Virus record (IMG/VR): IMGVR_UViG_3300042864_000650
Location: 1-46,137 of that record
Origin: a virus
Length of the DNA stretch: 46,137 bases
Reading direction: 5' to 3' (one strand)
The number at the start of each line of letters is the position of its first letter. Within the stretch, counting starts at the first letter, position 1. Below are positions 1 to 46,137 of the stretch, piece by piece. The position numbers and the translations under genes were made by a program. The notes under the pieces are model-generated. The model was not told where the DNA came from. It made no database searches and saw nothing but the letters and a program-made list of their open reading frames with translations.

Positions 1-163
1 TTACAGTGACATTGCCTGTTGCTCCAGAAATACCAATAGCGGTACCTGCTACAACGGTAGAAACATAATTACCCGTTGTATCTGTGCCTAAAACAACTGA
101 CCCATCAACAAATGTTGATACACCAGTAGTACCTAATTGAGAGACTCTACGAATACCAGTCAT
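1..163 (-). CDS. Partial tail-fibre-like structural protein
   Basis: Only the first 54 codons lie in the window; the gene continues past base 1. The ATG at 163-161 overlaps the stop of the upstream gene as TAATG, the coupling used through this tail cluster. The visible peptide begins MTGIRRVSQLGTTGVSTFVD and is rich in Gly, Thr, Val and Ser with no charged cluster, like the beta-rich fibre proteins next to it. A tail or fibre role is inferred from composition and position; no named domain can be assigned. Confidence 0.6.
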   Translation of the reverse strand, partial: MTGIRRVSQLGTTGVSTFVDGSVVLGTDTTGNYVSTVVAGTAIGISGATGNVTV

Positions 164-1260
164 TATGCAGGTCCTATATCTTCCACAAACAAAAATGCTT
201 TAGTACTGGAACCCCTGCTTGCATATCCATTTGCTCCAGTAGCCTGCAAAGTTGCAACGACATTCTGTGCGCCAGCAGTAATTGTTCCAAGCCAAATAAG
301 ATTAATAAATCTATTAGTAACTCCAGAAACATCTAATTGTTCAAAGCACTCGTTAAGAAGTGTTCCAGAAATGTTTGTTAATCTTATTCTTGCTGCTATA
401 TATGCACTTGCATTAGTAGGAAAAACATCAGGCTCAAAATAGGTTATTTTGTATAGCCTGCCAGTTACGGCAGTAAAAGAAGAACCAGTAATCTGCACTT
501 CTTCAGAAGTAATAGTTGTGTCAGAACCTGTGGCACTGTTGTAGGACATTACTCCCCAGGCAACATTCCAAGGTCGTGAAGCCATAGTTGCTATTTGTGT
601 TGTGTTTGTCCCAGCGGAAGCAGTAGGTGCTAATGGAGTGCCAGTCAGGGTTGGACTAGCAAGTGGTGCTTTTAACGCAAGGTCAGAAGTAAGGCTTGCT
701 ATCTTGCTTTGAGCGATTGCAGCCGAAGTGTTAATATCGGCATTTAAGATGGTTCCGTCAAGAATCATTGTTGAAGTAACGGTTCCCGTATCGGCAACGG
801 TGACGGCGGTGCCAGAAATCTTGGTTTTATCTATAGCCGCCGATGCGTTGATGTCTGCATTGACAATTGCTCCATCAGCAATCTTGGCACTTGTAATAGC
901 ATTGTCTGCAATGTAGGTAGCCGTAGATGCAAGAGGACCATCGTTTAAGACACCTGAGACTGTCAGGTTAAGCGCCGAGTTTGTAGAAGCCAGCGCCCTG
1001 AGAGTCTCTCCAGTTGTGAGTACTTGAGACAAGTTGATAATCACCGTGTCATTAGCCGCTACTGACGTACCACTGAATAGAGCATTACTAGCAGAAGCAG
1101 TATTAACGTAAAAAGTAAATGTAGCCGCAGTTCCTGTAATGTTCGTTACGACTAATTGTTTAATGATTGCGGAATACCCAGTTGGAACTGTATACAGCGC
1201 ACTAGCCGCTGATGTTGTCAGCGTTGTAGGGGAAATGAAGCGTGTCTCTACGAATGGCAT
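163..1260 (-). CDS. Tail fibre protein with swappable C-terminal domain
   Basis: This 365-aa protein is Ala/Thr/Ser-rich with collagen-like or beta-helical shaft repeats. Motifs such as ITSAKIADGAIVNADI recur at about residues 120-190 and are typical of phage fibre shafts. The last ~130 residues, from RPWNVAWGVMSYNSATG to FLFVEDIGPA, closely resemble the end of the 1016-aa fibre protein at 2311-5361. Shared blocks include GRxYKITYFE and RIRLTNISGT. That domain is probably a receptor-binding or trimerisation tip (inference). Its start overlaps neither gap nor spacer with the collar gene: the two share base 1260. Confidence 0.75.
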   Translation of the reverse strand: MPFVETRFISPTTLTTSAASALYTVPTGYSAIIKQLVVTNITGTAATFTFYVNTASASNALFSGTSVAANDTVIINLSQVLTTGETLRALASTNSALNLTVSGVLNDGPLASTATYIADNAITSAKIADGAIVNADINASAAIDKTKISGTAVTVADTGTVTSTMILDGTILNADINTSAAIAQSKIASLTSDLALKAPLASPTLTGTPLAPTASAGTNTTQIATMASRPWNVAWGVMSYNSATGSDTTITSEEVQITGSSFTAVTGRLYKITYFEPDVFPTNASAYIAARIRLTNISGTLLNECFEQLDVSGVTNRFINLIWLGTITAGAQNVVATLQATGANGYASRGSSTKAFLFVEDIGPA

Positions 1261-2147
1261 TAGTACCTCACTATATAGTTTAGAACCATTGTTGGCTGCA
1301 TTACGCTATGAGATTCAGCAGCAGATGCAGCCGTGTTGGGTTGGTTGCTCATCGTTACAGAACCTGAAATTGAACCAGCAGGGGTAAAAGAGTGTGCATG
1401 ACGAGCAGAAGCACCACCCGTACTGAAGTTGTGTTGGTGGTTCGGGTAAGAACCTGTATGGTCAGCATACGAACCTCCTCCACGACCTACTGCATGGTTA
1501 TTTTCCATTGTTGTACCAGCAACACCTACAACTCTCAAGAAGTCTGTGTAAGCGTTCATTGAAGTAGTGCCAGAGTGTGAGTGGTCTGGAGAATCATTTC
1601 CCGTTGTGCTACCAGTACCCGTAAAAGAACCGCTAAATGAAGCAGTATTGTCATGGGAGTGAGCAGGGACTCCTGACTGTGCGGAAGTCAAAGTTACATA
1701 CTGTGACCCAATAACTGTTCCAGAACTATTGGCAATATCAAGGCGAAGAGCGTCTGTGCCGCCCATATTGTCAATACCAGCAACCGTACGACCACGAAGG
1801 TCAGGAAGACAGAAGTCAGTTTCTGCTACGACACCAGTATTGTAAGTAGTTGAAAGAACTGCGAACAAAGCGGCATAGGTTGTTCTAGATACCGCTTGTC
1901 CGTAGCAAAGCAACCAACCTGTTGGTGCCGTAGAACCAGCAAACGGGGTAATCATGCCCACTGGTAGACCTACACCAGCAGCAAAGGTAGCCGTGGTTGC
2001 GCCAGAACTATCAATAGCCATTACAGATGCGCCAGAAGAGTTCTTAACCTCAAAAATAGTAGAGGTTGACCCTGATACTTGCTGGATTAATACTGAATCA
2101 GCGCCAACGTTAAATTGTGGTGCTGTGTCTACACGCCTACGAGCCAT
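1260..2147 (-). CDS. Phage tail collar domain protein
   Basis: The 295-aa protein carries the tail collar signature at about residues 60-125. It reads VGMITPFAGSTAPTGWLLC, followed by YAALFAVLSTTYNTG and FCLPDLRGRTVAGIDNMGG. The remainder is Gly/Ser/His-rich (PDHSHSGT, YPNHQHNFS), as in short tail fibres of the Tail_Collar family, and it ends in VLNYIVRY. The N-terminus includes FEVKNSSGASVMAIDSSG, an intramolecular-chaperone-like fibre repeat common in phage tails. Collar proteins sit at the distal tail and contribute to adsorption. Its ATG is coupled by TAATG to the small gene upstream. Confidence 0.85.
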   Translation of the reverse strand: MARRRVDTAPQFNVGADSVLIQQVSGSTSTIFEVKNSSGASVMAIDSSGATTATFAAGVGLPVGMITPFAGSTAPTGWLLCYGQAVSRTTYAALFAVLSTTYNTGVVAETDFCLPDLRGRTVAGIDNMGGTDALRLDIANSSGTVIGSQYVTLTSAQSGVPAHSHDNTASFSGSFTGTGSTTGNDSPDHSHSGTTSMNAYTDFLRVVGVAGTTMENNHAVGRGGGSYADHTGSYPNHQHNFSTGGASARHAHSFTPAGSISGSVTMSNQPNTAASAAESHSVMQPTMVLNYIVRY

Positions 2148-2311
2148 TAGTTAGTCTCCATACGCAATAATACCGTAACATCATATAACTGATTAGAGGC
2201 GTTGTTTACTTTGTCCACGACAACCCACTTTTCACCGTCGTATGTCCATGTCTTACCACCGACTGTGTAGGTCTGATTTGCTGTAGGGGAGTTTGGAAAG
2301 TCAATAGCCAT
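2147..2311 (-). CDS. Small tail-associated protein (54 aa)
   Basis: A 54-aa ORF fills the gap between two fibre genes exactly, with TAATG overlaps at both ends. It begins MAIDFPNSPTANQTYTVGGK and continues TWTYDGEKWVVVD. This DFPNSPT...GxTYTxGxKTWTxDGxKW motif is widespread as a module of phage fibre proteins, here free-standing. It may be an adaptor or fibre-tip subunit (inference). Both overlaps and the motif make it a real gene despite its size. Confidence 0.8.
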   Translation of the reverse strand: MAIDFPNSPTANQTYTVGGKTWTYDGEKWVVVDKVNNASNQLYDVTVLLRMETN

Positions 2312-5300
2312 TATGCGGGTCCTATATCTTCTACTAAAATATGCGTAATGGAATCAGAAGAACGAGAACAGATACCTGAACCACCACCACTTGCTTCAAG
2401 GGTCCCACAAACAGTTACAGAACCAGATAAAGATGTTGTTATGCAAAAGTTAGTTGTATTGTTTCTTTGATTAATAATTGCATTTTCTGAAAAATTCAGA
2501 ATTGTTCCAGAGATATTTGTCAACCTTATCCGTGACCTAATAAAGTTAACTGTTCCGCTAAGTGTTGAAACGCCCGATTCAAAGTATGTAATTTTATATC
2601 TGCGACCAGCAATAGCAGTAAATGCACTTGTTGTCAACATTACTGTTTCACTAGAAAAACCAGCCGAGTTAGATGTTGCTTGTTGATATGCAATAGTTCC
2701 CCATGCTGTATTAAAAGGTTTACTTTGCCAAGAAACACCATTGGTAGCAGTAGAGTCAGCAACAAGAACTTGGTTATCTGTGCCTACTGGCAACTTGGCT
2801 ACAACATCTGCTGTAGCACCTACAAGAAGGTCGCCTTTAGTATCAATGACTGTATTAGTGCTGTCAGAAGCCCATGAGACCCCCGTAGCGGTACTTGAGT
2901 TAGCAATAAGCCTTTGGCTGTTACTTCCTACAGTTAAACGGTCTACGGTCTGTGAGGCAGTTCCAAGGATTAAATCACCTTTAGCCTGAACAATTCTTGT
3001 AATGGGGTCGTAGGAAGCGCCTGCGCCAATTTCAATCCACTGGGAATCATAGTAAATAAAGGTAAGACCACTATCAGATTCAAACCAAAGCGCTCCAGCA
3101 GTAGGGGACACTGGTGGTGTATCAGAGACAGTAATACTTGCTCCACCACCAGCAGAAGCGTTAGTCCACAAACTTGTAGCAGTATTATATTTTAATACTT
3201 GACCATCAGTAGGGCTAGTAATAACAACGTCACTGAGACTATCAATAGGTATATTTGAAGGCACATAAGACGATGAACCAGTATTGAAAGCAAGTACTTG
3301 CCCGTTAGTTGCACCAATCGGTTGTATTTTTGTTTGGTTACCGTTGCTCCAGTCAGTCCATTTAAGTTCTTGAGGAAGTAGTTCTGCCTGATAAACGGTG
3401 TCATTGATGACTACTTCATAGTAAGAGAAGCGAGCAAGCCCCGCACTTGGATTTAGTTGCAATGATTGAGGGCTTAACTGCAACCAGTCAGTAACACCCG
3501 ATTCACCTAAGCGAAGGTACTGGTTAAATGACCCAGATTGCCAGTTGGTGCCATCCCAAATGAGTGGTTGAGATGTAATTGGTGTTGCAGCAGATACATC
3601 AGTTAAATCATTAAGAACAACAACCCCACCAGCAGAAGCGTTAGTCCACAAACTTGTAGCAGAGTTATATTTTAATATTTCACCATTTGCAGGTGATGTA
3701 ATGGCAACATCTGAAAGGTCATCAATAACAACGCTTGCCATGGCTGTACTGTGGTCTAAAGCATTATGGCGAGTATCAGTTAAGTACTGAGTGTGGTCAT
3801 CATCTGCAAGGCCAGTCATTGACCCGTGGTCGGATACTGGAGTTGATGGGATTGCTCCATCAGTGGAAAGAATCTGTCGGATATCTGTCACTAAGACGAT
3901 ACGGGCATTTACCGAGTTTGTGTATGTATCTAGCGCTTTGTAAATGATTTTGTGAAGCGGGCGAAATTCATGGATAGGTAATGCTGATAAATCAAGGTCT
4001 TCCCATAGCGCTTCTTCTGCTAGCCCTTGATTAACATAGGCAGTTTGCCCCATAATGGAAAGTATTGGCTCGTTCAGGTTGTTTGTTGCGACAATCCACG
4101 AAATTATGTAATAACCGTTTTGCGCTGTCGCAGTTGTCCACGCTCCGCCAGAATACAAGTTGTACTTTGGTCTACCAGAACCTTGCTTAAAAGCAAATTC
4201 TGTTGCATTATCTTTTTTCCAGTGGTCTCCATCTCTGTAAAAAGATGGTATCTCTGCGTTGCCCTGAAGAGTCTGTTCCCATGTGTTTGCAATTGGAGTT
4301 GCAGAATGCGTGACATCAACCTGAAGGTCTTCATCAAAAAATGTTCCATTAGCAAGGTCAAACTTTGCATCAGTGTCAGATGAACCGTTACCTGCCGCCC
4401 AACTTATTCCAAATCCATTAGCAATAGCCGCACCACGAGTCCTATGTAGGTACTCGTGTGTTGCCCAGTCAAGAGTGATTCCGTGGCGCTCATCAGCAAA
4501 GAAGTAAGCCTTATTGTCTACTTCATTCCAGTAAATGTAAGCAGTTGGTGCGTCTGTATCCCAAACAAAGTAACTGGTCCGATAACTTAAAACACCTGAA
4601 GAGTCAAAGTAAATGTAGTAAAGACCTGATGTATCTGGAATAATGACCGTTGATGTGGTTGTCTTTACAAACCGTTTACCTGCACACCACACTGTGTATG
4701 ATGTAGATGCTGGTGCAATAGAAAATGTGCGTGTACCTTCGTTAAATGAAATAACGCTGTCTGCTTTATTCTCATGACCCATCGGCTCATTGGATGGGCT
4801 AACCTTATTAACCCAGTTTGTACCATCAAACTCAAGAAATTGACCATTGGCTGGTGTACTGATAACAACATCTGTGAGGGTGTCAAGGGCTAATGCAGTG
4901 TTATTACCTGTTACAGCGGCATAGATAGCCACACGAACACTATTGATAGTTGGTACAACGCTGAAGTCAATAGTTACTGTGCCAGTTGTAGTAGCCGCCC
5001 AATAAGCGTCAATAACTTCATAAGGAGAAGCCGCATTACGGATAGTAACAAAGACATCACGAGTGTTAAGACCATGCGATAAAACAAAAACATCATTGGT
5101 ACCATCACCAATAGTTGCGGTGTATGTACTCCCAGCAACTCCTGAAGCACCATTTACCCAGTCGGTGCCGTTATATACAAGGGCTTGACCATTAGAAGGT
5201 GTGGTGACAATAACGTCTGAAAGGTCATCAATAGAGCCAACAGTAGAGGCAGTACCAGGAACAAACTTAGTTCCGTTGTATTTAAGTACTTGGTCGCTGG

Positions 5301-5361
5301 CAGCGCCAGCAGGGTCAATCTCAACGCCCTTGACAAATAGTGATTTGAGAAAGTTAGCCAT
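2311..5361 (-). CDS. Large repetitive tail fibre/receptor-binding protein
   Basis: At 1016 aa this is the largest protein of the window. It holds about five copies of a ~30-residue repeat, LSDVVITSPxxGQxLxYNxTxxW, spread from residue ~40 to ~680. Near residues 790-880 are two copies of KGDLxxGxxxxxVxxLxVG ending in ATxGVSW. The C-terminal ~130 residues match those of the 365-aa fibre at 163-1260. The N-terminus (MANFLKSLFVKGVEI) resembles fibre attachment ends. A good Shine-Dalgarno (GAGGAC) lies 6 nt before the ATG. It is a probable main fibre or adhesin. Confidence 0.85.
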   Translation of the reverse strand: MANFLKSLFVKGVEIDPAGAASDQVLKYNGTKFVPGTASTVGSIDDLSDVIVTTPSNGQALVYNGTDWVNGASGVAGSTYTATIGDGTNDVFVLSHGLNTRDVFVTIRNAASPYEVIDAYWAATTTGTVTIDFSVVPTINSVRVAIYAAVTGNNTALALDTLTDVVISTPANGQFLEFDGTNWVNKVSPSNEPMGHENKADSVISFNEGTRTFSIAPASTSYTVWCAGKRFVKTTTSTVIIPDTSGLYYIYFDSSGVLSYRTSYFVWDTDAPTAYIYWNEVDNKAYFFADERHGITLDWATHEYLHRTRGAAIANGFGISWAAGNGSSDTDAKFDLANGTFFDEDLQVDVTHSATPIANTWEQTLQGNAEIPSFYRDGDHWKKDNATEFAFKQGSGRPKYNLYSGGAWTTATAQNGYYIISWIVATNNLNEPILSIMGQTAYVNQGLAEEALWEDLDLSALPIHEFRPLHKIIYKALDTYTNSVNARIVLVTDIRQILSTDGAIPSTPVSDHGSMTGLADDDHTQYLTDTRHNALDHSTAMASVVIDDLSDVAITSPANGEILKYNSATSLWTNASAGGVVVLNDLTDVSAATPITSQPLIWDGTNWQSGSFNQYLRLGESGVTDWLQLSPQSLQLNPSAGLARFSYYEVVINDTVYQAELLPQELKWTDWSNGNQTKIQPIGATNGQVLAFNTGSSSYVPSNIPIDSLSDVVITSPTDGQVLKYNTATSLWTNASAGGGASITVSDTPPVSPTAGALWFESDSGLTFIYYDSQWIEIGAGASYDPITRIVQAKGDLILGTASQTVDRLTVGSNSQRLIANSSTATGVSWASDSTNTVIDTKGDLLVGATADVVAKLPVGTDNQVLVADSTATNGVSWQSKPFNTAWGTIAYQQATSNSAGFSSETVMLTTSAFTAIAGRRYKITYFESGVSTLSGTVNFIRSRIRLTNISGTILNFSENAIINQRNNTTNFCITTSLSGSVTVCGTLEASGGGSGICSRSSDSITHILVEDIGPA
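3146..3182. repeat. 37-bp direct repeat, copy 1 (fibre gene)
   Basis: This stretch is identical to 3626-3662. The copies lie exactly 480 bp apart, i.e. 160 codons, so the repeat is in frame and encodes the same SLWTNASAGG segment of two fibre repeats. Identity at DNA level implies recent duplication or gene conversion. Confidence 0.85.
3626..3662. repeat. 37-bp direct repeat, copy 2 (fibre gene)
   Basis: Partner of 3146-3182, 480 bp away and in frame. Recombination between the copies would delete or duplicate 160 codons of shaft without a frameshift. Confidence 0.85.
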
Positions 5362-5395
5362 AATAGTCCTCTACTAGGGTAGCACGAGGCTACCC

Positions 5396-6646
5396 CTAAG
5401 CCAAGATTACTACTCGGTATTGGTTAGCAGTTGGTGCTACCGCAAAGTTTAAAGTAGTCGTAGGTACAGCGGAACCATCATTTACGTTGGTAATGTCAGC
5501 GTAGACAACTTCTCCAGAAGATACTTCATAAACATTGACTATTACATCGTTTGTTCCTAAACCATGTGCAATGGCATATGACGTAGCCGATGTAGAAAGA
5601 GTTTCAGCATGCTTCTTCTTTGTCCATACGGGAGCAGATGCGCCAGCAACAAGGACATGGCCCGAAGTACCAAGACCGAGGGTGCTTGTAGTAGCAGAAC
5701 CTGTTTGGTAAACGATTGAACCAGCGGCACCACCAGTAACGTTGGTTGCTGTTGTAGCGGTTGAAGCATTACCTGTGTACTGGGTAGCCGACAGTACTTG
5801 TGTACCAGCAATCTTGATGACCTTGGTTGACGCAAGGTCAATATGCTCAGAAGATGTCCATGCCGCTGTGCTAGATACCCAGTTCCATGTCTTATCAGTA
5901 AGACCTTTAAGGGTAAGACCACCACCATTGGCTGTGGAGTCAGATGGGGAAGCAACATCACCCAAAATAAAGTTAATATCATCAACGGTGATGACTGTTG
6001 AGTTAATAGTAGTTGTTGTACCTTCAACGGTTAGGTTACCTGCAATAGTAACTGTTCCAGAGGCATTACCGATGTTGAGAGTAGTAGCCGCACCAGCAAA
6101 GTTAACTGTGGTAGCCGTTGTGTTAAGTAGGTCAAACGAGGTGCTTGCTGTAGTAAGCGAGGTTGTGATTGCAGGGCTAGTACCAAATACAAGGGAACCA
6201 GAGCCAGTTTCGTTAGAAATGACTCCAGCCAGTTCAGCAGATGTAGTTGCCGCAAAAACGCTTAACTTGTCAGTTGTCTTAGCAACGTTAGTGATAGCAC
6301 CAGAGGCACCATTGACTGTTGTAACGCCCGTAGAGGATGTTAAATACGTTGTGGTGTCTAGTGCCCATGTATCAGCAGCAGTTTTGATAAGGAAGCCAGA
6401 GGTGCCTGCAAGTGCGGCTATTGCGGTAAGGTCACCATCAATGGGTTGCCACGTTCCAGCACCACCTGATGAAAGTTCTACCCATGCCGTACCGTTGTAA
6501 TACTTGAGTTTATTTAAACCACCGTTGGTATCAAAATAAATACCACCAGCCTTTTGGTTAGTTGTAGGTGCTGTACCAGCATTATGAACAACGGCGTTGA
6601 GGAGTTCATTGCCATTGATATTGACATTATTTAGAAACTTTGACAT
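5396..6646 (-). CDS. Tail fibre protein (416 aa)
   Basis: The protein is a low-charge Thr/Ala/Gly-rich fibre. It opens with MSKFLNNVNINGNELLNAVV and GGIYFDTNGGLNKLKYYNGT, then carries TLNIGNASGTVTIAGNLTVE and ITVDDINFILGDV, blocks common in fibres of phages from aquatic bacteria. The C-terminus holds ATSYAIAHGLGTNDVIVNVY, the same HGLxTxDVxV module seen near residues 95-110 of the 1016-aa protein. GAGGATTAA precedes the ATG as ribosome-binding site. Function as structural fibre is well supported by composition and context. Confidence 0.8.
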   Translation of the reverse strand: MSKFLNNVNINGNELLNAVVHNAGTAPTTNQKAGGIYFDTNGGLNKLKYYNGTAWVELSSGGAGTWQPIDGDLTAIAALAGTSGFLIKTAADTWALDTTTYLTSSTGVTTVNGASGAITNVAKTTDKLSVFAATTSAELAGVISNETGSGSLVFGTSPAITTSLTTASTSFDLLNTTATTVNFAGAATTLNIGNASGTVTIAGNLTVEGTTTTINSTVITVDDINFILGDVASPSDSTANGGGLTLKGLTDKTWNWVSSTAAWTSSEHIDLASTKVIKIAGTQVLSATQYTGNASTATTATNVTGGAAGSIVYQTGSATTSTLGLGTSGHVLVAGASAPVWTKKKHAETLSTSATSYAIAHGLGTNDVIVNVYEVSSGEVVYADITNVNDGSAVPTTTLNFAVAPTANQYRVVILA

Positions 6647-6653
6647 TTAATCC

Positions 6654-7079
6654 TCACGAAAAGTATGCTTTTCCACCAAAACTGGCGGAAAACGAAATAG
6701 AAACTTGATTCTCTGTTATATATAATACATCACCTATGACCATGTTCCCGCCGTTATCAACCACGCTCACGGATGGGAAGAACCCCAAATTGTGAGTAAT
6801 GGTCCACGTGGACGCTGAAACACTCTGGGTGTATACAAATGAGCCACCAACTGGTAAAACAAAGTTAAGAGTTTGAGACGGGGCTACACCAGTAATAGAT
6901 ACAGATGCTGGCACTCCAGCCGTTACAGTACCAATAGCAAGGACGTTGGCAGGTCCAGCCACGCCTGGGTCGTGTACCTCTAATACTTGTTCAGTAGGCT
7001 CAGTTACAACAGAAACATTCTTTTTCTGGGTAACTGTTACATACTTATTAGGTGTTTTTGTAACTTCTACGGTGCTCAT
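6654..7079 (-). CDS. Tail/virion protein with TWTITHNLGF module
   Basis: A 141-aa protein with a Lys/Val-rich head (MSTVEVTKTPNKYVTVTQKK) followed by a C-terminal module, STWTITHNLGFFPSVSVVDN. This module is common at the ends of phage fibre and tail proteins. It overlaps the 239-aa gene upstream by ATGA, indicating translational coupling and a joint role, probably in the baseplate or fibre base (inference). Confidence 0.65.
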   Translation of the reverse strand: MSTVEVTKTPNKYVTVTQKKNVSVVTEPTEQVLEVHDPGVAGPANVLAIGTVTAGVPASVSITGVAPSQTLNFVLPVGGSFVYTQSVSASTWTITHNLGFFPSVSVVDNGGNMVIGDVLYITENQVSISFSASFGGKAYFS

Positions 7080-7795
7080 ACAGGTGGTGCTGAAACCGCT
7101 GCTTCAACTACTAGGGTTCCTGATGATAGGCAATCCCAATCACCTGACGAATCTTGTACAAAAAGGTCAAATGGGTATGAACCAGCGGCAACGTCGTTGG
7201 TATTAGAAATATGTAATTCTAAGGTTGCACCTGTTGCTGGCGCTAGGTAACCACGCTTGCTGGCAGGGGTTAAGGCTATTACGGTGTTTTCTGAAGGTGT
7301 GGTGGAATACCAGCGCAAGTCCACAACAGTAGTGCCAGTAGACGTCTTAGCCTGCATGAAGGCGCTTTGGATGGTCATGACAGCGCCAGTTGAGTCCTTC
7401 CATGTGAAGGTACGGCGGTAGTCCGTGTGTTGCTTATAACGGATTTCCATAGCCTGTGTGTCCTCCAGAGGGGTAATAGTGTCTAAAGCAGATACAGTAA
7501 TTGTACCGCCAGATACTGGGCGCTGAACGCCTTTGATAGTAGCCATTACATCGTATTGCAGGTCTCCAAGGGGTAAATCTTGGGTTTCCTCAGCAGTTAA
7601 TGAAAGTTCAATTCCTCGTTCAGTAGTAATAACTGTAGTAATTTCAACTTTTGATAGAGTTCCTGTTTTGATAAAAGCACGAGCCTCAGTAGGGTACAAA
7701 AGGGCGTGGCTATATTTATTTTTTACTATAATAAGGCGCTCCCACGGGAGTCCTCTGTCTAATTTGTAATTGACTGTATGTGGAACGTTAGCCAT
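7076..7795 (-). CDS. Baseplate/tail protein, probable two-domain
   Basis: The 239-aa protein appears to repeat one fold twice. Each half starts with an R-x-F/L strand (WERLIIVKNKYSHALLYP; YRRTFTWKDSTGAVM) and ends in a G-x-Y-x-x-x strand before a Val/Ser-rich tail. This resembles the BppU-like N-terminal domains of baseplate upper proteins, but only at pattern level. It is the first gene of the tail-fibre operon: a TAAACT hexamer lies 6 nt before the ATG, suggesting a leaderless mRNA. Confidence 0.6.
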   Translation of the reverse strand: MANVPHTVNYKLDRGLPWERLIIVKNKYSHALLYPTEARAFIKTGTLSKVEITTVITTERGIELSLTAEETQDLPLGDLQYDVMATIKGVQRPVSGGTITVSALDTITPLEDTQAMEIRYKQHTDYRRTFTWKDSTGAVMTIQSAFMQAKTSTGTTVVDLRWYSTTPSENTVIALTPASKRGYLAPATGATLELHISNTNDVAAGSYPFDLFVQDSSGDWDCLSSGTLVVEAAVSAPPV

Positions 7796-7801
7796 GTAAC
7801 T

Positions 7802-7807
7802 AGTTTA
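7802..7807 (-). promoter_or_regulatory. -10 hexamer TAAACT, leaderless
   Basis: TAAACT lies exactly 6 nt before the ATG at 7795. In actinobacteria a TANNNT hexamer there places transcription start at or next to the A of ATG. No -35 match is evident. Confidence 0.55.
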
Positions 7808-7820
7808 CCCTAGACAGGTG

Positions 7821-7982
7821 CTACTCATCGTCTTGGAAAAAAGACCCCAAGAGATGCAAAGTTAATGTAATACCCGTAATCCACAAAGCAAGGACCTTAA
7901 CGGAGCCAGAAAGTGTGATTAGTACAAGACAAGTACCTGCAAGTGTCCACAAGAGGGCGTATATTTCTTTAAAGAATTTCAT
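7821..7982 (-). CDS. Small two-helix membrane protein (53 aa)
   Basis: The ORF begins MKFFKEIYALLWTLAGTCLV. It has two hydrophobic stretches, about residues 8-25 and 29-48, separated by a short polar turn, and ends in FFQDDE. Its ATG overlaps the stop of the 421-aa secreted protein (TAATG). Small double-spanning proteins beside phage tail or lysis genes are often holins or anti-holins, but no family is recognised. The topology is clear; the function is not. Confidence 0.65.
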   Translation of the reverse strand: MKFFKEIYALLWTLAGTCLVLITLSGSVKVLALWITGITLTLHLLGSFFQDDE

Positions 7983-9247
7983 TATTGCTTCCTACGAGAG
8001 TCCGATGACGGAGAACCACTGGTAGACGAAGATACAGAAACTGCTGGTGCCATAAATAATATACCAGTTGCGGCAACTAGTACTTTTCTTTGTCCGACGT
8101 CAATGTTTGAACCAACGGGGACATATCCATTAAATTTCCCACCGAACACGTTAATTTTATCTTCAAATTCGGCTCTGACTTCCTCTGTAGCACCTTGAAC
8201 AGCCTCAACAAGTTGTTCGGCTTGTGCGTCAGACAACTCTGATACTTCTACAGCGTCAAAGATTTCTGCGGCTTGTTCGGCTGTAACAGACTGCAAAACT
8301 TCTGGGTTAGTAGCAAGGGCGGTTGCTTCATCAGGACTGACACCTTCTTCAATAATATTATCCACAGCCGCTGCAATTTCAGATTGAGGCAACATACTGA
8401 TGGCTCCTAATAGAGCAGTTACTTCTGGGTCAACCTGTACAAGTTCTTGTACAGGTTCAGTTGTAGTGGTCGTAGAAGGCACTGTAGTGGTCGTAGAGGT
8501 ACTTGTAGTAGTGGTTGTGGGTACAGGGGCCAAAGTGGTAGTACTTGTAGAAGTACTTGTGATATTCGTCACAGGTGCTAAAGTAGTGGTAGTTTCAGGA
8601 ACCGTAGTGGAGGTTGTAGATGTTGTACTTGTCGGTAATACTGTCGTTGTCGGTGGCTCTGTTGTCGTTGTCGTTGTCAAAACGGTGGTGGTAGTAGATG
8701 ACGTGGTTGTGGTTGGTGCCAGTGTCGTTGTGGTTGTGGATGTTGTGGAAGTCGTGGTAGAAGTCGTAGACGTAGTGGTAGAAGTCGTAGAAGTCGTGGA
8801 AGTCGTTGTGGTTGGTTCTACCGTAGTAGAGGTTGTAGAAGTGGTTTGAGTAGACCCAACACCATTGAACCCCAGTTCATACCGCAAGTTCCACCCTTGA
8901 TTTGTATGCCAAGCATCAGGGTTTCCACAGCAAATACCAGCCCGTAGTCTGTAGCGACCAGCAGGTACTTCCATAGAGATGTACGACTGCAAGCCAATGG
9001 AGTCATCAATGCTGTAAAGCAAAGTGCCTTCTTCGTTATACAACCACAACATTGGGTCTGAGTTGTACCCAGTAATCATGTATGTTTGCGCTATAAACTG
9101 CGTTGTTTCATTGTAATCAAACCAAACATCTGTTGGTTCAGTGATTATTAAGTTTTCGGCTTTAGCGGGAGATGACGGATAAAACCCCAAGAATGTGAGC
9201 ATTACCCACAAGAAACCACTTGTAATCCGCAAACGGGATTTACGCAT
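7982..9247 (-). CDS. Secreted Thr/Ser-rich stalk protein
   Basis: The 421-aa protein has a signal peptide (residues ~1-30; hydrophobic core ITSGFLWVMLTFLGFY, then SPAKA). A compact domain follows at ~31-135 with paired cysteines (CCGNPDAW). A ~130-residue Thr/Ser/Val/Pro linker of TTTST and VPxTTTT repeats then leads to an acidic helical segment (~270-345), and a last hydrophobic stretch, VLVAATGILFMAPAV, precedes a basic tail. The plan resembles actinobacterial surface proteins. It may modify the cell surface of infected cells or be a virion protein (inference). TAAACT 6 nt before the ATG suggests a leaderless transcript. Confidence 0.7.
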   Translation of the reverse strand: MRKSRLRITSGFLWVMLTFLGFYPSSPAKAENLIITEPTDVWFDYNETTQFIAQTYMITGYNSDPMLWLYNEEGTLLYSIDDSIGLQSYISMEVPAGRYRLRAGICCGNPDAWHTNQGWNLRYELGFNGVGSTQTTSTTSTTVEPTTTTSTTSTTSTTTSTTSTTTSTTSTTTTTLAPTTTTSSTTTTVLTTTTTTEPPTTTVLPTSTTSTTSTTVPETTTTLAPVTNITSTSTSTTTLAPVPTTTTTSTSTTTTVPSTTTTTEPVQELVQVDPEVTALLGAISMLPQSEIAAAVDNIIEEGVSPDEATALATNPEVLQSVTAEQAAEIFDAVEVSELSDAQAEQLVEAVQGATEEVRAEFEDKINVFGGKFNGYVPVGSNIDVGQRKVLVAATGILFMAPAVSVSSSTSGSPSSDSRRKQ

Positions 9248-9253
9248 TAATAC

Positions 9254-9259
9254 AGTTTA
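9254..9259 (-). promoter_or_regulatory. -10 hexamer TAAACT, leaderless
   Basis: TAAACT is 6 nt before the ATG at 9247 and faces the divergent methyltransferase gene at 9281. Confidence 0.5.
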
Positions 9260-9280
9260 TCAGTGTTATAGTGAAGGCAT

Positions 9281-9844
9281 ATGAACAAACTAAACGTAGG
9301 ATGTGGTCCTTTTTATGCGGATGGGTGGGTTAACACTGATGTATTTCAAAGTGAAAACATAACACCTGACGTTCTAGTAAAAAGTGGAGAACCTTACCCG
9401 TTTGATGACTCATCTTTTGATGTTATCTATTTAGGTCACATCCTTGAACATATCTCTTGGAATGATGTACCGTCATTTTTAAATGAAATCTCACGTATTG
9501 CCACGCCAGATGCTCAAATTATGGTGGTTGGTCCTGATGTCTTTAAAGTTCTTAATATGTGGAAAACTGATGAGTTAGACATCAAAGATGTGATGATTAC
9601 CTTAGAACATCAAGATAAAAACTTTCAATATGAAAAATATGGTGTTATGTGGGATGGTGCTCCCCACTACTGGAACTGTCATGAAGACCGCATTATTGAC
9701 TTATTAAATAATATGGGGTTTAAGGATATTTACAATCAGTATGATGCTCTAATCCTTACAGAGGGTGATGTTTGTGGTGTTACTTGGCCTATAGTTGCAC
9801 GTGTTAAATGGCAAGTCGCTGTTTCTTTTAAAAACAGTAAATAG
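9281..9844 (+). CDS. SAM-dependent methyltransferase (class I)
   Basis: The 187-aa protein has the Rossmann motif I KLNVGCGPFYADGWVNTDVF at the very N-terminus and the post-III segment FDVIYLGHILEHI, as in small methyltransferase-11 family enzymes. It lacks room for a large substrate domain. Relatives often act on sugars or small acceptors in glycan pathways; the neighbouring glycosyltransferase and epimerase make a glycan role plausible but unproven. AAGG sits about 5 nt before the ATG. It is transcribed divergently from the secreted protein and ends before a hairpin. Confidence 0.8.
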   Translation: MNKLNVGCGPFYADGWVNTDVFQSENITPDVLVKSGEPYPFDDSSFDVIYLGHILEHISWNDVPSFLNEISRIATPDAQIMVVGPDVFKVLNMWKTDELDIKDVMITLEHQDKNFQYEKYGVMWDGAPHYWNCHEDRIIDLLNNMGFKDIYNQYDALILTEGDVCGVTWPIVARVKWQVAVSFKNSK

Positions 9845-9850
9845 ACACGA

Positions 9851-9878
9851 AGACGGACCGCTCGCAAGCAATCCGTCT
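9851..9878 (+). terminator. Hairpin between convergent genes
   Basis: AGACGGA (9851-9857) pairs with TCCGTCT (9872-9878), with an inner GCT/AGC pair around CGCA. It lies 7 bp after the methyltransferase stop and before the converging minus-strand gene. There is no T tract, so intrinsic termination is only probable. Confidence 0.5.
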
Positions 9879-9934
9879 CGGTGGGTAAAACCTCACTAAT
9901 AATTATACACCCATGTGCATAAAGATGTGAATAA

Positions 9935-10180
9935 CTACTTAACTTTCCATCCAGATGGGCTAGTAAATTCCCAACTGCCCTCGTATGGTTGTTTGACATC
10001 ATCATGGTTTACAGGCTCTACCTCATAGGGGTCGCCATATCCTTTTGCTTTTTCACGGTCATCGGTTGCAAAAGCAACACCATGAACGCTTCTATTACCT
10101 TCAATAATGTCACCAGGTTCAAAAGAAACAGGACTTCCATGCCAAAACTGTTTACCGTGTAGGTGGTCAGATGCGCTCAT
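9935..10180 (-). CDS. Small ADP-ribosyltransferase-like protein
   Basis: The 81-aa product starts MSASDHLHGKQFWHGSPVSF. The pattern HGSxxxxxPGDII, then HGVAFATDDREKAKGYG and YEVEPV, resembles minimal Arr-type ADP-ribosyltransferases (H, AT..A, YxVEP). The match is weak and catalytic residues are unproven. The N-terminal SASDHL tag recurs in other genes of this phage. The chosen ATG at 10180 forms a TGATG overlap with the zinc-ribbon gene upstream; a TTG one codon earlier is less likely. Confidence 0.6.
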   Translation of the reverse strand: MSASDHLHGKQFWHGSPVSFEPGDIIEGNRSVHGVAFATDDREKAKGYGDPYEVEPVNHDDVKQPYEGSWEFTSPSGWKVK

Positions 10181-10311
10181 CAATAAACTCCCTCACAACA
10201 AGAGTCCCTAGAGCCACAAGATTCGCACCGATAATGAGCGTGTTCAGGGCGCATTTGACCGCCACACCACACGCATTGCTCAGACAGGTCACAGACTTTA
10301 TCATCGTCCAT
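10180..10311 (-). CDS. Zinc-ribbon miniprotein (43 aa)
   Basis: A 43-aa ORF with two CxxC pairs (CVWCGGQM and CESCGS) plus a terminal CC, consistent with a zinc ribbon. It is bracketed by a TAATG overlap upstream and a TGATG overlap downstream, so it sits inside an operon. Its role is unknown; small zinc ribbons in phages can bind nucleic acids or proteins. Confidence 0.7.
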   Translation of the reverse strand: MDDDKVCDLSEQCVWCGGQMRPEHAHYRCESCGSRDSCCEGVY

Positions 10312-10784
10312 TAGTCGTAATCTGTTCCAGATTCCTGGACAAAGTCGTTAAGGTCAGTGTGCAGGACAGTTGGGTCGGGCCAATCTTCTGCTGTGGCAGG
10401 ACTACCCAATCCGTGGCGGTTGTAATCGTTGTAATCAATTAAATCTACTGCGCCACGCTTAGGGTGATGCAATTCCATCATCATTCCCGTATGTACACCT
10501 TTCCAACCTGATGGGTGCTCTATTTCATAAACGGTGGTGTCGTAGTCAGGGTTAAACCGAACAGTTCCCAAACGTCCATGTGCTGGGTTGTTTACCTCAT
10601 ACTTTTGGCGAAACTGCTCATTTTCACGATTTTGTTTTGAAAGTACGTGGTGTTCATAATCTTGGAAACCTTCGGCTTGTGCCATACCATCAAGAAGATG
10701 TTGACCAAAAGCAGCACCTGCAATTTCGCTCTCTTCACGCTTGGACATGCCAAACTGTTCACCAAAGTGTTCTTTTCCAGGCAT
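10311..10784 (-). CDS. Hypothetical phage protein (157 aa)
   Basis: No family is recognised. The protein is His/Asp/Glu-rich and begins MPGKEHFGEQFGMSKREESE. It has a central strand-rich part (LGTVRFNPDYDTTVYEIEHP, then GWKGVHTG) and an acidic end. The segment EIEHPSGWKGV resembles EFTSPSGWKVK of the downstream 81-aa ART-like protein, hinting at a shared element. It overlaps the zinc-ribbon gene by TAATG. Confidence 0.65.
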   Translation of the reverse strand: MPGKEHFGEQFGMSKREESEIAGAAFGQHLLDGMAQAEGFQDYEHHVLSKQNRENEQFRQKYEVNNPAHGRLGTVRFNPDYDTTVYEIEHPSGWKGVHTGMMMELHHPKRGAVDLIDYNDYNRHGLGSPATAEDWPDPTVLHTDLNDFVQESGTDYD

Positions 10785-10785
10785 A

Positions 10786-11073
10786 TTATTTAGGAAACTT
10801 CCACTCAGGGTTCAAATCACGGCGAATTGAACGTTGTATGTCACCTTGCATATTTTTAATAGCGTGGTGGTCACTTGGTGATTGAGACAATGTAACAATC
10901 CCATTACCAATGATTTTTAATTCATGGTGTTTTGATTTAGTTGATAATAAGAATTTAACGTCGTTGTCTACTAAAGAACCTAACATCTGTCGTACACCCT
11001 TATGGGTTACGCTTTGTTTGATATGACCATGGTTCATGTGTTGGTCGGGGTTTACGTGGTCTGATGCAGCCAT
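10786..11073 (-). CDS. Hypothetical protein, possible HicA-like fold
   Basis: The 95-aa protein carries the MAASDHVNPDQ variant of the N-terminal tag found on other proteins of this phage. Its central part (FLLSTKSKHHELKIIGNGIV, then SPSDHHAIKNMQGDIQRSIRR) recalls the HicA/dsRBD-like pattern of a K/HH strand, a turn, a strand, then SDHxxxxNxxxxIRR. The match is by eye and weak. No HicB partner is seen, so a toxin-antitoxin role is not claimed. Confidence 0.6.
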   Translation of the reverse strand: MAASDHVNPDQHMNHGHIKQSVTHKGVRQMLGSLVDNDVKFLLSTKSKHHELKIIGNGIVTLSQSPSDHHAIKNMQGDIQRSIRRDLNPEWKFPK

Positions 11074-11075
11074 AT

Positions 11076-11234
11076 CTACTTCTGTACGTCTAGACTAATT
11101 AACCATTCAGTTTCGGCAAGGCGTTGAACACTAAGGGTGATAGAACGCTTAAAACCATTACTAATAGCCATGTTTTGAGCAATAGAAATTGCTTCACTTT
11201 GTGAAATGGTATGAACGGGGTACTTAATAATCAT
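11076..11234 (-). CDS. Small hypothetical protein (52 aa)
   Basis: The ORF starts MIIKYPVHTISQSEAISIAQ and ends RLAETEWLISLDVQK, with an amphipathic helix-strand-strand pattern. Its ATG overlaps the stop of the upstream membrane protein (ATGA), and its stop is 2 bp from the next ATG, so operon packing supports it. No function is known. Confidence 0.65.
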   Translation of the reverse strand: MIIKYPVHTISQSEAISIAQNMAISNGFKRSITLSVQRLAETEWLISLDVQK

Positions 11235-11440
11235 GACCTGTTCCAAGACTTTAAGGAGTCACGAGTGCCATCAAGGGCTTCATCCAATAAACAATCAGGC
11301 TCAATAAAAACAAGATTGGCGTGTACTTTTTGAATATCTTCAACTGATTCTTGCATAAGGGTATTTACCATTTTAGAAAGAAACCAATTTGCAAAGATAA
11401 TACCTTGTAATAAAAGTACTACTTTTGCTTTTTTACTCAT
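11231..11440 (-). CDS. Membrane-anchored small protein (69 aa)
   Basis: From the ATG at 11440 the product begins MSKKAKVVLLLQGIIFANWF: a short basic head, one transmembrane helix (~6-23) and a soluble acidic C-terminal region. The start was chosen because it overlaps the upstream stop as ATGA. The longer in-frame extension lies inside the 321-aa gene. Function unknown. Confidence 0.65.
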   Translation of the reverse strand: MSKKAKVVLLLQGIIFANWFLSKMVNTLMQESVEDIQKVHANLVFIEPDCLLDEALDGTRDSLKSWNRS

Positions 11441-12402
11441 GATTCCCAAGGAAGTGGTGCAAATTCCTCGCCTGGAGCGTGTTGGTGTTCTAACCAATCG
11501 CTTGGGTGGAAAATATCGTAATCCCCCTGTTTTGCTGCTGCCATGTACTGAGTCATCAATGCTTTCCAGCGTGGGTGTTTTGTATCCATTGGTTCAGTTT
11601 TTGGCACTAGAGTTTCTTTACCATAAGCAGGTGCAAAGTCTCCCATGTCTTTTTTGCTTCCTTGTTTAGTTTCAATGTCATGTATACCAAATGAGCCAAC
11701 ACGCTCACCTTCTGGAACATTTTCTGACTCTGGGCGAATATTCATAGGTGCAACACGTACATCTGTACGAGTGCTAGGAATTGCCAAATGGGGAACTGTT
11801 GACTTAGCGTAGTCTCTTTCAGTTAACATACGGTCTGAACCCATTGATGGTTCCCATAATTCCATACCTCGTGCACGAAGCGCTTGACAACGAGGGTGGT
11901 TACAAGTAGGTCCAGCAGTCTTGATATACCATTCACCAGCAGCACGATTGGCTGCTTCAGCAGCGTTTCTAGGACGACGTATGTCAAAAGTAGATGCACG
12001 TGGTCCAGCCTCAATATCCATGCCACCAAATCCAGCACCACGGTATTTACCATGTGTATCGGCGGCGTCAAAGTCCGTAGTGTTTCCAGTATTCTTACTA
12101 CCACCTGTTTGTTCAGAACCTAACCACTCTGGGTTGTCAGCAACAGCAGCCGCACTTCTGTCAGCCGCTCTTGTGGTTTCAAAATCTGTTGCTCCTGCGC
12201 CACGTGTCCTTGCTTTGGAGTTACGAAATGCGGTGTAATCGGCATCAACGCCAGAAAAACCTACACGCATGTCTTCAATGCGTTCTGGGCTGTAATAACC
12301 ACCGTCATTACCGTCTTCAATAGTATTAAGGTCTGATTCTGTTGGTGCAACAAAATCTCCAAATTGGTCAGACAGTTTGCTGTTTTTAGGGTTATTTGCC
12401 AT
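11437..12402 (-). CDS. Hypothetical, possibly virion-associated protein
   Basis: A 321-aa hydrophilic protein, Gly/Ala/Asp/Arg-rich and probably partly disordered, with one CNHPRC motif near residue 170. It has no recognised domain. Similar loosely folded proteins fill the 38-42 kb region. Its gene opens an operon: TAGAAT lies 6 nt before the ATG, predicting a leaderless mRNA, and it is coupled by ATGA to the downstream membrane protein. Confidence 0.65.
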   Translation of the reverse strand: MANNPKNSKLSDQFGDFVAPTESDLNTIEDGNDGGYYSPERIEDMRVGFSGVDADYTAFRNSKARTRGAGATDFETTRAADRSAAAVADNPEWLGSEQTGGSKNTGNTTDFDAADTHGKYRGAGFGGMDIEAGPRASTFDIRRPRNAAEAANRAAGEWYIKTAGPTCNHPRCQALRARGMELWEPSMGSDRMLTERDYAKSTVPHLAIPSTRTDVRVAPMNIRPESENVPEGERVGSFGIHDIETKQGSKKDMGDFAPAYGKETLVPKTEPMDTKHPRWKALMTQYMAAAKQGDYDIFHPSDWLEHQHAPGEEFAPLPWES

Positions 12403-12406
12403 ACAA

Positions 12407-12742
12407 CTATTCTACATCATCAAATAACGTAGGTTTGTGACCCGTGTCAAAGTGTTTGCGGCGAGAACGTTGTTTTTTAAGTTTTCCACCTGGGGTAGGG
12501 TTATTAATGGCGTCAATTACGCTGGTGTCCTCATCTTTAGTAACAGGCACACTTTTTACTACTTTTCCTTCGGGCTTATCTTCAGCCGCTGATGCTCGTG
12601 CTGCTTCAGCCTTTCCTTGTTCTGCAAGGTCTGCTGAGTTCTCTGCTTCTTTCTTTTTACGCCATTCCGCCATCTTGCGGTCTTTATTAGGAGTAAATTC
12701 TGGTCCAGAAAACTTGTCGTAATTTTTGCCCGATAAACCCAT
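12407..12742 (-). CDS. Lys/Glu-rich hypothetical protein (111 aa)
   Basis: Highly charged, begins MGLSGKNYDKFSGPEFTPNK, then an Ala/Glu/Lys helix (MAEWRKKKEAENSADLAEQG) and a basic patch (KLKKQRSRRKHF). It looks disordered or coiled and could bind DNA or scaffold assembly (inference). Its ATG is TAATG-coupled to an upstream 7-codon ORF that sits directly under a TAAACT hexamer. Confidence 0.6.
   Translation of the reverse strand: MGLSGKNYDKFSGPEFTPNKDRKMAEWRKKKEAENSADLAEQGKAEAARASAAEDKPEGKVVKSVPVTKDEDTSVIDAINNPTPGGKLKKQRSRRKHFDTGHKPTLFDDVE
12409..12414 (-). promoter_or_regulatory. -10 hexamer TAGAAT, leaderless
   Basis: TAGAAT lies 6 nt before the ATG at 12402; it overlaps the end of the preceding minus-strand gene. 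Confidence 0.5.
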
Positions 12743-12765
12743 TAGTTGCGGTACTCTTTAGTCAT
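12742..12765 (-). CDS. Seven-residue leader ORF (MTKEYRN)
   Basis: ATG at 12765 follows TAAACT (12773-12778) by 7 nt and encodes MTKEYRN before a TAA that shares its last base with the next ATG. If transcription starts at this ATG, the ribosome would reach the 111-aa gene only by termination-reinitiation. This could also be chance; the spacing is the support. Confidence 0.4.
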   Translation of the reverse strand: MTKEYRN

Positions 12766-12806
12766 AGAATATAGTTTACATCAGACAAACCTAATAGGAG
12801 AATAAG

Positions 12807-13502
12807 ATGATTGTTGTAGGCACCACAATGGCTGCATTTGTTATGGACCAAGAGGACACTTGGGCATCTTGGATGCGTAATGCTGAGGCTGTAAAAAGCA
12901 CTCACCCAGAAGTACAGTATTTTGTGGGTATTCAAATAGACAAACGTGGTTTGGAGCCTTTTCAGCCTTTACTGGACCGACTTGCTGAGATTGGTGGTGA
13001 GTACTGGACATACTCGTTGGATGATGGTCGTACAAGTGTCACAACCGCTAACCGTCTTCGCCATATTGTTTTTGGGCAAAACCTTGTTGTGGATTACTCC
13101 CAGTCACATGGTAACTGCACCCATCTTCTATTTTTAGCCGCTGATTGTCAACCACCAGATGATGTGTTGCCAAAGTTGTTGGAGATGAATTACCCCCTTA
13201 CAGCACCTTTTATTCCAACCTACGGGTTAATGGGTCCTGTAGTAGACACCTACCCTTTCCCTGTTATGGACGCAATGGCCTCGGCAGCCGCAATTATGGC
13301 TGCTCGTGAAGTGTTTACAAAGATTCGGTGGCGTTGGGATGCTGACGAAAAAATGACAGATGACCCCTGTTATCACCATGACGCAAAAGAGTTATTAGGG
13401 ATACCTACCCATGTGCGTACGGATATCCGTGCAACCCATTTTCCTGTCGCAGTTGGTTCAATTGAATCTCGTGGGCATGACATGACAGTAGTTCGTGATT
13501 AG
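12807..13502 (+). CDS. Glycosyltransferase-like protein
   Basis: The 231-aa protein has a GT-A-like plan: strand MIVVGTTMAAF, helix, and a THLLFLAADCQPPDD segment where GT-A enzymes carry the metal-binding DxD. A late segment, RWRWDADEKMTDDPCYHHDA, follows. An acceptor or donor cannot be read from sequence. AGGAG lies 7 nt before the ATG. It is followed after 11 bp by a nucleotide-sugar epimerase, suggesting joint work on a glycan that decorates virions or the host envelope (inference). Confidence 0.65.
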   Translation: MIVVGTTMAAFVMDQEDTWASWMRNAEAVKSTHPEVQYFVGIQIDKRGLEPFQPLLDRLAEIGGEYWTYSLDDGRTSVTTANRLRHIVFGQNLVVDYSQSHGNCTHLLFLAADCQPPDDVLPKLLEMNYPLTAPFIPTYGLMGPVVDTYPFPVMDAMASAAAIMAAREVFTKIRWRWDADEKMTDDPCYHHDAKELLGIPTHVRTDIRATHFPVAVGSIESRGHDMTVVRD

Positions 13503-13513
13503 AATATATATAC

Positions 13514-14380
13514 ATGAAGATTTTAATTACTGGAGATGCTGGTTTTGTTGGTCGTGAATTTCACCGCCAATTAGATAATGGGAATGATATTACATGCGTT
13601 GATATCGTTAATGGTTTAGATGCTCGTAAGTTCTTTGCGGAAGACAATACTAAATTTGATTTAGTTATTCATTTAGCCGCAATTGTTGGGGGTAGGGCAA
13701 CTATTGAAGGAAACCCTTTAAAAGTCGCTACTGACCTTGCTATTGACTCCGATATGTTCCAATGGGCATTACGTACCAAACCAGACCATGTTGTGTACTA
13801 CTCGTCTTCTGCGGCATACCCTATTGACCTTCAAGGTTACGGTAGCGAGCACAAACTTGTAGAGGATGACATTGACCTAGATAATGTTCGTTTACCAGAC
13901 CTTACGTATGGTTGGGCAAAGTTGACAGGAGAAATCCTTGCAAAGTACGCACAGCAAGAAGGATTACGTGTTCATATCTTCCGACCATTCTCAGGGTACG
14001 GGGAAGACCAAGACCTAACTTACCCATTCCCATCTTTCATTCACCGTGGTGTGCACCGTTATAACCCCTTTTCTATTTGGGGTACTGGTAAACAGGTGCG
14101 TGATTTTATCCATATTGAAGATGTAGTTGCCGCTACCCTCAAGGCTGTAGAACTTGATGTACTTGGACCTGTAAACCTTGGGTTAGGAAGACCTACTACC
14201 TTTAATGAGTTAGCAGAGTTGGTTTGTAAAGAAGTAGGGTATACAACTACTTACGAACACCATATTGACGCTCCTGAAGGTGTTGCTTACCGTTGTTCTG
14301 ATTCTTCTAAGATGTTGAGTTTTTATACTCCCAAAATCTCTTTAGAAGAGGGTATTAAGCGTTCAGTGCTTAAATACTAG
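13514..14380 (+). CDS. NAD-dependent nucleotide-sugar epimerase/dehydratase
   Basis: The 288-aa short-chain dehydrogenase has the N-terminal NAD site KILITGDAGFVGREF (GxxGxxG), the VIHLAAIVGG strand, SSSAAYP and a catalytic YGWAK (YxxxK). These mark the extended SDR group of UDP-glucose epimerases and GDP-fucose synthases. Length is slightly short for the family. The exact sugar is unknown. It ends overlapping by 4 bp the converging 51-aa gene. TAGAAT lies 8 nt before the ATG. Confidence 0.85.
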   Translation: MKILITGDAGFVGREFHRQLDNGNDITCVDIVNGLDARKFFAEDNTKFDLVIHLAAIVGGRATIEGNPLKVATDLAIDSDMFQWALRTKPDHVVYYSSSAAYPIDLQGYGSEHKLVEDDIDLDNVRLPDLTYGWAKLTGEILAKYAQQEGLRVHIFRPFSGYGEDQDLTYPFPSFIHRGVHRYNPFSIWGTGKQVRDFIHIEDVVAATLKAVELDVLGPVNLGLGRPTTFNELAELVCKEVGYTTTYEHHIDAPEGVAYRCSDSSKMLSFYTPKISLEEGIKRSVLKY

Positions 14381-14532
14381 TTACTTTCGTCGTAATGGTA
14401 CATCTGCTGGTATTCCACATCGCTTGTTTTAAACTTACGTAGTTTTCCAGTTCTGTCGTAATACAAGGTGTTACCCTCATCGTCCGTGTACTCATTCTCT
14501 TCTGGGTCACTCCAGCGCTTTGATGTTGGCAT
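14377..14532 (-). CDS. Small acidic/aromatic protein (51 aa)
   Basis: The ORF starts MPTSKRWSDPEENEYTDDEG and contains NTLYYDRTGK, like a short WW-like or beta-hairpin peptide. Its ATG has TAGACT 6 nt upstream. It converges on, and overlaps by 4 bp, the epimerase gene. Function unknown. Confidence 0.55.
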   Translation of the reverse strand: MPTSKRWSDPEENEYTDDEGNTLYYDRTGKLRKFKTSDVEYQQMYHYDESN

Positions 14533-14538
14533 ATAACT

Positions 14539-14544
14539 AGTCTA
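14539..14544 (-). promoter_or_regulatory. -10 hexamer TAGACT, leaderless
   Basis: TAGACT lies 6 nt before the ATG at 14532 and reuses the last bases of the holin-like gene. Confidence 0.5.
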
Positions 14545-14775
14545 CTTCTTTGCGCCTTTGTCAACCTTGTTGAAGACATCATTTATCTCGTCGGCGTCAA
14601 TCTTGCCGTCATCCATGTAGGCACGGGCTAAACCTTCAATAACAGTGGCAACTCCACCAACACCAGCCATCAGGACTGCTTTCCATAGGTCAACACCAGC
14701 AATAGCGCCAGCACCAACTACAGATAGGCCAGATGCGGCAAAAACGGCAAGGATGCGGAGAAGTACTTGTTTCAC
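14542..14775 (-). CDS. Holin-like membrane protein
   Basis: The 77-aa product has two hydrophobic helices (LLRILAVFAASGLSVVGAGA and LWKAVLMAGVGGVATVIEGL). A charged tail, ARAYMDDGKIDADEINDVFN, with an EF-hand-like DDGKID loop follows. This matches small holins of actinobacterial phages, which form membrane lesions letting lysin reach the wall. The GTG start is supported by a perfect TATAAT 6 nt upstream. The putative lysin is far away at 32.2 kb. Confidence 0.7.
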   Translation of the reverse strand: MKQVLLRILAVFAASGLSVVGAGAIAGVDLWKAVLMAGVGGVATVIEGLARAYMDDGKIDADEINDVFNKVDKGAKK

Positions 14776-14781
14776 TTATTA

Positions 14782-14787
14782 ATTATA
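14782..14787 (-). promoter_or_regulatory. -10 hexamer TATAAT, leaderless GTG
   Basis: Consensus TATAAT lies 6 nt before the GTG at 14775, predicting a leaderless holin transcript. Confidence 0.6.
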
Positions 14788-15093
14788 CTATGAGTGTTGC
14801 ATAGCCTCAGTTAGAAGAGAAGCGTACTCAGGTGCTGTAATAATACCTTTGTCATACTGTGCTCTTGCTTTTGGAGGGTGGGGGATACGGTGCTCTTCCA
14901 TTAAATTAAACAATTTGACGGTTTGCGGTTTAATAAAACGTTCGTCATGGGCGTAGGCTGCCACATTATGTTCTCTAAAAGCAGCAGTAGAGGCTGTGGA
15001 TGGGTCAAAATCACTAGGAAACTCGTAGGTAGGTGCTAATGCTAATTCATATGCAGCATTTAAAACTGGGTGAGGATGGTATTGATTTTCCAT
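14788..15093 (-). CDS. Hypothetical protein (101 aa)
   Basis: A soluble, largely helical protein beginning MENQYHPHPVLNAAYELALA, with a C-terminal YDKGIITAPEYASLLTEAM segment. No family recognised. TAAACT lies 7 nt before its ATG, so it probably has its own leaderless transcript like its neighbours. Confidence 0.6.
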   Translation of the reverse strand: MENQYHPHPVLNAAYELALAPTYEFPSDFDPSTASTAAFREHNVAAYAHDERFIKPQTVKLFNLMEEHRIPHPPKARAQYDKGIITAPEYASLLTEAMQHS

Positions 15094-15100
15094 AACTACT

Positions 15101-15106
15101 AGTTTA
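15101..15106 (-). promoter_or_regulatory. -10 hexamer TAAACT, leaderless
   Basis: TAAACT lies 7 nt before the ATG at 15093 and includes the stop codon of the 216-aa gene. Confidence 0.5.
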
Positions 15107-15754
15107 CTTCTTTATTTGGTTAACTATATTTACGTCGTAGTTGTAACGAGAATCATCAGATGTAAGCCACTTGCTACCGTCTTCAACACCCCAAATAGTG
15201 TCACTAACCTCACGGTCAATCAGGTGAACACCCTTCTTGGTTGTGTGTGAGGGGTCCCAGAGGTGGACTCTATTGTTGGGCTGAATGGCAAAGTTGCCAT
15301 CTTCTCGTAAGATGACATGACCACACTTGTGGTTTGCCGAATCAATTGAGTAGTTTGTATCTGCAATGTTGTTGTCAGGGTGGTGCCAGTCAAGGGTGAA
15401 CACATACTTACCGTGTACATCTTCTTTGTGACGGTCCACATAGGTCATTGACCTTCCACGCATGTGTTCAAAGGTGGTAACGGTAATATACGGGGAGAAA
15501 CAGTTCCACATGACAAGGTCGTGGATATCAACAACAGGACTGTCTTCATCCATACAAAAGGCGTTAATTGGTGCTCTCCACCAAATTCCACCGTCTTCCA
15601 TGAGGAAATGGAACACTGGTGCCCTGTCAGTGATAGAAGCAACCCCAAAGACAATGACTGGGAACTTGAGGTCATGGCCTTCTTTTTGGTTGGTAAGGAA
15701 GTTACCTCTTACAAAACAACTAATTGGGGGGATATTAGCGTTTAATTCAGGCAT
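15104..15754 (-). CDS. Conserved phage protein of unknown function
   Basis: The 216-aa protein contains PVIVFGVASITDRAPVFHFL, WWRAPINAFCMDED, LVMWNCFSPYITVTTFEHM and later CGHVILREDGNFAIQPNNR. The layout recalls a family widespread in phages of aquatic bacteria whose function is not known. A TAAACT 6 nt before the ATG suggests a leaderless mRNA. It may be a virion or host-takeover protein. Confidence 0.65.
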   Translation of the reverse strand: MPELNANIPPISCFVRGNFLTNQKEGHDLKFPVIVFGVASITDRAPVFHFLMEDGGIWWRAPINAFCMDEDSPVVDIHDLVMWNCFSPYITVTTFEHMRGRSMTYVDRHKEDVHGKYVFTLDWHHPDNNIADTNYSIDSANHKCGHVILREDGNFAIQPNNRVHLWDPSHTTKKGVHLIDREVSDTIWGVEDGSKWLTSDDSRYNYDVNIVNQIKK

Positions 15755-15760
15755 ATACCT

Positions 15761-15766
15761 AGTTTA
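15761..15766 (-). promoter_or_regulatory. -10 hexamer TAAACT, leaderless
   Basis: TAAACT lies 6 nt before the ATG at 15754, in an AAGAAGTAAACTAG context shared with 15101-15106. Confidence 0.55.
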
Positions 15767-15775
15767 CTTCTTAAA

Positions 15776-15949
15776 TTATCCACCGTTGCGGTAAAAACCA
15801 CGTCCAATGAGGTTAATAACAGGCGCAGAGAAGATTCTTTTCAACTCTTCAGCGCATACAGGGCAGTTTTCTTGCACCTGCGGCTTATGAACAGAGCGTT
15901 CTTCTTCATAATAGTGCTCATTGTTGCATTTGTACTGATAAATTGCCAT
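15776..15949 (-). CDS. FmdB-type zinc-ribbon protein (57 aa)
   Basis: The ORF begins MAIYQYKCNNEHYYEEERSV and contains QENCPVCAEELKRIFSAPV, matching the FmdB regulatory family layout (IYxYxC...E, then CPxC, then R-x-[FI]). The first Cys pair is incomplete (C with N/H positions), so zinc binding may use His. FmdB-like proteins are common in phages with unknown targets. AGGA lies 6 nt before the ATG. Confidence 0.75.
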   Translation of the reverse strand: MAIYQYKCNNEHYYEEERSVHKPQVQENCPVCAEELKRIFSAPVINLIGRGFYRNGG

Positions 15950-16000
15950 TTTGTCCTACTCAACCCGAAAAATTTTACATTCTGGGGATAACTATACTAT

Positions 16001-16345
16001 TTACTCGTACCTTACAGGCACTTCCATGTCAGGGTCCAGGTGATGGGCGACTGCAACACGGTGGTGACCGTCCATCAACCGCATAAAACCGTCCCTGCGC
16101 TCTACTTGTACTGGTGCAAGGACACCTTTGTCCTTAATGTAGTCATATAAGTTGTCGTATCCTAGGTCTTCTTCTTGAGGAAGGAGGCTTACCTCTGACT
16201 TTGAGTCCTCTACGTGGAAATCTAATGAGCCAGGGATGTCTTTATATGGTGTGAACCTGTGCTCAGTGTTTGCTTTGAGTGACGGAATGTTGACAAGGTC
16301 TCTTGCTAGCATTGTTTCTCTGAATTGGTTACGGTTAAGAGTCAT
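16001..16345 (-). CDS. ParB/sulfiredoxin-fold protein, copy 3
   Basis: The 114-aa protein ends with the ParB/Srx core: YIKDKGVLAPVQVERRDG, FMRLMDGHHRVAVAHHLDPD and VPVRYE. DGHHR occupies the GxxR position used for CTP/ATP phosphate binding in this superfamily. There is no helix-turn-helix, so it is not a full partition ParB. It begins with the MTLNRNQF tag. It is last in a TAATG-coupled operon whose promoter holds a parS site. Confidence 0.75.
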   Translation of the reverse strand: MTLNRNQFRETMLARDLVNIPSLKANTEHRFTPYKDIPGSLDFHVEDSKSEVSLLPQEEDLGYDNLYDYIKDKGVLAPVQVERRDGFMRLMDGHHRVAVAHHLDPDMEVPVRYE

Positions 16346-16794
16346 TAGAACTTCTCTTCAGCCGCATGTGGGTAACTTCTTTCGTAGTCATCACCTTGCA
16401 AGCCACTGTAATTGAAGTCGTCATCATATATAACGGGTACATAAACGGTTTTACCCTCTTTAGCCAGGTCACTAGAGGCTTGAACACGGTGGTGACCTTG
16501 TCCCATTGTGAAAGTACCATCTTGTTCAGGGACAATCGTGACATGACGCCGTACACCTTCTTTAGCAATGGTTTCTTTAAACTTTGTGGTCTTTTTATCT
16601 TCCCATAGTTCGTCCATAGTTTCAGCAGGTCTTGGTACCCCAGTTGACACTTTTTCAAAAGTATAAGGGTCAAGGAGGGTATTACTTATTTCATGCGACC
16701 TACGGTCAACCGAATCGGACACCAGACCCTTGATTTCATCACCAGTCATGAATAACTTGTACTGGTGGGGGCTTAAATGGTTACGTGCAGACAT
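16345..16794 (-). CDS. ParB/sulfiredoxin-fold protein, copy 2
   Basis: The 149-aa protein has the core IAKEGVRRHVTIVPEQDG, TMGQGHHRVQASSDLAKEG and VYVPVIYDDDF. The GHHR motif is preceded by the usual strand. It starts MSARNHLSPHQYKLFMTGDE, sharing the short N-terminal tag with neighbours, and adds a divergent middle part that could be a substrate or partner surface. TAATG overlaps on both sides show strict co-translation with its paralogues. Confidence 0.75.
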   Translation of the reverse strand: MSARNHLSPHQYKLFMTGDEIKGLVSDSVDRRSHEISNTLLDPYTFEKVSTGVPRPAETMDELWEDKKTTKFKETIAKEGVRRHVTIVPEQDGTFTMGQGHHRVQASSDLAKEGKTVYVPVIYDDDFNYSGLQGDDYERSYPHAAEEKF

Positions 16795-17108
16795 TAGTAA
16801 CCGTATTGTACTGGAATAAAGGAGTCAGGGTTCAAGTCATGTGCGATAGCGGTGCGGTGGTGACCATCCATAATGGTAGGTGCCCCCTTGCGGTCATTCA
16901 ACCGAACTGGTGTTCGTACACCATTTTTCTTAATATCTTCTCGTAAACCAGAATAGGTAAGGGAAGGACCCTTACTTTGGTATACATGCTCTTGATATAG
17001 GTTTGAATCTTTAAGACTTGATGCACTTGGGTCGTCGTTAGCACCAAAATTAACTAGTTCACCTGCTGTAAAGAACAAACGACGCTGTAGGTGGTCAGAT
17101 GCAGACAT
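16794..17108 (-). CDS. ParB/sulfiredoxin-fold protein, copy 1
   Basis: A 104-aa paralogue with IKKNGVRTPVRLNDRKGAP, IMDGHHRTAIAHDLNPD and FIPVQYGY. It is the most compact of the three, starting MSASDHLQRRLFFTAGELVN. The three copies share [KD]xGVxxPV...MDGHHRxAxAHxL[DN]PD...PVxY. Small single-domain ParB-like proteins may be nucleotide-dependent switches, nucleases or kinases, and the family does not tell which. Confidence 0.75.
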   Translation of the reverse strand: MSASDHLQRRLFFTAGELVNFGANDDPSASSLKDSNLYQEHVYQSKGPSLTYSGLREDIKKNGVRTPVRLNDRKGAPTIMDGHHRTAIAHDLNPDSFIPVQYGY

Positions 17109-17836
17109 TACCAGTTCTTGCGTTCTCTGTTTTGGATGGTGATGTTACTCTCGGGCATTACCCCTGTGTAGTCCATCGGAAGTGTTGGTTGTTCTAACGT
17201 CTGCTTCTCACCGAACTGAGCCATGTTCAGGCTAGGGGAAGGGACCATGTAAGAGGTTGTATGGTACCGAATAGACTCATTGTCCATCATGTCGTAATCT
17301 AAATCTGGTGTTTCAGTATTATTCTGGTACGGTACAACTTTATTTTGACGTAATGCGTTAAGTGCTGACTTGACCAGTGGGTGGTCTACACCATGGCTAC
17401 TACGAGACAGGTTAATTGATGTAGGGACGTTATGACCCTTTTCCTGCAAGAAGTGTGCGTGTGCCTCGTTAGCAATGTCATCTGGAACAGTTACTGGATG
17501 AATCTTGGCGTGTGGGGAAATGGCAAGCCTTTGTACGTTAGGAACGTCCTCTGGTCCATCATATAGAGGTTCGTCGTCGTCATTGGTCTTGTATGACCAG
17601 TGTGGATTAATACGCTGTGCTGCTTGGTCTGCTGAGCCAACATGAATAACTGGTGCCTTCATGAACTCTGGACGTAGGTCGGCGTGGGTACCGTGATACA
17701 CCTCAATGCCTTCGGGATTTTTTCTAAAATCAGGAGAAGGGTTCTGCATCTGTTGCATCAAAGCAAACCGTGGGTTAAAGTCCTTCGGTGCTTCAGATGT
17801 AACTGGAATCTTACCAAAGAGGTCTTTGTTGAGCAT
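17108..17836 (-). CDS. ADP-ribosyltransferase-fold candidate (242 aa)
   Basis: It carries EVYHGTHADLRPEFMKAPVI and HVGSADQAAQRI, a pattern of ART-like phage proteins in which HGT supplies the NAD-binding strand and H-x-G-x-x-x-x-A follows. The remaining ~150 residues have no recognised domain. The MLNKDLF start resembles the tag of the next gene upstream. It is coupled by TAATG at both ends in the parS operon. Catalytic activity is inference; no clear terminal Glu motif can be assigned. Confidence 0.6.
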   Translation of the reverse strand: MLNKDLFGKIPVTSEAPKDFNPRFALMQQMQNPSPDFRKNPEGIEVYHGTHADLRPEFMKAPVIHVGSADQAAQRINPHWSYKTNDDDEPLYDGPEDVPNVQRLAISPHAKIHPVTVPDDIANEAHAHFLQEKGHNVPTSINLSRSSHGVDHPLVKSALNALRQNKVVPYQNNTETPDLDYDMMDNESIRYHTTSYMVPSPSLNMAQFGEKQTLEQPTLPMDYTGVMPESNITIQNRERKNW

Positions 17837-18144
17837 TATTCAACCTGCTTCAGCGCAAGTGGGGAGATGGAGTGTTTGAGTACTTCACCGTTCTCTGCCC
17901 AGTCCCAAGGTGCAGAATTAGGTAATTCAACAGAAAACACTGCATCACCGTACTCACGAGCACCTTCAATGTTGTTTGCTAGATATACACCTTCAGGATG
18001 CCCTGCCTCGTGGGTTTCACCCTCTTCTAGACCTTCATAGCCTTCGGCGGGGTTGTTAGCCTTTAATCCATGCTTCATGATGGATTCAACGTTGCTGTCG
18101 CTTGTACCGTGGTAATAGGTACGGAACTGGTGGCGGTTGAGCAT
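17836..18144 (-). CDS. ADP-ribosyltransferase-fold protein, operon head
   Basis: The 102-aa protein starts MLNRHQFRTYYHGTSDSNVE. It then shows IMKHGLKA, GVYLANNIEGAREYGDAVFS and VELP, the H-G-T, then I..G[LI], then VYLA....A..YG..V..V ordering of KptA/ART-fold proteins. It is first in the five-gene operon 18144-16001. TAAACT lies 6 nt before the ATG and a perfect parS lies between this hexamer and the -35 position. ParB binding there would be expected to affect transcription. Confidence 0.7.
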   Translation of the reverse strand: MLNRHQFRTYYHGTSDSNVESIMKHGLKANNPAEGYEGLEEGETHEAGHPEGVYLANNIEGAREYGDAVFSVELPNSAPWDWAENGEVLKHSISPLALKQVE

Positions 18145-18150
18145 GTACCA

Positions 18151-18156
18151 AGTTTA
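18151..18156 (-). promoter_or_regulatory. -10 hexamer TAAACT of the parS operon
   Basis: TAAACT is 6 nt before the ATG at 18144; parS starts 3 bp upstream of it. Confidence 0.6.
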
Positions 18157-18159
18157 CAA

Positions 18160-18175
18160 TGTTTCACGTGAAACA
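18160..18175. promoter_or_regulatory. parS: Perfect parS site (ParB-binding palindrome)
   Basis: The 16-bp palindrome TGTTTCACGTGAAACA matches the conserved bacterial chromosomal parS consensus at every position. It covers about -16 to -31 relative to the ATG at 18144, inside the predicted promoter. Established: host ParB binds this sequence, loads as a CTP clamp and slides. Inference: the phage recruits host ParB for tethering, segregation or promoter control. Confidence 0.9.
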
Positions 18176-18213
18176 ATTTGAGAATAGGGCTACAAAATTT
18201 GGATTTTTCAGTT

Positions 18214-18246
18214 ATCCCATTTTCCACTATGGGGCTACATGGGGTA
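18214..18246 (-). promoter_or_regulatory. Degenerate copy of the array promoter element
   Basis: TACCCC (18246-18241), exactly 21 nt, then TGGGAT (18219-18214). The -10 lacks the usual A at position 2 and no start codon follows at the expected place. Probably decayed. Confidence 0.35.
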
Positions 18247-18259
18247 TTGCTGAGTACTG

Positions 18260-18313
18260 GGGGGTGGACCCTGCCAACTACCCCCGTGAAAGTGCCCCCC
18301 TAACCATGGGGGG
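18260..18313 (-). ncRNA. Structured leader, two GC hairpins
   Basis: No gene lies between 18176 and 18366. The promoter at 18321-18353 would start RNA near 18314. The first bases then form CCCCCC-AUGGUUA-GGGGGG (18313-18295), followed by an ~8-bp stem (18285-18260, one G-U pair). The transcript would run through parS into the ART/ParB operon. It may be a 5' UTR, attenuator or independent small RNA; only the pairing is directly seen. Confidence 0.45.
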
Positions 18314-18320
18314 TACTCTC

Positions 18321-18353
18321 ATCTTATCACAGCCGAGGCTGTTGCTTGGGGTA
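18321..18353 (-). promoter_or_regulatory. Array promoter element without adjacent ATG
   Basis: TACCCC, 21 nt, TAAGAT in canonical spacing, but the expected +1 (18314) begins a hairpin instead of a start codon. It is the only well-preserved copy not leading directly into an ORF. Confidence 0.7.
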
Positions 18354-18366
18354 GGGGGGGGTACCC

Positions 18367-19101
18367 CTAGTCAATGCTCACTGTGAATGTGACGTCTCCG
18401 AGGGTGTCCCGCACCTTGTCGCTGAAGTCGTAGTCGCTGATGATGCTCTCAACGGCGCTGGAGAAGTCGTAAGACTCGGTCACCTCTTCGGCAGAAGTGA
18501 TGAAGTCTCCATTCTCAATGATGCCTTCGCAGATGCTCTCAATCTCGCTGGTGACCTGTGAGAGCACCTGAGAGGAAATGAGTGTGATGAGTTGGGCGAC
18601 AATGTCGCTGATGGCTGTTGCTGTGGTGGTGGTTGTTTCCATAACTCCATCGTAGGCGCTAGGGGGGGTCTCCATGGGGTAGGGGGTCGGCGCCGCATTT
18701 ACTTGTACTGTGCAACTAGATGTTTCACGTGAAACATTCTCAGGGCTACCAAGTTCCACGTGCTCACGTGAGGGGGATGGGGGCAGGGTTTCACCACGTA
18801 CACGTGCATTCAGTATTGCTACACGCTCAGTAGGCATCCATGCATCCAGCGTATCTATGCGTACGCCCACCATATCCTCGCCCACCTCTAGGAAGGTTCC
18901 CGACTGTAAAGCATTCGCCCATGCATATGACTCTTCAGCCTGACGGAGCATCTGCCCAGCCAATTCCATAGAGCCAGCATCAGCCAGTTTCCCAGCCACA
19001 TCTAGGTAATACTCCCCAGCCACCCATACATGGTGACCTAGTGAGTATCCACCCATGTAGTAGTGGCGTGTCGTGTTGTGTGTTGTCGTGTCGTTGTTCA
19101 T
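18367..19101 (-). CDS. Fused two-cassette protein (244 aa)
   Basis: The N-terminal part (1 to ~115) contains helices such as LADAGSMELAGQMLRQAEES; the C-terminal part from Met154 is acidic and helical (ISDIVAQLITLISS, then SDYDFSDKVRDTLGD). A complete array promoter (18649-18681) lies inside the gene exactly 6 nt before the in-frame ATG at 18642. This ORF is therefore probably two cassettes that lost the stop between them, and a 91-aa internal product (18367-18642) may be made separately. A second perfect parS encodes NVSRET within it. Function unknown. Confidence 0.7.
   Translation of the reverse strand: MNNDTTTHNTTRHYYMGGYSLGHHVWVAGEYYLDVAGKLADAGSMELAGQMLRQAEESYAWANALQSGTFLEVGEDMVGVRIDTLDAWMPTERVAILNARVRGETLPPSPSREHVELGSPENVSRETSSCTVQVNAAPTPYPMETPPSAYDGVMETTTTTATAISDIVAQLITLISSQVLSQVTSEIESICEGIIENGDFITSAEEVTESYDFSSAVESIISDYDFSDKVRDTLGDVTFTVSID
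18649..18681 (-). promoter_or_regulatory. Array promoter element inside a coding region
   Basis: TACCCC, 21 nt, TACGAT, 6 nt, then ATG at 18642. It is embedded in the 244-aa ORF and drives a predicted in-frame 91-aa product. Confidence 0.7.
18721..18736. promoter_or_regulatory. parS: Second perfect parS site
   Basis: TGTTTCACGTGAAACA again with no mismatch, 561 bp from the first site, inside the 244-aa ORF. Nearby CACGTG-centred half-palindromes (CTCACGTGAG at 18763-18772, TTCCACGTG at 18754-18762) may be weak extra sites. Two perfect copies so close are unlikely by chance. Confidence 0.9.
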
Positions 19102-19107
19102 GTCTTC

Positions 19108-19140
19108 ACCTTAGTCGTGTCGTGTCGTGTCCGTGGGGTA
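19108..19140 (-). promoter_or_regulatory. Array promoter for 19101
   Basis: TACCCC, 21 nt, TAAGGT, 6 nt, ATG. The transcript is predicted to be leaderless. Confidence 0.8.
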
Positions 19141-19159
19141 GGGGTGGCGTGTCGCCGCG

Positions 19160-19432
19160 CTAGTCCAGCAATCCCATGTACTCTAGGTCGTCCATCGTGG
19201 ATGCATATCCATCTAGGTCGTCTCCCAGCAAGTCTGCCAATAGTCCACGTGCCTCTGCTCTGCTGTCTGCTGTGCAGTGGCTGGTCTCGTAGTCGGAGCC
19301 ATCAAAGGCTTTGCACCCTTTGGCGCTGAAGTCTTTGGCGACTTTGGAGTAGGTGGTGCCCATCTCCTGTGCCACCTCATGGAGCGTTTCGTTCTCCCAA
19401 GGTTCTCCGCAATTCCTGCAATGTATGTCCAT
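19160..19432 (-). CDS. Zinc-finger-like conserved actinophage protein
   Basis: From the ATG at 19432 the 90-aa product begins MDIHCRNCGEPWENETLHEV and then has EMGTTYSKVAKDFSAKGC, SHCTADSR and an acidic end. The CRNCGEPW knuckle at the very start is shared by a family common in actinobacterial phages; function unknown. A GTG at 19471 extends the frame, but it lies upstream of the transcription start predicted from the promoter at 19472-19504, so the ATG is preferred. Confidence 0.7.
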   Translation of the reverse strand: MDIHCRNCGEPWENETLHEVAQEMGTTYSKVAKDFSAKGCKAFDGSDYETSHCTADSRAEARGLLADLLGDDLDGYASTMDDLEYMGLLD

Positions 19433-19471
19433 GTCGTTGTGCCCTTTCAGTTGGCGCTGGTTGATATCCAC

Positions 19472-19504
19472 ACCTTAGCCCACCCTCCCCACGTGCATGG
19501 GGTA
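19472..19504 (-). promoter_or_regulatory. Array promoter for 19432
   Basis: TACCCC, 21 nt, TAAGGT. Predicted +1 near 19465 leaves a ~33-nt leader with GAAAGGG before the ATG at 19432, so this copy is not leaderless. Confidence 0.75.
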
Positions 19505-19531
19505 GGGGGTGCTGTGTGGTGTGTCGTGTCG

Positions 19532-19924
19532 CTATCCGTACGTCACTTCACCGAGGATGGCGTACTGGAGCACCATGTCGCCGTCACTGGCGTCCATGTC
19601 ATCCCAGCGTACCCACGGGCACTGCTTCAGGATAGCCTCCACACCTTTCACGATGTCATTGGCTGTTAGCGCCTTCATGATTACCTTGGCATCTTCATCC
19701 GTGTCATAGGTGTTGGGGTCAGCAATAGCCAACTTGACGTAGATAGCGTCAGGGTCATATGGGGTGATATCCCAATCACAGCCTGATGCATACATGGGGG
19801 CAGAGCGCCACCAGTCGTAGCCAGCCTCGTCCCAGCCTGAGCCAAGAACGCTACTCATGAGTTCCTGTGTGGGTACTGGCAATGCCAGTGTTGTGTGGTG
19901 TGTGGTGTGTTGTGTCGTTGTCAT
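19532..19924 (-). CDS. Hypothetical acidic phage protein (130 aa)
   Basis: It has a Thr/His-rich head (MTTTQHTTHHTT), then acidic Trp-rich segments (WDEAGYDWWRSAPMY, PWVRWDDMDASDGDMV) and a C-terminus LQYAILGEVTYG. That ending matches the end of the 112-aa protein at 21005-21343 (WQYGFFGDVQYS), so the two appear related. Function unknown; the charge would fit a protein or DNA-mimic interaction. Confidence 0.65.
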   Translation of the reverse strand: MTTTQHTTHHTTLALPVPTQELMSSVLGSGWDEAGYDWWRSAPMYASGCDWDITPYDPDAIYVKLAIADPNTYDTDEDAKVIMKALTANDIVKGVEAILKQCPWVRWDDMDASDGDMVLQYAILGEVTYG

Positions 19925-19930
19925 GGTCTC

Positions 19931-19963
19931 ATCTTAGGGTGTGGTGTGTCGTTGCGTGGGGTA
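19931..19963 (-). promoter_or_regulatory. Array promoter for 19924
   Basis: TACCCC, 21 nt, TAAGAT, 6 nt, ATG; begins directly after the upstream TGA stop. Confidence 0.8.
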
Positions 19964-19968
19964 GGGGG

Positions 19969-20292
19969 TCAGATGTTGAAGAACACGTACCCGTTGGTCT
20001 CCCAGTAGTCATGCTGGAGGTCACGTGCATATGCTTCGTAGTCAATGTAATGCGCTAGGTGGTCGGGCACGTCCATCGTTTCGTCAAATAGGTGCTCTGC
20101 AAACTTCAGGAAGTTACGCCAGCATCCACGGTATGAGTCCATGAAACCTGACACCTCTGACTCATAGTCTTTGGTGATGTGATGGTTCTCACAATAGATA
20201 ATGAATGCATCGTGGTCAATTCCGTGGTCAGTGCATAGCGCCTGTACCTCTTCGTTGTCAGCAATGTGAATGAATGTCTGTGTCGTTGTCAT
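19969..20292 (-). CDS. ArdA-like antirestriction protein, short
   Basis: The 107-aa acidic protein contains GFMDSYRGCWRNFLKFAEHL and, further on, AHYIDYEAYARDLQHDYW followed by GYVFFNI. These match the C-terminal half of ArdA antirestriction proteins (YxGxx....FAE, YIDYxxYARDL, VF). ArdA mimics bent B-DNA to block type I restriction enzymes. Normal ArdA is about 165 aa, so this form lacks most of the N-terminal domain. The dimer interface lies in the conserved C-terminal part. Confidence 0.75.
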   Translation of the reverse strand: MTTTQTFIHIADNEEVQALCTDHGIDHDAFIIYCENHHITKDYESEVSGFMDSYRGCWRNFLKFAEHLFDETMDVPDHLAHYIDYEAYARDLQHDYWETNGYVFFNI

Positions 20293-20450
20293 GGCTTCAC
20301 TTTACCAGTCGGGGTAGTTGTGCGTGGGGTAGGGGTGCTGGGGTGTGTCGCCTTGCGATGTGCTTTCACGGTGCATTTGTGGCATGGTAAGACAGTGAAG
20401 TACCCTAGTGGGTCATGGTGTCCACAGGTGGCTGTGAGTTTCTTAGTCAT
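20289..20450 (-). CDS. Small Cys/His protein read through a promoter
   Basis: The 53-aa ORF starts MTKKLTATCGHHDPLGYFTV and has LPCHKCTVKAHRK, a possible zinc site. Its last ~15 codons (STPTPRTTTPTGKVKP) are the translated promoter of the next gene, ending at an ATGA overlap with it. The stop seems to have been lost so that the cassette boundary became coding. The start overlaps the stop of the 48-aa gene by 8 bp. Confidence 0.55.
   Translation of the reverse strand: MTKKLTATCGHHDPLGYFTVLPCHKCTVKAHRKATHPSTPTPRTTTPTGKVKP
20299..20331 (-). promoter_or_regulatory. Array promoter for 20292
   Basis: TACCCC, 21 nt, TAAAGT, 6 nt, ATG; lies wholly inside the 3' end of the 53-aa ORF. Confidence 0.8.
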
Positions 20451-20589
20451 GTGTGTCGTCCTCTGTTGTGTCGGGCACACCAGCGAGTTCTAGCGCCTCT
20501 TCGTGTGTCATGTCCATGTTGTTGATACGTGCAATGCCATAGGCGAGTACCCGTGACATTGCGTTGCTGAAGTCGTTGTCGTTGTTCAT
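20443..20589 (-). CDS. Small helical protein (48 aa)
   Basis: The ORF starts MNNDNDFSNAMSRVLAYGIA, then MTHEEALELAGVPDTTED, an acidic helical miniprotein. The ATG is 6 nt from a canonical TAAGGT, within an ATGA overlap with the upstream gene. Function unknown. Confidence 0.65.
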   Translation of the reverse strand: MNNDNDFSNAMSRVLAYGIARINNMDMTHEEALELAGVPDTTEDDTHD

Positions 20590-20960
20590 ACAATCACCTT
20601 AGCCGTTGAGTCGCCTGTGCATGGGGTAGGGGGGTGAGCCTCCAGCCATTGGCACAGCCAGCGCACAGCATCGTCAGGGCAATCGTTGTATGTGTCGTAG
20701 TCAATGGGGTTGCCGTTGTCGTAGCGTGACCTGTCGCCGTCTAGTTCCCAGCGTGTCCCGTAGGTGGTGGTGGTGTCGTCATAATACTCATCAGCGTCTG
20801 CCACCTCTCCGATAGTCCAATGCTCTCCAGCGATAGTGGTATTGTAGGCACGTCCCATAGACCAGCCGTAACCAGCATTCTTATTGAGCGTGAATGTTAC
20901 ACGTTCGCCATTGCAGTAGTCGTAGATAATCTTGGGGGTTTGGGTCTTGTTCGTTGTCAT
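20586..20960 (-). CDS. Acidic hypothetical protein (124 aa)
   Basis: Asp/Tyr/Thr-rich, with NKNAGYGWSMGRAYNTTIAG, IGEVADADEYYDD and a Trp pair, WLCQWLEAH. The C-terminal PPTPCTGDSTAKVIV is the next gene's promoter read in frame up to an ATGA overlap. Strong net negative charge fits a nucleic-acid mimic or inhibitor, which is speculative. Confidence 0.65.
   Translation of the reverse strand: MTTNKTQTPKIIYDYCNGERVTFTLNKNAGYGWSMGRAYNTTIAGEHWTIGEVADADEYYDDTTTTYGTRWELDGDRSRYDNGNPIDYDTYNDCPDDAVRWLCQWLEAHPPTPCTGDSTAKVIV
20596..20628 (-). promoter_or_regulatory. Array promoter for 20589
   Basis: TACCCC, 21 nt, TAAGGT, 6 nt, ATG; translated as the tail of the 124-aa gene. Confidence 0.8.
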
Positions 20961-20966
20961 ATCTGT

Positions 20967-20999
20967 ACCTTAGTCGTTGTCAGTTGTGTGCGTGGGATA
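20967..20999 (-). promoter_or_regulatory. Array promoter for 20960 (TATCCC variant)
   Basis: TATCCC instead of TACCCC, then 21 nt, TAAGGT, 6 nt, ATG. The only strong copy with a change in the hexamer. Confidence 0.75.
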
Positions 21000-21004
21000 G
21001 GGGG

Positions 21005-21343
21005 TCATGAGTATTGCACGTCACCAAAGAAACCGTACTGCCACACGTAGTTACGCTCATGTGAGTCTGACTCCATGCGTATGAGTTCTTGTGTCTCTTC
21101 CTGTGAGTGTGCCAGTGCATACAACCTGAGTCCACGTAGTAGTGTCTCTGTGTCGTATGTGAGAATGTCACCGTTCTCATACCTGAACCATAGGTCACCA
21201 TCGCCTGTGGAGTTGTTGTGTGTGTCGTACTCCCCAGCCCAGTGGCGAGTACCATCGTTGTTCTTCATGAAGCGTACCCAGTCGCCTGTGACGATTAGGG
21301 AATACTCTATCTTTACTTCATAGCGTGTCATTGTCGTTGTCAT
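21005..21343 (-). CDS. Hypothetical phage protein (112 aa)
   Basis: Strand-rich N-terminus (MTRYEVKIEYSLIVTGDWVR), a FRYENGDILTYDTET segment and a helical end closing with YVWQYGFFGDVQYS. The ending matches the 130-aa protein at 19532-19924. A second Met four codons in (MTRYEVK) is possible, but the promoter spacing favours the first ATG. Function unknown. Confidence 0.65.
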   Translation of the reverse strand: MTTTMTRYEVKIEYSLIVTGDWVRFMKNNDGTRHWAGEYDTHNNSTGDGDLWFRYENGDILTYDTETLLRGLRLYALAHSQEETQELIRMESDSHERNYVWQYGFFGDVQYS

Positions 21344-21349
21344 ACTCTT

Positions 21350-21382
21350 ACCTTAGTTGTTGTAGTGGTCGTGCGTGGGGTA
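21350..21382 (-). promoter_or_regulatory. Array promoter for 21343
   Basis: TACCCC, 21 nt, TAAGGT, 6 nt, ATG; follows the structured noncoding segment rather than a stop codon. Confidence 0.8.
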
Positions 21383-21643
21383 GGGGGGATAGTCGTATGT
21401 TTCACACTTCGTCTGCGTGACCATTGGTGGCTCTACCTGCCACCCTCGTATTATCTGACCATACTTGTCAGGCTGACACTTTATCCTCCCTGCCAGCAAA
21501 TGGGATGTTAGGTGAATATCTCTCGTCACGCCCTAACGTATGACTTACTCAGGCGATATTCTGCCTGTACCTAGTTACCATACCTCCCACAACCTCTAGG
21601 TCGGCTGTGGGAGGTCTTAGGGGTTTGTATCGCCCTAAGAACT
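21383..21643 (-). ncRNA. Candidate structured RNA, six hairpins
   Basis: This 261-bp stretch has no convincing ORF yet carries consecutive inverted repeats. On the minus strand, in order: CTTAGGG/CCCTAAG (21639-21616); CCTCCCACA/TGTGGGAGG (21614-21583) with inner ACCT/AGGT; CAGGC/GCCTG; GTTAGG/CCTAAC with inner GTGA/TCAC; TGTCAG/CTGACA; GGTGGC/GCCACC. It lies between the stop of the 75-aa gene and the next array promoter, where every other junction is only ~45 bp. It could be an untranslated RNA or a long 3' UTR. No known RNA family is recognised, and strand is inferred. Confidence 0.5.
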
Positions 21644-21871
21644 TTATTGGTCTTGGCATTGGTGCGTGGTGTACCTACTCAGCGCCGTCATGATGGAGTG
21701 TGCCTCTTGAATGTTTGTAGTGAAGAATGAGATGTCTGCCTTACCTATGTTGATAGTGACGATAGCAAAGTTGCCAAAGTCTCTAACGTCAGTAGAGATG
21801 TGTGATGTCTCCACGTCATGGAAAGATATTCCCGTTAGTCGTGGTGGTGTTGTTGTTGTTTCGTTGTTCAT
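21644..21871 (-). CDS. Hypothetical protein (75 aa)
   Basis: Begins MNNETTTTPPRLTGISFHDV and contains strands FGNFAIVTINIGKADISFF plus a helix HSIMTALSRYT, a compact alpha/beta miniprotein. Thr/Asn-rich first codons follow the ATGAxxAACGA start context common to the array. Function unknown. Confidence 0.65.
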   Translation of the reverse strand: MNNETTTTPPRLTGISFHDVETSHISTDVRDFGNFAIVTINIGKADISFFTTNIQEAHSIMTALSRYTTHQCQDQ

Positions 21872-21877
21872 GTTCTT

Positions 21878-21910
21878 ATCTTACTTTCTTGTTGTTGTCT
21901 GCGTGGGGTA
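21878..21910 (-). promoter_or_regulatory. Array promoter for 21871
   Basis: TACCCC, 21 nt, TAAGAT, 6 nt, ATG. Confidence 0.8.
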
Positions 21911-21915
21911 GGGGG

Positions 21916-22326
21916 TCAGTAGAGACCTAGTTCCTCACGCTCTTCCTCTGATACGGCAGTCAGGGTAGTGTTACTGCCCATGCTGTCGTGGTGCGATAGG
22001 GAATACTCAATACGGTCATCGTATGGCGTGTAGCGCATCATCCAGTCGCTGTTCACGGTCATGCCAGCCACAATGTTCTGTGCCTCTACCCACGGTTTGT
22101 CTGTGGGTTGAACGTAGAAGTATCCGCTATGGTTACCATCCCATAGTCCTATGTTGGTCACTCTCCACCAGCCTGTGTCATTGCTGTTGAGAAACTTCTC
22201 ATTGACGTTGTAGAAGTCATTGACGTTGTCCTCCCAACAATAGCCGTAACAACTTGTGTAGTCGGCTTCGTTGTCACACGTGCATTGGTTGGTCAGTTCG
22301 TATTTGGTTGTTATGTCGTTGCTCAT
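21916..22326 (-). CDS. Hypothetical Cys/Trp-rich protein (136 aa)
   Basis: N-terminal Cys cluster (QCTCDNEADYTSCYGYCW) followed by DTGWWRVTNIGLWDGNHSG and YFYVQPTDKPWVEAQ. The C-terminus is acidic with EEEREELGLY. The Cys cluster could bind metal. The GYFxxxxxxPW segment loosely recalls the 137-aa protein at 24813-25226. Function unknown. Confidence 0.65.
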   Translation of the reverse strand: MSNDITTKYELTNQCTCDNEADYTSCYGYCWEDNVNDFYNVNEKFLNSNDTGWWRVTNIGLWDGNHSGYFYVQPTDKPWVEAQNIVAGMTVNSDWMMRYTPYDDRIEYSLSHHDSMGSNTTLTAVSEEEREELGLY

Positions 22327-22332
22327 AGTTCT

Positions 22333-22365
22333 ACTTTAGTTGTTGTGGGTGGTGTGCATGGGGTA
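22333..22365 (-). promoter_or_regulatory. Array promoter for 22326
   Basis: TACCCC, 21 nt, TAAAGT, 6 nt, ATG. Confidence 0.8.
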
Positions 22366-22370
22366 GGGGG

Positions 22371-22763
22371 TCACCACTTGCGTTGCCAGTCTTCGCCCAT
22401 TTGTTCTGTGAGCATTTTCATCTCACGCTTGGTTACGCTTGACACGTCTTTCCAGTTGCTGAACGCACGTGTCATGCCCATTGCCAACCGACAAGCCAGT
22501 TCTGCCCAGTCTTCTAGCGTAGGCTCTTGTTCGTTCTCTTCTTCCTCAGCGTGTGAAGTCTCAATGAGCACGATGGATGTTAGGCACGATGGGCAATAAC
22601 GTCCTCTTACACGCTCGCCCTCTTCATATGCCCAGCCAGTATCGTAGTCATAATGAGTCCACGTACGCTTTGTTAGTGGATGCTTTGCATCGTTGTCATA
22701 GTCGTTACAACCATCGCACTTGTCGTTGGTCTTGCCTGTCTCTGTTATTTGTGTCGTTGTCAT
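22371..22763 (-). CDS. Zinc-ribbon hypothetical protein (130 aa)
   Basis: A treble-clef or ribbon layout is suggested by CDGCNDYDNDAKHPLTK and RGRYCPSCL around residues 17-60. A Glu-rich segment and a helical C-terminus (ELACRLAMGMTRAFSNWKDV) follow. Likely a zinc-binding accessory protein; no family assigned. Confidence 0.65.
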   Translation of the reverse strand: MTTTQITETGKTNDKCDGCNDYDNDAKHPLTKRTWTHYDYDTGWAYEEGERVRGRYCPSCLTSIVLIETSHAEEEENEQEPTLEDWAELACRLAMGMTRAFSNWKDVSSVTKREMKMLTEQMGEDWQRKW

Positions 22764-22769
22764 AATGCC

Positions 22770-22802
22770 ATCTTAGTTGTTAGAGGTGGTGTGCATGGGG
22801 TA
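22770..22802 (-). promoter_or_regulatory. Array promoter for 22763
   Basis: TACCCC, 21 nt, TAAGAT, 6 nt, ATG. Confidence 0.8.
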
Positions 22803-22806
22803 GGGG

Positions 22807-23049
22807 TTAGAGGTGGTCACCGTCTTGGTCTGTGAAGATAAGGTCTTTCATACCGTTGCTACGAAAGTCGTCTTCTACCAATGTTTCCACGTACTCCATG
22901 ACATCGTCATAAGTGACTTCAATGTCAGCATCACCTCTGTTGTCTTCGTGTATGGTGCGTACTATCTCTTCCACGTCATATGTGAACACACGCATGACGT
23001 TGATACGTGTAATTGGGTCTTGTGAGTTGGGGTTGATTATCGTTGTCAT
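22807..23049 (-). CDS. Acidic hypothetical protein (80 aa)
   Basis: Asp/Glu-rich, helical: VMRVFTYDVEEIVRTIHED, YDDVMEYVETLVEDDFRSNG. Strongly negative charge and small size are typical of host-takeover miniproteins, but no family is recognised. Confidence 0.65.
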   Translation of the reverse strand: MTTIINPNSQDPITRINVMRVFTYDVEEIVRTIHEDNRGDADIEVTYDDVMEYVETLVEDDFRSNGMKDLIFTDQDGDHL

Positions 23050-23055
23050 GGCTTT

Positions 23056-23088
23056 ATCTTAGTCATTGTGATGTTGTTGCTAGGGGTA
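23056..23088 (-). promoter_or_regulatory. Array promoter for 23049
   Basis: TACCCC followed by T instead of A, 21 nt, TAAGAT, 6 nt, ATG; overlaps the 3' end of the 148-aa ORF. Confidence 0.8.
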
Positions 23089-23509
23089 GGGGGTCATCGT
23101 AGAACCTGCCTTGCTTCGTGTAGTCCACGTTGCCTAGGTTATTTATCTTGATAGCAAGGTCATACTGTGTGTATGTGATGTCGTTGTATGTGAGGTGTTG
23201 CTTAGGCGCTACGAACGCTGGGGAACATGGGCAACGGCAGTATGCGTATTGGTTCCATTGCATCCTAGAACCGTCAAATGCTAGTCCTGCTTCAGCAAGG
23301 ATGCGTAGTGCGTGTTTCTTGTACTCAACATAGGGACGGCGTGTGCGATTATTGAGATTATCTAAGACAGTCTCTACGCCTTCGTCACCCCACACAGAGA
23401 TACGTGGGCGTACGTTCATGCGAAAGGATGTTGTGTGCCTAGACCACGTGCGTGGTTGAATGTGGATAGTTCCACTTGGTGTTGTAATTGTTATGTCGTT
23501 GTTGCTCAT
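23063..23509 (-). CDS. Hypothetical protein (148 aa)
   Basis: N-terminal strands (ITITTPSGTIHIQPRTW), a helix KKHALRILAEAGLAFDG and a Cys segment YAYCRCPCSPAFVA of possible metal-binding type. The final residues (PLPLATTSQ) are translated promoter sequence of the next gene. The order of strands, helix and CRCPCSP is seen in several actinophage hypothetical proteins; function unknown. Confidence 0.65.
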   Translation of the reverse strand: MSNNDITITTPSGTIHIQPRTWSRHTTSFRMNVRPRISVWGDEGVETVLDNLNNRTRRPYVEYKKHALRILAEAGLAFDGSRMQWNQYAYCRCPCSPAFVAPKQHLTYNDITYTQYDLAIKINNLGNVDYTKQGRFYDDPLPLATTSQ

Positions 23510-23745
23510 GACTTCACCTTAGCCCACCACGTGCGCTTGCTAGGGGTAGGGGTGTTGTACTTGGTGATGGATGTTCCTGTAAGAGCGCCTAACTCAACAA
23601 TAATAGAGTCGTTACCACACTCATACCATTCGTCCAATAGTTTCTGTTCATAGTCATCTAGTGTGTCGGTGTCTACCACAACTACTTGTGGGTCATAGTT
23701 GAGGACTGTGCCTGTCACCATGTCAATAATAATAATGTCGCTCAT
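23506..23745 (-). CDS. Hypothetical protein (79 aa)
   Basis: Acidic alpha/beta protein (MSDIIIIDMVTGTVLNYDPQ, VVVDTDTLDDYEQKLLDEW). The C-terminal TPTPSKRTWWAKVKS is the following promoter read in frame to an ATGA overlap. It is itself ATGA-coupled to the 81-aa gene, so it has no promoter of its own. Confidence 0.65.
   Translation of the reverse strand: MSDIIIIDMVTGTVLNYDPQVVVVDTDTLDDYEQKLLDEWYECGNDSIIVELGALTGTSITKYNTPTPSKRTWWAKVKS
23516..23548 (-). promoter_or_regulatory. Array promoter for 23509
   Basis: TACCCC, 21 nt, TAAGGT, 6 nt, ATG; contained in the 3' end of the 79-aa ORF. Confidence 0.8.
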
Positions 23746-23987
23746 TCGTAGTCCTCTACAATTAGGTGTCCTGCATCGTTTCCCTCTTGGTCTGAACTGA
23801 CGATGGCGTATGTGTTGTCTGTGAACTCAATAACGATGGTATTGACGTAAGCATTGTTGTGTGCACGTTGGTACCAGCCCATGCCATTGACTTCTTCTTC
23901 TACCATGTGGCGAACTCTCTTGATGGTCTTACCAGCGAGTCCCCGTATGGTTGGGTTGAAGTGTTCTATGTGTTTCAGTGTGTTCAT
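23742..23987 (-). CDS. Hypothetical protein (81 aa)
   Basis: Starts MNTLKHIEHFNPTIRGLAGK, then strands VNTIVIEFTDNTYAIVSSDQ. AAAGG lies 8 nt before the ATG, and the ATG also overlaps the TGA of a 20-codon leader ORF, so its translation may be coupled to that leader. Function unknown. Confidence 0.65.
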   Translation of the reverse strand: MNTLKHIEHFNPTIRGLAGKTIKRVRHMVEEEVNGMGWYQRAHNNAYVNTIVIEFTDNTYAIVSSDQEGNDAGHLIVEDYE

Positions 23988-24046
23988 GTTGTTGCCTTTG
24001 TGTTGAGATAGGTGTGGAGTCTTCGCCTGTCAGCCAGTTTCTCCAC
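23984..24046 (-). CDS. 20-aa leader peptide ORF, leaderless GTG
   Basis: GTG at 24046 is exactly 6 nt from the TAAGAT of the array promoter. It encodes MEKLADRRRLHTYLNTKATT before a TGA overlapping the ATG of the 81-aa gene (ATGA). It sits where other array promoters put their main gene. It may be a regulatory leader peptide or a coupling device; the sequence itself has no obvious attenuator codon run. Confidence 0.5.
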   Translation of the reverse strand: MEKLADRRRLHTYLNTKATT

Positions 24047-24052
24047 TCCCAC

Positions 24053-24085
24053 ATCTTAGTTGTTTGGGTGTCTCTCCTAGGGGTA
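24053..24085 (-). promoter_or_regulatory. Array promoter for leader ORF 24046
   Basis: TACCCC, 21 nt, TAAGAT, 6 nt, GTG. Supports GTG as a leaderless start. Confidence 0.8.
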
Positions 24086-24090
24086 GGGGG

Positions 24091-24585
24091 TCACCACGAT
24101 GACTGGTAAGAGAACTCCCAAGCCCATCCACTAGTGTCTGACAGAGTAGGGTCATTCAATAGTTGTTCAAGGGTAAGAGCCGTGTAGAGAACGTCATTGT
24201 AGTAATGTTCATCAAAACTGGTATCACCAAAGAAGAAACCTGATGTAGTTGGTAACACTTCTTCTGCAAAGTCATTGTCACGCTTTGCGTACACTTGCCT
24301 GCAAAGGTCTAGCAATGTTTCTAGGTTCTCTTTGCTAACGTAATATGAACGGCAGTCGTCCTCGCCACCCTGCACGTTGTTCACAAACCAGTTGTGGATT
24401 TGGTTTGCTTTGCGCCACTGTCCTACCTTGATAGTGACTTCAGCAGATGGCATATTGTCAGTAATAAATAAATGTGAAACTTTCAATGCTTTTGCTATCT
24501 CAGCAAAAGTGTTCTTGTCTGTGTCGTTGCTGTGGTCTGCGCCTGAAACGTATTTCTTAGCGGAGAGGTATTGGTCTAATCCCAT
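24091..24585 (-). CDS. Conserved phage protein MGLDxYL family
   Basis: The 164-aa protein shows the hallmarks of a family found in many unrelated phages: MGLDQYLSAKKYVSG, QWRKANQIHNWFVNNVQGG, DDCRSYYVSKENLETLL, PTTSGFFFGDTSFDEHYY. No function is established. The C-terminal TALTLEQLLNDPTL resembles KALTLGQILKNPTF of the 93-aa protein at 25531-25812. AAAAGGA lies 8 nt before the ATG, so this gene has a ~30-nt leader. Confidence 0.8.
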   Translation of the reverse strand: MGLDQYLSAKKYVSGADHSNDTDKNTFAEIAKALKVSHLFITDNMPSAEVTIKVGQWRKANQIHNWFVNNVQGGEDDCRSYYVSKENLETLLDLCRQVYAKRDNDFAEEVLPTTSGFFFGDTSFDEHYYNDVLYTALTLEQLLNDPTLSDTSGWAWEFSYQSSW

Positions 24586-24618
24586 GTCGTTGTCCTTTTG
24601 TTGTGGTTGTTATTAGTT

Positions 24619-24651
24619 ATCTTAGTTGTCGGGTTGGTCGTGCGTGGGGTA
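24619..24651 (-). promoter_or_regulatory. Array promoter for 24585
   Basis: TACCCC, 21 nt, TAAGAT, then a ~28-nt leader containing AAAAGGA. The 3' end of the 63-aa ORF covers it. Confidence 0.75.
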
Positions 24652-24813
24652 GGGGGTCACTAACACTACGTCTGTTTCTAGGTGTGACTCCTTTGTGTCC
24701 ACGCACCATGACTGGTTGGTCTCAAATAGAGCACGTGCTGTGTCCTCATCCTCTGCATCTACTTCGTGTATGTGCTGTGTAATCAGGATATGTGTCATTG
24801 TGTATGTAGGCAT
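24622..24813 (-). CDS. Small hypothetical protein (63 aa)
   Basis: Begins MPTYTMTHILITQHIHEVDA and contains an EDTARALFETN helix, resembling small ferredoxin-like or DpnD/PcfM-like phage peptides that have a strand, then DAEDEDxA. The last residues (TPYPTHDQPDN) are translated promoter sequence. It is TAATG-coupled to the 137-aa gene. Confidence 0.6.
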   Translation of the reverse strand: MPTYTMTHILITQHIHEVDAEDEDTARALFETNQSWCVDTKESHLETDVVLVTPYPTHDQPDN

Positions 24814-25226
24814 TACTTTGTTTCCATTACTGTGTCAATAACTATTTGACATACTTTGTCTAATACGTCTTCAGGCATGCCATCTAAGTACGCAAGGAGG
24901 TTATCTTGTAACCGTTGTCTTAGTTCTTCGGTATCATCAGTAGACACGTAAGCATCTACTTGTATTTCTACATAGTCAGTCCATGGCTCACTGGTCACGA
25001 AGTAACCAATGCGATTTACATATGCCATTCCAGCAACAATAAATGTTCCCTCATCACCATCTACCCACGTCCATACGTTGTTGGCGGGTTGTTGGCGAAC
25101 GAAGTCCTCTTCGGCACCAAAGGTCTCATACATAATGCCATTCCATGATGCGTTAGCGTCTAGGTGGTTGGTAATGGGCTTGTATTGTGCTTCCCATTGG
25201 TCTTCAGTAATTTGTGTGTCGTTCAT
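24813..25226 (-). CDS. Hypothetical phage protein (137 aa)
   Basis: Contains NNVWTWVDGDEGTFIVAGMA, YVNRIGYFVTSEPW and an acidic helical end (LQDNLLAYLDGMPEDVLDKV). The W-x-W-x-D-G-D / VNRxGYxxTxxPW layout is recurrent in phage accessory proteins of unknown function. Confidence 0.65.
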   Translation of the reverse strand: MNDTQITEDQWEAQYKPITNHLDANASWNGIMYETFGAEEDFVRQQPANNVWTWVDGDEGTFIVAGMAYVNRIGYFVTSEPWTDYVEIQVDAYVSTDDTEELRQRLQDNLLAYLDGMPEDVLDKVCQIVIDTVMETK

Positions 25227-25232
25227 GTTCTT

Positions 25233-25265
25233 ATCTTAGTTTGGTGTGTGTATCTGCGTGGGGTA
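25233..25265 (-). promoter_or_regulatory. Array promoter for 25226
   Basis: TACCCC, 21 nt, TAAGAT, 6 nt, ATG. Confidence 0.8.
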
Positions 25266-25279
25266 GGGGTAAGACCTCT

Positions 25280-25338
25280 GAGGAATGCTCCGCTACTACC
25301 ATAGGGCAACGACGAACTATGGGAGCGAAGCATCCCTC
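25280..25338 (-). other. Long imperfect stem-loop in intergenic DNA
   Basis: Between the 61-aa gene and the next array promoter, GAGGGATGCTTCGCT then CCCATAG pairs with CTATGG and AGCGGAGCATTCCTC around a 12-nt loop, with a few bulges. It has no T tract. It could protect the 3' end of the upstream mRNA, terminate, or be a processing site. Confidence 0.5.
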
Positions 25339-25345
25339 ACAGGAC

Positions 25346-25531
25346 TCACCATTCATAACGGCGAATAGTGTTCATCAGTAATGCACCAATGAAGCATAGG
25401 AAGAGACCAAACACACCCCACCATATGGAGGCTTTCTCAATGGTGAAACCCAGTGCAATGCCTATGGTGTAAAGAACAACAATGGTTTTCTTCTTGGCAC
25501 GTGTCCACTTAGCCCAGTTAGTAACGTGCAT
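25346..25531 (-). CDS. Small two-helix membrane protein (61 aa)
   Basis: Basic head (MHVTNWAKWTRAKKK) followed by two hydrophobic helices, IVVLYTIGIALGFTI and WWGVFGLFLCFIGALLM, ending RRYEW. The positive-inside pattern is clear. TAATG-coupled to the 93-aa gene. Function unknown; possibilities include superinfection exclusion or membrane remodelling. Confidence 0.65.
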   Translation of the reverse strand: MHVTNWAKWTRAKKKTIVVLYTIGIALGFTIEKASIWWGVFGLFLCFIGALLMNTIRRYEW

Positions 25532-25812
25532 TAGAAATCAGCCTCTACTAACTCATAGCCCATAGGGAAGTCAATGTACCATTCATCTGATACAGAGAAC
25601 GTGGGGTTTTTTAGTATCTGCCCAAGTGTAAGAGCCTTTAGAAGAGCCTCTTGTTCGTTGTTGTCAAAATAGAAGAAGATGCTGTCATCTTCTACGCCGT
25701 ATGAGTCATGCTTTATGTCTGTCTCATAATCGTATGTGCCAAACGAAATGTAAAAGTATTCAGGGTCTTCATTGCCCCAAATAACATGGCAGTTTATTCC
25801 TTTGTAATTCAT
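25531..25812 (-). CDS. Hypothetical protein related to 24091 C-terminus
   Basis: The 93-aa protein (MNYKGINCHVIWGNEDPEYF) ends with KALTLGQILKNPTF, resembling the end of the MGLDxYL-family protein nearby. The two may share a C-terminal binding element. A GAGGT ribosome site sits 7 nt before the ATG. Confidence 0.65.
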   Translation of the reverse strand: MNYKGINCHVIWGNEDPEYFYISFGTYDYETDIKHDSYGVEDDSIFFYFDNNEQEALLKALTLGQILKNPTFSVSDEWYIDFPMGYELVEADF

Positions 25813-26078
25813 TGTGTTACCTCTACATGTACTCTACTGCGTAGCATTGTTGTGCGTGGGGTAGGGGGGTTTGTTGGGCGTGTAGCACGTACAACATGAA
25901 ACCCCTGACCCCATTGAGTGTCGTCTTCTGCAATTACTTCGTTGTACTCCACTACTTTCCCATCTTCGTGGTCAATGAACACCATAAGGTCACCATTACG
26001 GTCAAGGTGTACGCCAATGTACCAATCGTCAATGTGCATGTACGTGGTGTCATTCTTTTGGATAATGTTGTTATTCAC
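25809..26078 (-). CDS. Hypothetical protein (89 aa)
   Basis: Starts MNNNIIQKNDTTYMHIDDWY (GTG at 26078, overlapping the stop of the upstream gene as GTGAATAA; a TTG at 26090 is the alternative). It has strands WYIGVHLDRNGDLMVFIDHE and a tail (RPTNPPTPRTT and on) made of translated promoter DNA up to an ATGA overlap. Function unknown. Confidence 0.55.
   Translation of the reverse strand: MNNNIIQKNDTTYMHIDDWYIGVHLDRNGDLMVFIDHEDGKVVEYNEVIAEDDTQWGQGFHVVRATRPTNPPTPRTTMLRSRVHVEVTQ
25831..25863 (-). promoter_or_regulatory. Array promoter for 25812
   Basis: TACCCC, 21 nt, TAGAGT, then a ~12-nt leader with GAGGT before ATG. It is translated as the 3' end of the preceding ORF. Confidence 0.75.
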
Positions 26079-26256
26079 TGTATTCCACAACTTCCCATGG
26101 GCTGTCCCATCCTACGGAACCATCACAGTCTTCTGACTTCAGTTGGTCATCGTCATAGGAGTGGTAGATGTTCTCTGCCTCTTCTGCTGACTCTGCCTCA
26201 ATCACATACATGTGACTAACATTCTCTGTTACATAAACTGCATATTGCTTTTTCAT
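26071..26256 (-). CDS. Small acidic protein (61 aa)
   Basis: From the TAATG-coupled ATG at 26256 the product begins MKKQYAVYVTENVSHMYVIE, then AESAEEAENIYHSYDDDQL. It is a strand-strand-helix miniprotein of the type YxVxxxxxxxYxVEAxSxEEAE seen in many phages. A longer in-frame extension overlaps the upstream gene and was rejected. Confidence 0.65.
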   Translation of the reverse strand: MKKQYAVYVTENVSHMYVIEAESAEEAENIYHSYDDDQLKSEDCDGSVGWDSPWEVVEYSE

Positions 26257-26468
26257 TAGAAATCCATTTCTTCGGGTGGGTGTAGTTTGTCTGCATAACG
26301 CTCTAGGTTCCATTCGTATTGACCTGATGCCATGTAGTGTTGTTCGGTTGCTGTTTCGTCATCTTCTTTCCACGAAAGATAATCCATCTTGTAATCGTGT
26401 GAAGCACCGTATTGTTCTTCTACGTCTGCCAACATGTTGGCGTAGTCTTGTTCATCTTGTTCTGACAT
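26256..26468 (-). CDS. Acidic hypothetical protein (70 aa)
   Basis: Asp/Glu/Tyr-rich (MSEQDEQDYANMLADVEEQY; LSWKEDDETATEQHYMASGQ). TAATG overlaps on both sides place it in an operon with the 107-aa and 61-aa genes. Function unknown. Confidence 0.65.
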   Translation of the reverse strand: MSEQDEQDYANMLADVEEQYGASHDYKMDYLSWKEDDETATEQHYMASGQYEWNLERYADKLHPPEEMDF

Positions 26469-26791
26469 TAGTTGTTCCAGTCTGCTGGAAAGGAGATGGG
26501 TATTTCATATTCCTCATCGTAGTTGGGTACACCATTGACTACGGGATAGGCAAGGCAAACAATGTTTGTAAGGTTACGGCTCACGTAGTTGAGGTCTACC
26601 CTGTCACCAAAGGCATGCCAATGGTCAAGTTCATCGTAGCCGTGGTCTAGGTAAGTCTCTGCCTCTTTACGGTACTCATCCAGCATGGGTTGTAATTTTT
26701 CCTTGATAGCATGCTCAATCGCAAATGAAGTAATCTGCTCAAGGTTGCGCTGGATGTAATGGAATGTGTCTGTGTATTCTTGTGGGGTCAT
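26468..26791 (-). CDS. Hypothetical helical protein (107 aa)
   Basis: Mostly helical start (MTPQEYTDTFHYIQRNLEQI, then IEHAIKEKLQPMLDEYRKEA) and a strand-rich end, NIVCLAYPVVNGVPNYD. First gene of a three-gene TAATG operon under an array promoter. Function unknown. Confidence 0.65.
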   Translation of the reverse strand: MTPQEYTDTFHYIQRNLEQITSFAIEHAIKEKLQPMLDEYRKEAETYLDHGYDELDHWHAFGDRVDLNYVSRNLTNIVCLAYPVVNGVPNYDEEYEIPISFPADWNN

Positions 26792-26797
26792 GTCATT

Positions 26798-26830
26798 ATC
26801 TTAGTTCTTAGAGGGTCTTTGCTAGGGGTA
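26798..26830 (-). promoter_or_regulatory. Array promoter for 26791
   Basis: TACCCC followed by T, 21 nt, TAAGAT, 6 nt, ATG; overlaps the 3' end of the 179-aa ORF. Confidence 0.8.
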
Positions 26831-27347
26831 GGGGGGCATTCATTGCGTGGCGTACTTGTGCTTCACAATCATCTACCAGTATTGTGTACCTTTCGTTCAT
26901 GACGTCCATGAGGTCATCATCTGCTGTTTCTTCGGGGATAGAGATGTCTTCACGTTCTACATGAGCCTGAATACCATTTAGATATCCAGCACATCCCACA
27001 AAGCCCATGCCCATCTCTTCATATGTGATAATAAATGTAAGTTCAGGGAACATAACTGAAATGGACTCAAAACCTACTAGTGGTGGTGCCCATGCAGTAT
27101 CAAATCTAAAAAACACGTAACCCTTATCACGAATAACAAGAGTAGTATCACTATCTTGCCATTTGGTTCCCCAGTTAGATATGTTCCAGTTGTACCAACC
27201 ATCGTCACCGAGGTCTGTGGGTGTGGGTAGTAGCGTGTTGAGAATTGAGTAAGTGTCGTCACCCTCTGTCGTTACTTTGTTGATGAAGTCTTGTACTTCT
27301 TGGTCGTCTCCCTCTACAGAGAGACAGTTGTTTGTCCAGTTTGGCAT
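26808..27347 (-). CDS. Api92-like / DUF1281-type protein
   Basis: The 179-aa protein has MPNWTNNCLSVEGDDQEVQD, LLPTPTDL, NWGTKWQDSD, RFDTAWAPPLVG and FPELTFIITYEEMGMGFVG. This is the characteristic order of the Api92/DUF1281 ferredoxin-like family in phages and plasmids, whose role is unknown. The usual MPNWC cysteine is Thr here. AAGGA lies ~9 nt before the ATG. The last residues are translated promoter sequence. Confidence 0.8.
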   Translation of the reverse strand: MPNWTNNCLSVEGDDQEVQDFINKVTTEGDDTYSILNTLLPTPTDLGDDGWYNWNISNWGTKWQDSDTTLVIRDKGYVFFRFDTAWAPPLVGFESISVMFPELTFIITYEEMGMGFVGCAGYLNGIQAHVEREDISIPEETADDDLMDVMNERYTILVDDCEAQVRHAMNAPLPLAKTL

Positions 27348-27351
27348 GTTG

Positions 27352-27549
27352 TTATTTCCTTGTTTCTTTTATTTTCTCTACAACGTGTAGAGCATCATTT
27401 ATGTGTTCCCACAATGCATCTGTGTCATTAGGTGTATTGTACGTATTTGCTTGTTTATGGGTGTAGGTAACTGACTCTAATGCCTCTAGTGCTCTTAGGA
27501 TTTCAGGTAGACCTACGTATTCGTCAATCGTGAATGTGTTGCTTTTCAT
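27352..27549 (-). CDS. Small helical hypothetical protein (65 aa)
   Basis: From ATG 27549 the product begins MKSNTFTIDEYVGLPEILRA, then helices LEALESVTYTHKQA and LWEHINDALHVVEKIKETRK. The start is set by a TACAGT hexamer 6 nt upstream, part of the divergent promoter pair facing the helicase gene. A longer frame upstream would run through that promoter. Function unknown. Confidence 0.65.
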   Translation of the reverse strand: MKSNTFTIDEYVGLPEILRALEALESVTYTHKQANTYNTPNDTDALWEHINDALHVVEKIKETRK

Positions 27550-27555
27550 AACCCC

Positions 27556-27588
27556 ACTGTAGTATTGGCACCCCACCTCCATGGGGTA
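27556..27588 (-). promoter_or_regulatory. Array promoter for 27549 (divergent partner)
   Basis: TACCCC, 21 nt, TACAGT, 6 nt, ATG. It forms an inverted pair with 27598-27630, giving CCATGGGGTA-C9-TACCCCATGG symmetry between the two promoters. Confidence 0.75.
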
Positions 27589-27597
27589 CCCCCCCCC

Positions 27598-27630
27598 TAC
27601 CCCATGGACAACACCACTAAGAACTAAGGT
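27598..27630 (+). promoter_or_regulatory. Array promoter for 27637 (plus strand)
   Basis: TACCCC, 21 nt, TAAGGT, 6 nt, ATG on the opposite strand. The element follows transcription direction rather than genome position. Confidence 0.8.
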
Positions 27631-27636
27631 ATCGGC

Positions 27637-29520
27637 ATGAACGGAATTACACCAAGGCAACAACGTGACATACATGATGCGTTAGAACAACGTACCAGCC
27701 CACTAGAAATGGTTGGGTGCATTGACAACTGGATTAGCGCAATGGAATTAGAGAAACTGACATTCAAGTCAGCATCCTCATTGCTTGATTACTTGGCATA
27801 TCTGCCAGTAGAGCGCACACCTGCGCTAGCGCACATCCCTGAAGAAGTCACACGCATTATTGTGAACACTGCCAAAGGTAAATGCCATCTCTGTGATGAA
27901 GTAGTCCTTGCTGGTGCAGGGCACAAGGTCTTTCTAAAGGGTGCGTGGCGTACATTTCATGCCGTTGATAAGTGCTCTGCCGTAACTGTCGTACCTGACG
28001 TTACGTATTCTTCAGCGTTGCGTTCTGCACTTGATGAGTTCGTACAAACGTTAGACAAAGTGGTGCCACCGATTATCCCTGACGGAGGTTTATTTACTTT
28101 GTCAAATGCCAAGGATTTTGACCTTGATTTTGACCTACAACTACCTCTCCTTGGTTATCAGAAGTCAGCCATTGAGTTCGTTCGCCGTACACGCCGTACG
28201 TTGGTATGTCAGGACATGGGTCTTGGTAAAACGCCCATCGGCATTGCTGTAGCGCATATGGCTGTCAAGGAAGGTCACAAGGTGATGGTATCCGTACCAC
28301 CAAACCTCGTGTACCAATGGAAAGCAGAACTAAAGAGGTTTGCTCCTTGGCTCAAGGTGTCATCCATCAAGGGTCGTAAGCCATACAAGTTGCCAAAATG
28401 TGACGTGCTGTTAGTGCCCGACTCCATCATTGAGGCTTGGCAGAATGTCCTTGCTGGCAAGTTCACCAGCCTTGTCGTTGATGAGGCTCACCGTTTCAAG
28501 ACTGAGAACAGCAATCGCACTAAAGGCTTGTCCCGTATTGCTACACAGGTTCCCAAGGATGGTTACTGCGTGTTGCTGTCGGGAACCATCATTCCTAACC
28601 GTCCGTCTGAGTTTATTTCTCCGTTGAAGATTATCGGCAGGCTTGACCCAGTGTTCGGTACTAAGAGACAGTTCCTTACCCGTTACTGTGATTACAAGAT
28701 GGTCAATGGGTTTCCTAACACCAGTGGAGCCTCTAACACATCAGAACTAAATGAGATACTGCGCTCCACCGTCTACACACGTACACGCAAGGTGGATGTA
28801 CTGGAAGACCTTCCCCCCAAAAGACGTGCCCAGTTAGACGTTGAGTTGTCTGAGGCATCTATGAACAAGTATCGCAAGGCTGAGGAAGATTTCCTTGCTT
28901 GGGTGATGGAGAACTATGGCAATGATGCGTACATGGCAGCGAGCAAGGCTCCCGTCATTACAGAGATAAATAAACTTAGGCAGTTGCTTGGTGAAGCAAA
29001 GGTAGAGCCAGCATGTGCTCACATCCGTTCATTGCTGGAGGCAGGAGAGCAAGTCATTGCATTTGCGTACCACACCAATGTAATCAACGCCATCAAGGAG
29101 CACTTCAAGAACGATGGAGTTGTCGTAGTTGCTGGTGGCATGACTGCTGAAACAAAGAACAACGCTGTCAATAAGTTCACCAGTGGAGAGGCTCGGTTGT
29201 TCATTGGACAATACGATGCATCAAGCGTAGGACTCAACCTTCAAGTCGCCAGCCACGTGGTCATGGTTGAAATACCATGGTCGCCCAGCGTTGGTGCACA
29301 GGCAGAGGACAGGGCATGGCGCTATGGCGTCAAGAATGCCGTAGTCGCTTGGTGGCTGACAGCCATTGACACTGAGTCACCAACCATTGACGCTCGTATG
29401 TGGGCAATCTGCAATGCTAAACAAGAAACTATCTCTGCTTGCCTTGATGGTTGGGGAGAGGACATGAACGCTGAGGCAGGTAGTGTGACAGCCCTTCTAC
29501 TTTCGGAGATGATGGGGTGA
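27637..29520 (+). CDS. SNF2-family DNA helicase/translocase
   Basis: The 627-aa protein has QxxA...Walker A QDMGLGKTPIGIAVA (~192-206), motif Ia MVSVPPNLVYQWK, DEAH box LVVDEAHRF (~282-285), motif III VLLSGTIIPNRPSEF, and a C-terminal RecA domain with VASHVVMVEIPWSPSVGAQA and EDRAWRYG. This is the SNF2/SMARCAL1-like organisation common in phage replication or recombination genes. Residues ~80-115 hold CHLC plus a later Cys, a possible zinc knuckle. ATG is 6 nt from TAAGGT, so a leaderless mRNA is predicted. Confidence 0.9.
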   Translation: MNGITPRQQRDIHDALEQRTSPLEMVGCIDNWISAMELEKLTFKSASSLLDYLAYLPVERTPALAHIPEEVTRIIVNTAKGKCHLCDEVVLAGAGHKVFLKGAWRTFHAVDKCSAVTVVPDVTYSSALRSALDEFVQTLDKVVPPIIPDGGLFTLSNAKDFDLDFDLQLPLLGYQKSAIEFVRRTRRTLVCQDMGLGKTPIGIAVAHMAVKEGHKVMVSVPPNLVYQWKAELKRFAPWLKVSSIKGRKPYKLPKCDVLLVPDSIIEAWQNVLAGKFTSLVVDEAHRFKTENSNRTKGLSRIATQVPKDGYCVLLSGTIIPNRPSEFISPLKIIGRLDPVFGTKRQFLTRYCDYKMVNGFPNTSGASNTSELNEILRSTVYTRTRKVDVLEDLPPKRRAQLDVELSEASMNKYRKAEEDFLAWVMENYGNDAYMAASKAPVITEINKLRQLLGEAKVEPACAHIRSLLEAGEQVIAFAYHTNVINAIKEHFKNDGVVVVAGGMTAETKNNAVNKFTSGEARLFIGQYDASSVGLNLQVASHVVMVEIPWSPSVGAQAEDRAWRYGVKNAVVAWWLTAIDTESPTIDARMWAICNAKQETISACLDGWGEDMNAEAGSVTALLLSEMMG

Positions 29521-29530
29521 CCCCCCCCCC

Positions 29531-29563
29531 TACCCCATGCAGACACCACTCAACAAGTAAAGT
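29531..29563 (+). promoter_or_regulatory. Array promoter for 29607 (plus strand)
   Basis: A 13-nt C tract interrupted only by T follows the helicase TGA: TACCCC, 21 nt, TAAAGT. The mRNA would have a ~37-nt leader with a GGGGC-AAC-GCCCC hairpin (29574-29586) and AAGGA. Confidence 0.8.
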
Positions 29564-29573
29564 AATAATAACA

Positions 29574-29586
29574 GGGGCAACGCCCC
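29574..29586 (+). promoter_or_regulatory. 5' UTR hairpin of DUF932 gene
   Basis: GGGGC-AAC-GCCCC sits near the predicted 5' end, 20 nt before the ATG at 29607. A 5' stem can stabilise abundant phage mRNAs. Confidence 0.5.
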
Positions 29587-29606
29587 ACAAACATAAGGAA
29601 TATGAA

Positions 29607-30638
29607 ATGAGCAAAGAGTCATCACGTACGCTAAATACAATGACACTAATCGGCAATGTAGCCAAGCGTGGATACAACGCATGGCATTATCGTGCAGAGT
29701 CCCAAGGCGATGAGCCAAACCACTATGACGGAGCAATCCCCATTGAAGATGTTGAGCGCCGCCTCTTCTTTTGGAACGCCGTTGAAACACCAATCTACAT
29801 TGCACTCCATGACGCTGATGGAAACATCATTCGTTACGTTGAACAGACTGACCGTAAGGCAATCATGCGTGATGACAACAACCACGTAATGGGAGTCTTC
29901 AAGGAGAACTATGCCATCCACCAGTACCGTCACACACTGCTTGACAATGTCAGCAACATCATTGACGACAACCAGTTGGTCGTAGACTCTGCTGGATGCT
30001 TACGTGAAGGTGGCATCGCTTGGGTAGCAGTATCCATGCCTGACAACATTCAGACCACTGCTGGTTTCCCTGTACGTCCAATCTTGTTGGCAACCACCAG
30101 CCACAACGGAACCATTTCCACCACGTACAAGCAGGTGTACAACGCCCCAGTATGTGACAACACCTTGTTTGCAGGACTTGCTACAGATGGTGCACAGTTC
30201 AAGGCTCGCCATAGTAAGAACAGCAACATGCAACTCCAATCCATTCGTCAGGCATTGGACATCATGTTCACTATGACTGAAGACATCATTGCAGAGATTG
30301 AGCGTTTGTCTAACACCAGCGTAAATAGCAATGAGTGGGATGCCATTGTCAATCGCCTTGCACCTGTCGGTGAAGAAGGAACGGTTTGTCAGTCTGCTAT
30401 CTCACGGATGCAGAACAAGCAAGACATTCTTCGCACCATGTACAACTCTGACCCAATGGTTGCACCATGGCAGGGAACAGCACTGGGAGTCGTGCAGGTC
30501 TTCAATACCTACCAGCACCACATTGCTGGTAACAACAAGACACGTTCAGAACGTAATGCCATGAACTCCATCAACGGAAGAATAGAGCAGGCTGATGCCC
30601 ACGTAATGAGTGTGCTCAATGAACTGGTGTTGTTGTGA
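29607..30638 (+). CDS. DUF932 phage/plasmid-like protein
   Basis: From ATG 29607 (AAGGA 8 nt upstream) the 343-aa protein begins MSKESSRTLNTMTLIGNVAK. It carries RRLFFWNAVETPIYIALHDA, VMGVFKENYAIHQYRHTLLD, SAGCLREGGIAWVAVSMPDN and PVRPILLATTSHNGTISTTY, the sequence of segments typical of the DUF932 (TIGR03299) family of phages and plasmids. That family is linked to replication or recombination regions but has no proven activity. The earlier in-frame start lies in the promoter and was rejected. Confidence 0.85.
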   Translation: MSKESSRTLNTMTLIGNVAKRGYNAWHYRAESQGDEPNHYDGAIPIEDVERRLFFWNAVETPIYIALHDADGNIIRYVEQTDRKAIMRDDNNHVMGVFKENYAIHQYRHTLLDNVSNIIDDNQLVVDSAGCLREGGIAWVAVSMPDNIQTTAGFPVRPILLATTSHNGTISTTYKQVYNAPVCDNTLFAGLATDGAQFKARHSKNSNMQLQSIRQALDIMFTMTEDIIAEIERLSNTSVNSNEWDAIVNRLAPVGEEGTVCQSAISRMQNKQDILRTMYNSDPMVAPWQGTALGVVQVFNTYQHHIAGNNKTRSERNAMNSINGRIEQADAHVMSVLNELVLL

Positions 30639-30703
30639 CCCTTAGCAAGGGTGTGACCATAGCGGTAGGGGAAGGGGAGGCGGAAACCGCCGTCTCTTTC
30701 CCT
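30638..30703 (+). promoter_or_regulatory. Two hairpins between DUF932 and whiB genes
   Basis: ACCCTT-AGC-AAGGGT (30638-30652) is followed by a longer stem, 30668-30703, with core GGCGG-AAA-CCGCC and outer GGGAAGGGGA/TCTCTTTCCC pairing around one bulged G. They may act as terminator or as leader of the WhiB gene. No long T tract follows. Confidence 0.5.
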
Positions 30704-30718
30704 AACCTTCGGCATGTC

Positions 30719-31000
30719 ATGAGTACAGGGTGGAGGGAGTACGCCAACTGCGGGAAACTACCCAAGAACGTCTTTTTTGATTACAACTCAGTAGGACTCA
30801 AAAAGGGAGAGAAGAAAGAACGTATTAGTACAGCAATGAATGCCTGTAAGAATTGTACTGTTAGTAAGCAATGCTATGAGTTTGCTGTTCTCAACAATGA
30901 ACCGCATGGTATTTGGGCAGGAACCTTTCCCTCCGATAGACGCAAACTCTTTGCAGAGTTCAAGAAGACAGGGAGTTTAGAACTTCTAACAGTTGTTTAG
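30719..31000 (+). CDS. whiB: WhiB-family Fe-S regulator (small)
   Basis: From ATG 30719 the 93-aa protein has four conserved Cys: C11 (ANCGK), C43 and C46 (CKNC) and C52 (KQC), plus GIWAGTF in the usual G[VI]WGG place and a basic DRRK. WhiB-like proteins hold a 4Fe-4S cluster and bind region 4 of the principal sigma factor. A GTG at 30635 would add 28 residues encoded by the leader hairpins and overlap the DUF932 stop; it is possible but less likely. Its 3' end overlaps the converging glycosyltransferase gene by 41 bp. Confidence 0.85.
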   Translation: MSTGWREYANCGKLPKNVFFDYNSVGLKKGEKKERISTAMNACKNCTVSKQCYEFAVLNNEPHGIWAGTFPSDRRKLFAEFKKTGSLELLTVV

Positions 31001-32048
31001 TACCAACCCCGATGTCCCTCTTCCATGAGGCTTCACGCAATGCGGAGCCTTCGGAGGAACGGATGTCGGGGTTTTTTAGTGCCCGTAAATGAGACAACCA
31101 TTGCTTCGGTTTCTTTGCGGTACGACCAATGCCCCACTCCTCACAAAGTTTGTGATACGCAGGAAGGTCAGAACCGACCCAAGGGATACCAGAGGCAGAG
31201 TATTCAAGAAGTTTGATGTCAGACTTAGCGTGGTTGAATGGCATGTCGCTAAGTGGAGCCACACCCACTTCCATTCTTAGTAACTCTGGGTAACGCTCTG
31301 GGTCAAGCGCTGGGTAACGTTCTACAGACTCTTCAAGAACGCCCCACTTGCTTGCTACTGATGGTGCTCCTATGTGATATCCAGCATGCATCAAAAGTAT
31401 CTCATTGTTGTCATACAGTGGTTTCATAATGCCAGAAAGTATCTCAAGGTCGTTACTTCGGTGATTTGTTGAACCTACCCAACCAACCACTGGAAGCGTG
31501 GTGTCGCTATGTTGAACGGGTGTAAATCGTGCCACGTCCACGGTGTTTTCAATAACCAAAATAGGACAACGTACAAAGGCAGAGATGCGTTCAGCCAAAT
31601 AGTTGGTAGACACAGTTACAAGGTTGCTGGCACTAAGAACGCCTTTGTAGTGGTTGATGTTCTCATTAGGGTTAGTCTTTGGGTGTGAGGATGCATAAGC
31701 GCCATTGCTAGGGTGCAACCCCCAGTACCAGTCGTCAAGGTCGTTGATAATGACCTGTCCGTACGCCTGAGCCTCTTTTATGTGTGTAGCCAAAGTAGCA
31801 TGCATAAGTCGTTGCATGTAAATAATGTCTACGTCTTGATAGTTGTGTTCACCAATACCATCACTAGTGTCAATGGAAAAGTGTGTACGGTTCCATACCA
31901 ATGTGCCCATACAAACTTCAATGCCTTCATTGGCAATCTTGTCCATGTATTGACCAAGGCGAACCCAACCAGCGCCACCCCAATGGGTAACGCCATCTTG
32001 TGACCTACTCGCTGGTACTCGGTCTCCGCTTGCTATTCCCAGTTTCAT
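30960..32048 (-). CDS. GT-B glycosyltransferase
   Basis: The 362-aa protein shows a GT-B double-Rossmann plan: N-terminal GGAGWVRLGQYMD, linker VVGWVGSTNHRSNDLEILSG, and a donor-side region GVAPLSDMPFNHAKSDIKLL with EYSASGIPWVGSDLPAYHKL, resembling family GT4 donor-binding segments. It likely transfers a sugar to a host or phage acceptor. AAGT/GGAAG lies before the ATG. Its 3' codons contain the terminator of the opposing whiB gene. Confidence 0.8.
   Translation of the reverse strand: MKLGIASGDRVPASRSQDGVTHWGGAGWVRLGQYMDKIANEGIEVCMGTLVWNRTHFSIDTSDGIGEHNYQDVDIIYMQRLMHATLATHIKEAQAYGQVIINDLDDWYWGLHPSNGAYASSHPKTNPNENINHYKGVLSASNLVTVSTNYLAERISAFVRCPILVIENTVDVARFTPVQHSDTTLPVVGWVGSTNHRSNDLEILSGIMKPLYDNNEILLMHAGYHIGAPSVASKWGVLEESVERYPALDPERYPELLRMEVGVAPLSDMPFNHAKSDIKLLEYSASGIPWVGSDLPAYHKLCEEWGIGRTAKKPKQWLSHLRALKNPDIRSSEGSALREASWKRDIGVGTKQLLEVLNSLSS
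31005..31077 (+). terminator. Rho-independent terminator inside coding DNA
   Basis: AACCCCGA pairs with TCGGGGTT (plus TCC/GGA, with a 2-bp mismatch) around an inner AGGCT/AGCCT stem, then T6 (31072-31077). It follows the WhiB stop and terminates plus-strand transcription. On the other strand the same bases encode KNPDIRSSEG to DIGV of the glycosyltransferase. Confidence 0.8.
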
Positions 32049-32178
32049 TTTGTACTTCCAATTCTATTGCTCTGTTGGCTTTTTTTTGGCACTTGTGTAT
32101 GGGTGGTGATACCAAAGTGATACCAGTGGAGATACTTACTCCACATGCTTTGCATGCATACTTTATTTCTTGTGACAT
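32005..32178 (-). CDS. Small zinc-finger-like protein (57 aa)
   Basis: Begins MSQEIKYACKACGVSISTGI and has PPIHKCQKK, giving a CxxC and a H-x-C, a possible zinc site. It starts 5 bp after the lysin stop and its 3' end overlaps the glycosyltransferase start by 44 bp, a rather large overlap that lowers confidence. Function unknown. Confidence 0.5.
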   Translation of the reverse strand: MSQEIKYACKACGVSISTGITLVSPPIHKCQKKANRAIELEVQNETGNSKRRPSTSE

Positions 32179-32182
32179 GTCG

Positions 32183-32776
32183 TCATTGTAGTGGCATTTT
32201 CAGGTACTTGTCCAGCATGTCTGTTGCATGCACAGTTTGTTGGGTGTATTCAATACGTAATGGTTTACGTGTCTTCCAGTTCACACAGTCCCTGCCCCAG
32301 TTACTGGAGTCACGCCATCCAATAGCAGGGCGAAAGAATGGTCTGTTGTTCAACTTGTCATCAAGTGTCTTGAATACATTCTTGGTTTGGTATCCAAAGA
32401 ATGCCAAACGATTAGCAACAATAATTTGTTCTTCTTTGGTTGCATTCTTAGGGGAGTGTGAGAACTCTCTACCTCCAAAGCCTTGCCACGCTGATTGCGC
32501 CATACCAAGTCCACCTGCATAGTAACCACCATCTTTCCAGTTGTGGTTAGTCTCACACCAAGACACTGCTTCCCAAAACTTAATGGAGCCAGCCTTTCCT
32601 GTTTTGAACTGTGCTCTTAGTTCGGGGTGCATCATGTTGGTTGACATACTGTGCACTTTAGGAACTGTGATTACAACTGTCGTTGTACTCGCCTCTGGCT
32701 CATCACCTCCTGTCGTTATGGCACCAAAGAAGGTGGTAGCGGAAAGGGTAATTGCTGTAATGAGGCGATAAATCAT
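32183..32776 (-). CDS. Rpf-like transglycosylase endolysin
   Basis: From ATG 32776 (GGAG 6 nt upstream) the 197-aa protein has a signal peptide or signal-anchor (MIYRLITAITLSATTFFGAI), then an Rpf-type domain: KFWEAVSWCETNHNW (catalytic Glu after Cys), GGYYAGGLGMAQSAWQGFGG and NATKEEQIIVANRLAFFGY. Rpf domains cleave peptidoglycan glycan strands and are typical of actinobacteria. The longer in-frame start overlaps the terminator-like stem-loop upstream and was rejected. A role in lysis is likely; wall remodelling is the alternative. Confidence 0.8.
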   Translation of the reverse strand: MIYRLITAITLSATTFFGAITTGGDEPEASTTTVVITVPKVHSMSTNMMHPELRAQFKTGKAGSIKFWEAVSWCETNHNWKDGGYYAGGLGMAQSAWQGFGGREFSHSPKNATKEEQIIVANRLAFFGYQTKNVFKTLDDKLNNRPFFRPAIGWRDSSNWGRDCVNWKTRKPLRIEYTQQTVHATDMLDKYLKMPLQ

Positions 32777-32808
32777 CTGTCTCCAATGTTTGTCCAATAA
32801 TGCAAAGA

Positions 32809-32859
32809 ACCCATACCAAGAGAGCACTAGGTGCTCGGGGGTAAAGCCTTGGTATGGGT
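32809..32859 (-). terminator. Stem-loop between WhiB and lysin genes
   Basis: A perfect 12-bp inverted repeat, ACCCATACCAAG / CTTGGTATGGGT, encloses GAGCAC-TAG-GTGCTC. On the minus strand it follows the WhiB stop and is followed by TTCTTTG. Likely terminator or mRNA stabiliser. Confidence 0.65.
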
Positions 32860-32882
32860 CTCTAGTTACATTTTACACGCAA

Positions 32883-33293
32883 TCAGGTTGAAAGCAAGTT
32901 GAAACGCAACATTTCTAAATCTTGAACAGGTTCACCATGCTTTGGAATGACGTTTATGTTGATTTTATTTGTGGGTTGATTATGCCCGTCAATACAATCA
33001 GAACAGCGACACCCTTGTCGGTATCTAATCCATGAACCATGCTGTTTTATTGCTGATGGCTTTGGATTAGTAGTAACAATAACTGTTCGCTCTTGTGGAG
33101 TGAGACCACCCCACATGCCCCATTTCTCGTCAATGCCTGCGTCTAAGCACTTATCCCATACAGGGCAACGATGGCACACCTCACGTCCAATAGCGTAATA
33201 GTTATCGGGAACGTCAGTATCTAATGGTGGATACCAGAAGTCGTTTCTACGTTTGCGGCAAGATGCCTCTTCCATCCACAGGTGTAATTGCAT
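32883..33293 (-). CDS. whiB: WhiB-family regulator with C-terminal Cys extension
   Basis: The 136-aa protein has the four WhiB cysteines, C12, C40, C43 and C49 (SCRKRR, VCHRCPVWDKC), and WGMWGGLTPQER. After this core there is an added module, HGSWIRYRQGCRCSDCIDGH, with three more Cys and His, common in actinophage proteins and likely metal-binding. WhiB proteins modify sigma-factor promoter choice. It is TAATG-coupled to the coiled-coil gene. Confidence 0.85.
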   Translation of the reverse strand: MQLHLWMEEASCRKRRNDFWYPPLDTDVPDNYYAIGREVCHRCPVWDKCLDAGIDEKWGMWGGLTPQERTVIVTTNPKPSAIKQHGSWIRYRQGCRCSDCIDGHNQPTNKININVIPKHGEPVQDLEMLRFNLLST

Positions 33294-33478
33294 TACAAAT
33301 CCATTTTGCCTTCTCTAGCAATTCTAAGAACCGCTTCAGTGCTGTCTTCAACAGCAACCAGTATTTGTTCATAACGTTTCTTGAGTGCTTCATAGTCTGC
33401 TTTGAGTTGTGCGTAATCTTCATTTGTTGTGTAGCCCATCGCACGTGCGTAGGCTTGTTTTGTTTCTTCAGTGTCCAC
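33293..33478 (-). CDS. Coiled-coil hypothetical protein (61 aa)
   Basis: A single helix-rich protein, YAQLKADYEALKKRYEQILV. The start is uncertain: GTG at 33478 overlaps the stop of the preceding gene, while GTG 33502 and TTG 33532 lie further upstream in frame. Operon position between WhiB and the DUF6378-like gene is clear. Possible WhiB partner; function unknown. Confidence 0.55.
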   Translation of the reverse strand: MDTEETKQAYARAMGYTTNEDYAQLKADYEALKKRYEQILVAVEDSTEAVLRIAREGKMDL

Positions 33479-33794
33479 TAGGTTTGTACATTTGTTCAGC
33501 ACACTCCCAACCACATCCTGCGTATCCAGCAATGTCTAACCAATGGTCTTGCTTTTCAGGGGACTGTGCTAAACGAGATACCTTTACAAGCAACATCATG
33601 ACAGCAACATCATGTGGGTCAAGAAATACTTCTCCACCAGTATTACGTGTAATAACAATACGGCGTAAGTAGGCTTCCCACATAGAGGCTGTAAGTGAGA
33701 AGTCGTCAATGGGGTCGCCATATTGAACGTTACGGTCTCCGTCAATTAGGTTAGAAGCATCTACCAACAGTTTTGCTCGTGAAGATGTAGTCAT
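33468..33794 (-). CDS. DUF6378-like phage protein
   Basis: From the TAATG-coupled ATG 33794 the 108-aa product has LVDASNLIDGDRNVQYGDP, LDPHDVAVMMLLVKVSRLAQ and DHWLDIAGYAGCGWE. This is the order of a widespread phage family (GDR-x-x-x-YGDP ... LK-x-R ... D-x-W-x-DLAGY) often near nucleotide metabolism genes. The adjacent deoxyribonucleotidase-like gene agrees with that. Confidence 0.75.
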   Translation of the reverse strand: MTTSSRAKLLVDASNLIDGDRNVQYGDPIDDFSLTASMWEAYLRRIVITRNTGGEVFLDPHDVAVMMLLVKVSRLAQSPEKQDHWLDIAGYAGCGWECAEQMYKPSGH

Positions 33795-34525
33795 TAGTTT
33801 CGCCAAACCCCATCGTCTTTTGTTGGGTACGTCCAAATTGGTTCTGGTTTCTTATGAGGTTCTACTGGGTACCGTTCATGCAATTTTTTCATGTATGGAG
33901 ATGGCTTTTCTTCTTTGTAGTACGTTGCTAATTTCTTAGACATAGAAGTCTTTTCAGTTTTCTTTACAAGGTTGTAACCACGTATGAGGGATACTAATTC
34001 AGACAAGTTATTTACACGTGTTGCGTCTTCTTTATGTGTGTTCCATGCACGAGTCATAAGAACAGGAATGATGTCATTCTTTTCTGCTTCATCGTAATAC
34101 TGGACATGGTCGTCAATAATAAGTGCTTGACCTTTTGCAATCTTTGTGAGAAAGCCTTTTGTGGGGTTAAAGTGCAGACTGTCAGCAACCAAACCTTGTG
34201 CAGTCAGCCACTTAGCCGTTTGCTCCCATGCGGCTTGAGGACGTGCGGTGAGGACGTGGATTTTGATACCCATAGCACGTAGTTCATTCCATGCATCTGT
34301 TACCCCTGCGTAGGGTTTTTGAGAAGAGAACACTTCGTAGTTTGTAGCGGCGTCTTCTACCCATTCATGAAATGTGTGTTCATCCATGTCCCAGTCTTCA
34401 TAGAAATGCCAACTTGTTGGCTCAGGAAGAAACAACTTTCCTTGACGTTCAGCACAATAACTTTTGAAAGCATTGACAAAGGGGTAAACAACCCCATCCA
34501 TGTCCATGCCAATGTCGGTAATCAT
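33794..34525 (-). CDS. HAD-family 5'(3')-deoxyribonucleotidase-like
   Basis: The 243-aa protein starts MITDIGMDMDGVVYPFVNAF: DMDGVV is the HAD motif I. Motif II is near VLTARPQA and LIIDDHVQYYDEA supplies the acidic motif. The extended C-terminus is basic and ends PTKDDGVWRN. NT5C-like enzymes dephosphorylate deoxynucleotides. Start chosen at 34525 because it makes an ATGA overlap with RmlB; ATG 34534 is possible. Confidence 0.75.
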   Translation of the reverse strand: MITDIGMDMDGVVYPFVNAFKSYCAERQGKLFLPEPTSWHFYEDWDMDEHTFHEWVEDAATNYEVFSSQKPYAGVTDAWNELRAMGIKIHVLTARPQAAWEQTAKWLTAQGLVADSLHFNPTKGFLTKIAKGQALIIDDHVQYYDEAEKNDIIPVLMTRAWNTHKEDATRVNNLSELVSLIRGYNLVKKTEKTSMSKKLATYYKEEKPSPYMKKLHERYPVEPHKKPEPIWTYPTKDDGVWRN

Positions 34526-35538
34526 TTCACCCATTTTTGGTTCTCCATTGTCCATTCCACTGCTTTTGTCAGTGCCTCTTCAAGGCTGTACGGAGGTTTC
34601 CATCCAGCGTTCATAATTTTGCTGTTGTCCAGTGCGTAACGGTGGTCATGACCTGGGCGACTTGAGTGGTAATCAACGTTCTCATGATTAATGTTTTTAA
34701 CACCAAGTGTTTTGGCAATTTCATATGTCATTTCTAGTACGTTGCGTTCTTCACCAGCCACGTGCCAACGATTTGGAAGTTGAGGAAAGACAGGGCTGGT
34801 TCCGTATACGTAAGGGGTTGTTTCACGCAAGAGCCAAAGCAAAGCATCAGCATGGTTACGAGCATGTAGCCAATGTCGTGATGAATACACAAACCCATGT
34901 TTTGCTTCCCGACCATGCAAAATAACTTTGTCTCCTGCAAGTAGTGCCTTCATGGTCTTAGGAACAAACTTCTCAATGTCTTGACGTTCCCCATACAAGT
35001 TCATAGTGTTAGTAATAGTCAGGGGGAGACCGTATGTGCGCCAGTAAGAGATAGCAACAGCCTCTTGCCCAACCTTGCTAGCCGCATATGGGTTAGATGG
35101 AAGCATGGGGTCAATCCACTCACGGTGTGCGTAACCTTCAGGGGCAGGACCATACACCTCATCAGTAGAAATCTGAATAAAGTGTTCTAGGTTGTCTTGG
35201 TGACGTGCCCACTCCACAAGGTTGGTGGTTGCCATGATGTTGTTCAAAATAAAAGGAACTGGATTGGTAATTGACCTATCCACATGCGACTCAGCCGCAA
35301 GGTGTAGAACATAATTTACATCAGGGGTGTTTGGAGGCATCGGGGAGCGTAGGTCATGCCACATAATGTGAACACGCTTGGGGTCATACCCATTGATGTC
35401 CGTTAAGCGGTCAACCCGTCCTGCATAGGTAAGGGAATCAACTATCGTGATTTCCCAATCGGTGTTGACGAGGAGGTGTTCAATAAGATGGTGACCTGCA
35501 AAACCACAACCGCCAGTTACTAGTACATGTTTAGACAT
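34522..35538 (-). CDS. dTDP-glucose 4,6-dehydratase-like (RmlB)
   Basis: The 338-aa extended SDR has the NAD motif VLVTGGCGFAGHHLIEHLL, LHLAAESHVDRSI, STDEVYGPAPEG, catalytic NPYAASKVGQEA (YxxxK) and a family-typical C-terminal SRPGHDHRYALD. RmlB makes 4-keto-6-deoxy sugars for glycans. With the two plus-strand sugar genes at 12.8-14.4 kb and the glycosyltransferase next door, a phage-encoded glycan pathway is plausible. TAGACT lies 6 nt before the ATG. Confidence 0.85.
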   Translation of the reverse strand: MSKHVLVTGGCGFAGHHLIEHLLVNTDWEITIVDSLTYAGRVDRLTDINGYDPKRVHIMWHDLRSPMPPNTPDVNYVLHLAAESHVDRSITNPVPFILNNIMATTNLVEWARHQDNLEHFIQISTDEVYGPAPEGYAHREWIDPMLPSNPYAASKVGQEAVAISYWRTYGLPLTITNTMNLYGERQDIEKFVPKTMKALLAGDKVILHGREAKHGFVYSSRHWLHARNHADALLWLLRETTPYVYGTSPVFPQLPNRWHVAGEERNVLEMTYEIAKTLGVKNINHENVDYHSSRPGHDHRYALDNSKIMNAGWKPPYSLEEALTKAVEWTMENQKWVK

Positions 35539-35544
35539 GTACGG

Positions 35545-35550
35545 AGTCTA
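35545..35550 (-). promoter_or_regulatory. -10 hexamer TAGACT, leaderless
   Basis: TAGACT is exactly 6 nt before the ATG at 35538. Confidence 0.5.
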
Positions 35551-35570
35551 TGTCCTTATTTGGGGACTTG

Positions 35571-37007
35571 TCAACTCTCTTCAGATAAATCAATTATGTC
35601 TGCGTAAAGGGCGTCGGTTTGTCCACTGTCAAATCCACCGTTGGGGAGTTGGCGAGCATGCTCCCCAGCCTTTTGTCCAAACAGTCGGGACAGTACGCCA
35701 CTGGAGCCACTTGCTTCTACCTTGAGACTGACCATCTCTCGGTTGTCTGAGATGTTTCGCATCTTCTCTACAAGGGCAAACACTCTGTCCATTTCAGCCG
35801 ACAGAGACGGGTCAAGACCTTGCCCTTCCATCTCTTCAGCAAACCTAGCGAACATCACACGACCCACTTGCATCTCTACAAGCGCCCTCATTGCGGCACT
35901 AAGTTGGTCTTTAGTCCGAATCTCAATCGGCAAAGAAAACGCACACTCAGTATTTTCTTGAAATGAGGGACAACGTGAGGATAAGTAGCAATTATTACAC
36001 TGTCGTAAAGGGTTCGCATTGTACCTAAGCAGGGGGGTTATTTCAGGGGCAATTTCAATAGATTCCCCTTCTCTATCAAGGCTTTGCGACCCCATAGAGG
36101 TAATGTTCTCTACACCCATTACTGGTAGCAATACACGGTTACCCTCGTGCCGCTTCTCAGGCACGTTGGTAGCAATACTTGTACCCCTAGGAACCACGTT
36201 TCCTGCATCAGGGGTATTAGGGTTGGTAGCAATTATGTCCCCGTTTTTAGGGGTACCAAATTCTTGCTCATCATCGTCTTGCATGTGGTCATAGCCCCCA
36301 AATGTTTTAGTTTCCCATTGCTTCCAAGACTCAATAGCAAGCGAACCAACGGCAGACACTTCGTCTTCCATGACTGCGTCAATGTCAATACCAAGGCGAA
36401 TAATATCGGCACGATGTTTCTTACGAGCAGAGTCTTTTTGTTGTGCTGGGTACCTGCGTAGCCCATGCCCATCCCACACCTGTGTCTCGCCATAGCGGAT
36501 GACAGACGTCCATGAGACCACCACAACGGAGTCCCAAGCAATGCTTTCAATCAAGTCAGGCTTAGATGTGAGACCAATGAGGTGGGTGCCCCATCGGGTT
36601 GACAACTGCTTGATTCGGTTTAGGTTCTTACCGTTAATAGCCTTGTCAGAGATAGCAACCTTGCCATGTCGCTGGCACAACCATGCCAACCTCTCAAGGT
36701 CTTCGGGGTCATTCCAGATAGGAACGTACTTTTCTCCAAGCCATGCACCATCGTACTGGGGCTGTCCAATGACAATACTGAGGTTGTCAGCATGCTGACG
36801 AATAAAAGTATCGTACTTAGCGATGTCTTCGTCTGTCTCAGAAACATAAAGAAGAACCTCTCCACCATTGAACATGGTGCCAAGGTCTTGTTCTTTTTTC
36901 TTTGGGACAGGGAGATGAGTCAGATTGATACCAAAACGAGTTACCCCTGCGGATAACAGCATGTTTCGGTAAGAGCCTTTCTCAGCACCACCAAAGTATA
37001 TTTTCAT
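35571..37007 (-). CDS. TIM-barrel-like actinophage protein with Cys cluster
   Basis: The 478-aa protein begins MKIYFGGAEKGSYRNMLLSA and passes through WDSVVVVSWTSVIRYGETQV and WDGHGLRRYPAQQKDSARKK, a layout seen in a conserved actinophage family loosely like tRNA-guanine transglycosylase barrels. The C-terminal part has CNNCYLSSRCPSFQENTEC, a likely zinc or Fe-S site, and a helical end. Function is not known. Start ATG 37007 overlaps the upstream stop (ATGA). Confidence 0.65.
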   Translation of the reverse strand: MKIYFGGAEKGSYRNMLLSAGVTRFGINLTHLPVPKKKEQDLGTMFNGGEVLLYVSETDEDIAKYDTFIRQHADNLSIVIGQPQYDGAWLGEKYVPIWNDPEDLERLAWLCQRHGKVAISDKAINGKNLNRIKQLSTRWGTHLIGLTSKPDLIESIAWDSVVVVSWTSVIRYGETQVWDGHGLRRYPAQQKDSARKKHRADIIRLGIDIDAVMEDEVSAVGSLAIESWKQWETKTFGGYDHMQDDDEQEFGTPKNGDIIATNPNTPDAGNVVPRGTSIATNVPEKRHEGNRVLLPVMGVENITSMGSQSLDREGESIEIAPEITPLLRYNANPLRQCNNCYLSSRCPSFQENTECAFSLPIEIRTKDQLSAAMRALVEMQVGRVMFARFAEEMEGQGLDPSLSAEMDRVFALVEKMRNISDNREMVSLKVEASGSSGVLSRLFGQKAGEHARQLPNGGFDSGQTDALYADIIDLSEES

Positions 37008-37234
37008 TCCCAGCCAACTCTGCGCCACACCGAAGGGGAGTGGTTCTGCTCTACAAGTAGGCGTTCAAGGTCATCGGCGTATAGGCGAACCATGGAGAAA
37101 CAAGGCATCTCACCATTCTCTTCGCACCATGCGTCTTCATCTTCTGTGCTTGGGTATCCATCGTGTTCTACACATATAGGTGGACCACAGAAACTCTTAT
37201 CCATCCCAATTTGATACCATTCTTCAAACGTCAT
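37004..37234 (-). CDS. Conserved actinophage protein (76 aa)
   Basis: The product begins MTFEEWYQIGMDKSFCGPPI and has CVEHDGYPSTEDEDAW and VEQNHSPSVWR, the pattern FCGPxxCxxHDGxPxTxxE of a small actinophage family. Its role is unknown. The start at 37234 follows the HAD-like gene stop after 1 bp. Confidence 0.7.
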   Translation of the reverse strand: MTFEEWYQIGMDKSFCGPPICVEHDGYPSTEDEDAWCEENGEMPCFSMVRLYADDLERLLVEQNHSPSVWRRVGWE

Positions 37235-37235
37235 G

Positions 37236-37727
37236 TCACTCAATGTCGCCCCAACTTCTTTCTTTTTTAGCCATTTCTTGCTTATTGATTTCTTCTACAA
37301 GCGTATCCCAACCTTTGATTTCCCGACCTTTATCCCATTCAGGACGAATGGTATGTGGAATGGTCATTAAAAGTGTAGGTATGCCGTAGCGAGCCACTTT
37401 AGCAATAGATTCAGGGTTGGTGTCAATGAACCAATGAGGTTTTCCAAATACTGACGCAAGAGCCATGACTCGGTCATACACAACTTCAGAACTCTTCTCG
37501 CTAGAAATATCTACAGAAGTTGCTTTAAACCCTTCACGCTTTAACCATTCTTTAAGAATTTCTTCACCGTTAATACCATCCCGAGGGATGCCATCTGCAA
37601 TAACCACAATGCGCCCATGGTAATGAGGAAATAAAGCACTCCACAAACGACGTGTTTCAGGACGGGGTTGTCTTGCGCCCAATGACTCTGCTGGGCTAGC
37701 AAGAGTATCAAAGGTAATAAAAATCAT
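37236..37727 (-). CDS. HAD-like actinophage protein (163 aa)
   Basis: Starts MIFITFDTLASPAESLGARQ, has GRIVVIADGIPRDG and PHWFIDTNPESIAKVARYG and TLLMTIPHTIRPEWDKGRE. D-x-D-like motifs and the F-I-D-T strand suggest a HAD-type fold, but catalytic residues are not certain. It belongs to a family found across actinophages. ATGA-coupled to the Cys-rich 155-aa gene. Confidence 0.65.
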   Translation of the reverse strand: MIFITFDTLASPAESLGARQPRPETRRLWSALFPHYHGRIVVIADGIPRDGINGEEILKEWLKREGFKATSVDISSEKSSEVVYDRVMALASVFGKPHWFIDTNPESIAKVARYGIPTLLMTIPHTIRPEWDKGREIKGWDTLVEEINKQEMAKKERSWGDIE

Positions 37728-38191
37728 TGGTCGTAAAGCCCCATAGCCTTACGTTCAATGTGTGCAACGTGTGCACCAGCAGGGCAATACATGCAGAGAT
37801 ACTGGCGCTTCTCTGGCGGAACACCAATCTTGCGACCAATAGTTTTAGCCTCAATGCACCAATCAGGGCAACCATCACTAGGGCGATTGTGCTGGTTAAA
37901 ACATTTCAGGGCTTCAACCTTTAAGTCATCACGGTAATCTTTGATGTACACGTCATGGTCAGACAACTCTTTTGTAAGTGCTGACTCCATATCCAATTTA
38001 CTAGCCGTCTCTGGGTCTGTTCGGTAGATGGTTGCACGACATTTATCTGAGTCAGGGAACTGAGCATTGTGACGATTGCACAACTCAATAAGTTCTTGGT
38101 CATACTCAGGTGGTCCATCATAAGGACGCATCTTGTACATAACACCATGATGTTTGCAAACGAGGATACGGTCAAAACCTGTTTCAGCCAT
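37724..38191 (-). CDS. Cys-rich conserved actinophage protein (155 aa)
   Basis: The N-terminal half is charged and helical; the C-terminal CPDWCIEAKTIGRKIGVP and RQYLCMYCPAGAHV form two CxxC-like pairs, probably a metal site. The same layout recurs in actinobacterial phages with unknown role. AAGGAG lies 6 nt before the ATG, and a hairpin precedes it. Confidence 0.7.
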   Translation of the reverse strand: MAETGFDRILVCKHHGVMYKMRPYDGPPEYDQELIELCNRHNAQFPDSDKCRATIYRTDPETASKLDMESALTKELSDHDVYIKDYRDDLKVEALKCFNQHNRPSDGCPDWCIEAKTIGRKIGVPPEKRQYLCMYCPAGAHVAHIERKAMGLYDQ

Positions 38192-38204
38192 TTTATACTC
38201 CTTG

Positions 38205-38221
38205 GTAGGCTCTCAGCCTAC
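38205..38221 (-). terminator. Hairpin GTAGGCT/AGCCTAC upstream of 38191
   Basis: A perfect 7-bp stem with a GAG loop lies between the 125-aa and 155-aa genes, ending 14 nt before the ATG at 38191. It may terminate, or sit in the leader of the downstream operon. Confidence 0.45.
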
Positions 38222-38241
38222 AGGACAATTAAGTAGGTTGT

Positions 38242-38619
38242 CTAGTACCCTCGTGGTGGGTCATCAGGGTGGTCAAACAAATAAGAATTCCTGCCATCAT
38301 CATTGCCCCATTCTTCTCGTGGGCTTGTCACATTCCAGGCACGTTGGTACCTTTCTTCAGCAATACCATCTACAATACCGTGACGATTTTTAACAACATC
38401 TGAAATCAATGGTGTTGCGTTAGAACCACCACGACCTCTTCCCACACCAGCACGGTGTGAATCAATCAAATTTTGAGCAGTTTCTTCACGGTATTCTTCT
38501 GGAATAGCGCCACCTAAAAATTTAGGGTCATAACCCATTTTGTACGCAAGCATTTGAGAAATGCGTGGCGTTGCTTTATGGTTGTCACCGATACGGCGTC
38601 CTTTGTGGTCTGTTCCCAT
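38242..38619 (-). CDS. Probable virion-associated protein, paralogue A
   Basis: The 125-aa protein begins MGTDHKGRRIGDNHKATPRI, almost a repeat of MTTDHRGRPVGGNHRSTPRV in the 143-aa protein at 40983-41414. The middle has SHRAGVGRGRG and the end DHPDDPPRGY. The paralogous N-terminus suggests a shared binding or targeting element. AGGAG lies 7 nt before the ATG. Function unknown. Confidence 0.65.
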   Translation of the reverse strand: MGTDHKGRRIGDNHKATPRISQMLAYKMGYDPKFLGGAIPEEYREETAQNLIDSHRAGVGRGRGGSNATPLISDVVKNRHGIVDGIAEERYQRAWNVTSPREEWGNDDGRNSYLFDHPDDPPRGY

Positions 38620-38628
38620 CAGTTGCTC

Positions 38629-38826
38629 CTATCGCAAGTGTGTTTCATAGTTCGGAAAGTCTGGTGACGTCTGAACATTATATTGAATTTGCAACTGTTC
38701 CTTACGAATTGTTGCTGAGGTTGGGTCAACTTCTCCACCACGACTTGGGGTGAGAGATTTGAATTTTCCGTCGCCTGCGCCACGGATGAGGTCCATATTC
38801 ATGGAACGGGAATCATTAACTGCCAT
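38629..38826 (-). CDS. Small hypothetical protein (65 aa)
   Basis: Begins MAVNDSRSMNMDLIRGAGDG and ends QTSPDFPNYETHLR. Polar, probably extended. TAGGAT lies 6 nt before the ATG, with a TATAGT immediately next to it. Function unknown. Confidence 0.6.
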   Translation of the reverse strand: MAVNDSRSMNMDLIRGAGDGKFKSLTPSRGGEVDPTSATIRKEQLQIQYNVQTSPDFPNYETHLR

Positions 38827-38832
38827 ACTATA

Positions 38833-38838
38833 ATCCTA
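38833..38838 (-). promoter_or_regulatory. -10 hexamer TAGGAT, leaderless
   Basis: TAGGAT is 6 nt before the ATG at 38826. Confidence 0.5.
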
Positions 38839-40460
38839 TCATTTATTATACTTTGATAATGGGACCCATTGGTCTCCGACTTTTACGTGGCGTTCATTGA
38901 CGCCTTGTGGATTTGGTCTTACGTCCATCTCCATGGGTGCTTTTGGAGCCTCTTTAGGAGACTCCTCTACGCTTTTGGGTCTTTCTTAGGAGCCGCCGCT
39001 TTCTTTGCAGGTTCCTTCTTTGCAGGAGTTTCTTTAGCAGGTGCTGGTGTTTCTTTAACAGCAGCATCTACTTTTTTAGTGGCTGCTTTTTTAACTGCTT
39101 CTTTTTTAGCAACAGGCTTTGCGGCTGGTGCTGTCTTTGCGGCTGGAGCCGCCGCTGGTGCAGGAGTTGCTTTAGCAGGTGCAGGTGCTGGAGCGGCTGG
39201 TTGAACTTGTGGTGGTCCTGCTGTAGCAGGTCCTGTTACTTGTGCTTGAGGACCTGCTGGAGTTGGTCCAGGAGCAGCAGTTGGTCTAGGTGAAGGTGCC
39301 TGTGTACGTGGCGCAGGCGCTGGAGCGGCTGGCGTAGCAGGTGCTCCACTCTTTTTAGGAGTTGCTGGTGCTGGCGTACCGCCACCTGCTGGAGGTGGAG
39401 GAGTAGTTGGTGTGGCACCACCTGCTGGAGGTGCGGCAGGGGGCGCTGGAGGAGGATTAGTCGTATTTGTAGTTGTGGTTTTTGTACTACTATCATCCGA
39501 CTGGGACGCAGAAAGGTCTTTACCTTTTTGAGAAATTGTTCTATTACCAGAATTAACACTTACGTCTCCAGTTGGTGCTGGTGCTTTCGGGTTTTTTGTA
39601 GCAAATGAAGGTGCTCCAAAATCAACGCTGATTTGGTCACCTACTGTGGCGGTGTTCTGCCCACCTGCGCCACCTGGTGCTGCTCCACTGTTTCCACCTT
39701 TGCCACCAGCGCCACCAGCGCCACCAGCGCCACCAGCGGCTTTGCTGTTTGCACGGCGAGTACGTGCGGCTTGAGCGCCTGGGGTGTCAGATACTTGACC
39801 AGCAACACGCCCACCTGTACGAGCACGTTTTGGAGCGGCTGGAGCGGCTGCTCCACCTCCTGCTCCACCTGCACCACCAGGAGCGGCTCCACCGTTTCCT
39901 GTACGACCACCAGCGCCACCACTGGCGTCTTGGGTAACAGAGTTTCCACCAGTTTGGATAACACTTGATTGGACACGCTTGTCTTGTTGAGCACCTGCAC
40001 CAAGCACATCGCCAAAGTTATTGTTACTAAAATCATCGTTACCCATGCTGTAGGAACGGTAAGTATTTCCAACATTTTGTTGTTGAACGGTAGAACCACG
40101 GCGAAGTGCACGACTGCCTGCTGGCTGTGTAATGGATTGCTGTGCGTTTCCACCAGAACCACCCCATGCTTGAGACATAGAACTGGTGCTTCCACCTGTA
40201 GGCATGGTGCCTGAACGACCTGAACTATTGCCTGCACCATAATTTGTCTGTGCAGGGATACCGTAGTTTGGTGTTGCACCTGTGTTTGGTCCTTGGCGTG
40301 GTCCCATAGAGCCAACTGGTCCAGCAGTAGGTGCGGCACCTGTTGGTGCTTGTGTTCCTAATCCTGTTTGGAAGCCAAACGTACGTTGACGAGCACCTTG
40401 TTGTTGTTGAGCATCAAACGTTTGTTGTGCTTGGTCTTGGCGGTAATCATTTACTGGCAT
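38839..40460 (-). CDS. Pro/Ala/Gly-rich protein with -1 frameshift
   Basis: Frame 0 encodes a 497-aa low-complexity protein (38967-40460). It has a Gln/Gly/Thr-rich N-terminus, Gly/Ala blocks (AGGAGGAGGKGG), Pro/Ala blocks, and a Lys/Ala end (AAKPVAKKEAVKKAATKK). Just before its TAG is C CCA AAA (38979-38973), a canonical X XXY YYZ slippery heptamer. After a 7-nt spacer comes an 8-bp stem-loop (38965-38945). A -1 slip gives an extra 44 residues (SVEESPKEAPKAPMEMD... to KYNK) ending at 38839, just before the next gene. The two products would be 497 and 540 aa. Function unknown; probably virion-linked. Confidence 0.75.
38945..38979 (-). promoter_or_regulatory. -1 programmed ribosomal frameshift signal
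   Basis: CCCAAAA (38979-38973) in the 0 frame C CCA AAA, then GCGTAGA spacer (7 nt), then GGAGTCTC-CTAAA-GAGGCTCC (38965-38945; 8 bp with one U-G). Heptamer type, spacing and stem match known -1 sites. The zero-frame stop lies in the spacer. Confidence 0.75.
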
Positions 40461-40768
40461 TATGTTGATAATCCTTGCATTGAATAGCGGCTAGAACCTG
40501 TGAAGTCATCTGCGATAAAGCCGTTACGGAACATTACTGGTGCGCCTGAGACCCAAGAACGATAAGTCGGCGCAAACCTATCGGTGTTTAGAACGTCCAT
40601 AATTCCCATCTCTTGCTTAGAAAAACCTAATCTTTCAGGCATGAGTTGCTGTGGCACGATAGGACGAATTGCTCTGATGGTCTCAGGGTCAGAAATGGCG
40701 CTTTGCAACGACATATCTATGAGCATTTCCTGTCGGGATTGCCAAGGCTTATAGGGGACTTGGGGCAT
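40460..40768 (-). CDS. Hypothetical protein (102 aa)
   Basis: Begins MPQVPYKPWQSRQEMLIDMS and contains QQLMPERLGFSKQEMGIMDV. No recognised family. TAATG on both sides couples it to the low-complexity protein and the zinc-ribbon protein. Possibly a structural helper (inference). Confidence 0.6.
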   Translation of the reverse strand: MPQVPYKPWQSRQEMLIDMSLQSAISDPETIRAIRPIVPQQLMPERLGFSKQEMGIMDVLNTDRFAPTYRSWVSGAPVMFRNGFIADDFTGSSRYSMQGLST

Positions 40769-40983
40769 TACTTATCGGTTCCTGAGTCTTCTGTACCACA
40801 GTCATGGCAACGACCTGACATACCAACAGGTTGTTCTGTATTACAACCTACGCAAGTACCATAGGAGGACCCTGGACCCTTACCTGGACTAAATCTACGT
40901 GCAATGTGAGCACGTGAAACTTTGCGACCTTCATGGTGCGCTTTGTCTTCGGCGGATGCACCGTCGTCACGTGGTCCACCCAT
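40768..40983 (-). CDS. Zinc-ribbon protein, paralogue of 41414-41629
   Basis: The 71-aa product starts MGGPRDDGASAEDKAHHEGR, echoing MGGHRDDGTFAEDKSKGRSL at 41414-41629. It adds a zinc ribbon, GTCVGCNTEQPVGMSG with RCHDCG. Paralogues with a conserved first ~15 residues and different tails again suggest a shared N-terminal tag. Function unknown. Confidence 0.65.
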   Translation of the reverse strand: MGGPRDDGASAEDKAHHEGRKVSRAHIARRFSPGKGPGSSYGTCVGCNTEQPVGMSGRCHDCGTEDSGTDK

Positions 40984-41414
40984 TAGAATGAATCATCCTC
41001 GGCGTAACCTTGGCGGTTCTTTACGGCTTTACCAATGTAACTACCCGTTCCACCTTCAGTACGAACTGCACGGTTAACTTCATGTGGGTAATTAATGCTG
41101 GCGGCTGTATCGCTCCATGCATCATCTCGCCCGTGGTCATATGCACCTGGTCCCACACGGTCCATAACCTCATTGTATTCTTTGTCACCAACGTATGGAC
41201 GAAGACCTGTTTGTACTGGACCTGTTTCAATTGGACCACGTCCACTAAGGGGGGAACCTTGGCGATGTGCTCTAATTACATTAGATGCAAGCCCTGCTGA
41301 TTCATAAAGGCTAATGTTAGTATCACGTTGAATTTGTTTAGCAATTGCTTGCTGTACACGTGGTGTTGAGCGGTGGTTGCCCCCAACAGGGCGACCTCTG
41401 TGGTCAGTAGTCAT
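40983..41414 (-). CDS. Probable virion-associated protein, paralogue B
   Basis: The 143-aa protein begins MTTDHRGRPVGGNHRSTPRV, matching the 125-aa protein at 38242-38619. The middle is helical (QRDTNISLYESAGLASNVIR), then GSPLSGRGPIETGPV, with a disordered C-terminal half. TAATG-coupled both sides. Function unknown. Confidence 0.65.
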   Translation of the reverse strand: MTTDHRGRPVGGNHRSTPRVQQAIAKQIQRDTNISLYESAGLASNVIRAHRQGSPLSGRGPIETGPVQTGLRPYVGDKEYNEVMDRVGPGAYDHGRDDAWSDTAASINYPHEVNRAVRTEGGTGSYIGKAVKNRQGYAEDDSF

Positions 41415-41629
41415 TAGTAGTGTCCTTTCTTCAGACGCTCTTCTTTAAGTGTTTGTTCTTCCTCAATGTCCTCGGGGTCCCAAGGGTCTAGCACTTCGTC
41501 TAGGTCTGGACGAGGCATACCACTTGCTGGTGCATCATCGTTAAATTGAGAAAAATAAGTAGTTTTATCTAAACTACGTCCTTTGGATTTGTCCTCTGCG
41601 AACGTTCCATCGTCTCTGTGCCCACCCAT
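41414..41629 (-). CDS. Acidic protein, paralogue of 40768-40983
   Basis: From the TAATG-coupled ATG 41629 the 71-aa product begins MGGHRDDGTFAEDKSKGRSL. Its tail is acidic (LDEVLDPWDPEDIEEEQ) rather than zinc-binding. A longer upstream start overlaps the next gene and was rejected. Confidence 0.65.
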   Translation of the reverse strand: MGGHRDDGTFAEDKSKGRSLDKTTYFSQFNDDAPASGMPRPDLDEVLDPWDPEDIEEEQTLKEERLKKGHY

Positions 41630-42003
41630 TAGTAACTCATACCCGTTTCTTTTTCCCACTTTTTACGTTCTAACTTTTCGTCTACTTCTTCAGGCTCTTC
41701 CCAGTTAGTAAATCTAACTTTTCCTCTTCCGCCAGTTGAACGACCTTCGTTTGCGGCAAATACCATTCGCACTTGTTCTGCGTCATCGCTATCACCCGAA
41801 AAAACACGGTAACCCTCAGCACGTTCTCCCCACTCTTCAGTGTTTGGACGGCGAACCATGTCACGAGGTCCTACGGTTTCGTCATAGGTTTCAGCATCAG
41901 ATGCATCAACATTGGTGTCATTACCATCGTTAAGGGTCTCAATGAGGGAACGACCATGTCGGCGGTCTCCACCATGTGATGAGCGTCTTACTTTATAAGC
42001 CAT
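41629..42003 (-). CDS. Hypothetical charged protein (124 aa)
   Basis: Basic head (MAYKVRRSSHGGDRRHGRSL), acidic middle (NDGNDTNVDASDAETYDE) and a mixed-charge tail (EVDEKLERKKWEKETG). Appears disordered. Operon position in the coupled block supports it; function unknown. Confidence 0.6.
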   Translation of the reverse strand: MAYKVRRSSHGGDRRHGRSLIETLNDGNDTNVDASDAETYDETVGPRDMVRRPNTEEWGERAEGYRVFSGDSDDAEQVRMVFAANEGRSTGGRGKVRFTNWEEPEEVDEKLERKKWEKETGMSY

Positions 42004-42006
42004 CAG

Positions 42007-42495
42007 TTATCTCCAAGCAGGCATAAGGCTCTTAAAATAAGAGCGTCGTTGTGGGTTCATTTCAACTGGTGCTACATCTGGGGAAGGGATTCCCCGTGGT
42101 CCGACTTTTCCATCGTTTGTTAACCGAACAGGTTCTGCACCTGGTGGTGCAAACTTCTTCCCTTGCGATTGTAATACAAGCGCAGTCATGGGGTTAAACT
42201 CAGCAGGCCATACATAATCGCCAGAATTAATGCGTTCGCCTTTGTGTACGCCTCGGCTGTACTGCCGAGCGTTCATGCGACTAAGTGTTCCTAGAACTTT
42301 ATCTTGACGGCGGTTGGAAGACATTGTTCCAAGGTAACCGTCTGGGTGCAAAGTATCTGGTTGCGAACGGTAACCAGCCAGTGCTTCATCTTTACCACTG
42401 CGGAATACAGGGGCAGGTCCATACAAGTTGTTAGGGACAGCACCTGGAGCCTCAGATGGGTTACTCCATGAAGTAAACGTATTCTGTTGCGCCAT
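42007..42495 (-). CDS. Hypothetical protein (162 aa)
   Basis: Begins MAQQNTFTSWSNPSEAPGAV, contains SSNRRQDKVLGTLSRMNARQ and ends KSLMPAWR. Pro/Gly/Arg-rich and probably extended, like other proteins in this block. TAATG-coupled to the small basic gene upstream. Unknown function. Confidence 0.6.
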   Translation of the reverse strand: MAQQNTFTSWSNPSEAPGAVPNNLYGPAPVFRSGKDEALAGYRSQPDTLHPDGYLGTMSSNRRQDKVLGTLSRMNARQYSRGVHKGERINSGDYVWPAEFNPMTALVLQSQGKKFAPPGAEPVRLTNDGKVGPRGIPSPDVAPVEMNPQRRSYFKSLMPAWR

Positions 42496-42635
42496 TACTG
42501 AAGCCCTCCAGAAGATGGTCCACCAAGAATGCCGCCTTGACCGCCACCCATCATCCCTACGGGGCGTGGGCGTGACAGTGCCTTACGATACTTACTAGCC
42601 GTTGGACGGCGAGAAGGCTTGCGGCGACCAGTCAT
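42495..42635 (-). CDS. Basic Gly-rich miniprotein (46 aa)
   Basis: MTGRRKPSRRPTASKYRKAL is strongly basic, then MMGGGQGGILGGP is Gly-rich. A size and charge like this fit a DNA- or RNA-binding virion peptide (inference). Its stop overlaps the next ATG as TAATG, which supports it as a gene. Confidence 0.6.
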   Translation of the reverse strand: MTGRRKPSRRPTASKYRKALSRPRPVGMMGGGQGGILGGPSSGGLQ

Positions 42636-42641
42636 TAGTAC

Positions 42642-42932
42642 CTACTTTACGATGGGTTTAAATGAAATTGCGGAGATAGTCTCTCCACCCTCTCCCTTGA
42701 TGTCATCAAAACCGATGACAAATGAGAGGTCAACTCCTCGTGGTGCTACGAAGCCACGTGCAATGGCACAGGCTTTTGCGGCTTGATTGACAGCCGAAGC
42801 GCCAATTGCTCGCATTTTTGGTAATTGCCCTGCATTAATGGCACGAGCCATAATAGAGCCAACGGATTGTGGGTTGCTAGAACCAGACACTTTGAGAATA
42901 TCATCAATGGTGGTGTTCAAATCTTGCGACAT
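42642..42932 (-). CDS. SpoVS-family protein
   Basis: The 96-aa protein matches the Stage V sporulation protein S family over its length: KVSGSSNPQSVGSIMARAIN, RAIGASAVNQAAKACAIARG, VAPRGVDLSFVIGF and ISAISFKPIVK. SpoVS is an Alba-like small dimeric protein found in sporulating and non-sporulating bacteria; its molecular role is unclear, and nucleic-acid binding is proposed. AGGAG lies 6 nt before the ATG. Its presence in a phage is unusual. Confidence 0.8.
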   Translation of the reverse strand: MSQDLNTTIDDILKVSGSSNPQSVGSIMARAINAGQLPKMRAIGASAVNQAAKACAIARGFVAPRGVDLSFVIGFDDIKGEGGETISAISFKPIVK

Positions 42933-42965
42933 AAGGTACTCCTGAAAAAAAGGTTGTACCTTTAG

Positions 42966-43331
42966 TTAACAATACCCAGCCTCTGTTAGCAGGTCAGTGA
43001 GGTCTTCCAACCTCATCACAACATAAGATTCACCTAACGCTTTTTCCCCTTTACCAGGGCGTTTAACAACCAATGCAGGAACAGCCCCACCAAGTCGGGA
43101 GGCTTGTTCTACCGTGTCATTTAGCCATTGGCTAAGTTGAAACTGACGCTGATTTTTACACTGCACCGCCACTTTGCGAAGAGTATCCCTACGGGCAATT
43201 CCGTTAACATCTCCTGTGTCATTACCACCTGATAGTGCAGGTCGGTGGGCATGTATAAACCCTTTGTCAATTAAATAGTCTCTTACAAGTACCTCAAAGG
43301 ATGTTCCTTTGGCTTTGGCTTTATTTGCCAC
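42966..43331 (-). CDS. Holliday-junction-resolvase-like nuclease
   Basis: The 121-aa protein (GTG start, GGGAG 8 nt upstream) has KGTSFEVLVRDYLIDKGF, RPALSGGNDTGDVNGI and VAVQCKNQ, the GD...QCK active-site layout of PD-(D/E)XK resolvases, and VPALVVKRPGKG later. This family resolves branched DNA before packaging or in recombination. It sits beside nuclease genes; actual substrate is unknown. Confidence 0.75.
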   Translation of the reverse strand: MANKAKAKGTSFEVLVRDYLIDKGFIHAHRPALSGGNDTGDVNGIARRDTLRKVAVQCKNQRQFQLSQWLNDTVEQASRLGGAVPALVVKRPGKGEKALGESYVVMRLEDLTDLLTEAGYC

Positions 43332-43404
43332 GGTACATCTCCCTTTGCCAAAGGATGATGACCAACATTGCCCCTACAAGGAATCCTGCAACAAAGTTAC
43401 CCAC
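43321..43404 (-). CDS. Single-helix membrane miniprotein (27 aa)
   Basis: GTG at 43404 encodes MGNFVAGFLVGAMLVIILWQ then REMYRGK, a single hydrophobic helix followed by a basic end. It overlaps the coiled-coil ORF upstream and the resolvase start downstream. Small but fits the overlapping style of the block. Confidence 0.45.
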   Translation of the reverse strand: MGNFVAGFLVGAMLVIILWQREMYRGK

Positions 43405-43570
43405 GGGCTAACTCTCTTGATAGGCGCTCAACCTCAGTATACAACTCGTGTACTTTTATTTTAAGAGCGTCACGTTCTGCTTGGACTTTGGCAAAATCAT
43501 GCTCAACAAACTCAATAGCAGGTTCATTAAGCCACGAATAGTCATCCTGTTGTTGTTTTTTCTTTACCAT
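43397..43570 (-). CDS. Coiled-coil protein (57 aa)
   Basis: MVKKKQQQDDYSWLNEPAIE begins the protein; RDALKIKVHELYTEVERLSR is a strong heptad coil. TAATG-coupled to the 28-aa membrane peptide upstream. Function unknown. Confidence 0.6.
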   Translation of the reverse strand: MVKKKQQQDDYSWLNEPAIEFVEHDFAKVQAERDALKIKVHELYTEVERLSRELARG

Positions 43571-43656
43571 TACTCGTCCTTAAACATTTGTCCAGTAAAT
43601 ACACCGCAGACAAAAACCGCAGTAACCATTATTACGAGTGTAAAAAACTCAGCCAT
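43570..43656 (-). CDS. Single-helix membrane miniprotein (28 aa)
   Basis: MAEFFTLVIMVTAVFVCGVF then TGQMFKDE: one hydrophobic helix. It overlaps the upstream coiled-coil ORF by 8 bp and ends in TAATG with the next. Exact overlaps make chance less likely. Confidence 0.5.
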   Translation of the reverse strand: MAEFFTLVIMVTAVFVCGVFTGQMFKDE

Positions 43657-43789
43657 AGAACGACCTCACCTTTTCTTTTAATTGTTCGTTTTCTTTTTCT
43701 AATTCTTTACAACGTTCAATCCAAAACTTAATGACTCTACGTTGTTCTAGTACTTGGTCACCTACGGGGAGGTCAGGCATGTGTGTCAT
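43649..43789 (-). CDS. Coiled-coil protein (46 aa)
   Basis: MTHMPDLPVGDQVLEQRRVI, then ERCKELEKENEQLKEKVR, a helix with heptad pattern. Its ATG overlaps the stop of the winged-helix-like gene as ATGA. It alternates with membrane miniproteins in this block, which may be partners. Confidence 0.6.
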   Translation of the reverse strand: MTHMPDLPVGDQVLEQRRVIKFWIERCKELEKENEQLKEKVRSFYG

Positions 43790-44052
43790 CTGAACTCACC
43801 TGAGTAAGATTGTGCAGTCATTCTAAGATACTCATAACCATTTGGGGTTATCTTCCACGTGTCCCCGTAGCGCTCTAAGAAGTTGTAACTAACTAAACGT
43901 TCCAAAGAGCGTCCAGCAACATATGGTTTTTTATACTTATACCCCATAACAAACATCAACTCAGGAATTGTAAAAGAACGTTTTCTACGCATAGCCGCAA
44001 AGCGGAGAGCAAGATAAGAAGGTCCACGGTATGGCATTACTTCGGTAATCAT
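43786..44052 (-). CDS. Winged-helix-like DNA-binding protein (88 aa)
   Basis: Contains MRRKRSFTIPELMFVMGYKY and YVAGRSLERLVSYNFLERYG followed by TWKITPNGYEYLRMT, the helix-helix-wing order of winged-helix proteins. Function as regulator is inferred. ATGA-coupled to the 164-aa gene. Confidence 0.6.
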   Translation of the reverse strand: MITEVMPYRGPSYLALRFAAMRRKRSFTIPELMFVMGYKYKKPYVAGRSLERLVSYNFLERYGDTWKITPNGYEYLRMTAQSYSGEFR

Positions 44053-44543
44053 GCTGTGTACCGCCCTTGGCGACGTTCACTAGGTGCCATAGAGATGCGT
44101 CGGCTTAACTCACGGCTGATAACTTGTGCGCCACGCTCACATCGTTCAAACACAGACTCCGTCAACTTACGGAAGGCTCGTGCTTCTAGGTACTCATCTG
44201 TTGCACTCATTACTTCAGGGTCCACGTCACGGCGAGCCTTGGCAAGCGTAACGGTGTCTCCTTTAGCGCCTTCTCCCCACTGATTGATAAGAGTCGTTGC
44301 TTCATAAAACTTTTGATTAGTAGCAGTACGTTCTTCTATAATCTCAGATTGAACAAGTTCAGACTTAGCATAGGAACCCCAAGAAATAAACTTGGTATAC
44401 AGTTCCATCAGTTCTGGGTCAGGTAACTCGTCAAGATACCCAGGAAGTTCAGGGAAATCTCCGTGAGGTTTGTCAGCCAATGGGAACTTCTTGAGAAATT
44501 CTCCCATGATTGGCTTAGGTGGTGCCAGTGATGGCTTATTCAT
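44049..44543 (-). CDS. Conserved actinophage helical protein (164 aa)
   Basis: A Pro-rich head (LAPPKPIMGEFLKKFPL) is followed by helices YLDELPDPELMELYTKF, RTATNQKFYEATTLINQW and ESVFERCERGAQVISRELSR. Similar helical proteins occur beside replication or recombination genes in actinophages; function unknown. Overlaps the Cas4-like stop by 8 bp (ATGAATAA). Confidence 0.6.
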   Translation of the reverse strand: MNKPSLAPPKPIMGEFLKKFPLADKPHGDFPELPGYLDELPDPELMELYTKFISWGSYAKSELVQSEIIEERTATNQKFYEATTLINQWGEGAKGDTVTLAKARRDVDPEVMSATDEYLEARAFRKLTESVFERCERGAQVISRELSRRISMAPSERRQGRYTA

Positions 44544-45318
44544 TGTTGTCTTCTTTCCAGCATACTTTTTTGTATGGGCAGTTTTTGCATGTTTTACTTG
44601 TTGAGTCCTCTACCCATGTTGGTCGCATAGGTGGGACACCTGACTCTAATCCTCTTATTACATTTTTGCAACCTGAAAGAATGTCTTCAATGAGTTCTGG
44701 TTGAAACTTTACTGAGAACTCTTTTACTTCTTGTGTGGCTTTCCATTCATACAAAAACACAGCATCGTGAATGCCTAAGCAATACATGTATAGGTTTACT
44801 TGGCGAAGGTGAGTATTGAACGGTTTGCGAACCTTCTTCCACATATCATCAGGACTGTTAGCACTTTGATACAGTTCAAAGTCTTCCATGCGGATGGTCC
44901 CAGCGCCAACACTTTTAATCTCAAGGATGGCTTTACCTTTGGCGTCATTGATAATGCCATCAGCATGTCCCATCAATCTGAACTCCTCATCAAGGATGGG
45001 TACCTCAACTGCTTCTAGTACACCTGCGTCTGTCAACCACTTTTGCCATTTGGCATGAATGGCATGACCTTCAGCAAATATGTTTAAAGTTTGGAATGAC
45101 AAAGCACGGTCAGCCTTCTCATACCCTTTAATGGTGTACCAAGATGAACGGTTGCACCAATCACGCTTACAAATCTCTGAAGGATGTAAATGAAGGGTGT
45201 CTCTAGTGCTCTCTAGTTGCTCACGCATGAGTTGTTCTTCAGCAATAGGTATCAGGCGATACTTTGAAGTCAAAGATTGTTTGTAATTTTTAAGGTGCCA
45301 AGGCGTTTTGTCAGACAT
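44536..45318 (-). CDS. Cas4-like Fe-S PD-(D/E)XK exonuclease
   Basis: The 260-aa protein has SEICKRDWC at the N-terminal side, EGHAIHAKWQKW, LMGHADGIINDAKGKAILEI (GHADG, then E-I-K-S) and the Fe-S-type C-terminal cluster CKNCPYKKVC. This is the Cas4/RecB-nuclease layout used by many phages for replication-linked recombination. No cas1/cas2 or CRISPR array is present, so a CRISPR role is not suggested. Confidence 0.85.
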   Translation of the reverse strand: MSDKTPWHLKNYKQSLTSKYRLIPIAEEQLMREQLESTRDTLHLHPSEICKRDWCNRSSWYTIKGYEKADRALSFQTLNIFAEGHAIHAKWQKWLTDAGVLEAVEVPILDEEFRLMGHADGIINDAKGKAILEIKSVGAGTIRMEDFELYQSANSPDDMWKKVRKPFNTHLRQVNLYMYCLGIHDAVFLYEWKATQEVKEFSVKFQPELIEDILSGCKNVIRGLESGVPPMRPTWVEDSTSKTCKNCPYKKVCWKEDNNE

Positions 45319-45697
45319 TTTTCATTTTTCTATAACTGTTGAGAGCATTTTCCCAAGCGTCGGGGGGAATCTTATCTTCAGTCATTACAAAATACAATAA
45401 ATCAGCCATAGATTCCCATTTATTTCTTCTTGCTGGGTAGTCAATACGATGCTTTTCATCGTACTTAGTTCTAAAGCAAGCATGCACATACGGTTTTTGA
45501 TTGTTACGTTTAACCTTGATATTAAAAACATCTAAAGAGTTATGAAGAGAATTAAGTGCACCAGATAAAGTTCCATGATGCTTCTTGATGTCATAGGCGT
45601 CACGCAATTCCACGTGCAGTTCTTGACAAGTAAGTCCATCTTCTTTTGTAAACAATAATTCTAATATTTTTGTATGTAAATCAACTTTTGTCATCAT
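45311..45697 (-). CDS. Winged-helix-like protein (128 aa)
   Basis: MMTKVDLHTKILELLFTKED begins the first helix, then LTCQELHVELRDAYDIKKHH and GTLSGALNSLHNSLDVFNIK fit a winged helix-turn-helix. A basic C-terminal half follows (YPARRNKWESMAD). The start overlaps the upstream gene by 17 bp; the second Met (45694) is equally possible. Likely a transcription or replication accessory factor. Confidence 0.6.
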   Translation of the reverse strand: MMTKVDLHTKILELLFTKEDGLTCQELHVELRDAYDIKKHHGTLSGALNSLHNSLDVFNIKVKRNNQKPYVHACFRTKYDEKHRIDYPARRNKWESMADLLYFVMTEDKIPPDAWENALNSYRKMKNV

Positions 45698-46016
45698 CTG
45701 TTATCGCCAAAAAATCGTCTTCAACAAGAACCACGTAATTACGACCATTGAGGTCAAACTGCAATACAGGTATACGGTCTTCAATAATCGCACGTTCTCT
45801 CAATTCTCTAAGGTCTACTTCCTTGAGAGTAATACCTTTTGTTCCTATGGTCAACTTGTTTTCAATAAGAAACTCAACTGACCGCACATCATTCTTTCGT
45901 AACCAAAAAGAGCCAGAGCCTGCGTTGCGACTGCCATTGTAAGTAACCGCTGAACGTTTTTCTTGTTTACGGGACTTTTTCATGATGTCCTTGCGGTCAT
46001 CAGCCCCTAGCGTCAT
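45681..46016 (-). CDS. PD-(D/E)XK-like nuclease candidate (111 aa)
   Basis: SRKQEKRSAVTYNGSRNAGS then NDVRSVEFLIENKLT gives a QE...GS...D...E-x-K order found in small phage PD-(D/E)XK resolvases, although the usual ExK is here ENK and the preceding acidic residue is DVR. ITLKEVDLRELRERA and VLQFDLNGRNYVVLV follow. It could be a divergent nuclease. ATGA-coupled to the upstream partial gene. Alternative start at Met12. Confidence 0.6.
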   Translation of the reverse strand: MTLGADDRKDIMKKSRKQEKRSAVTYNGSRNAGSGSFWLRKNDVRSVEFLIENKLTIGTKGITLKEVDLRELRERAIIEDRIPVLQFDLNGRNYVVLVEDDFLAITDDDKS

Positions 46017-46137
46017 GGTGCTGGGATTTCAAAGTGTGTAAAGACCTCAAGACGCAACTTTGCTTGCATATCTAAGTCTTCACGGAAAGCCAACAGCATT
46101 GCGTCCTTGCCCTGCCAACGCTGGTCACTATAAGAAT
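46013..46137 (-). CDS. Partial CDS, C-terminal end only
   Basis: The frame enters from beyond the window and ends YSDQRWQGKDAMLLAFREDL and VFTHFEIPAP before a TGA that overlaps the next ATG (ATGA). Forty codons are too few to name it. Confidence 0.55.
   Translation of the reverse strand, partial: SYSDQRWQGKDAMLLAFREDLDMQAKLRLEVFTHFEIPAP

Follow-up and report, generated by a model that had tools for sequence, protein, structure and literature searches.

In this phage, a promoter-like element that recurs along a gene array is replaced as a set between related lineages, at a constant register relative to a conserved -10 hexamer. This is the main point of the analysis, and the preliminary description of the DNA did not see it. 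What was observed directly is the pattern itself with its geometry, the fact that it is uniform inside a lineage and differs from one lineage to another, and the types of leader. On these grounds each unit is probably a promoter, combining a host -10 with a phage element that replaces the -35 and would be read by a trans-acting activator.

Repeated units in the window

The window, i.e. the whole stretch of 46,137 nt that was analysed, contains 22 exact matches to TACCCC-N21-TANNNT, 21 of them in positions 18,321-29,563. The array also has a variant copy with TATCCC (20,999-20,967, followed by ATG at 20,960), so that the 22 array copies counted previously were recovered. A leave-one-out weight matrix with strict pseudocounts missed this variant, which came to light on inspection of the sequence ahead of 20,960; such a matrix also discards the 27,588 copy on account of the G-tract there. 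The units, all putative promoters, are distributed as follows (coordinates, strand, feature):

18321..18353 (-): unit TACCCC-N21-TAAGAT, last of the array, then a conserved non-coding stretch
18649..18681 (-): unit within ORF 18367-19101; in-frame ATG 18642
19108..19140 (-): unit, ATG after 6 nt
19472..19504 (-): unit; ATC where other copies have the start codon
19931..19963 (-): unit, ATG after 6 nt
20299..20331 (-): unit, ATG after 6 nt
20596..20628 (-): unit, ATG after 6 nt
20967..20999 (-): variant unit TATCCC, ATG 20960 after 6 nt
21350..21382 (-): unit, ATG after 6 nt
21878..21910 (-): unit, ATG after 6 nt
22333..22365 (-): unit, ATG after 6 nt
22770..22802 (-): unit, ATG after 6 nt
23056..23088 (-): unit, ATG after 6 nt
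23516..23548 (-): unit, ATG after 6 nt
24053..24085 (-): unit, GTG after 6 nt; next ATG 23987 with Shine-Dalgarno-like site
24619..24651 (-): unit, 33-nt leader with Shine-Dalgarno site, ATG 24585
25233..25265 (-): unit, ATG after 6 nt
25831..25863 (-): unit, 18-nt leader with Shine-Dalgarno site, ATG 25812
26798..26830 (-): unit, ATG after 6 nt
27556..27588 (-): unit divergent from that at 27598..27630; G-tract ahead
27598..27630 (+): unit ahead of the helicase gene; 6-nt gap, then ATG 27637
29531..29563 (+): unit ahead of the DUF932 gene; hairpin and Shine-Dalgarno site in a 43-nt leader

At any other spacer length between 8 and 35 nt there were 0-2 matches; enrichment is confined to exactly 21 nt, the spacing originally reported. 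The same spacing is practically absent from shuffled sequence: dinucleotide shuffles of the array region (n=300) contained a mean of 0.04 units and a maximum of 1. The direction of a unit is always that of the downstream gene, in agreement with the earlier claim, and flips at 27,588(-)/27,598(+). The statement that no copy exists outside the array has to be qualified by one exact match at 34,454-34,486(-), within a coding sequence; this match lacks the C-tract and the G and A positions given below, has no start codon close by and is chance-like, and there is none else in the window. A near-identical 72-kb contig carries 20 array copies within its range as well as the outlier, and none in the remaining ~56 kb.

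The conserved core is longer than TACCCC: a G at +3 and an A at +5 after it are also present in 21/21 copies. The element is written CCCTACCCCNNG[CG]A, 14 nt long, at about -42 to -29 and ending exactly 16 nt from the -10. It is asymmetric, and the spacer between it and the -10 is not conserved among copies. Up to 10 C precede TACCCC in the window copies, a tract whose length differs among near-identical contigs while the spacing is unaltered. The C-tract described ahead of TACCCC does not hold for the 27,588 copy, where a G is found instead.

Start codons and leaders

A 6-nt gap followed by ATG or GTG was counted in 17/22 array copies, the number given before; these are 15 ATG of the exact set, the TATCCC copy and a GTG downstream of the 24,085 unit. 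Several genes of the array overlap the one upstream and have no element of their own, which makes the earlier formula of one promoter per gene slightly too strong. Over the 106 units of nine related lineages, the gap to the start was 6 nt in 69 (leaderless-looking), at least 18 nt in 31 and 7-17 nt in none. A Shine-Dalgarno-like site was present in 29 of the 31 longer leaders, compared to a background of 11-20%. In leaderless actinobacterial genes, TANNNT precedes the start codon by about 12 bp (PMC3160421), an arrangement found in 69/106 units. The leader of the DUF932 promoter contains a conserved hairpin with paired changes. No RNA family was found in the window with Rfam. The sharp split between 6-nt gaps and longer Shine-Dalgarno leaders, the conservation of the hairpin and the geometry shared by relatives with wholly different elements support, at the level of sequence, the interpretation first offered, i.e. 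a phage-specific -35-region element with an actinobacterial-type -10 that would give mostly leaderless messages.

Exchange of the element among related phages

In related phages, register and -10 are maintained and another element occupies all copies, e.g. CCCTCCCCCTYGGC, TAGGATTCGTGACT or TAGGATTTGGACA. The words found at one register include TACCCC (the word of the window lineage), CCCTCCCCCTYGGC and the AGGATTCG/AGGATTTG types; TAGGATTCG is the word paired with L040. At the -35 position defined by a 17 nt spacing, CCNNGC is read in the window and TGGACA in L036, and a -10 is present in all. Between orthologous promoters of the window and G003, identity reaches 72% in the spacer, 98% in the -10 and 76% in the leader, whereas that of the element (68%) equals the value of unrelated pairs (66%). 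Copies within one genome show the reverse: the elements are 77-93% alike and the 16-nt spacers 29-42%. Since spacer and leader are retained between orthologous promoters and the element is uniform throughout each genome, a trans-acting factor probably shifted its specificity between lineages, which suggests that the whole gene set followed the changed preference of one control protein.

Covariation analysis was tried as a way to identify the reading factor and was set aside: element similarity tracks the general relatedness of the phages, which accounts for the signal, and no gene is singled out. The palindrome TGTTCCACGTGGAACA of L048/L049, considered as a third kind of element, was excluded because it has no fixed distance to a -10. 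A near-identity search of the phage collection gave no match. The upstream regions inspected in REQ1, Trogglehumper, Orchid and Ronaldo, isolated phages with a DUF932 relative, contain other repeats and not the array architecture; in the genome collection, no DUF932 relative was found by the patterns used.

Candidate factor and proposed mechanism

The genes considered here are the following:

27637..29520 (+): SNF2-type helicase gene, first in the + operon
29607..30638 (+): DUF932 gene; start moved from 29517 to 29607
30635..31000 (+): Wbl-A, a WhiB-like protein and the candidate factor, encoded in the operon that the elements are predicted to drive
32883..33293 (-): Wbl-B, the other WhiB-like protein

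Exactly two WhiB-like proteins occur in each of four records, and a protein of Wbl type, having four cysteines and the G[VI]W turn, is encoded. Wbl-A matches the structures of WhiB, WhiB1 and WhiB3 solved with sigma region 4, and adjoins DUF932 in all array lineages checked; no AT-hook was seen in it. Its structure model is weak (mean pLDDT 62) and confirms the WhiB fold only. No sigma-70 family protein (regions 2 and 4) exceeded the cut-off in G000, G001, G002 and G005, which are perhaps incomplete, so that an unseen factor is possible. Our leading guess, a tentative one, is that the element is read by Wbl-A as the most likely factor. Identity comparisons do not single it out: L036 and L063 have one word in common, yet their Wbl-A are just 54% identical, and the window and L019 have different words, yet Wbl-A is 84% identical.

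In the mechanism that we propose, host RNA polymerase with its main sigma factor would read the -10 (TANNNT, -12 to -7), and the usual -35 contact would be replaced by the phage-lineage-specific element, read by a trans-acting activator on or beside sigma region 4. Transcription would start at the A of the ATG in most copies, and in the remaining ones shortly after the -10, giving a Shine-Dalgarno leader. About 20 small genes and the helicase/DUF932/Wbl-A operon would be switched on together; Wbl-A being encoded in an operon presumably driven by two elements, positive feedback would result. If the preference of the factor changes in evolution, all copies would change too. Promoter activity, activation over repression and the identity of the factor are what we infer here from the observed pattern. 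It is conceivable, in a fuller and still speculative picture, that a phage WhiB-like protein on host sigma region 4 reads a phage word replacing the -35, and that its specificity was rewritten several times in one clade, with ~20 promoters following each time and spacers, -10s and leaders left in place. Close phages with the same genes and promoter geometry but different recognition words form a natural experiment in regulon rewriting, in which one can test directly how about twenty target sites change along with their transcription factor.

Alternative explanations

The same promoters may be read by a host factor (an activator, a WhiB-like protein or an alternative sigma), the element differing between phages because their hosts differ, and the observation that no phage gene tracks the element uniquely fits this. 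A host regulon of such form is expected to be visible, so that the absence of the C-type unit from 84,980 bacterial and archaeal genomes, a collection outside which the host may lie, counts against a host factor; the -10 is moreover of main sigma type, and we regard this explanation as unlikely. Improbable, too, is that the element serves as operator for a phage repressor shutting the promoters, as in cluster A immunity. There is a precedent in the cluster A stoperators, up to 30 sites that change with their repressor between relatives (PMC6550527), and the element does cover the -35 position. However, its distance to the -10 is fixed in every array copy of the nine lineages, which suits polymerase contact better than blocking, and most lineages have no TTGACA-like -35 where an activator-free promoter would need one. 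No repressor or integrase was found among the window proteins searched.

As small genes are each bounded by a similar stretch, the repeats could be thought of as recombination linkers for the exchange of gene cassettes, with an incidental likeness to promoters. This is very improbable: the 16-nt spacer, only 29-42% alike between copies, interrupts the shared stretch, which is therefore poor for homologous exchange, and the split between leaderless and Shine-Dalgarno starts is left unexplained. An effect of the C-rich tract through DNA or RNA structure (G-quadruplex, i-motif), and not as a protein site, is scarcely credible; the window copies are indeed C-rich, with as many as 10 C ahead of TACCCC, but relatives carry the non-repetitive word TAGGATTCGTGACT at the same place, the C-tract varies in length between near-identical contigs at unchanged spacing, and the element is located upstream of the predicted RNA start.

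Comparison with known systems

No described match to the array was found in the literature. By our analysis the array resembles T4 middle promoters in the way it would work, and the ESAS of cluster K are similar in idea. To our knowledge, leaderless starts are not a T4 feature. In T4 middle promoters, too, a phage element takes over from the -35 in many promoters, its distance to a host-type -10 being fixed, and the host sigma is retained (AsiA/MotA sigma appropriation, PMC2988021). The T4 MotA box, (a/t)3TGCTTtA, is AT-rich, 9-10 nt long and placed 12 +/-1 bp from the -10 (PMC2988021), whereas the words found here (CCCTACCCCNNG[CG]A and similar) have 14 nt and end 16 nt from the -10; the T4 system requires the phage proteins AsiA and MotA, and the candidate proteins here are WhiB-like. 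The cluster K ESAS, too, are promoter-containing units that recur between genes, ahead of small genes; the actinophages concerned carry a WhiB gene, and the consensus differs among subclusters (PMC3203893, PMC11373665). Each ESAS is a 17-bp inverted repeat surrounding SigA -35 and -10 hexamers that are 17-18 bp apart, and is linked to a 13-bp SAS located at the ribosome site (PMC3203893, PMC11373665). In contrast, the element of the array is asymmetric, with no 17-bp inverted repeat, a spacer that is not conserved and no SAS, for which there is no room because the -10 is separated from most starts by 6 nt.

Cluster A stoperators also occur in many asymmetric copies per genome, which vary among relatives along with their regulator, but they are repressor sites and mostly have no fixed position relative to a -10 (PMC6550527), whereas every array copy is locked at one spacing. 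The 18-bp intergenic motif of Microbacterium cluster EC phages is repeated, asymmetric and placed 22-30 bp before small-gene starts (PMC7302621). In Microbacterium phage Quhwah the motif was rejected as a relative of the array, its geometry being different: it holds TANNNT-like hexamers itself and is followed by a Shine-Dalgarno leader, and Quhwah has a sigma factor gene. Wbl-dependent promoters (WhiB7, WhiB3 with sigma-A region 4) are similar in that the main-sigma -10 is retained; there the Wbl protein binds to sigma region 4 and touches the DNA at the -35 or immediately upstream of it (PMC10245118). WhiB7 uses an AT-hook on AT-rich DNA (PMC10245118), whereas the words here are C-rich or AGGATT and Wbl-A has no visible AT-hook. 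If a Wbl protein does read these words, the array would be an actinobacterial counterpart of T4 sigma appropriation.

Organization of the array

The window, an IMG/VR virus contig, most likely derives from an actinobacteriophage, since tail genes lie at its left end and it carries two WhiB-like genes; the known phages that share its DUF932 protein infect mostly Actinobacteria. The array genes are small, lie on the minus strand and mostly lack an informative family match where searched. Direction flips at 27.59 kb, leading to an operon encoding a helicase, the DUF932 protein and Wbl-A, one of the two WhiB-like proteins.

The 46-kb window contains 22 exact matches to the motif TACCCC-N21-TANNNT, of which 21 fall within 18,321-29,563. 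With one TATCCC variant (20,999-20,967), these 21 make up the 22-copy array of the preliminary description, whose fixed spacing was also borne out: 21 nt was the sole enriched spacer length between 8 and 35 nt, and the shuffled array region contained 0.04 units on average. The start codon lies 6 nt past the -10 in 17 of the 22 units, as previously counted. The statement that no copy exists outside the array must be relaxed by one exact match (34,454-34,486), which appears chance-like, falls inside a gene's coding region and lacks all of the extra consensus. In full, the window element reads C-tract-TACCCC-NNG[CG]A, with the G and the final A invariant (21/21 units). As the same units are present in near-identical contigs of other samples, the array did not arise through faulty assembly; outside the array, the remaining 56 kb or so of the 72-kb contig among these contain no unit except the chance-like outlier. 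Several array genes overlap the preceding gene and have no unit, so that the layout provides one unit for each gene or small operon rather than strictly one promoter per gene. Two individual cases are as follows.

19472-19504 (-): unit with a clean element and -10, but ATC at the expected start-codon position, the only such unit; the downstream gene may thus begin further on (ATGGACATACATTGC)
18367-19101 (-): 244-aa frame with an internal promoter unit and an in-frame ATG at 18642; a nested 91-aa product is predicted. The related record G002 has a unit in the same context (81115)

Features near the array end

Other features were observed in this region.

16001-17108 (-): three small proteins in tandem, in which a DGHHR motif like that of ParB/sulfiredoxin was seen by eye; the one searched against Pfam (16001-16345) had no match
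17836-18144 (-): protein whose match to the PARP catalytic domain stays below threshold (25.1 bits against a cut-off of 26.7)
18145-18320 (-): stretch without clear gene (GAGAGTACCCCCCATGGTTAGGGGGG...) preceded, and putatively driven, by the last array unit; partly conserved in G002 and G005 after their own, different elements; no Rfam match; may be a small RNA or a long leader
18160-18175 and 18721-18736: the perfect palindrome TGTTTCACGTGAAACA at both positions (0.01 expected by chance), matching the parS (ParB-binding) consensus; two to three copies at the same array end in the G002 and G005 records
19160-19471 (-): array protein that matches part of sigma region 4 over a short length of 18 residues, below threshold (E 0.02), as also seen in G002; it may be a small helix-turn-helix protein

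Words of related genomes

Searching with the DUF932 protein as query retrieved 44 viral loci. Those with about 68% DUF932 identity or more have the same array plan, where the flank suffices, and multiple TACCCC-N21-TANNNT units occur in near-identical contigs only. Aligned on the -10, each lineage has its own 14-nt word in an identical position, with 16 nt between the end of the word and TANNNT. These relatives are one clade of mostly fragmentary contigs, with per-lineage copy numbers taken from partial genomes; L020, L045 and L063 offer few readable promoters each.

Words by genome or locus
Window: CCCTACCCCNNG[CG]A
G002: CCCTCCCCCTYGGC
G003: C-tract followed mostly by NNAGCA
G005: TAGGATTCGTGACT
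L047: TAGGATTCG[TC][TC]ACT
L044: AGGATTCGTCCA
L036: TAGGATTTGG[AG]CA
L038: TAGGATTTGGATG

Remoter relatives have different promoters before DUF932, seemingly ordinary by eye (TTGCAA/TACAAT) in L052 and L071. The more distant L048 and L049 contain nine and five copies of TGTTCCACGTGGAACA within 10-12 kb, one adjoining the DUF932 gene upstream; in their place of the array element, a palindromic site may serve regulation. In L080 (Gordonia phage Ronaldo), 16813-21667 (-) holds about ten small genes with near-constant gaps of about 80 nt, most of which contain an inverted repeat together with a ribosome site of the GAGAGAGGAAAGA type; these repeated intergenic units are of another kind.

Promoter reading and candidate factor

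Start positions were counted for 106 units from nine lineages. The start lies at 6 nt in 69, which agrees with the mostly leaderless mRNAs from an actinobacterial-type -10 proposed earlier. Leaders reach at least 18 nt in 31 units, 29 of which have a Shine-Dalgarno-like site (background 11-20%); gaps of 7-17 nt were absent from the 106. In three units the first start to qualify comes immediately after the -10, and three have no assigned start. This split is predicted by transcription starting about 7 nt after TANNNT. Leaderless genes, a common type in Actinobacteria, are reported to be marked by TANNNT about 12 bp before the start (PMC3160421). The DUF932 promoter leader forms a hairpin whose stem pairing is kept through two-sided changes in three of four pairs.

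Between the window and G003, eleven orthologous promoters are identical at 72% in the spacer, 98% in the -10 and 76% in the 6-nt leader. Their elements are only 68% identical, a level equal to that of unrelated promoters of both phages (66%). Among copies within a genome, identity is 77-93% in the element, somewhat raised by the element-based filters used to gather the rows, and 29-42% in the spacer; the flank comparison is unaffected by these filters. Flanks are thus kept with the gene and the element is fixed per genome. This pattern would not result if whole promoters were copied, but would under selection by one trans-acting factor. Judged from sequence, the units are probably promoters served by such a factor.

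The window, the 72-kb contig, G002 and G005 each encode exactly two WhiB-like proteins, and none of the four yielded a sigma-70 family protein above the cut-off. Wbl-A adjoins DUF932 in all array lineages checked, with four cysteines and a GIWAG turn invariant, and matches the WhiB, WhiB1 and WhiB3 structures solved with sigma region 4. A variable stretch of basic character separates its first two cysteines and may be the equivalent of WhiB3's Arg-rich DNA-binding motif (PMC10245118). Covariation across lineages did not single out Wbl-A, which we regard as a tentative candidate for the factor, somewhat more doubtful than probable.

Comparison with known systems

The open-licence papers covered describe no array with this geometry and no whole set of -35-region words swapped between close relatives, a scope that does not prove absence elsewhere. 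In T4 middle promoters a phage element also replaces the -35 and the host sigma reads the -10 (PMC2988021); a host-type -10 is kept in both systems, whereas the word, its distance and the proteins are not the same. Among actinophages, the ESAS of cluster K come closest in concept, and their consensus likewise differs between subclusters (PMC3203893, PMC11373665); unlike the array, they consist of inverted repeats that surround a SigA promoter. For many sites changing together with a regulator, the cluster A stoperators (PMC6550527) provide the precedent.
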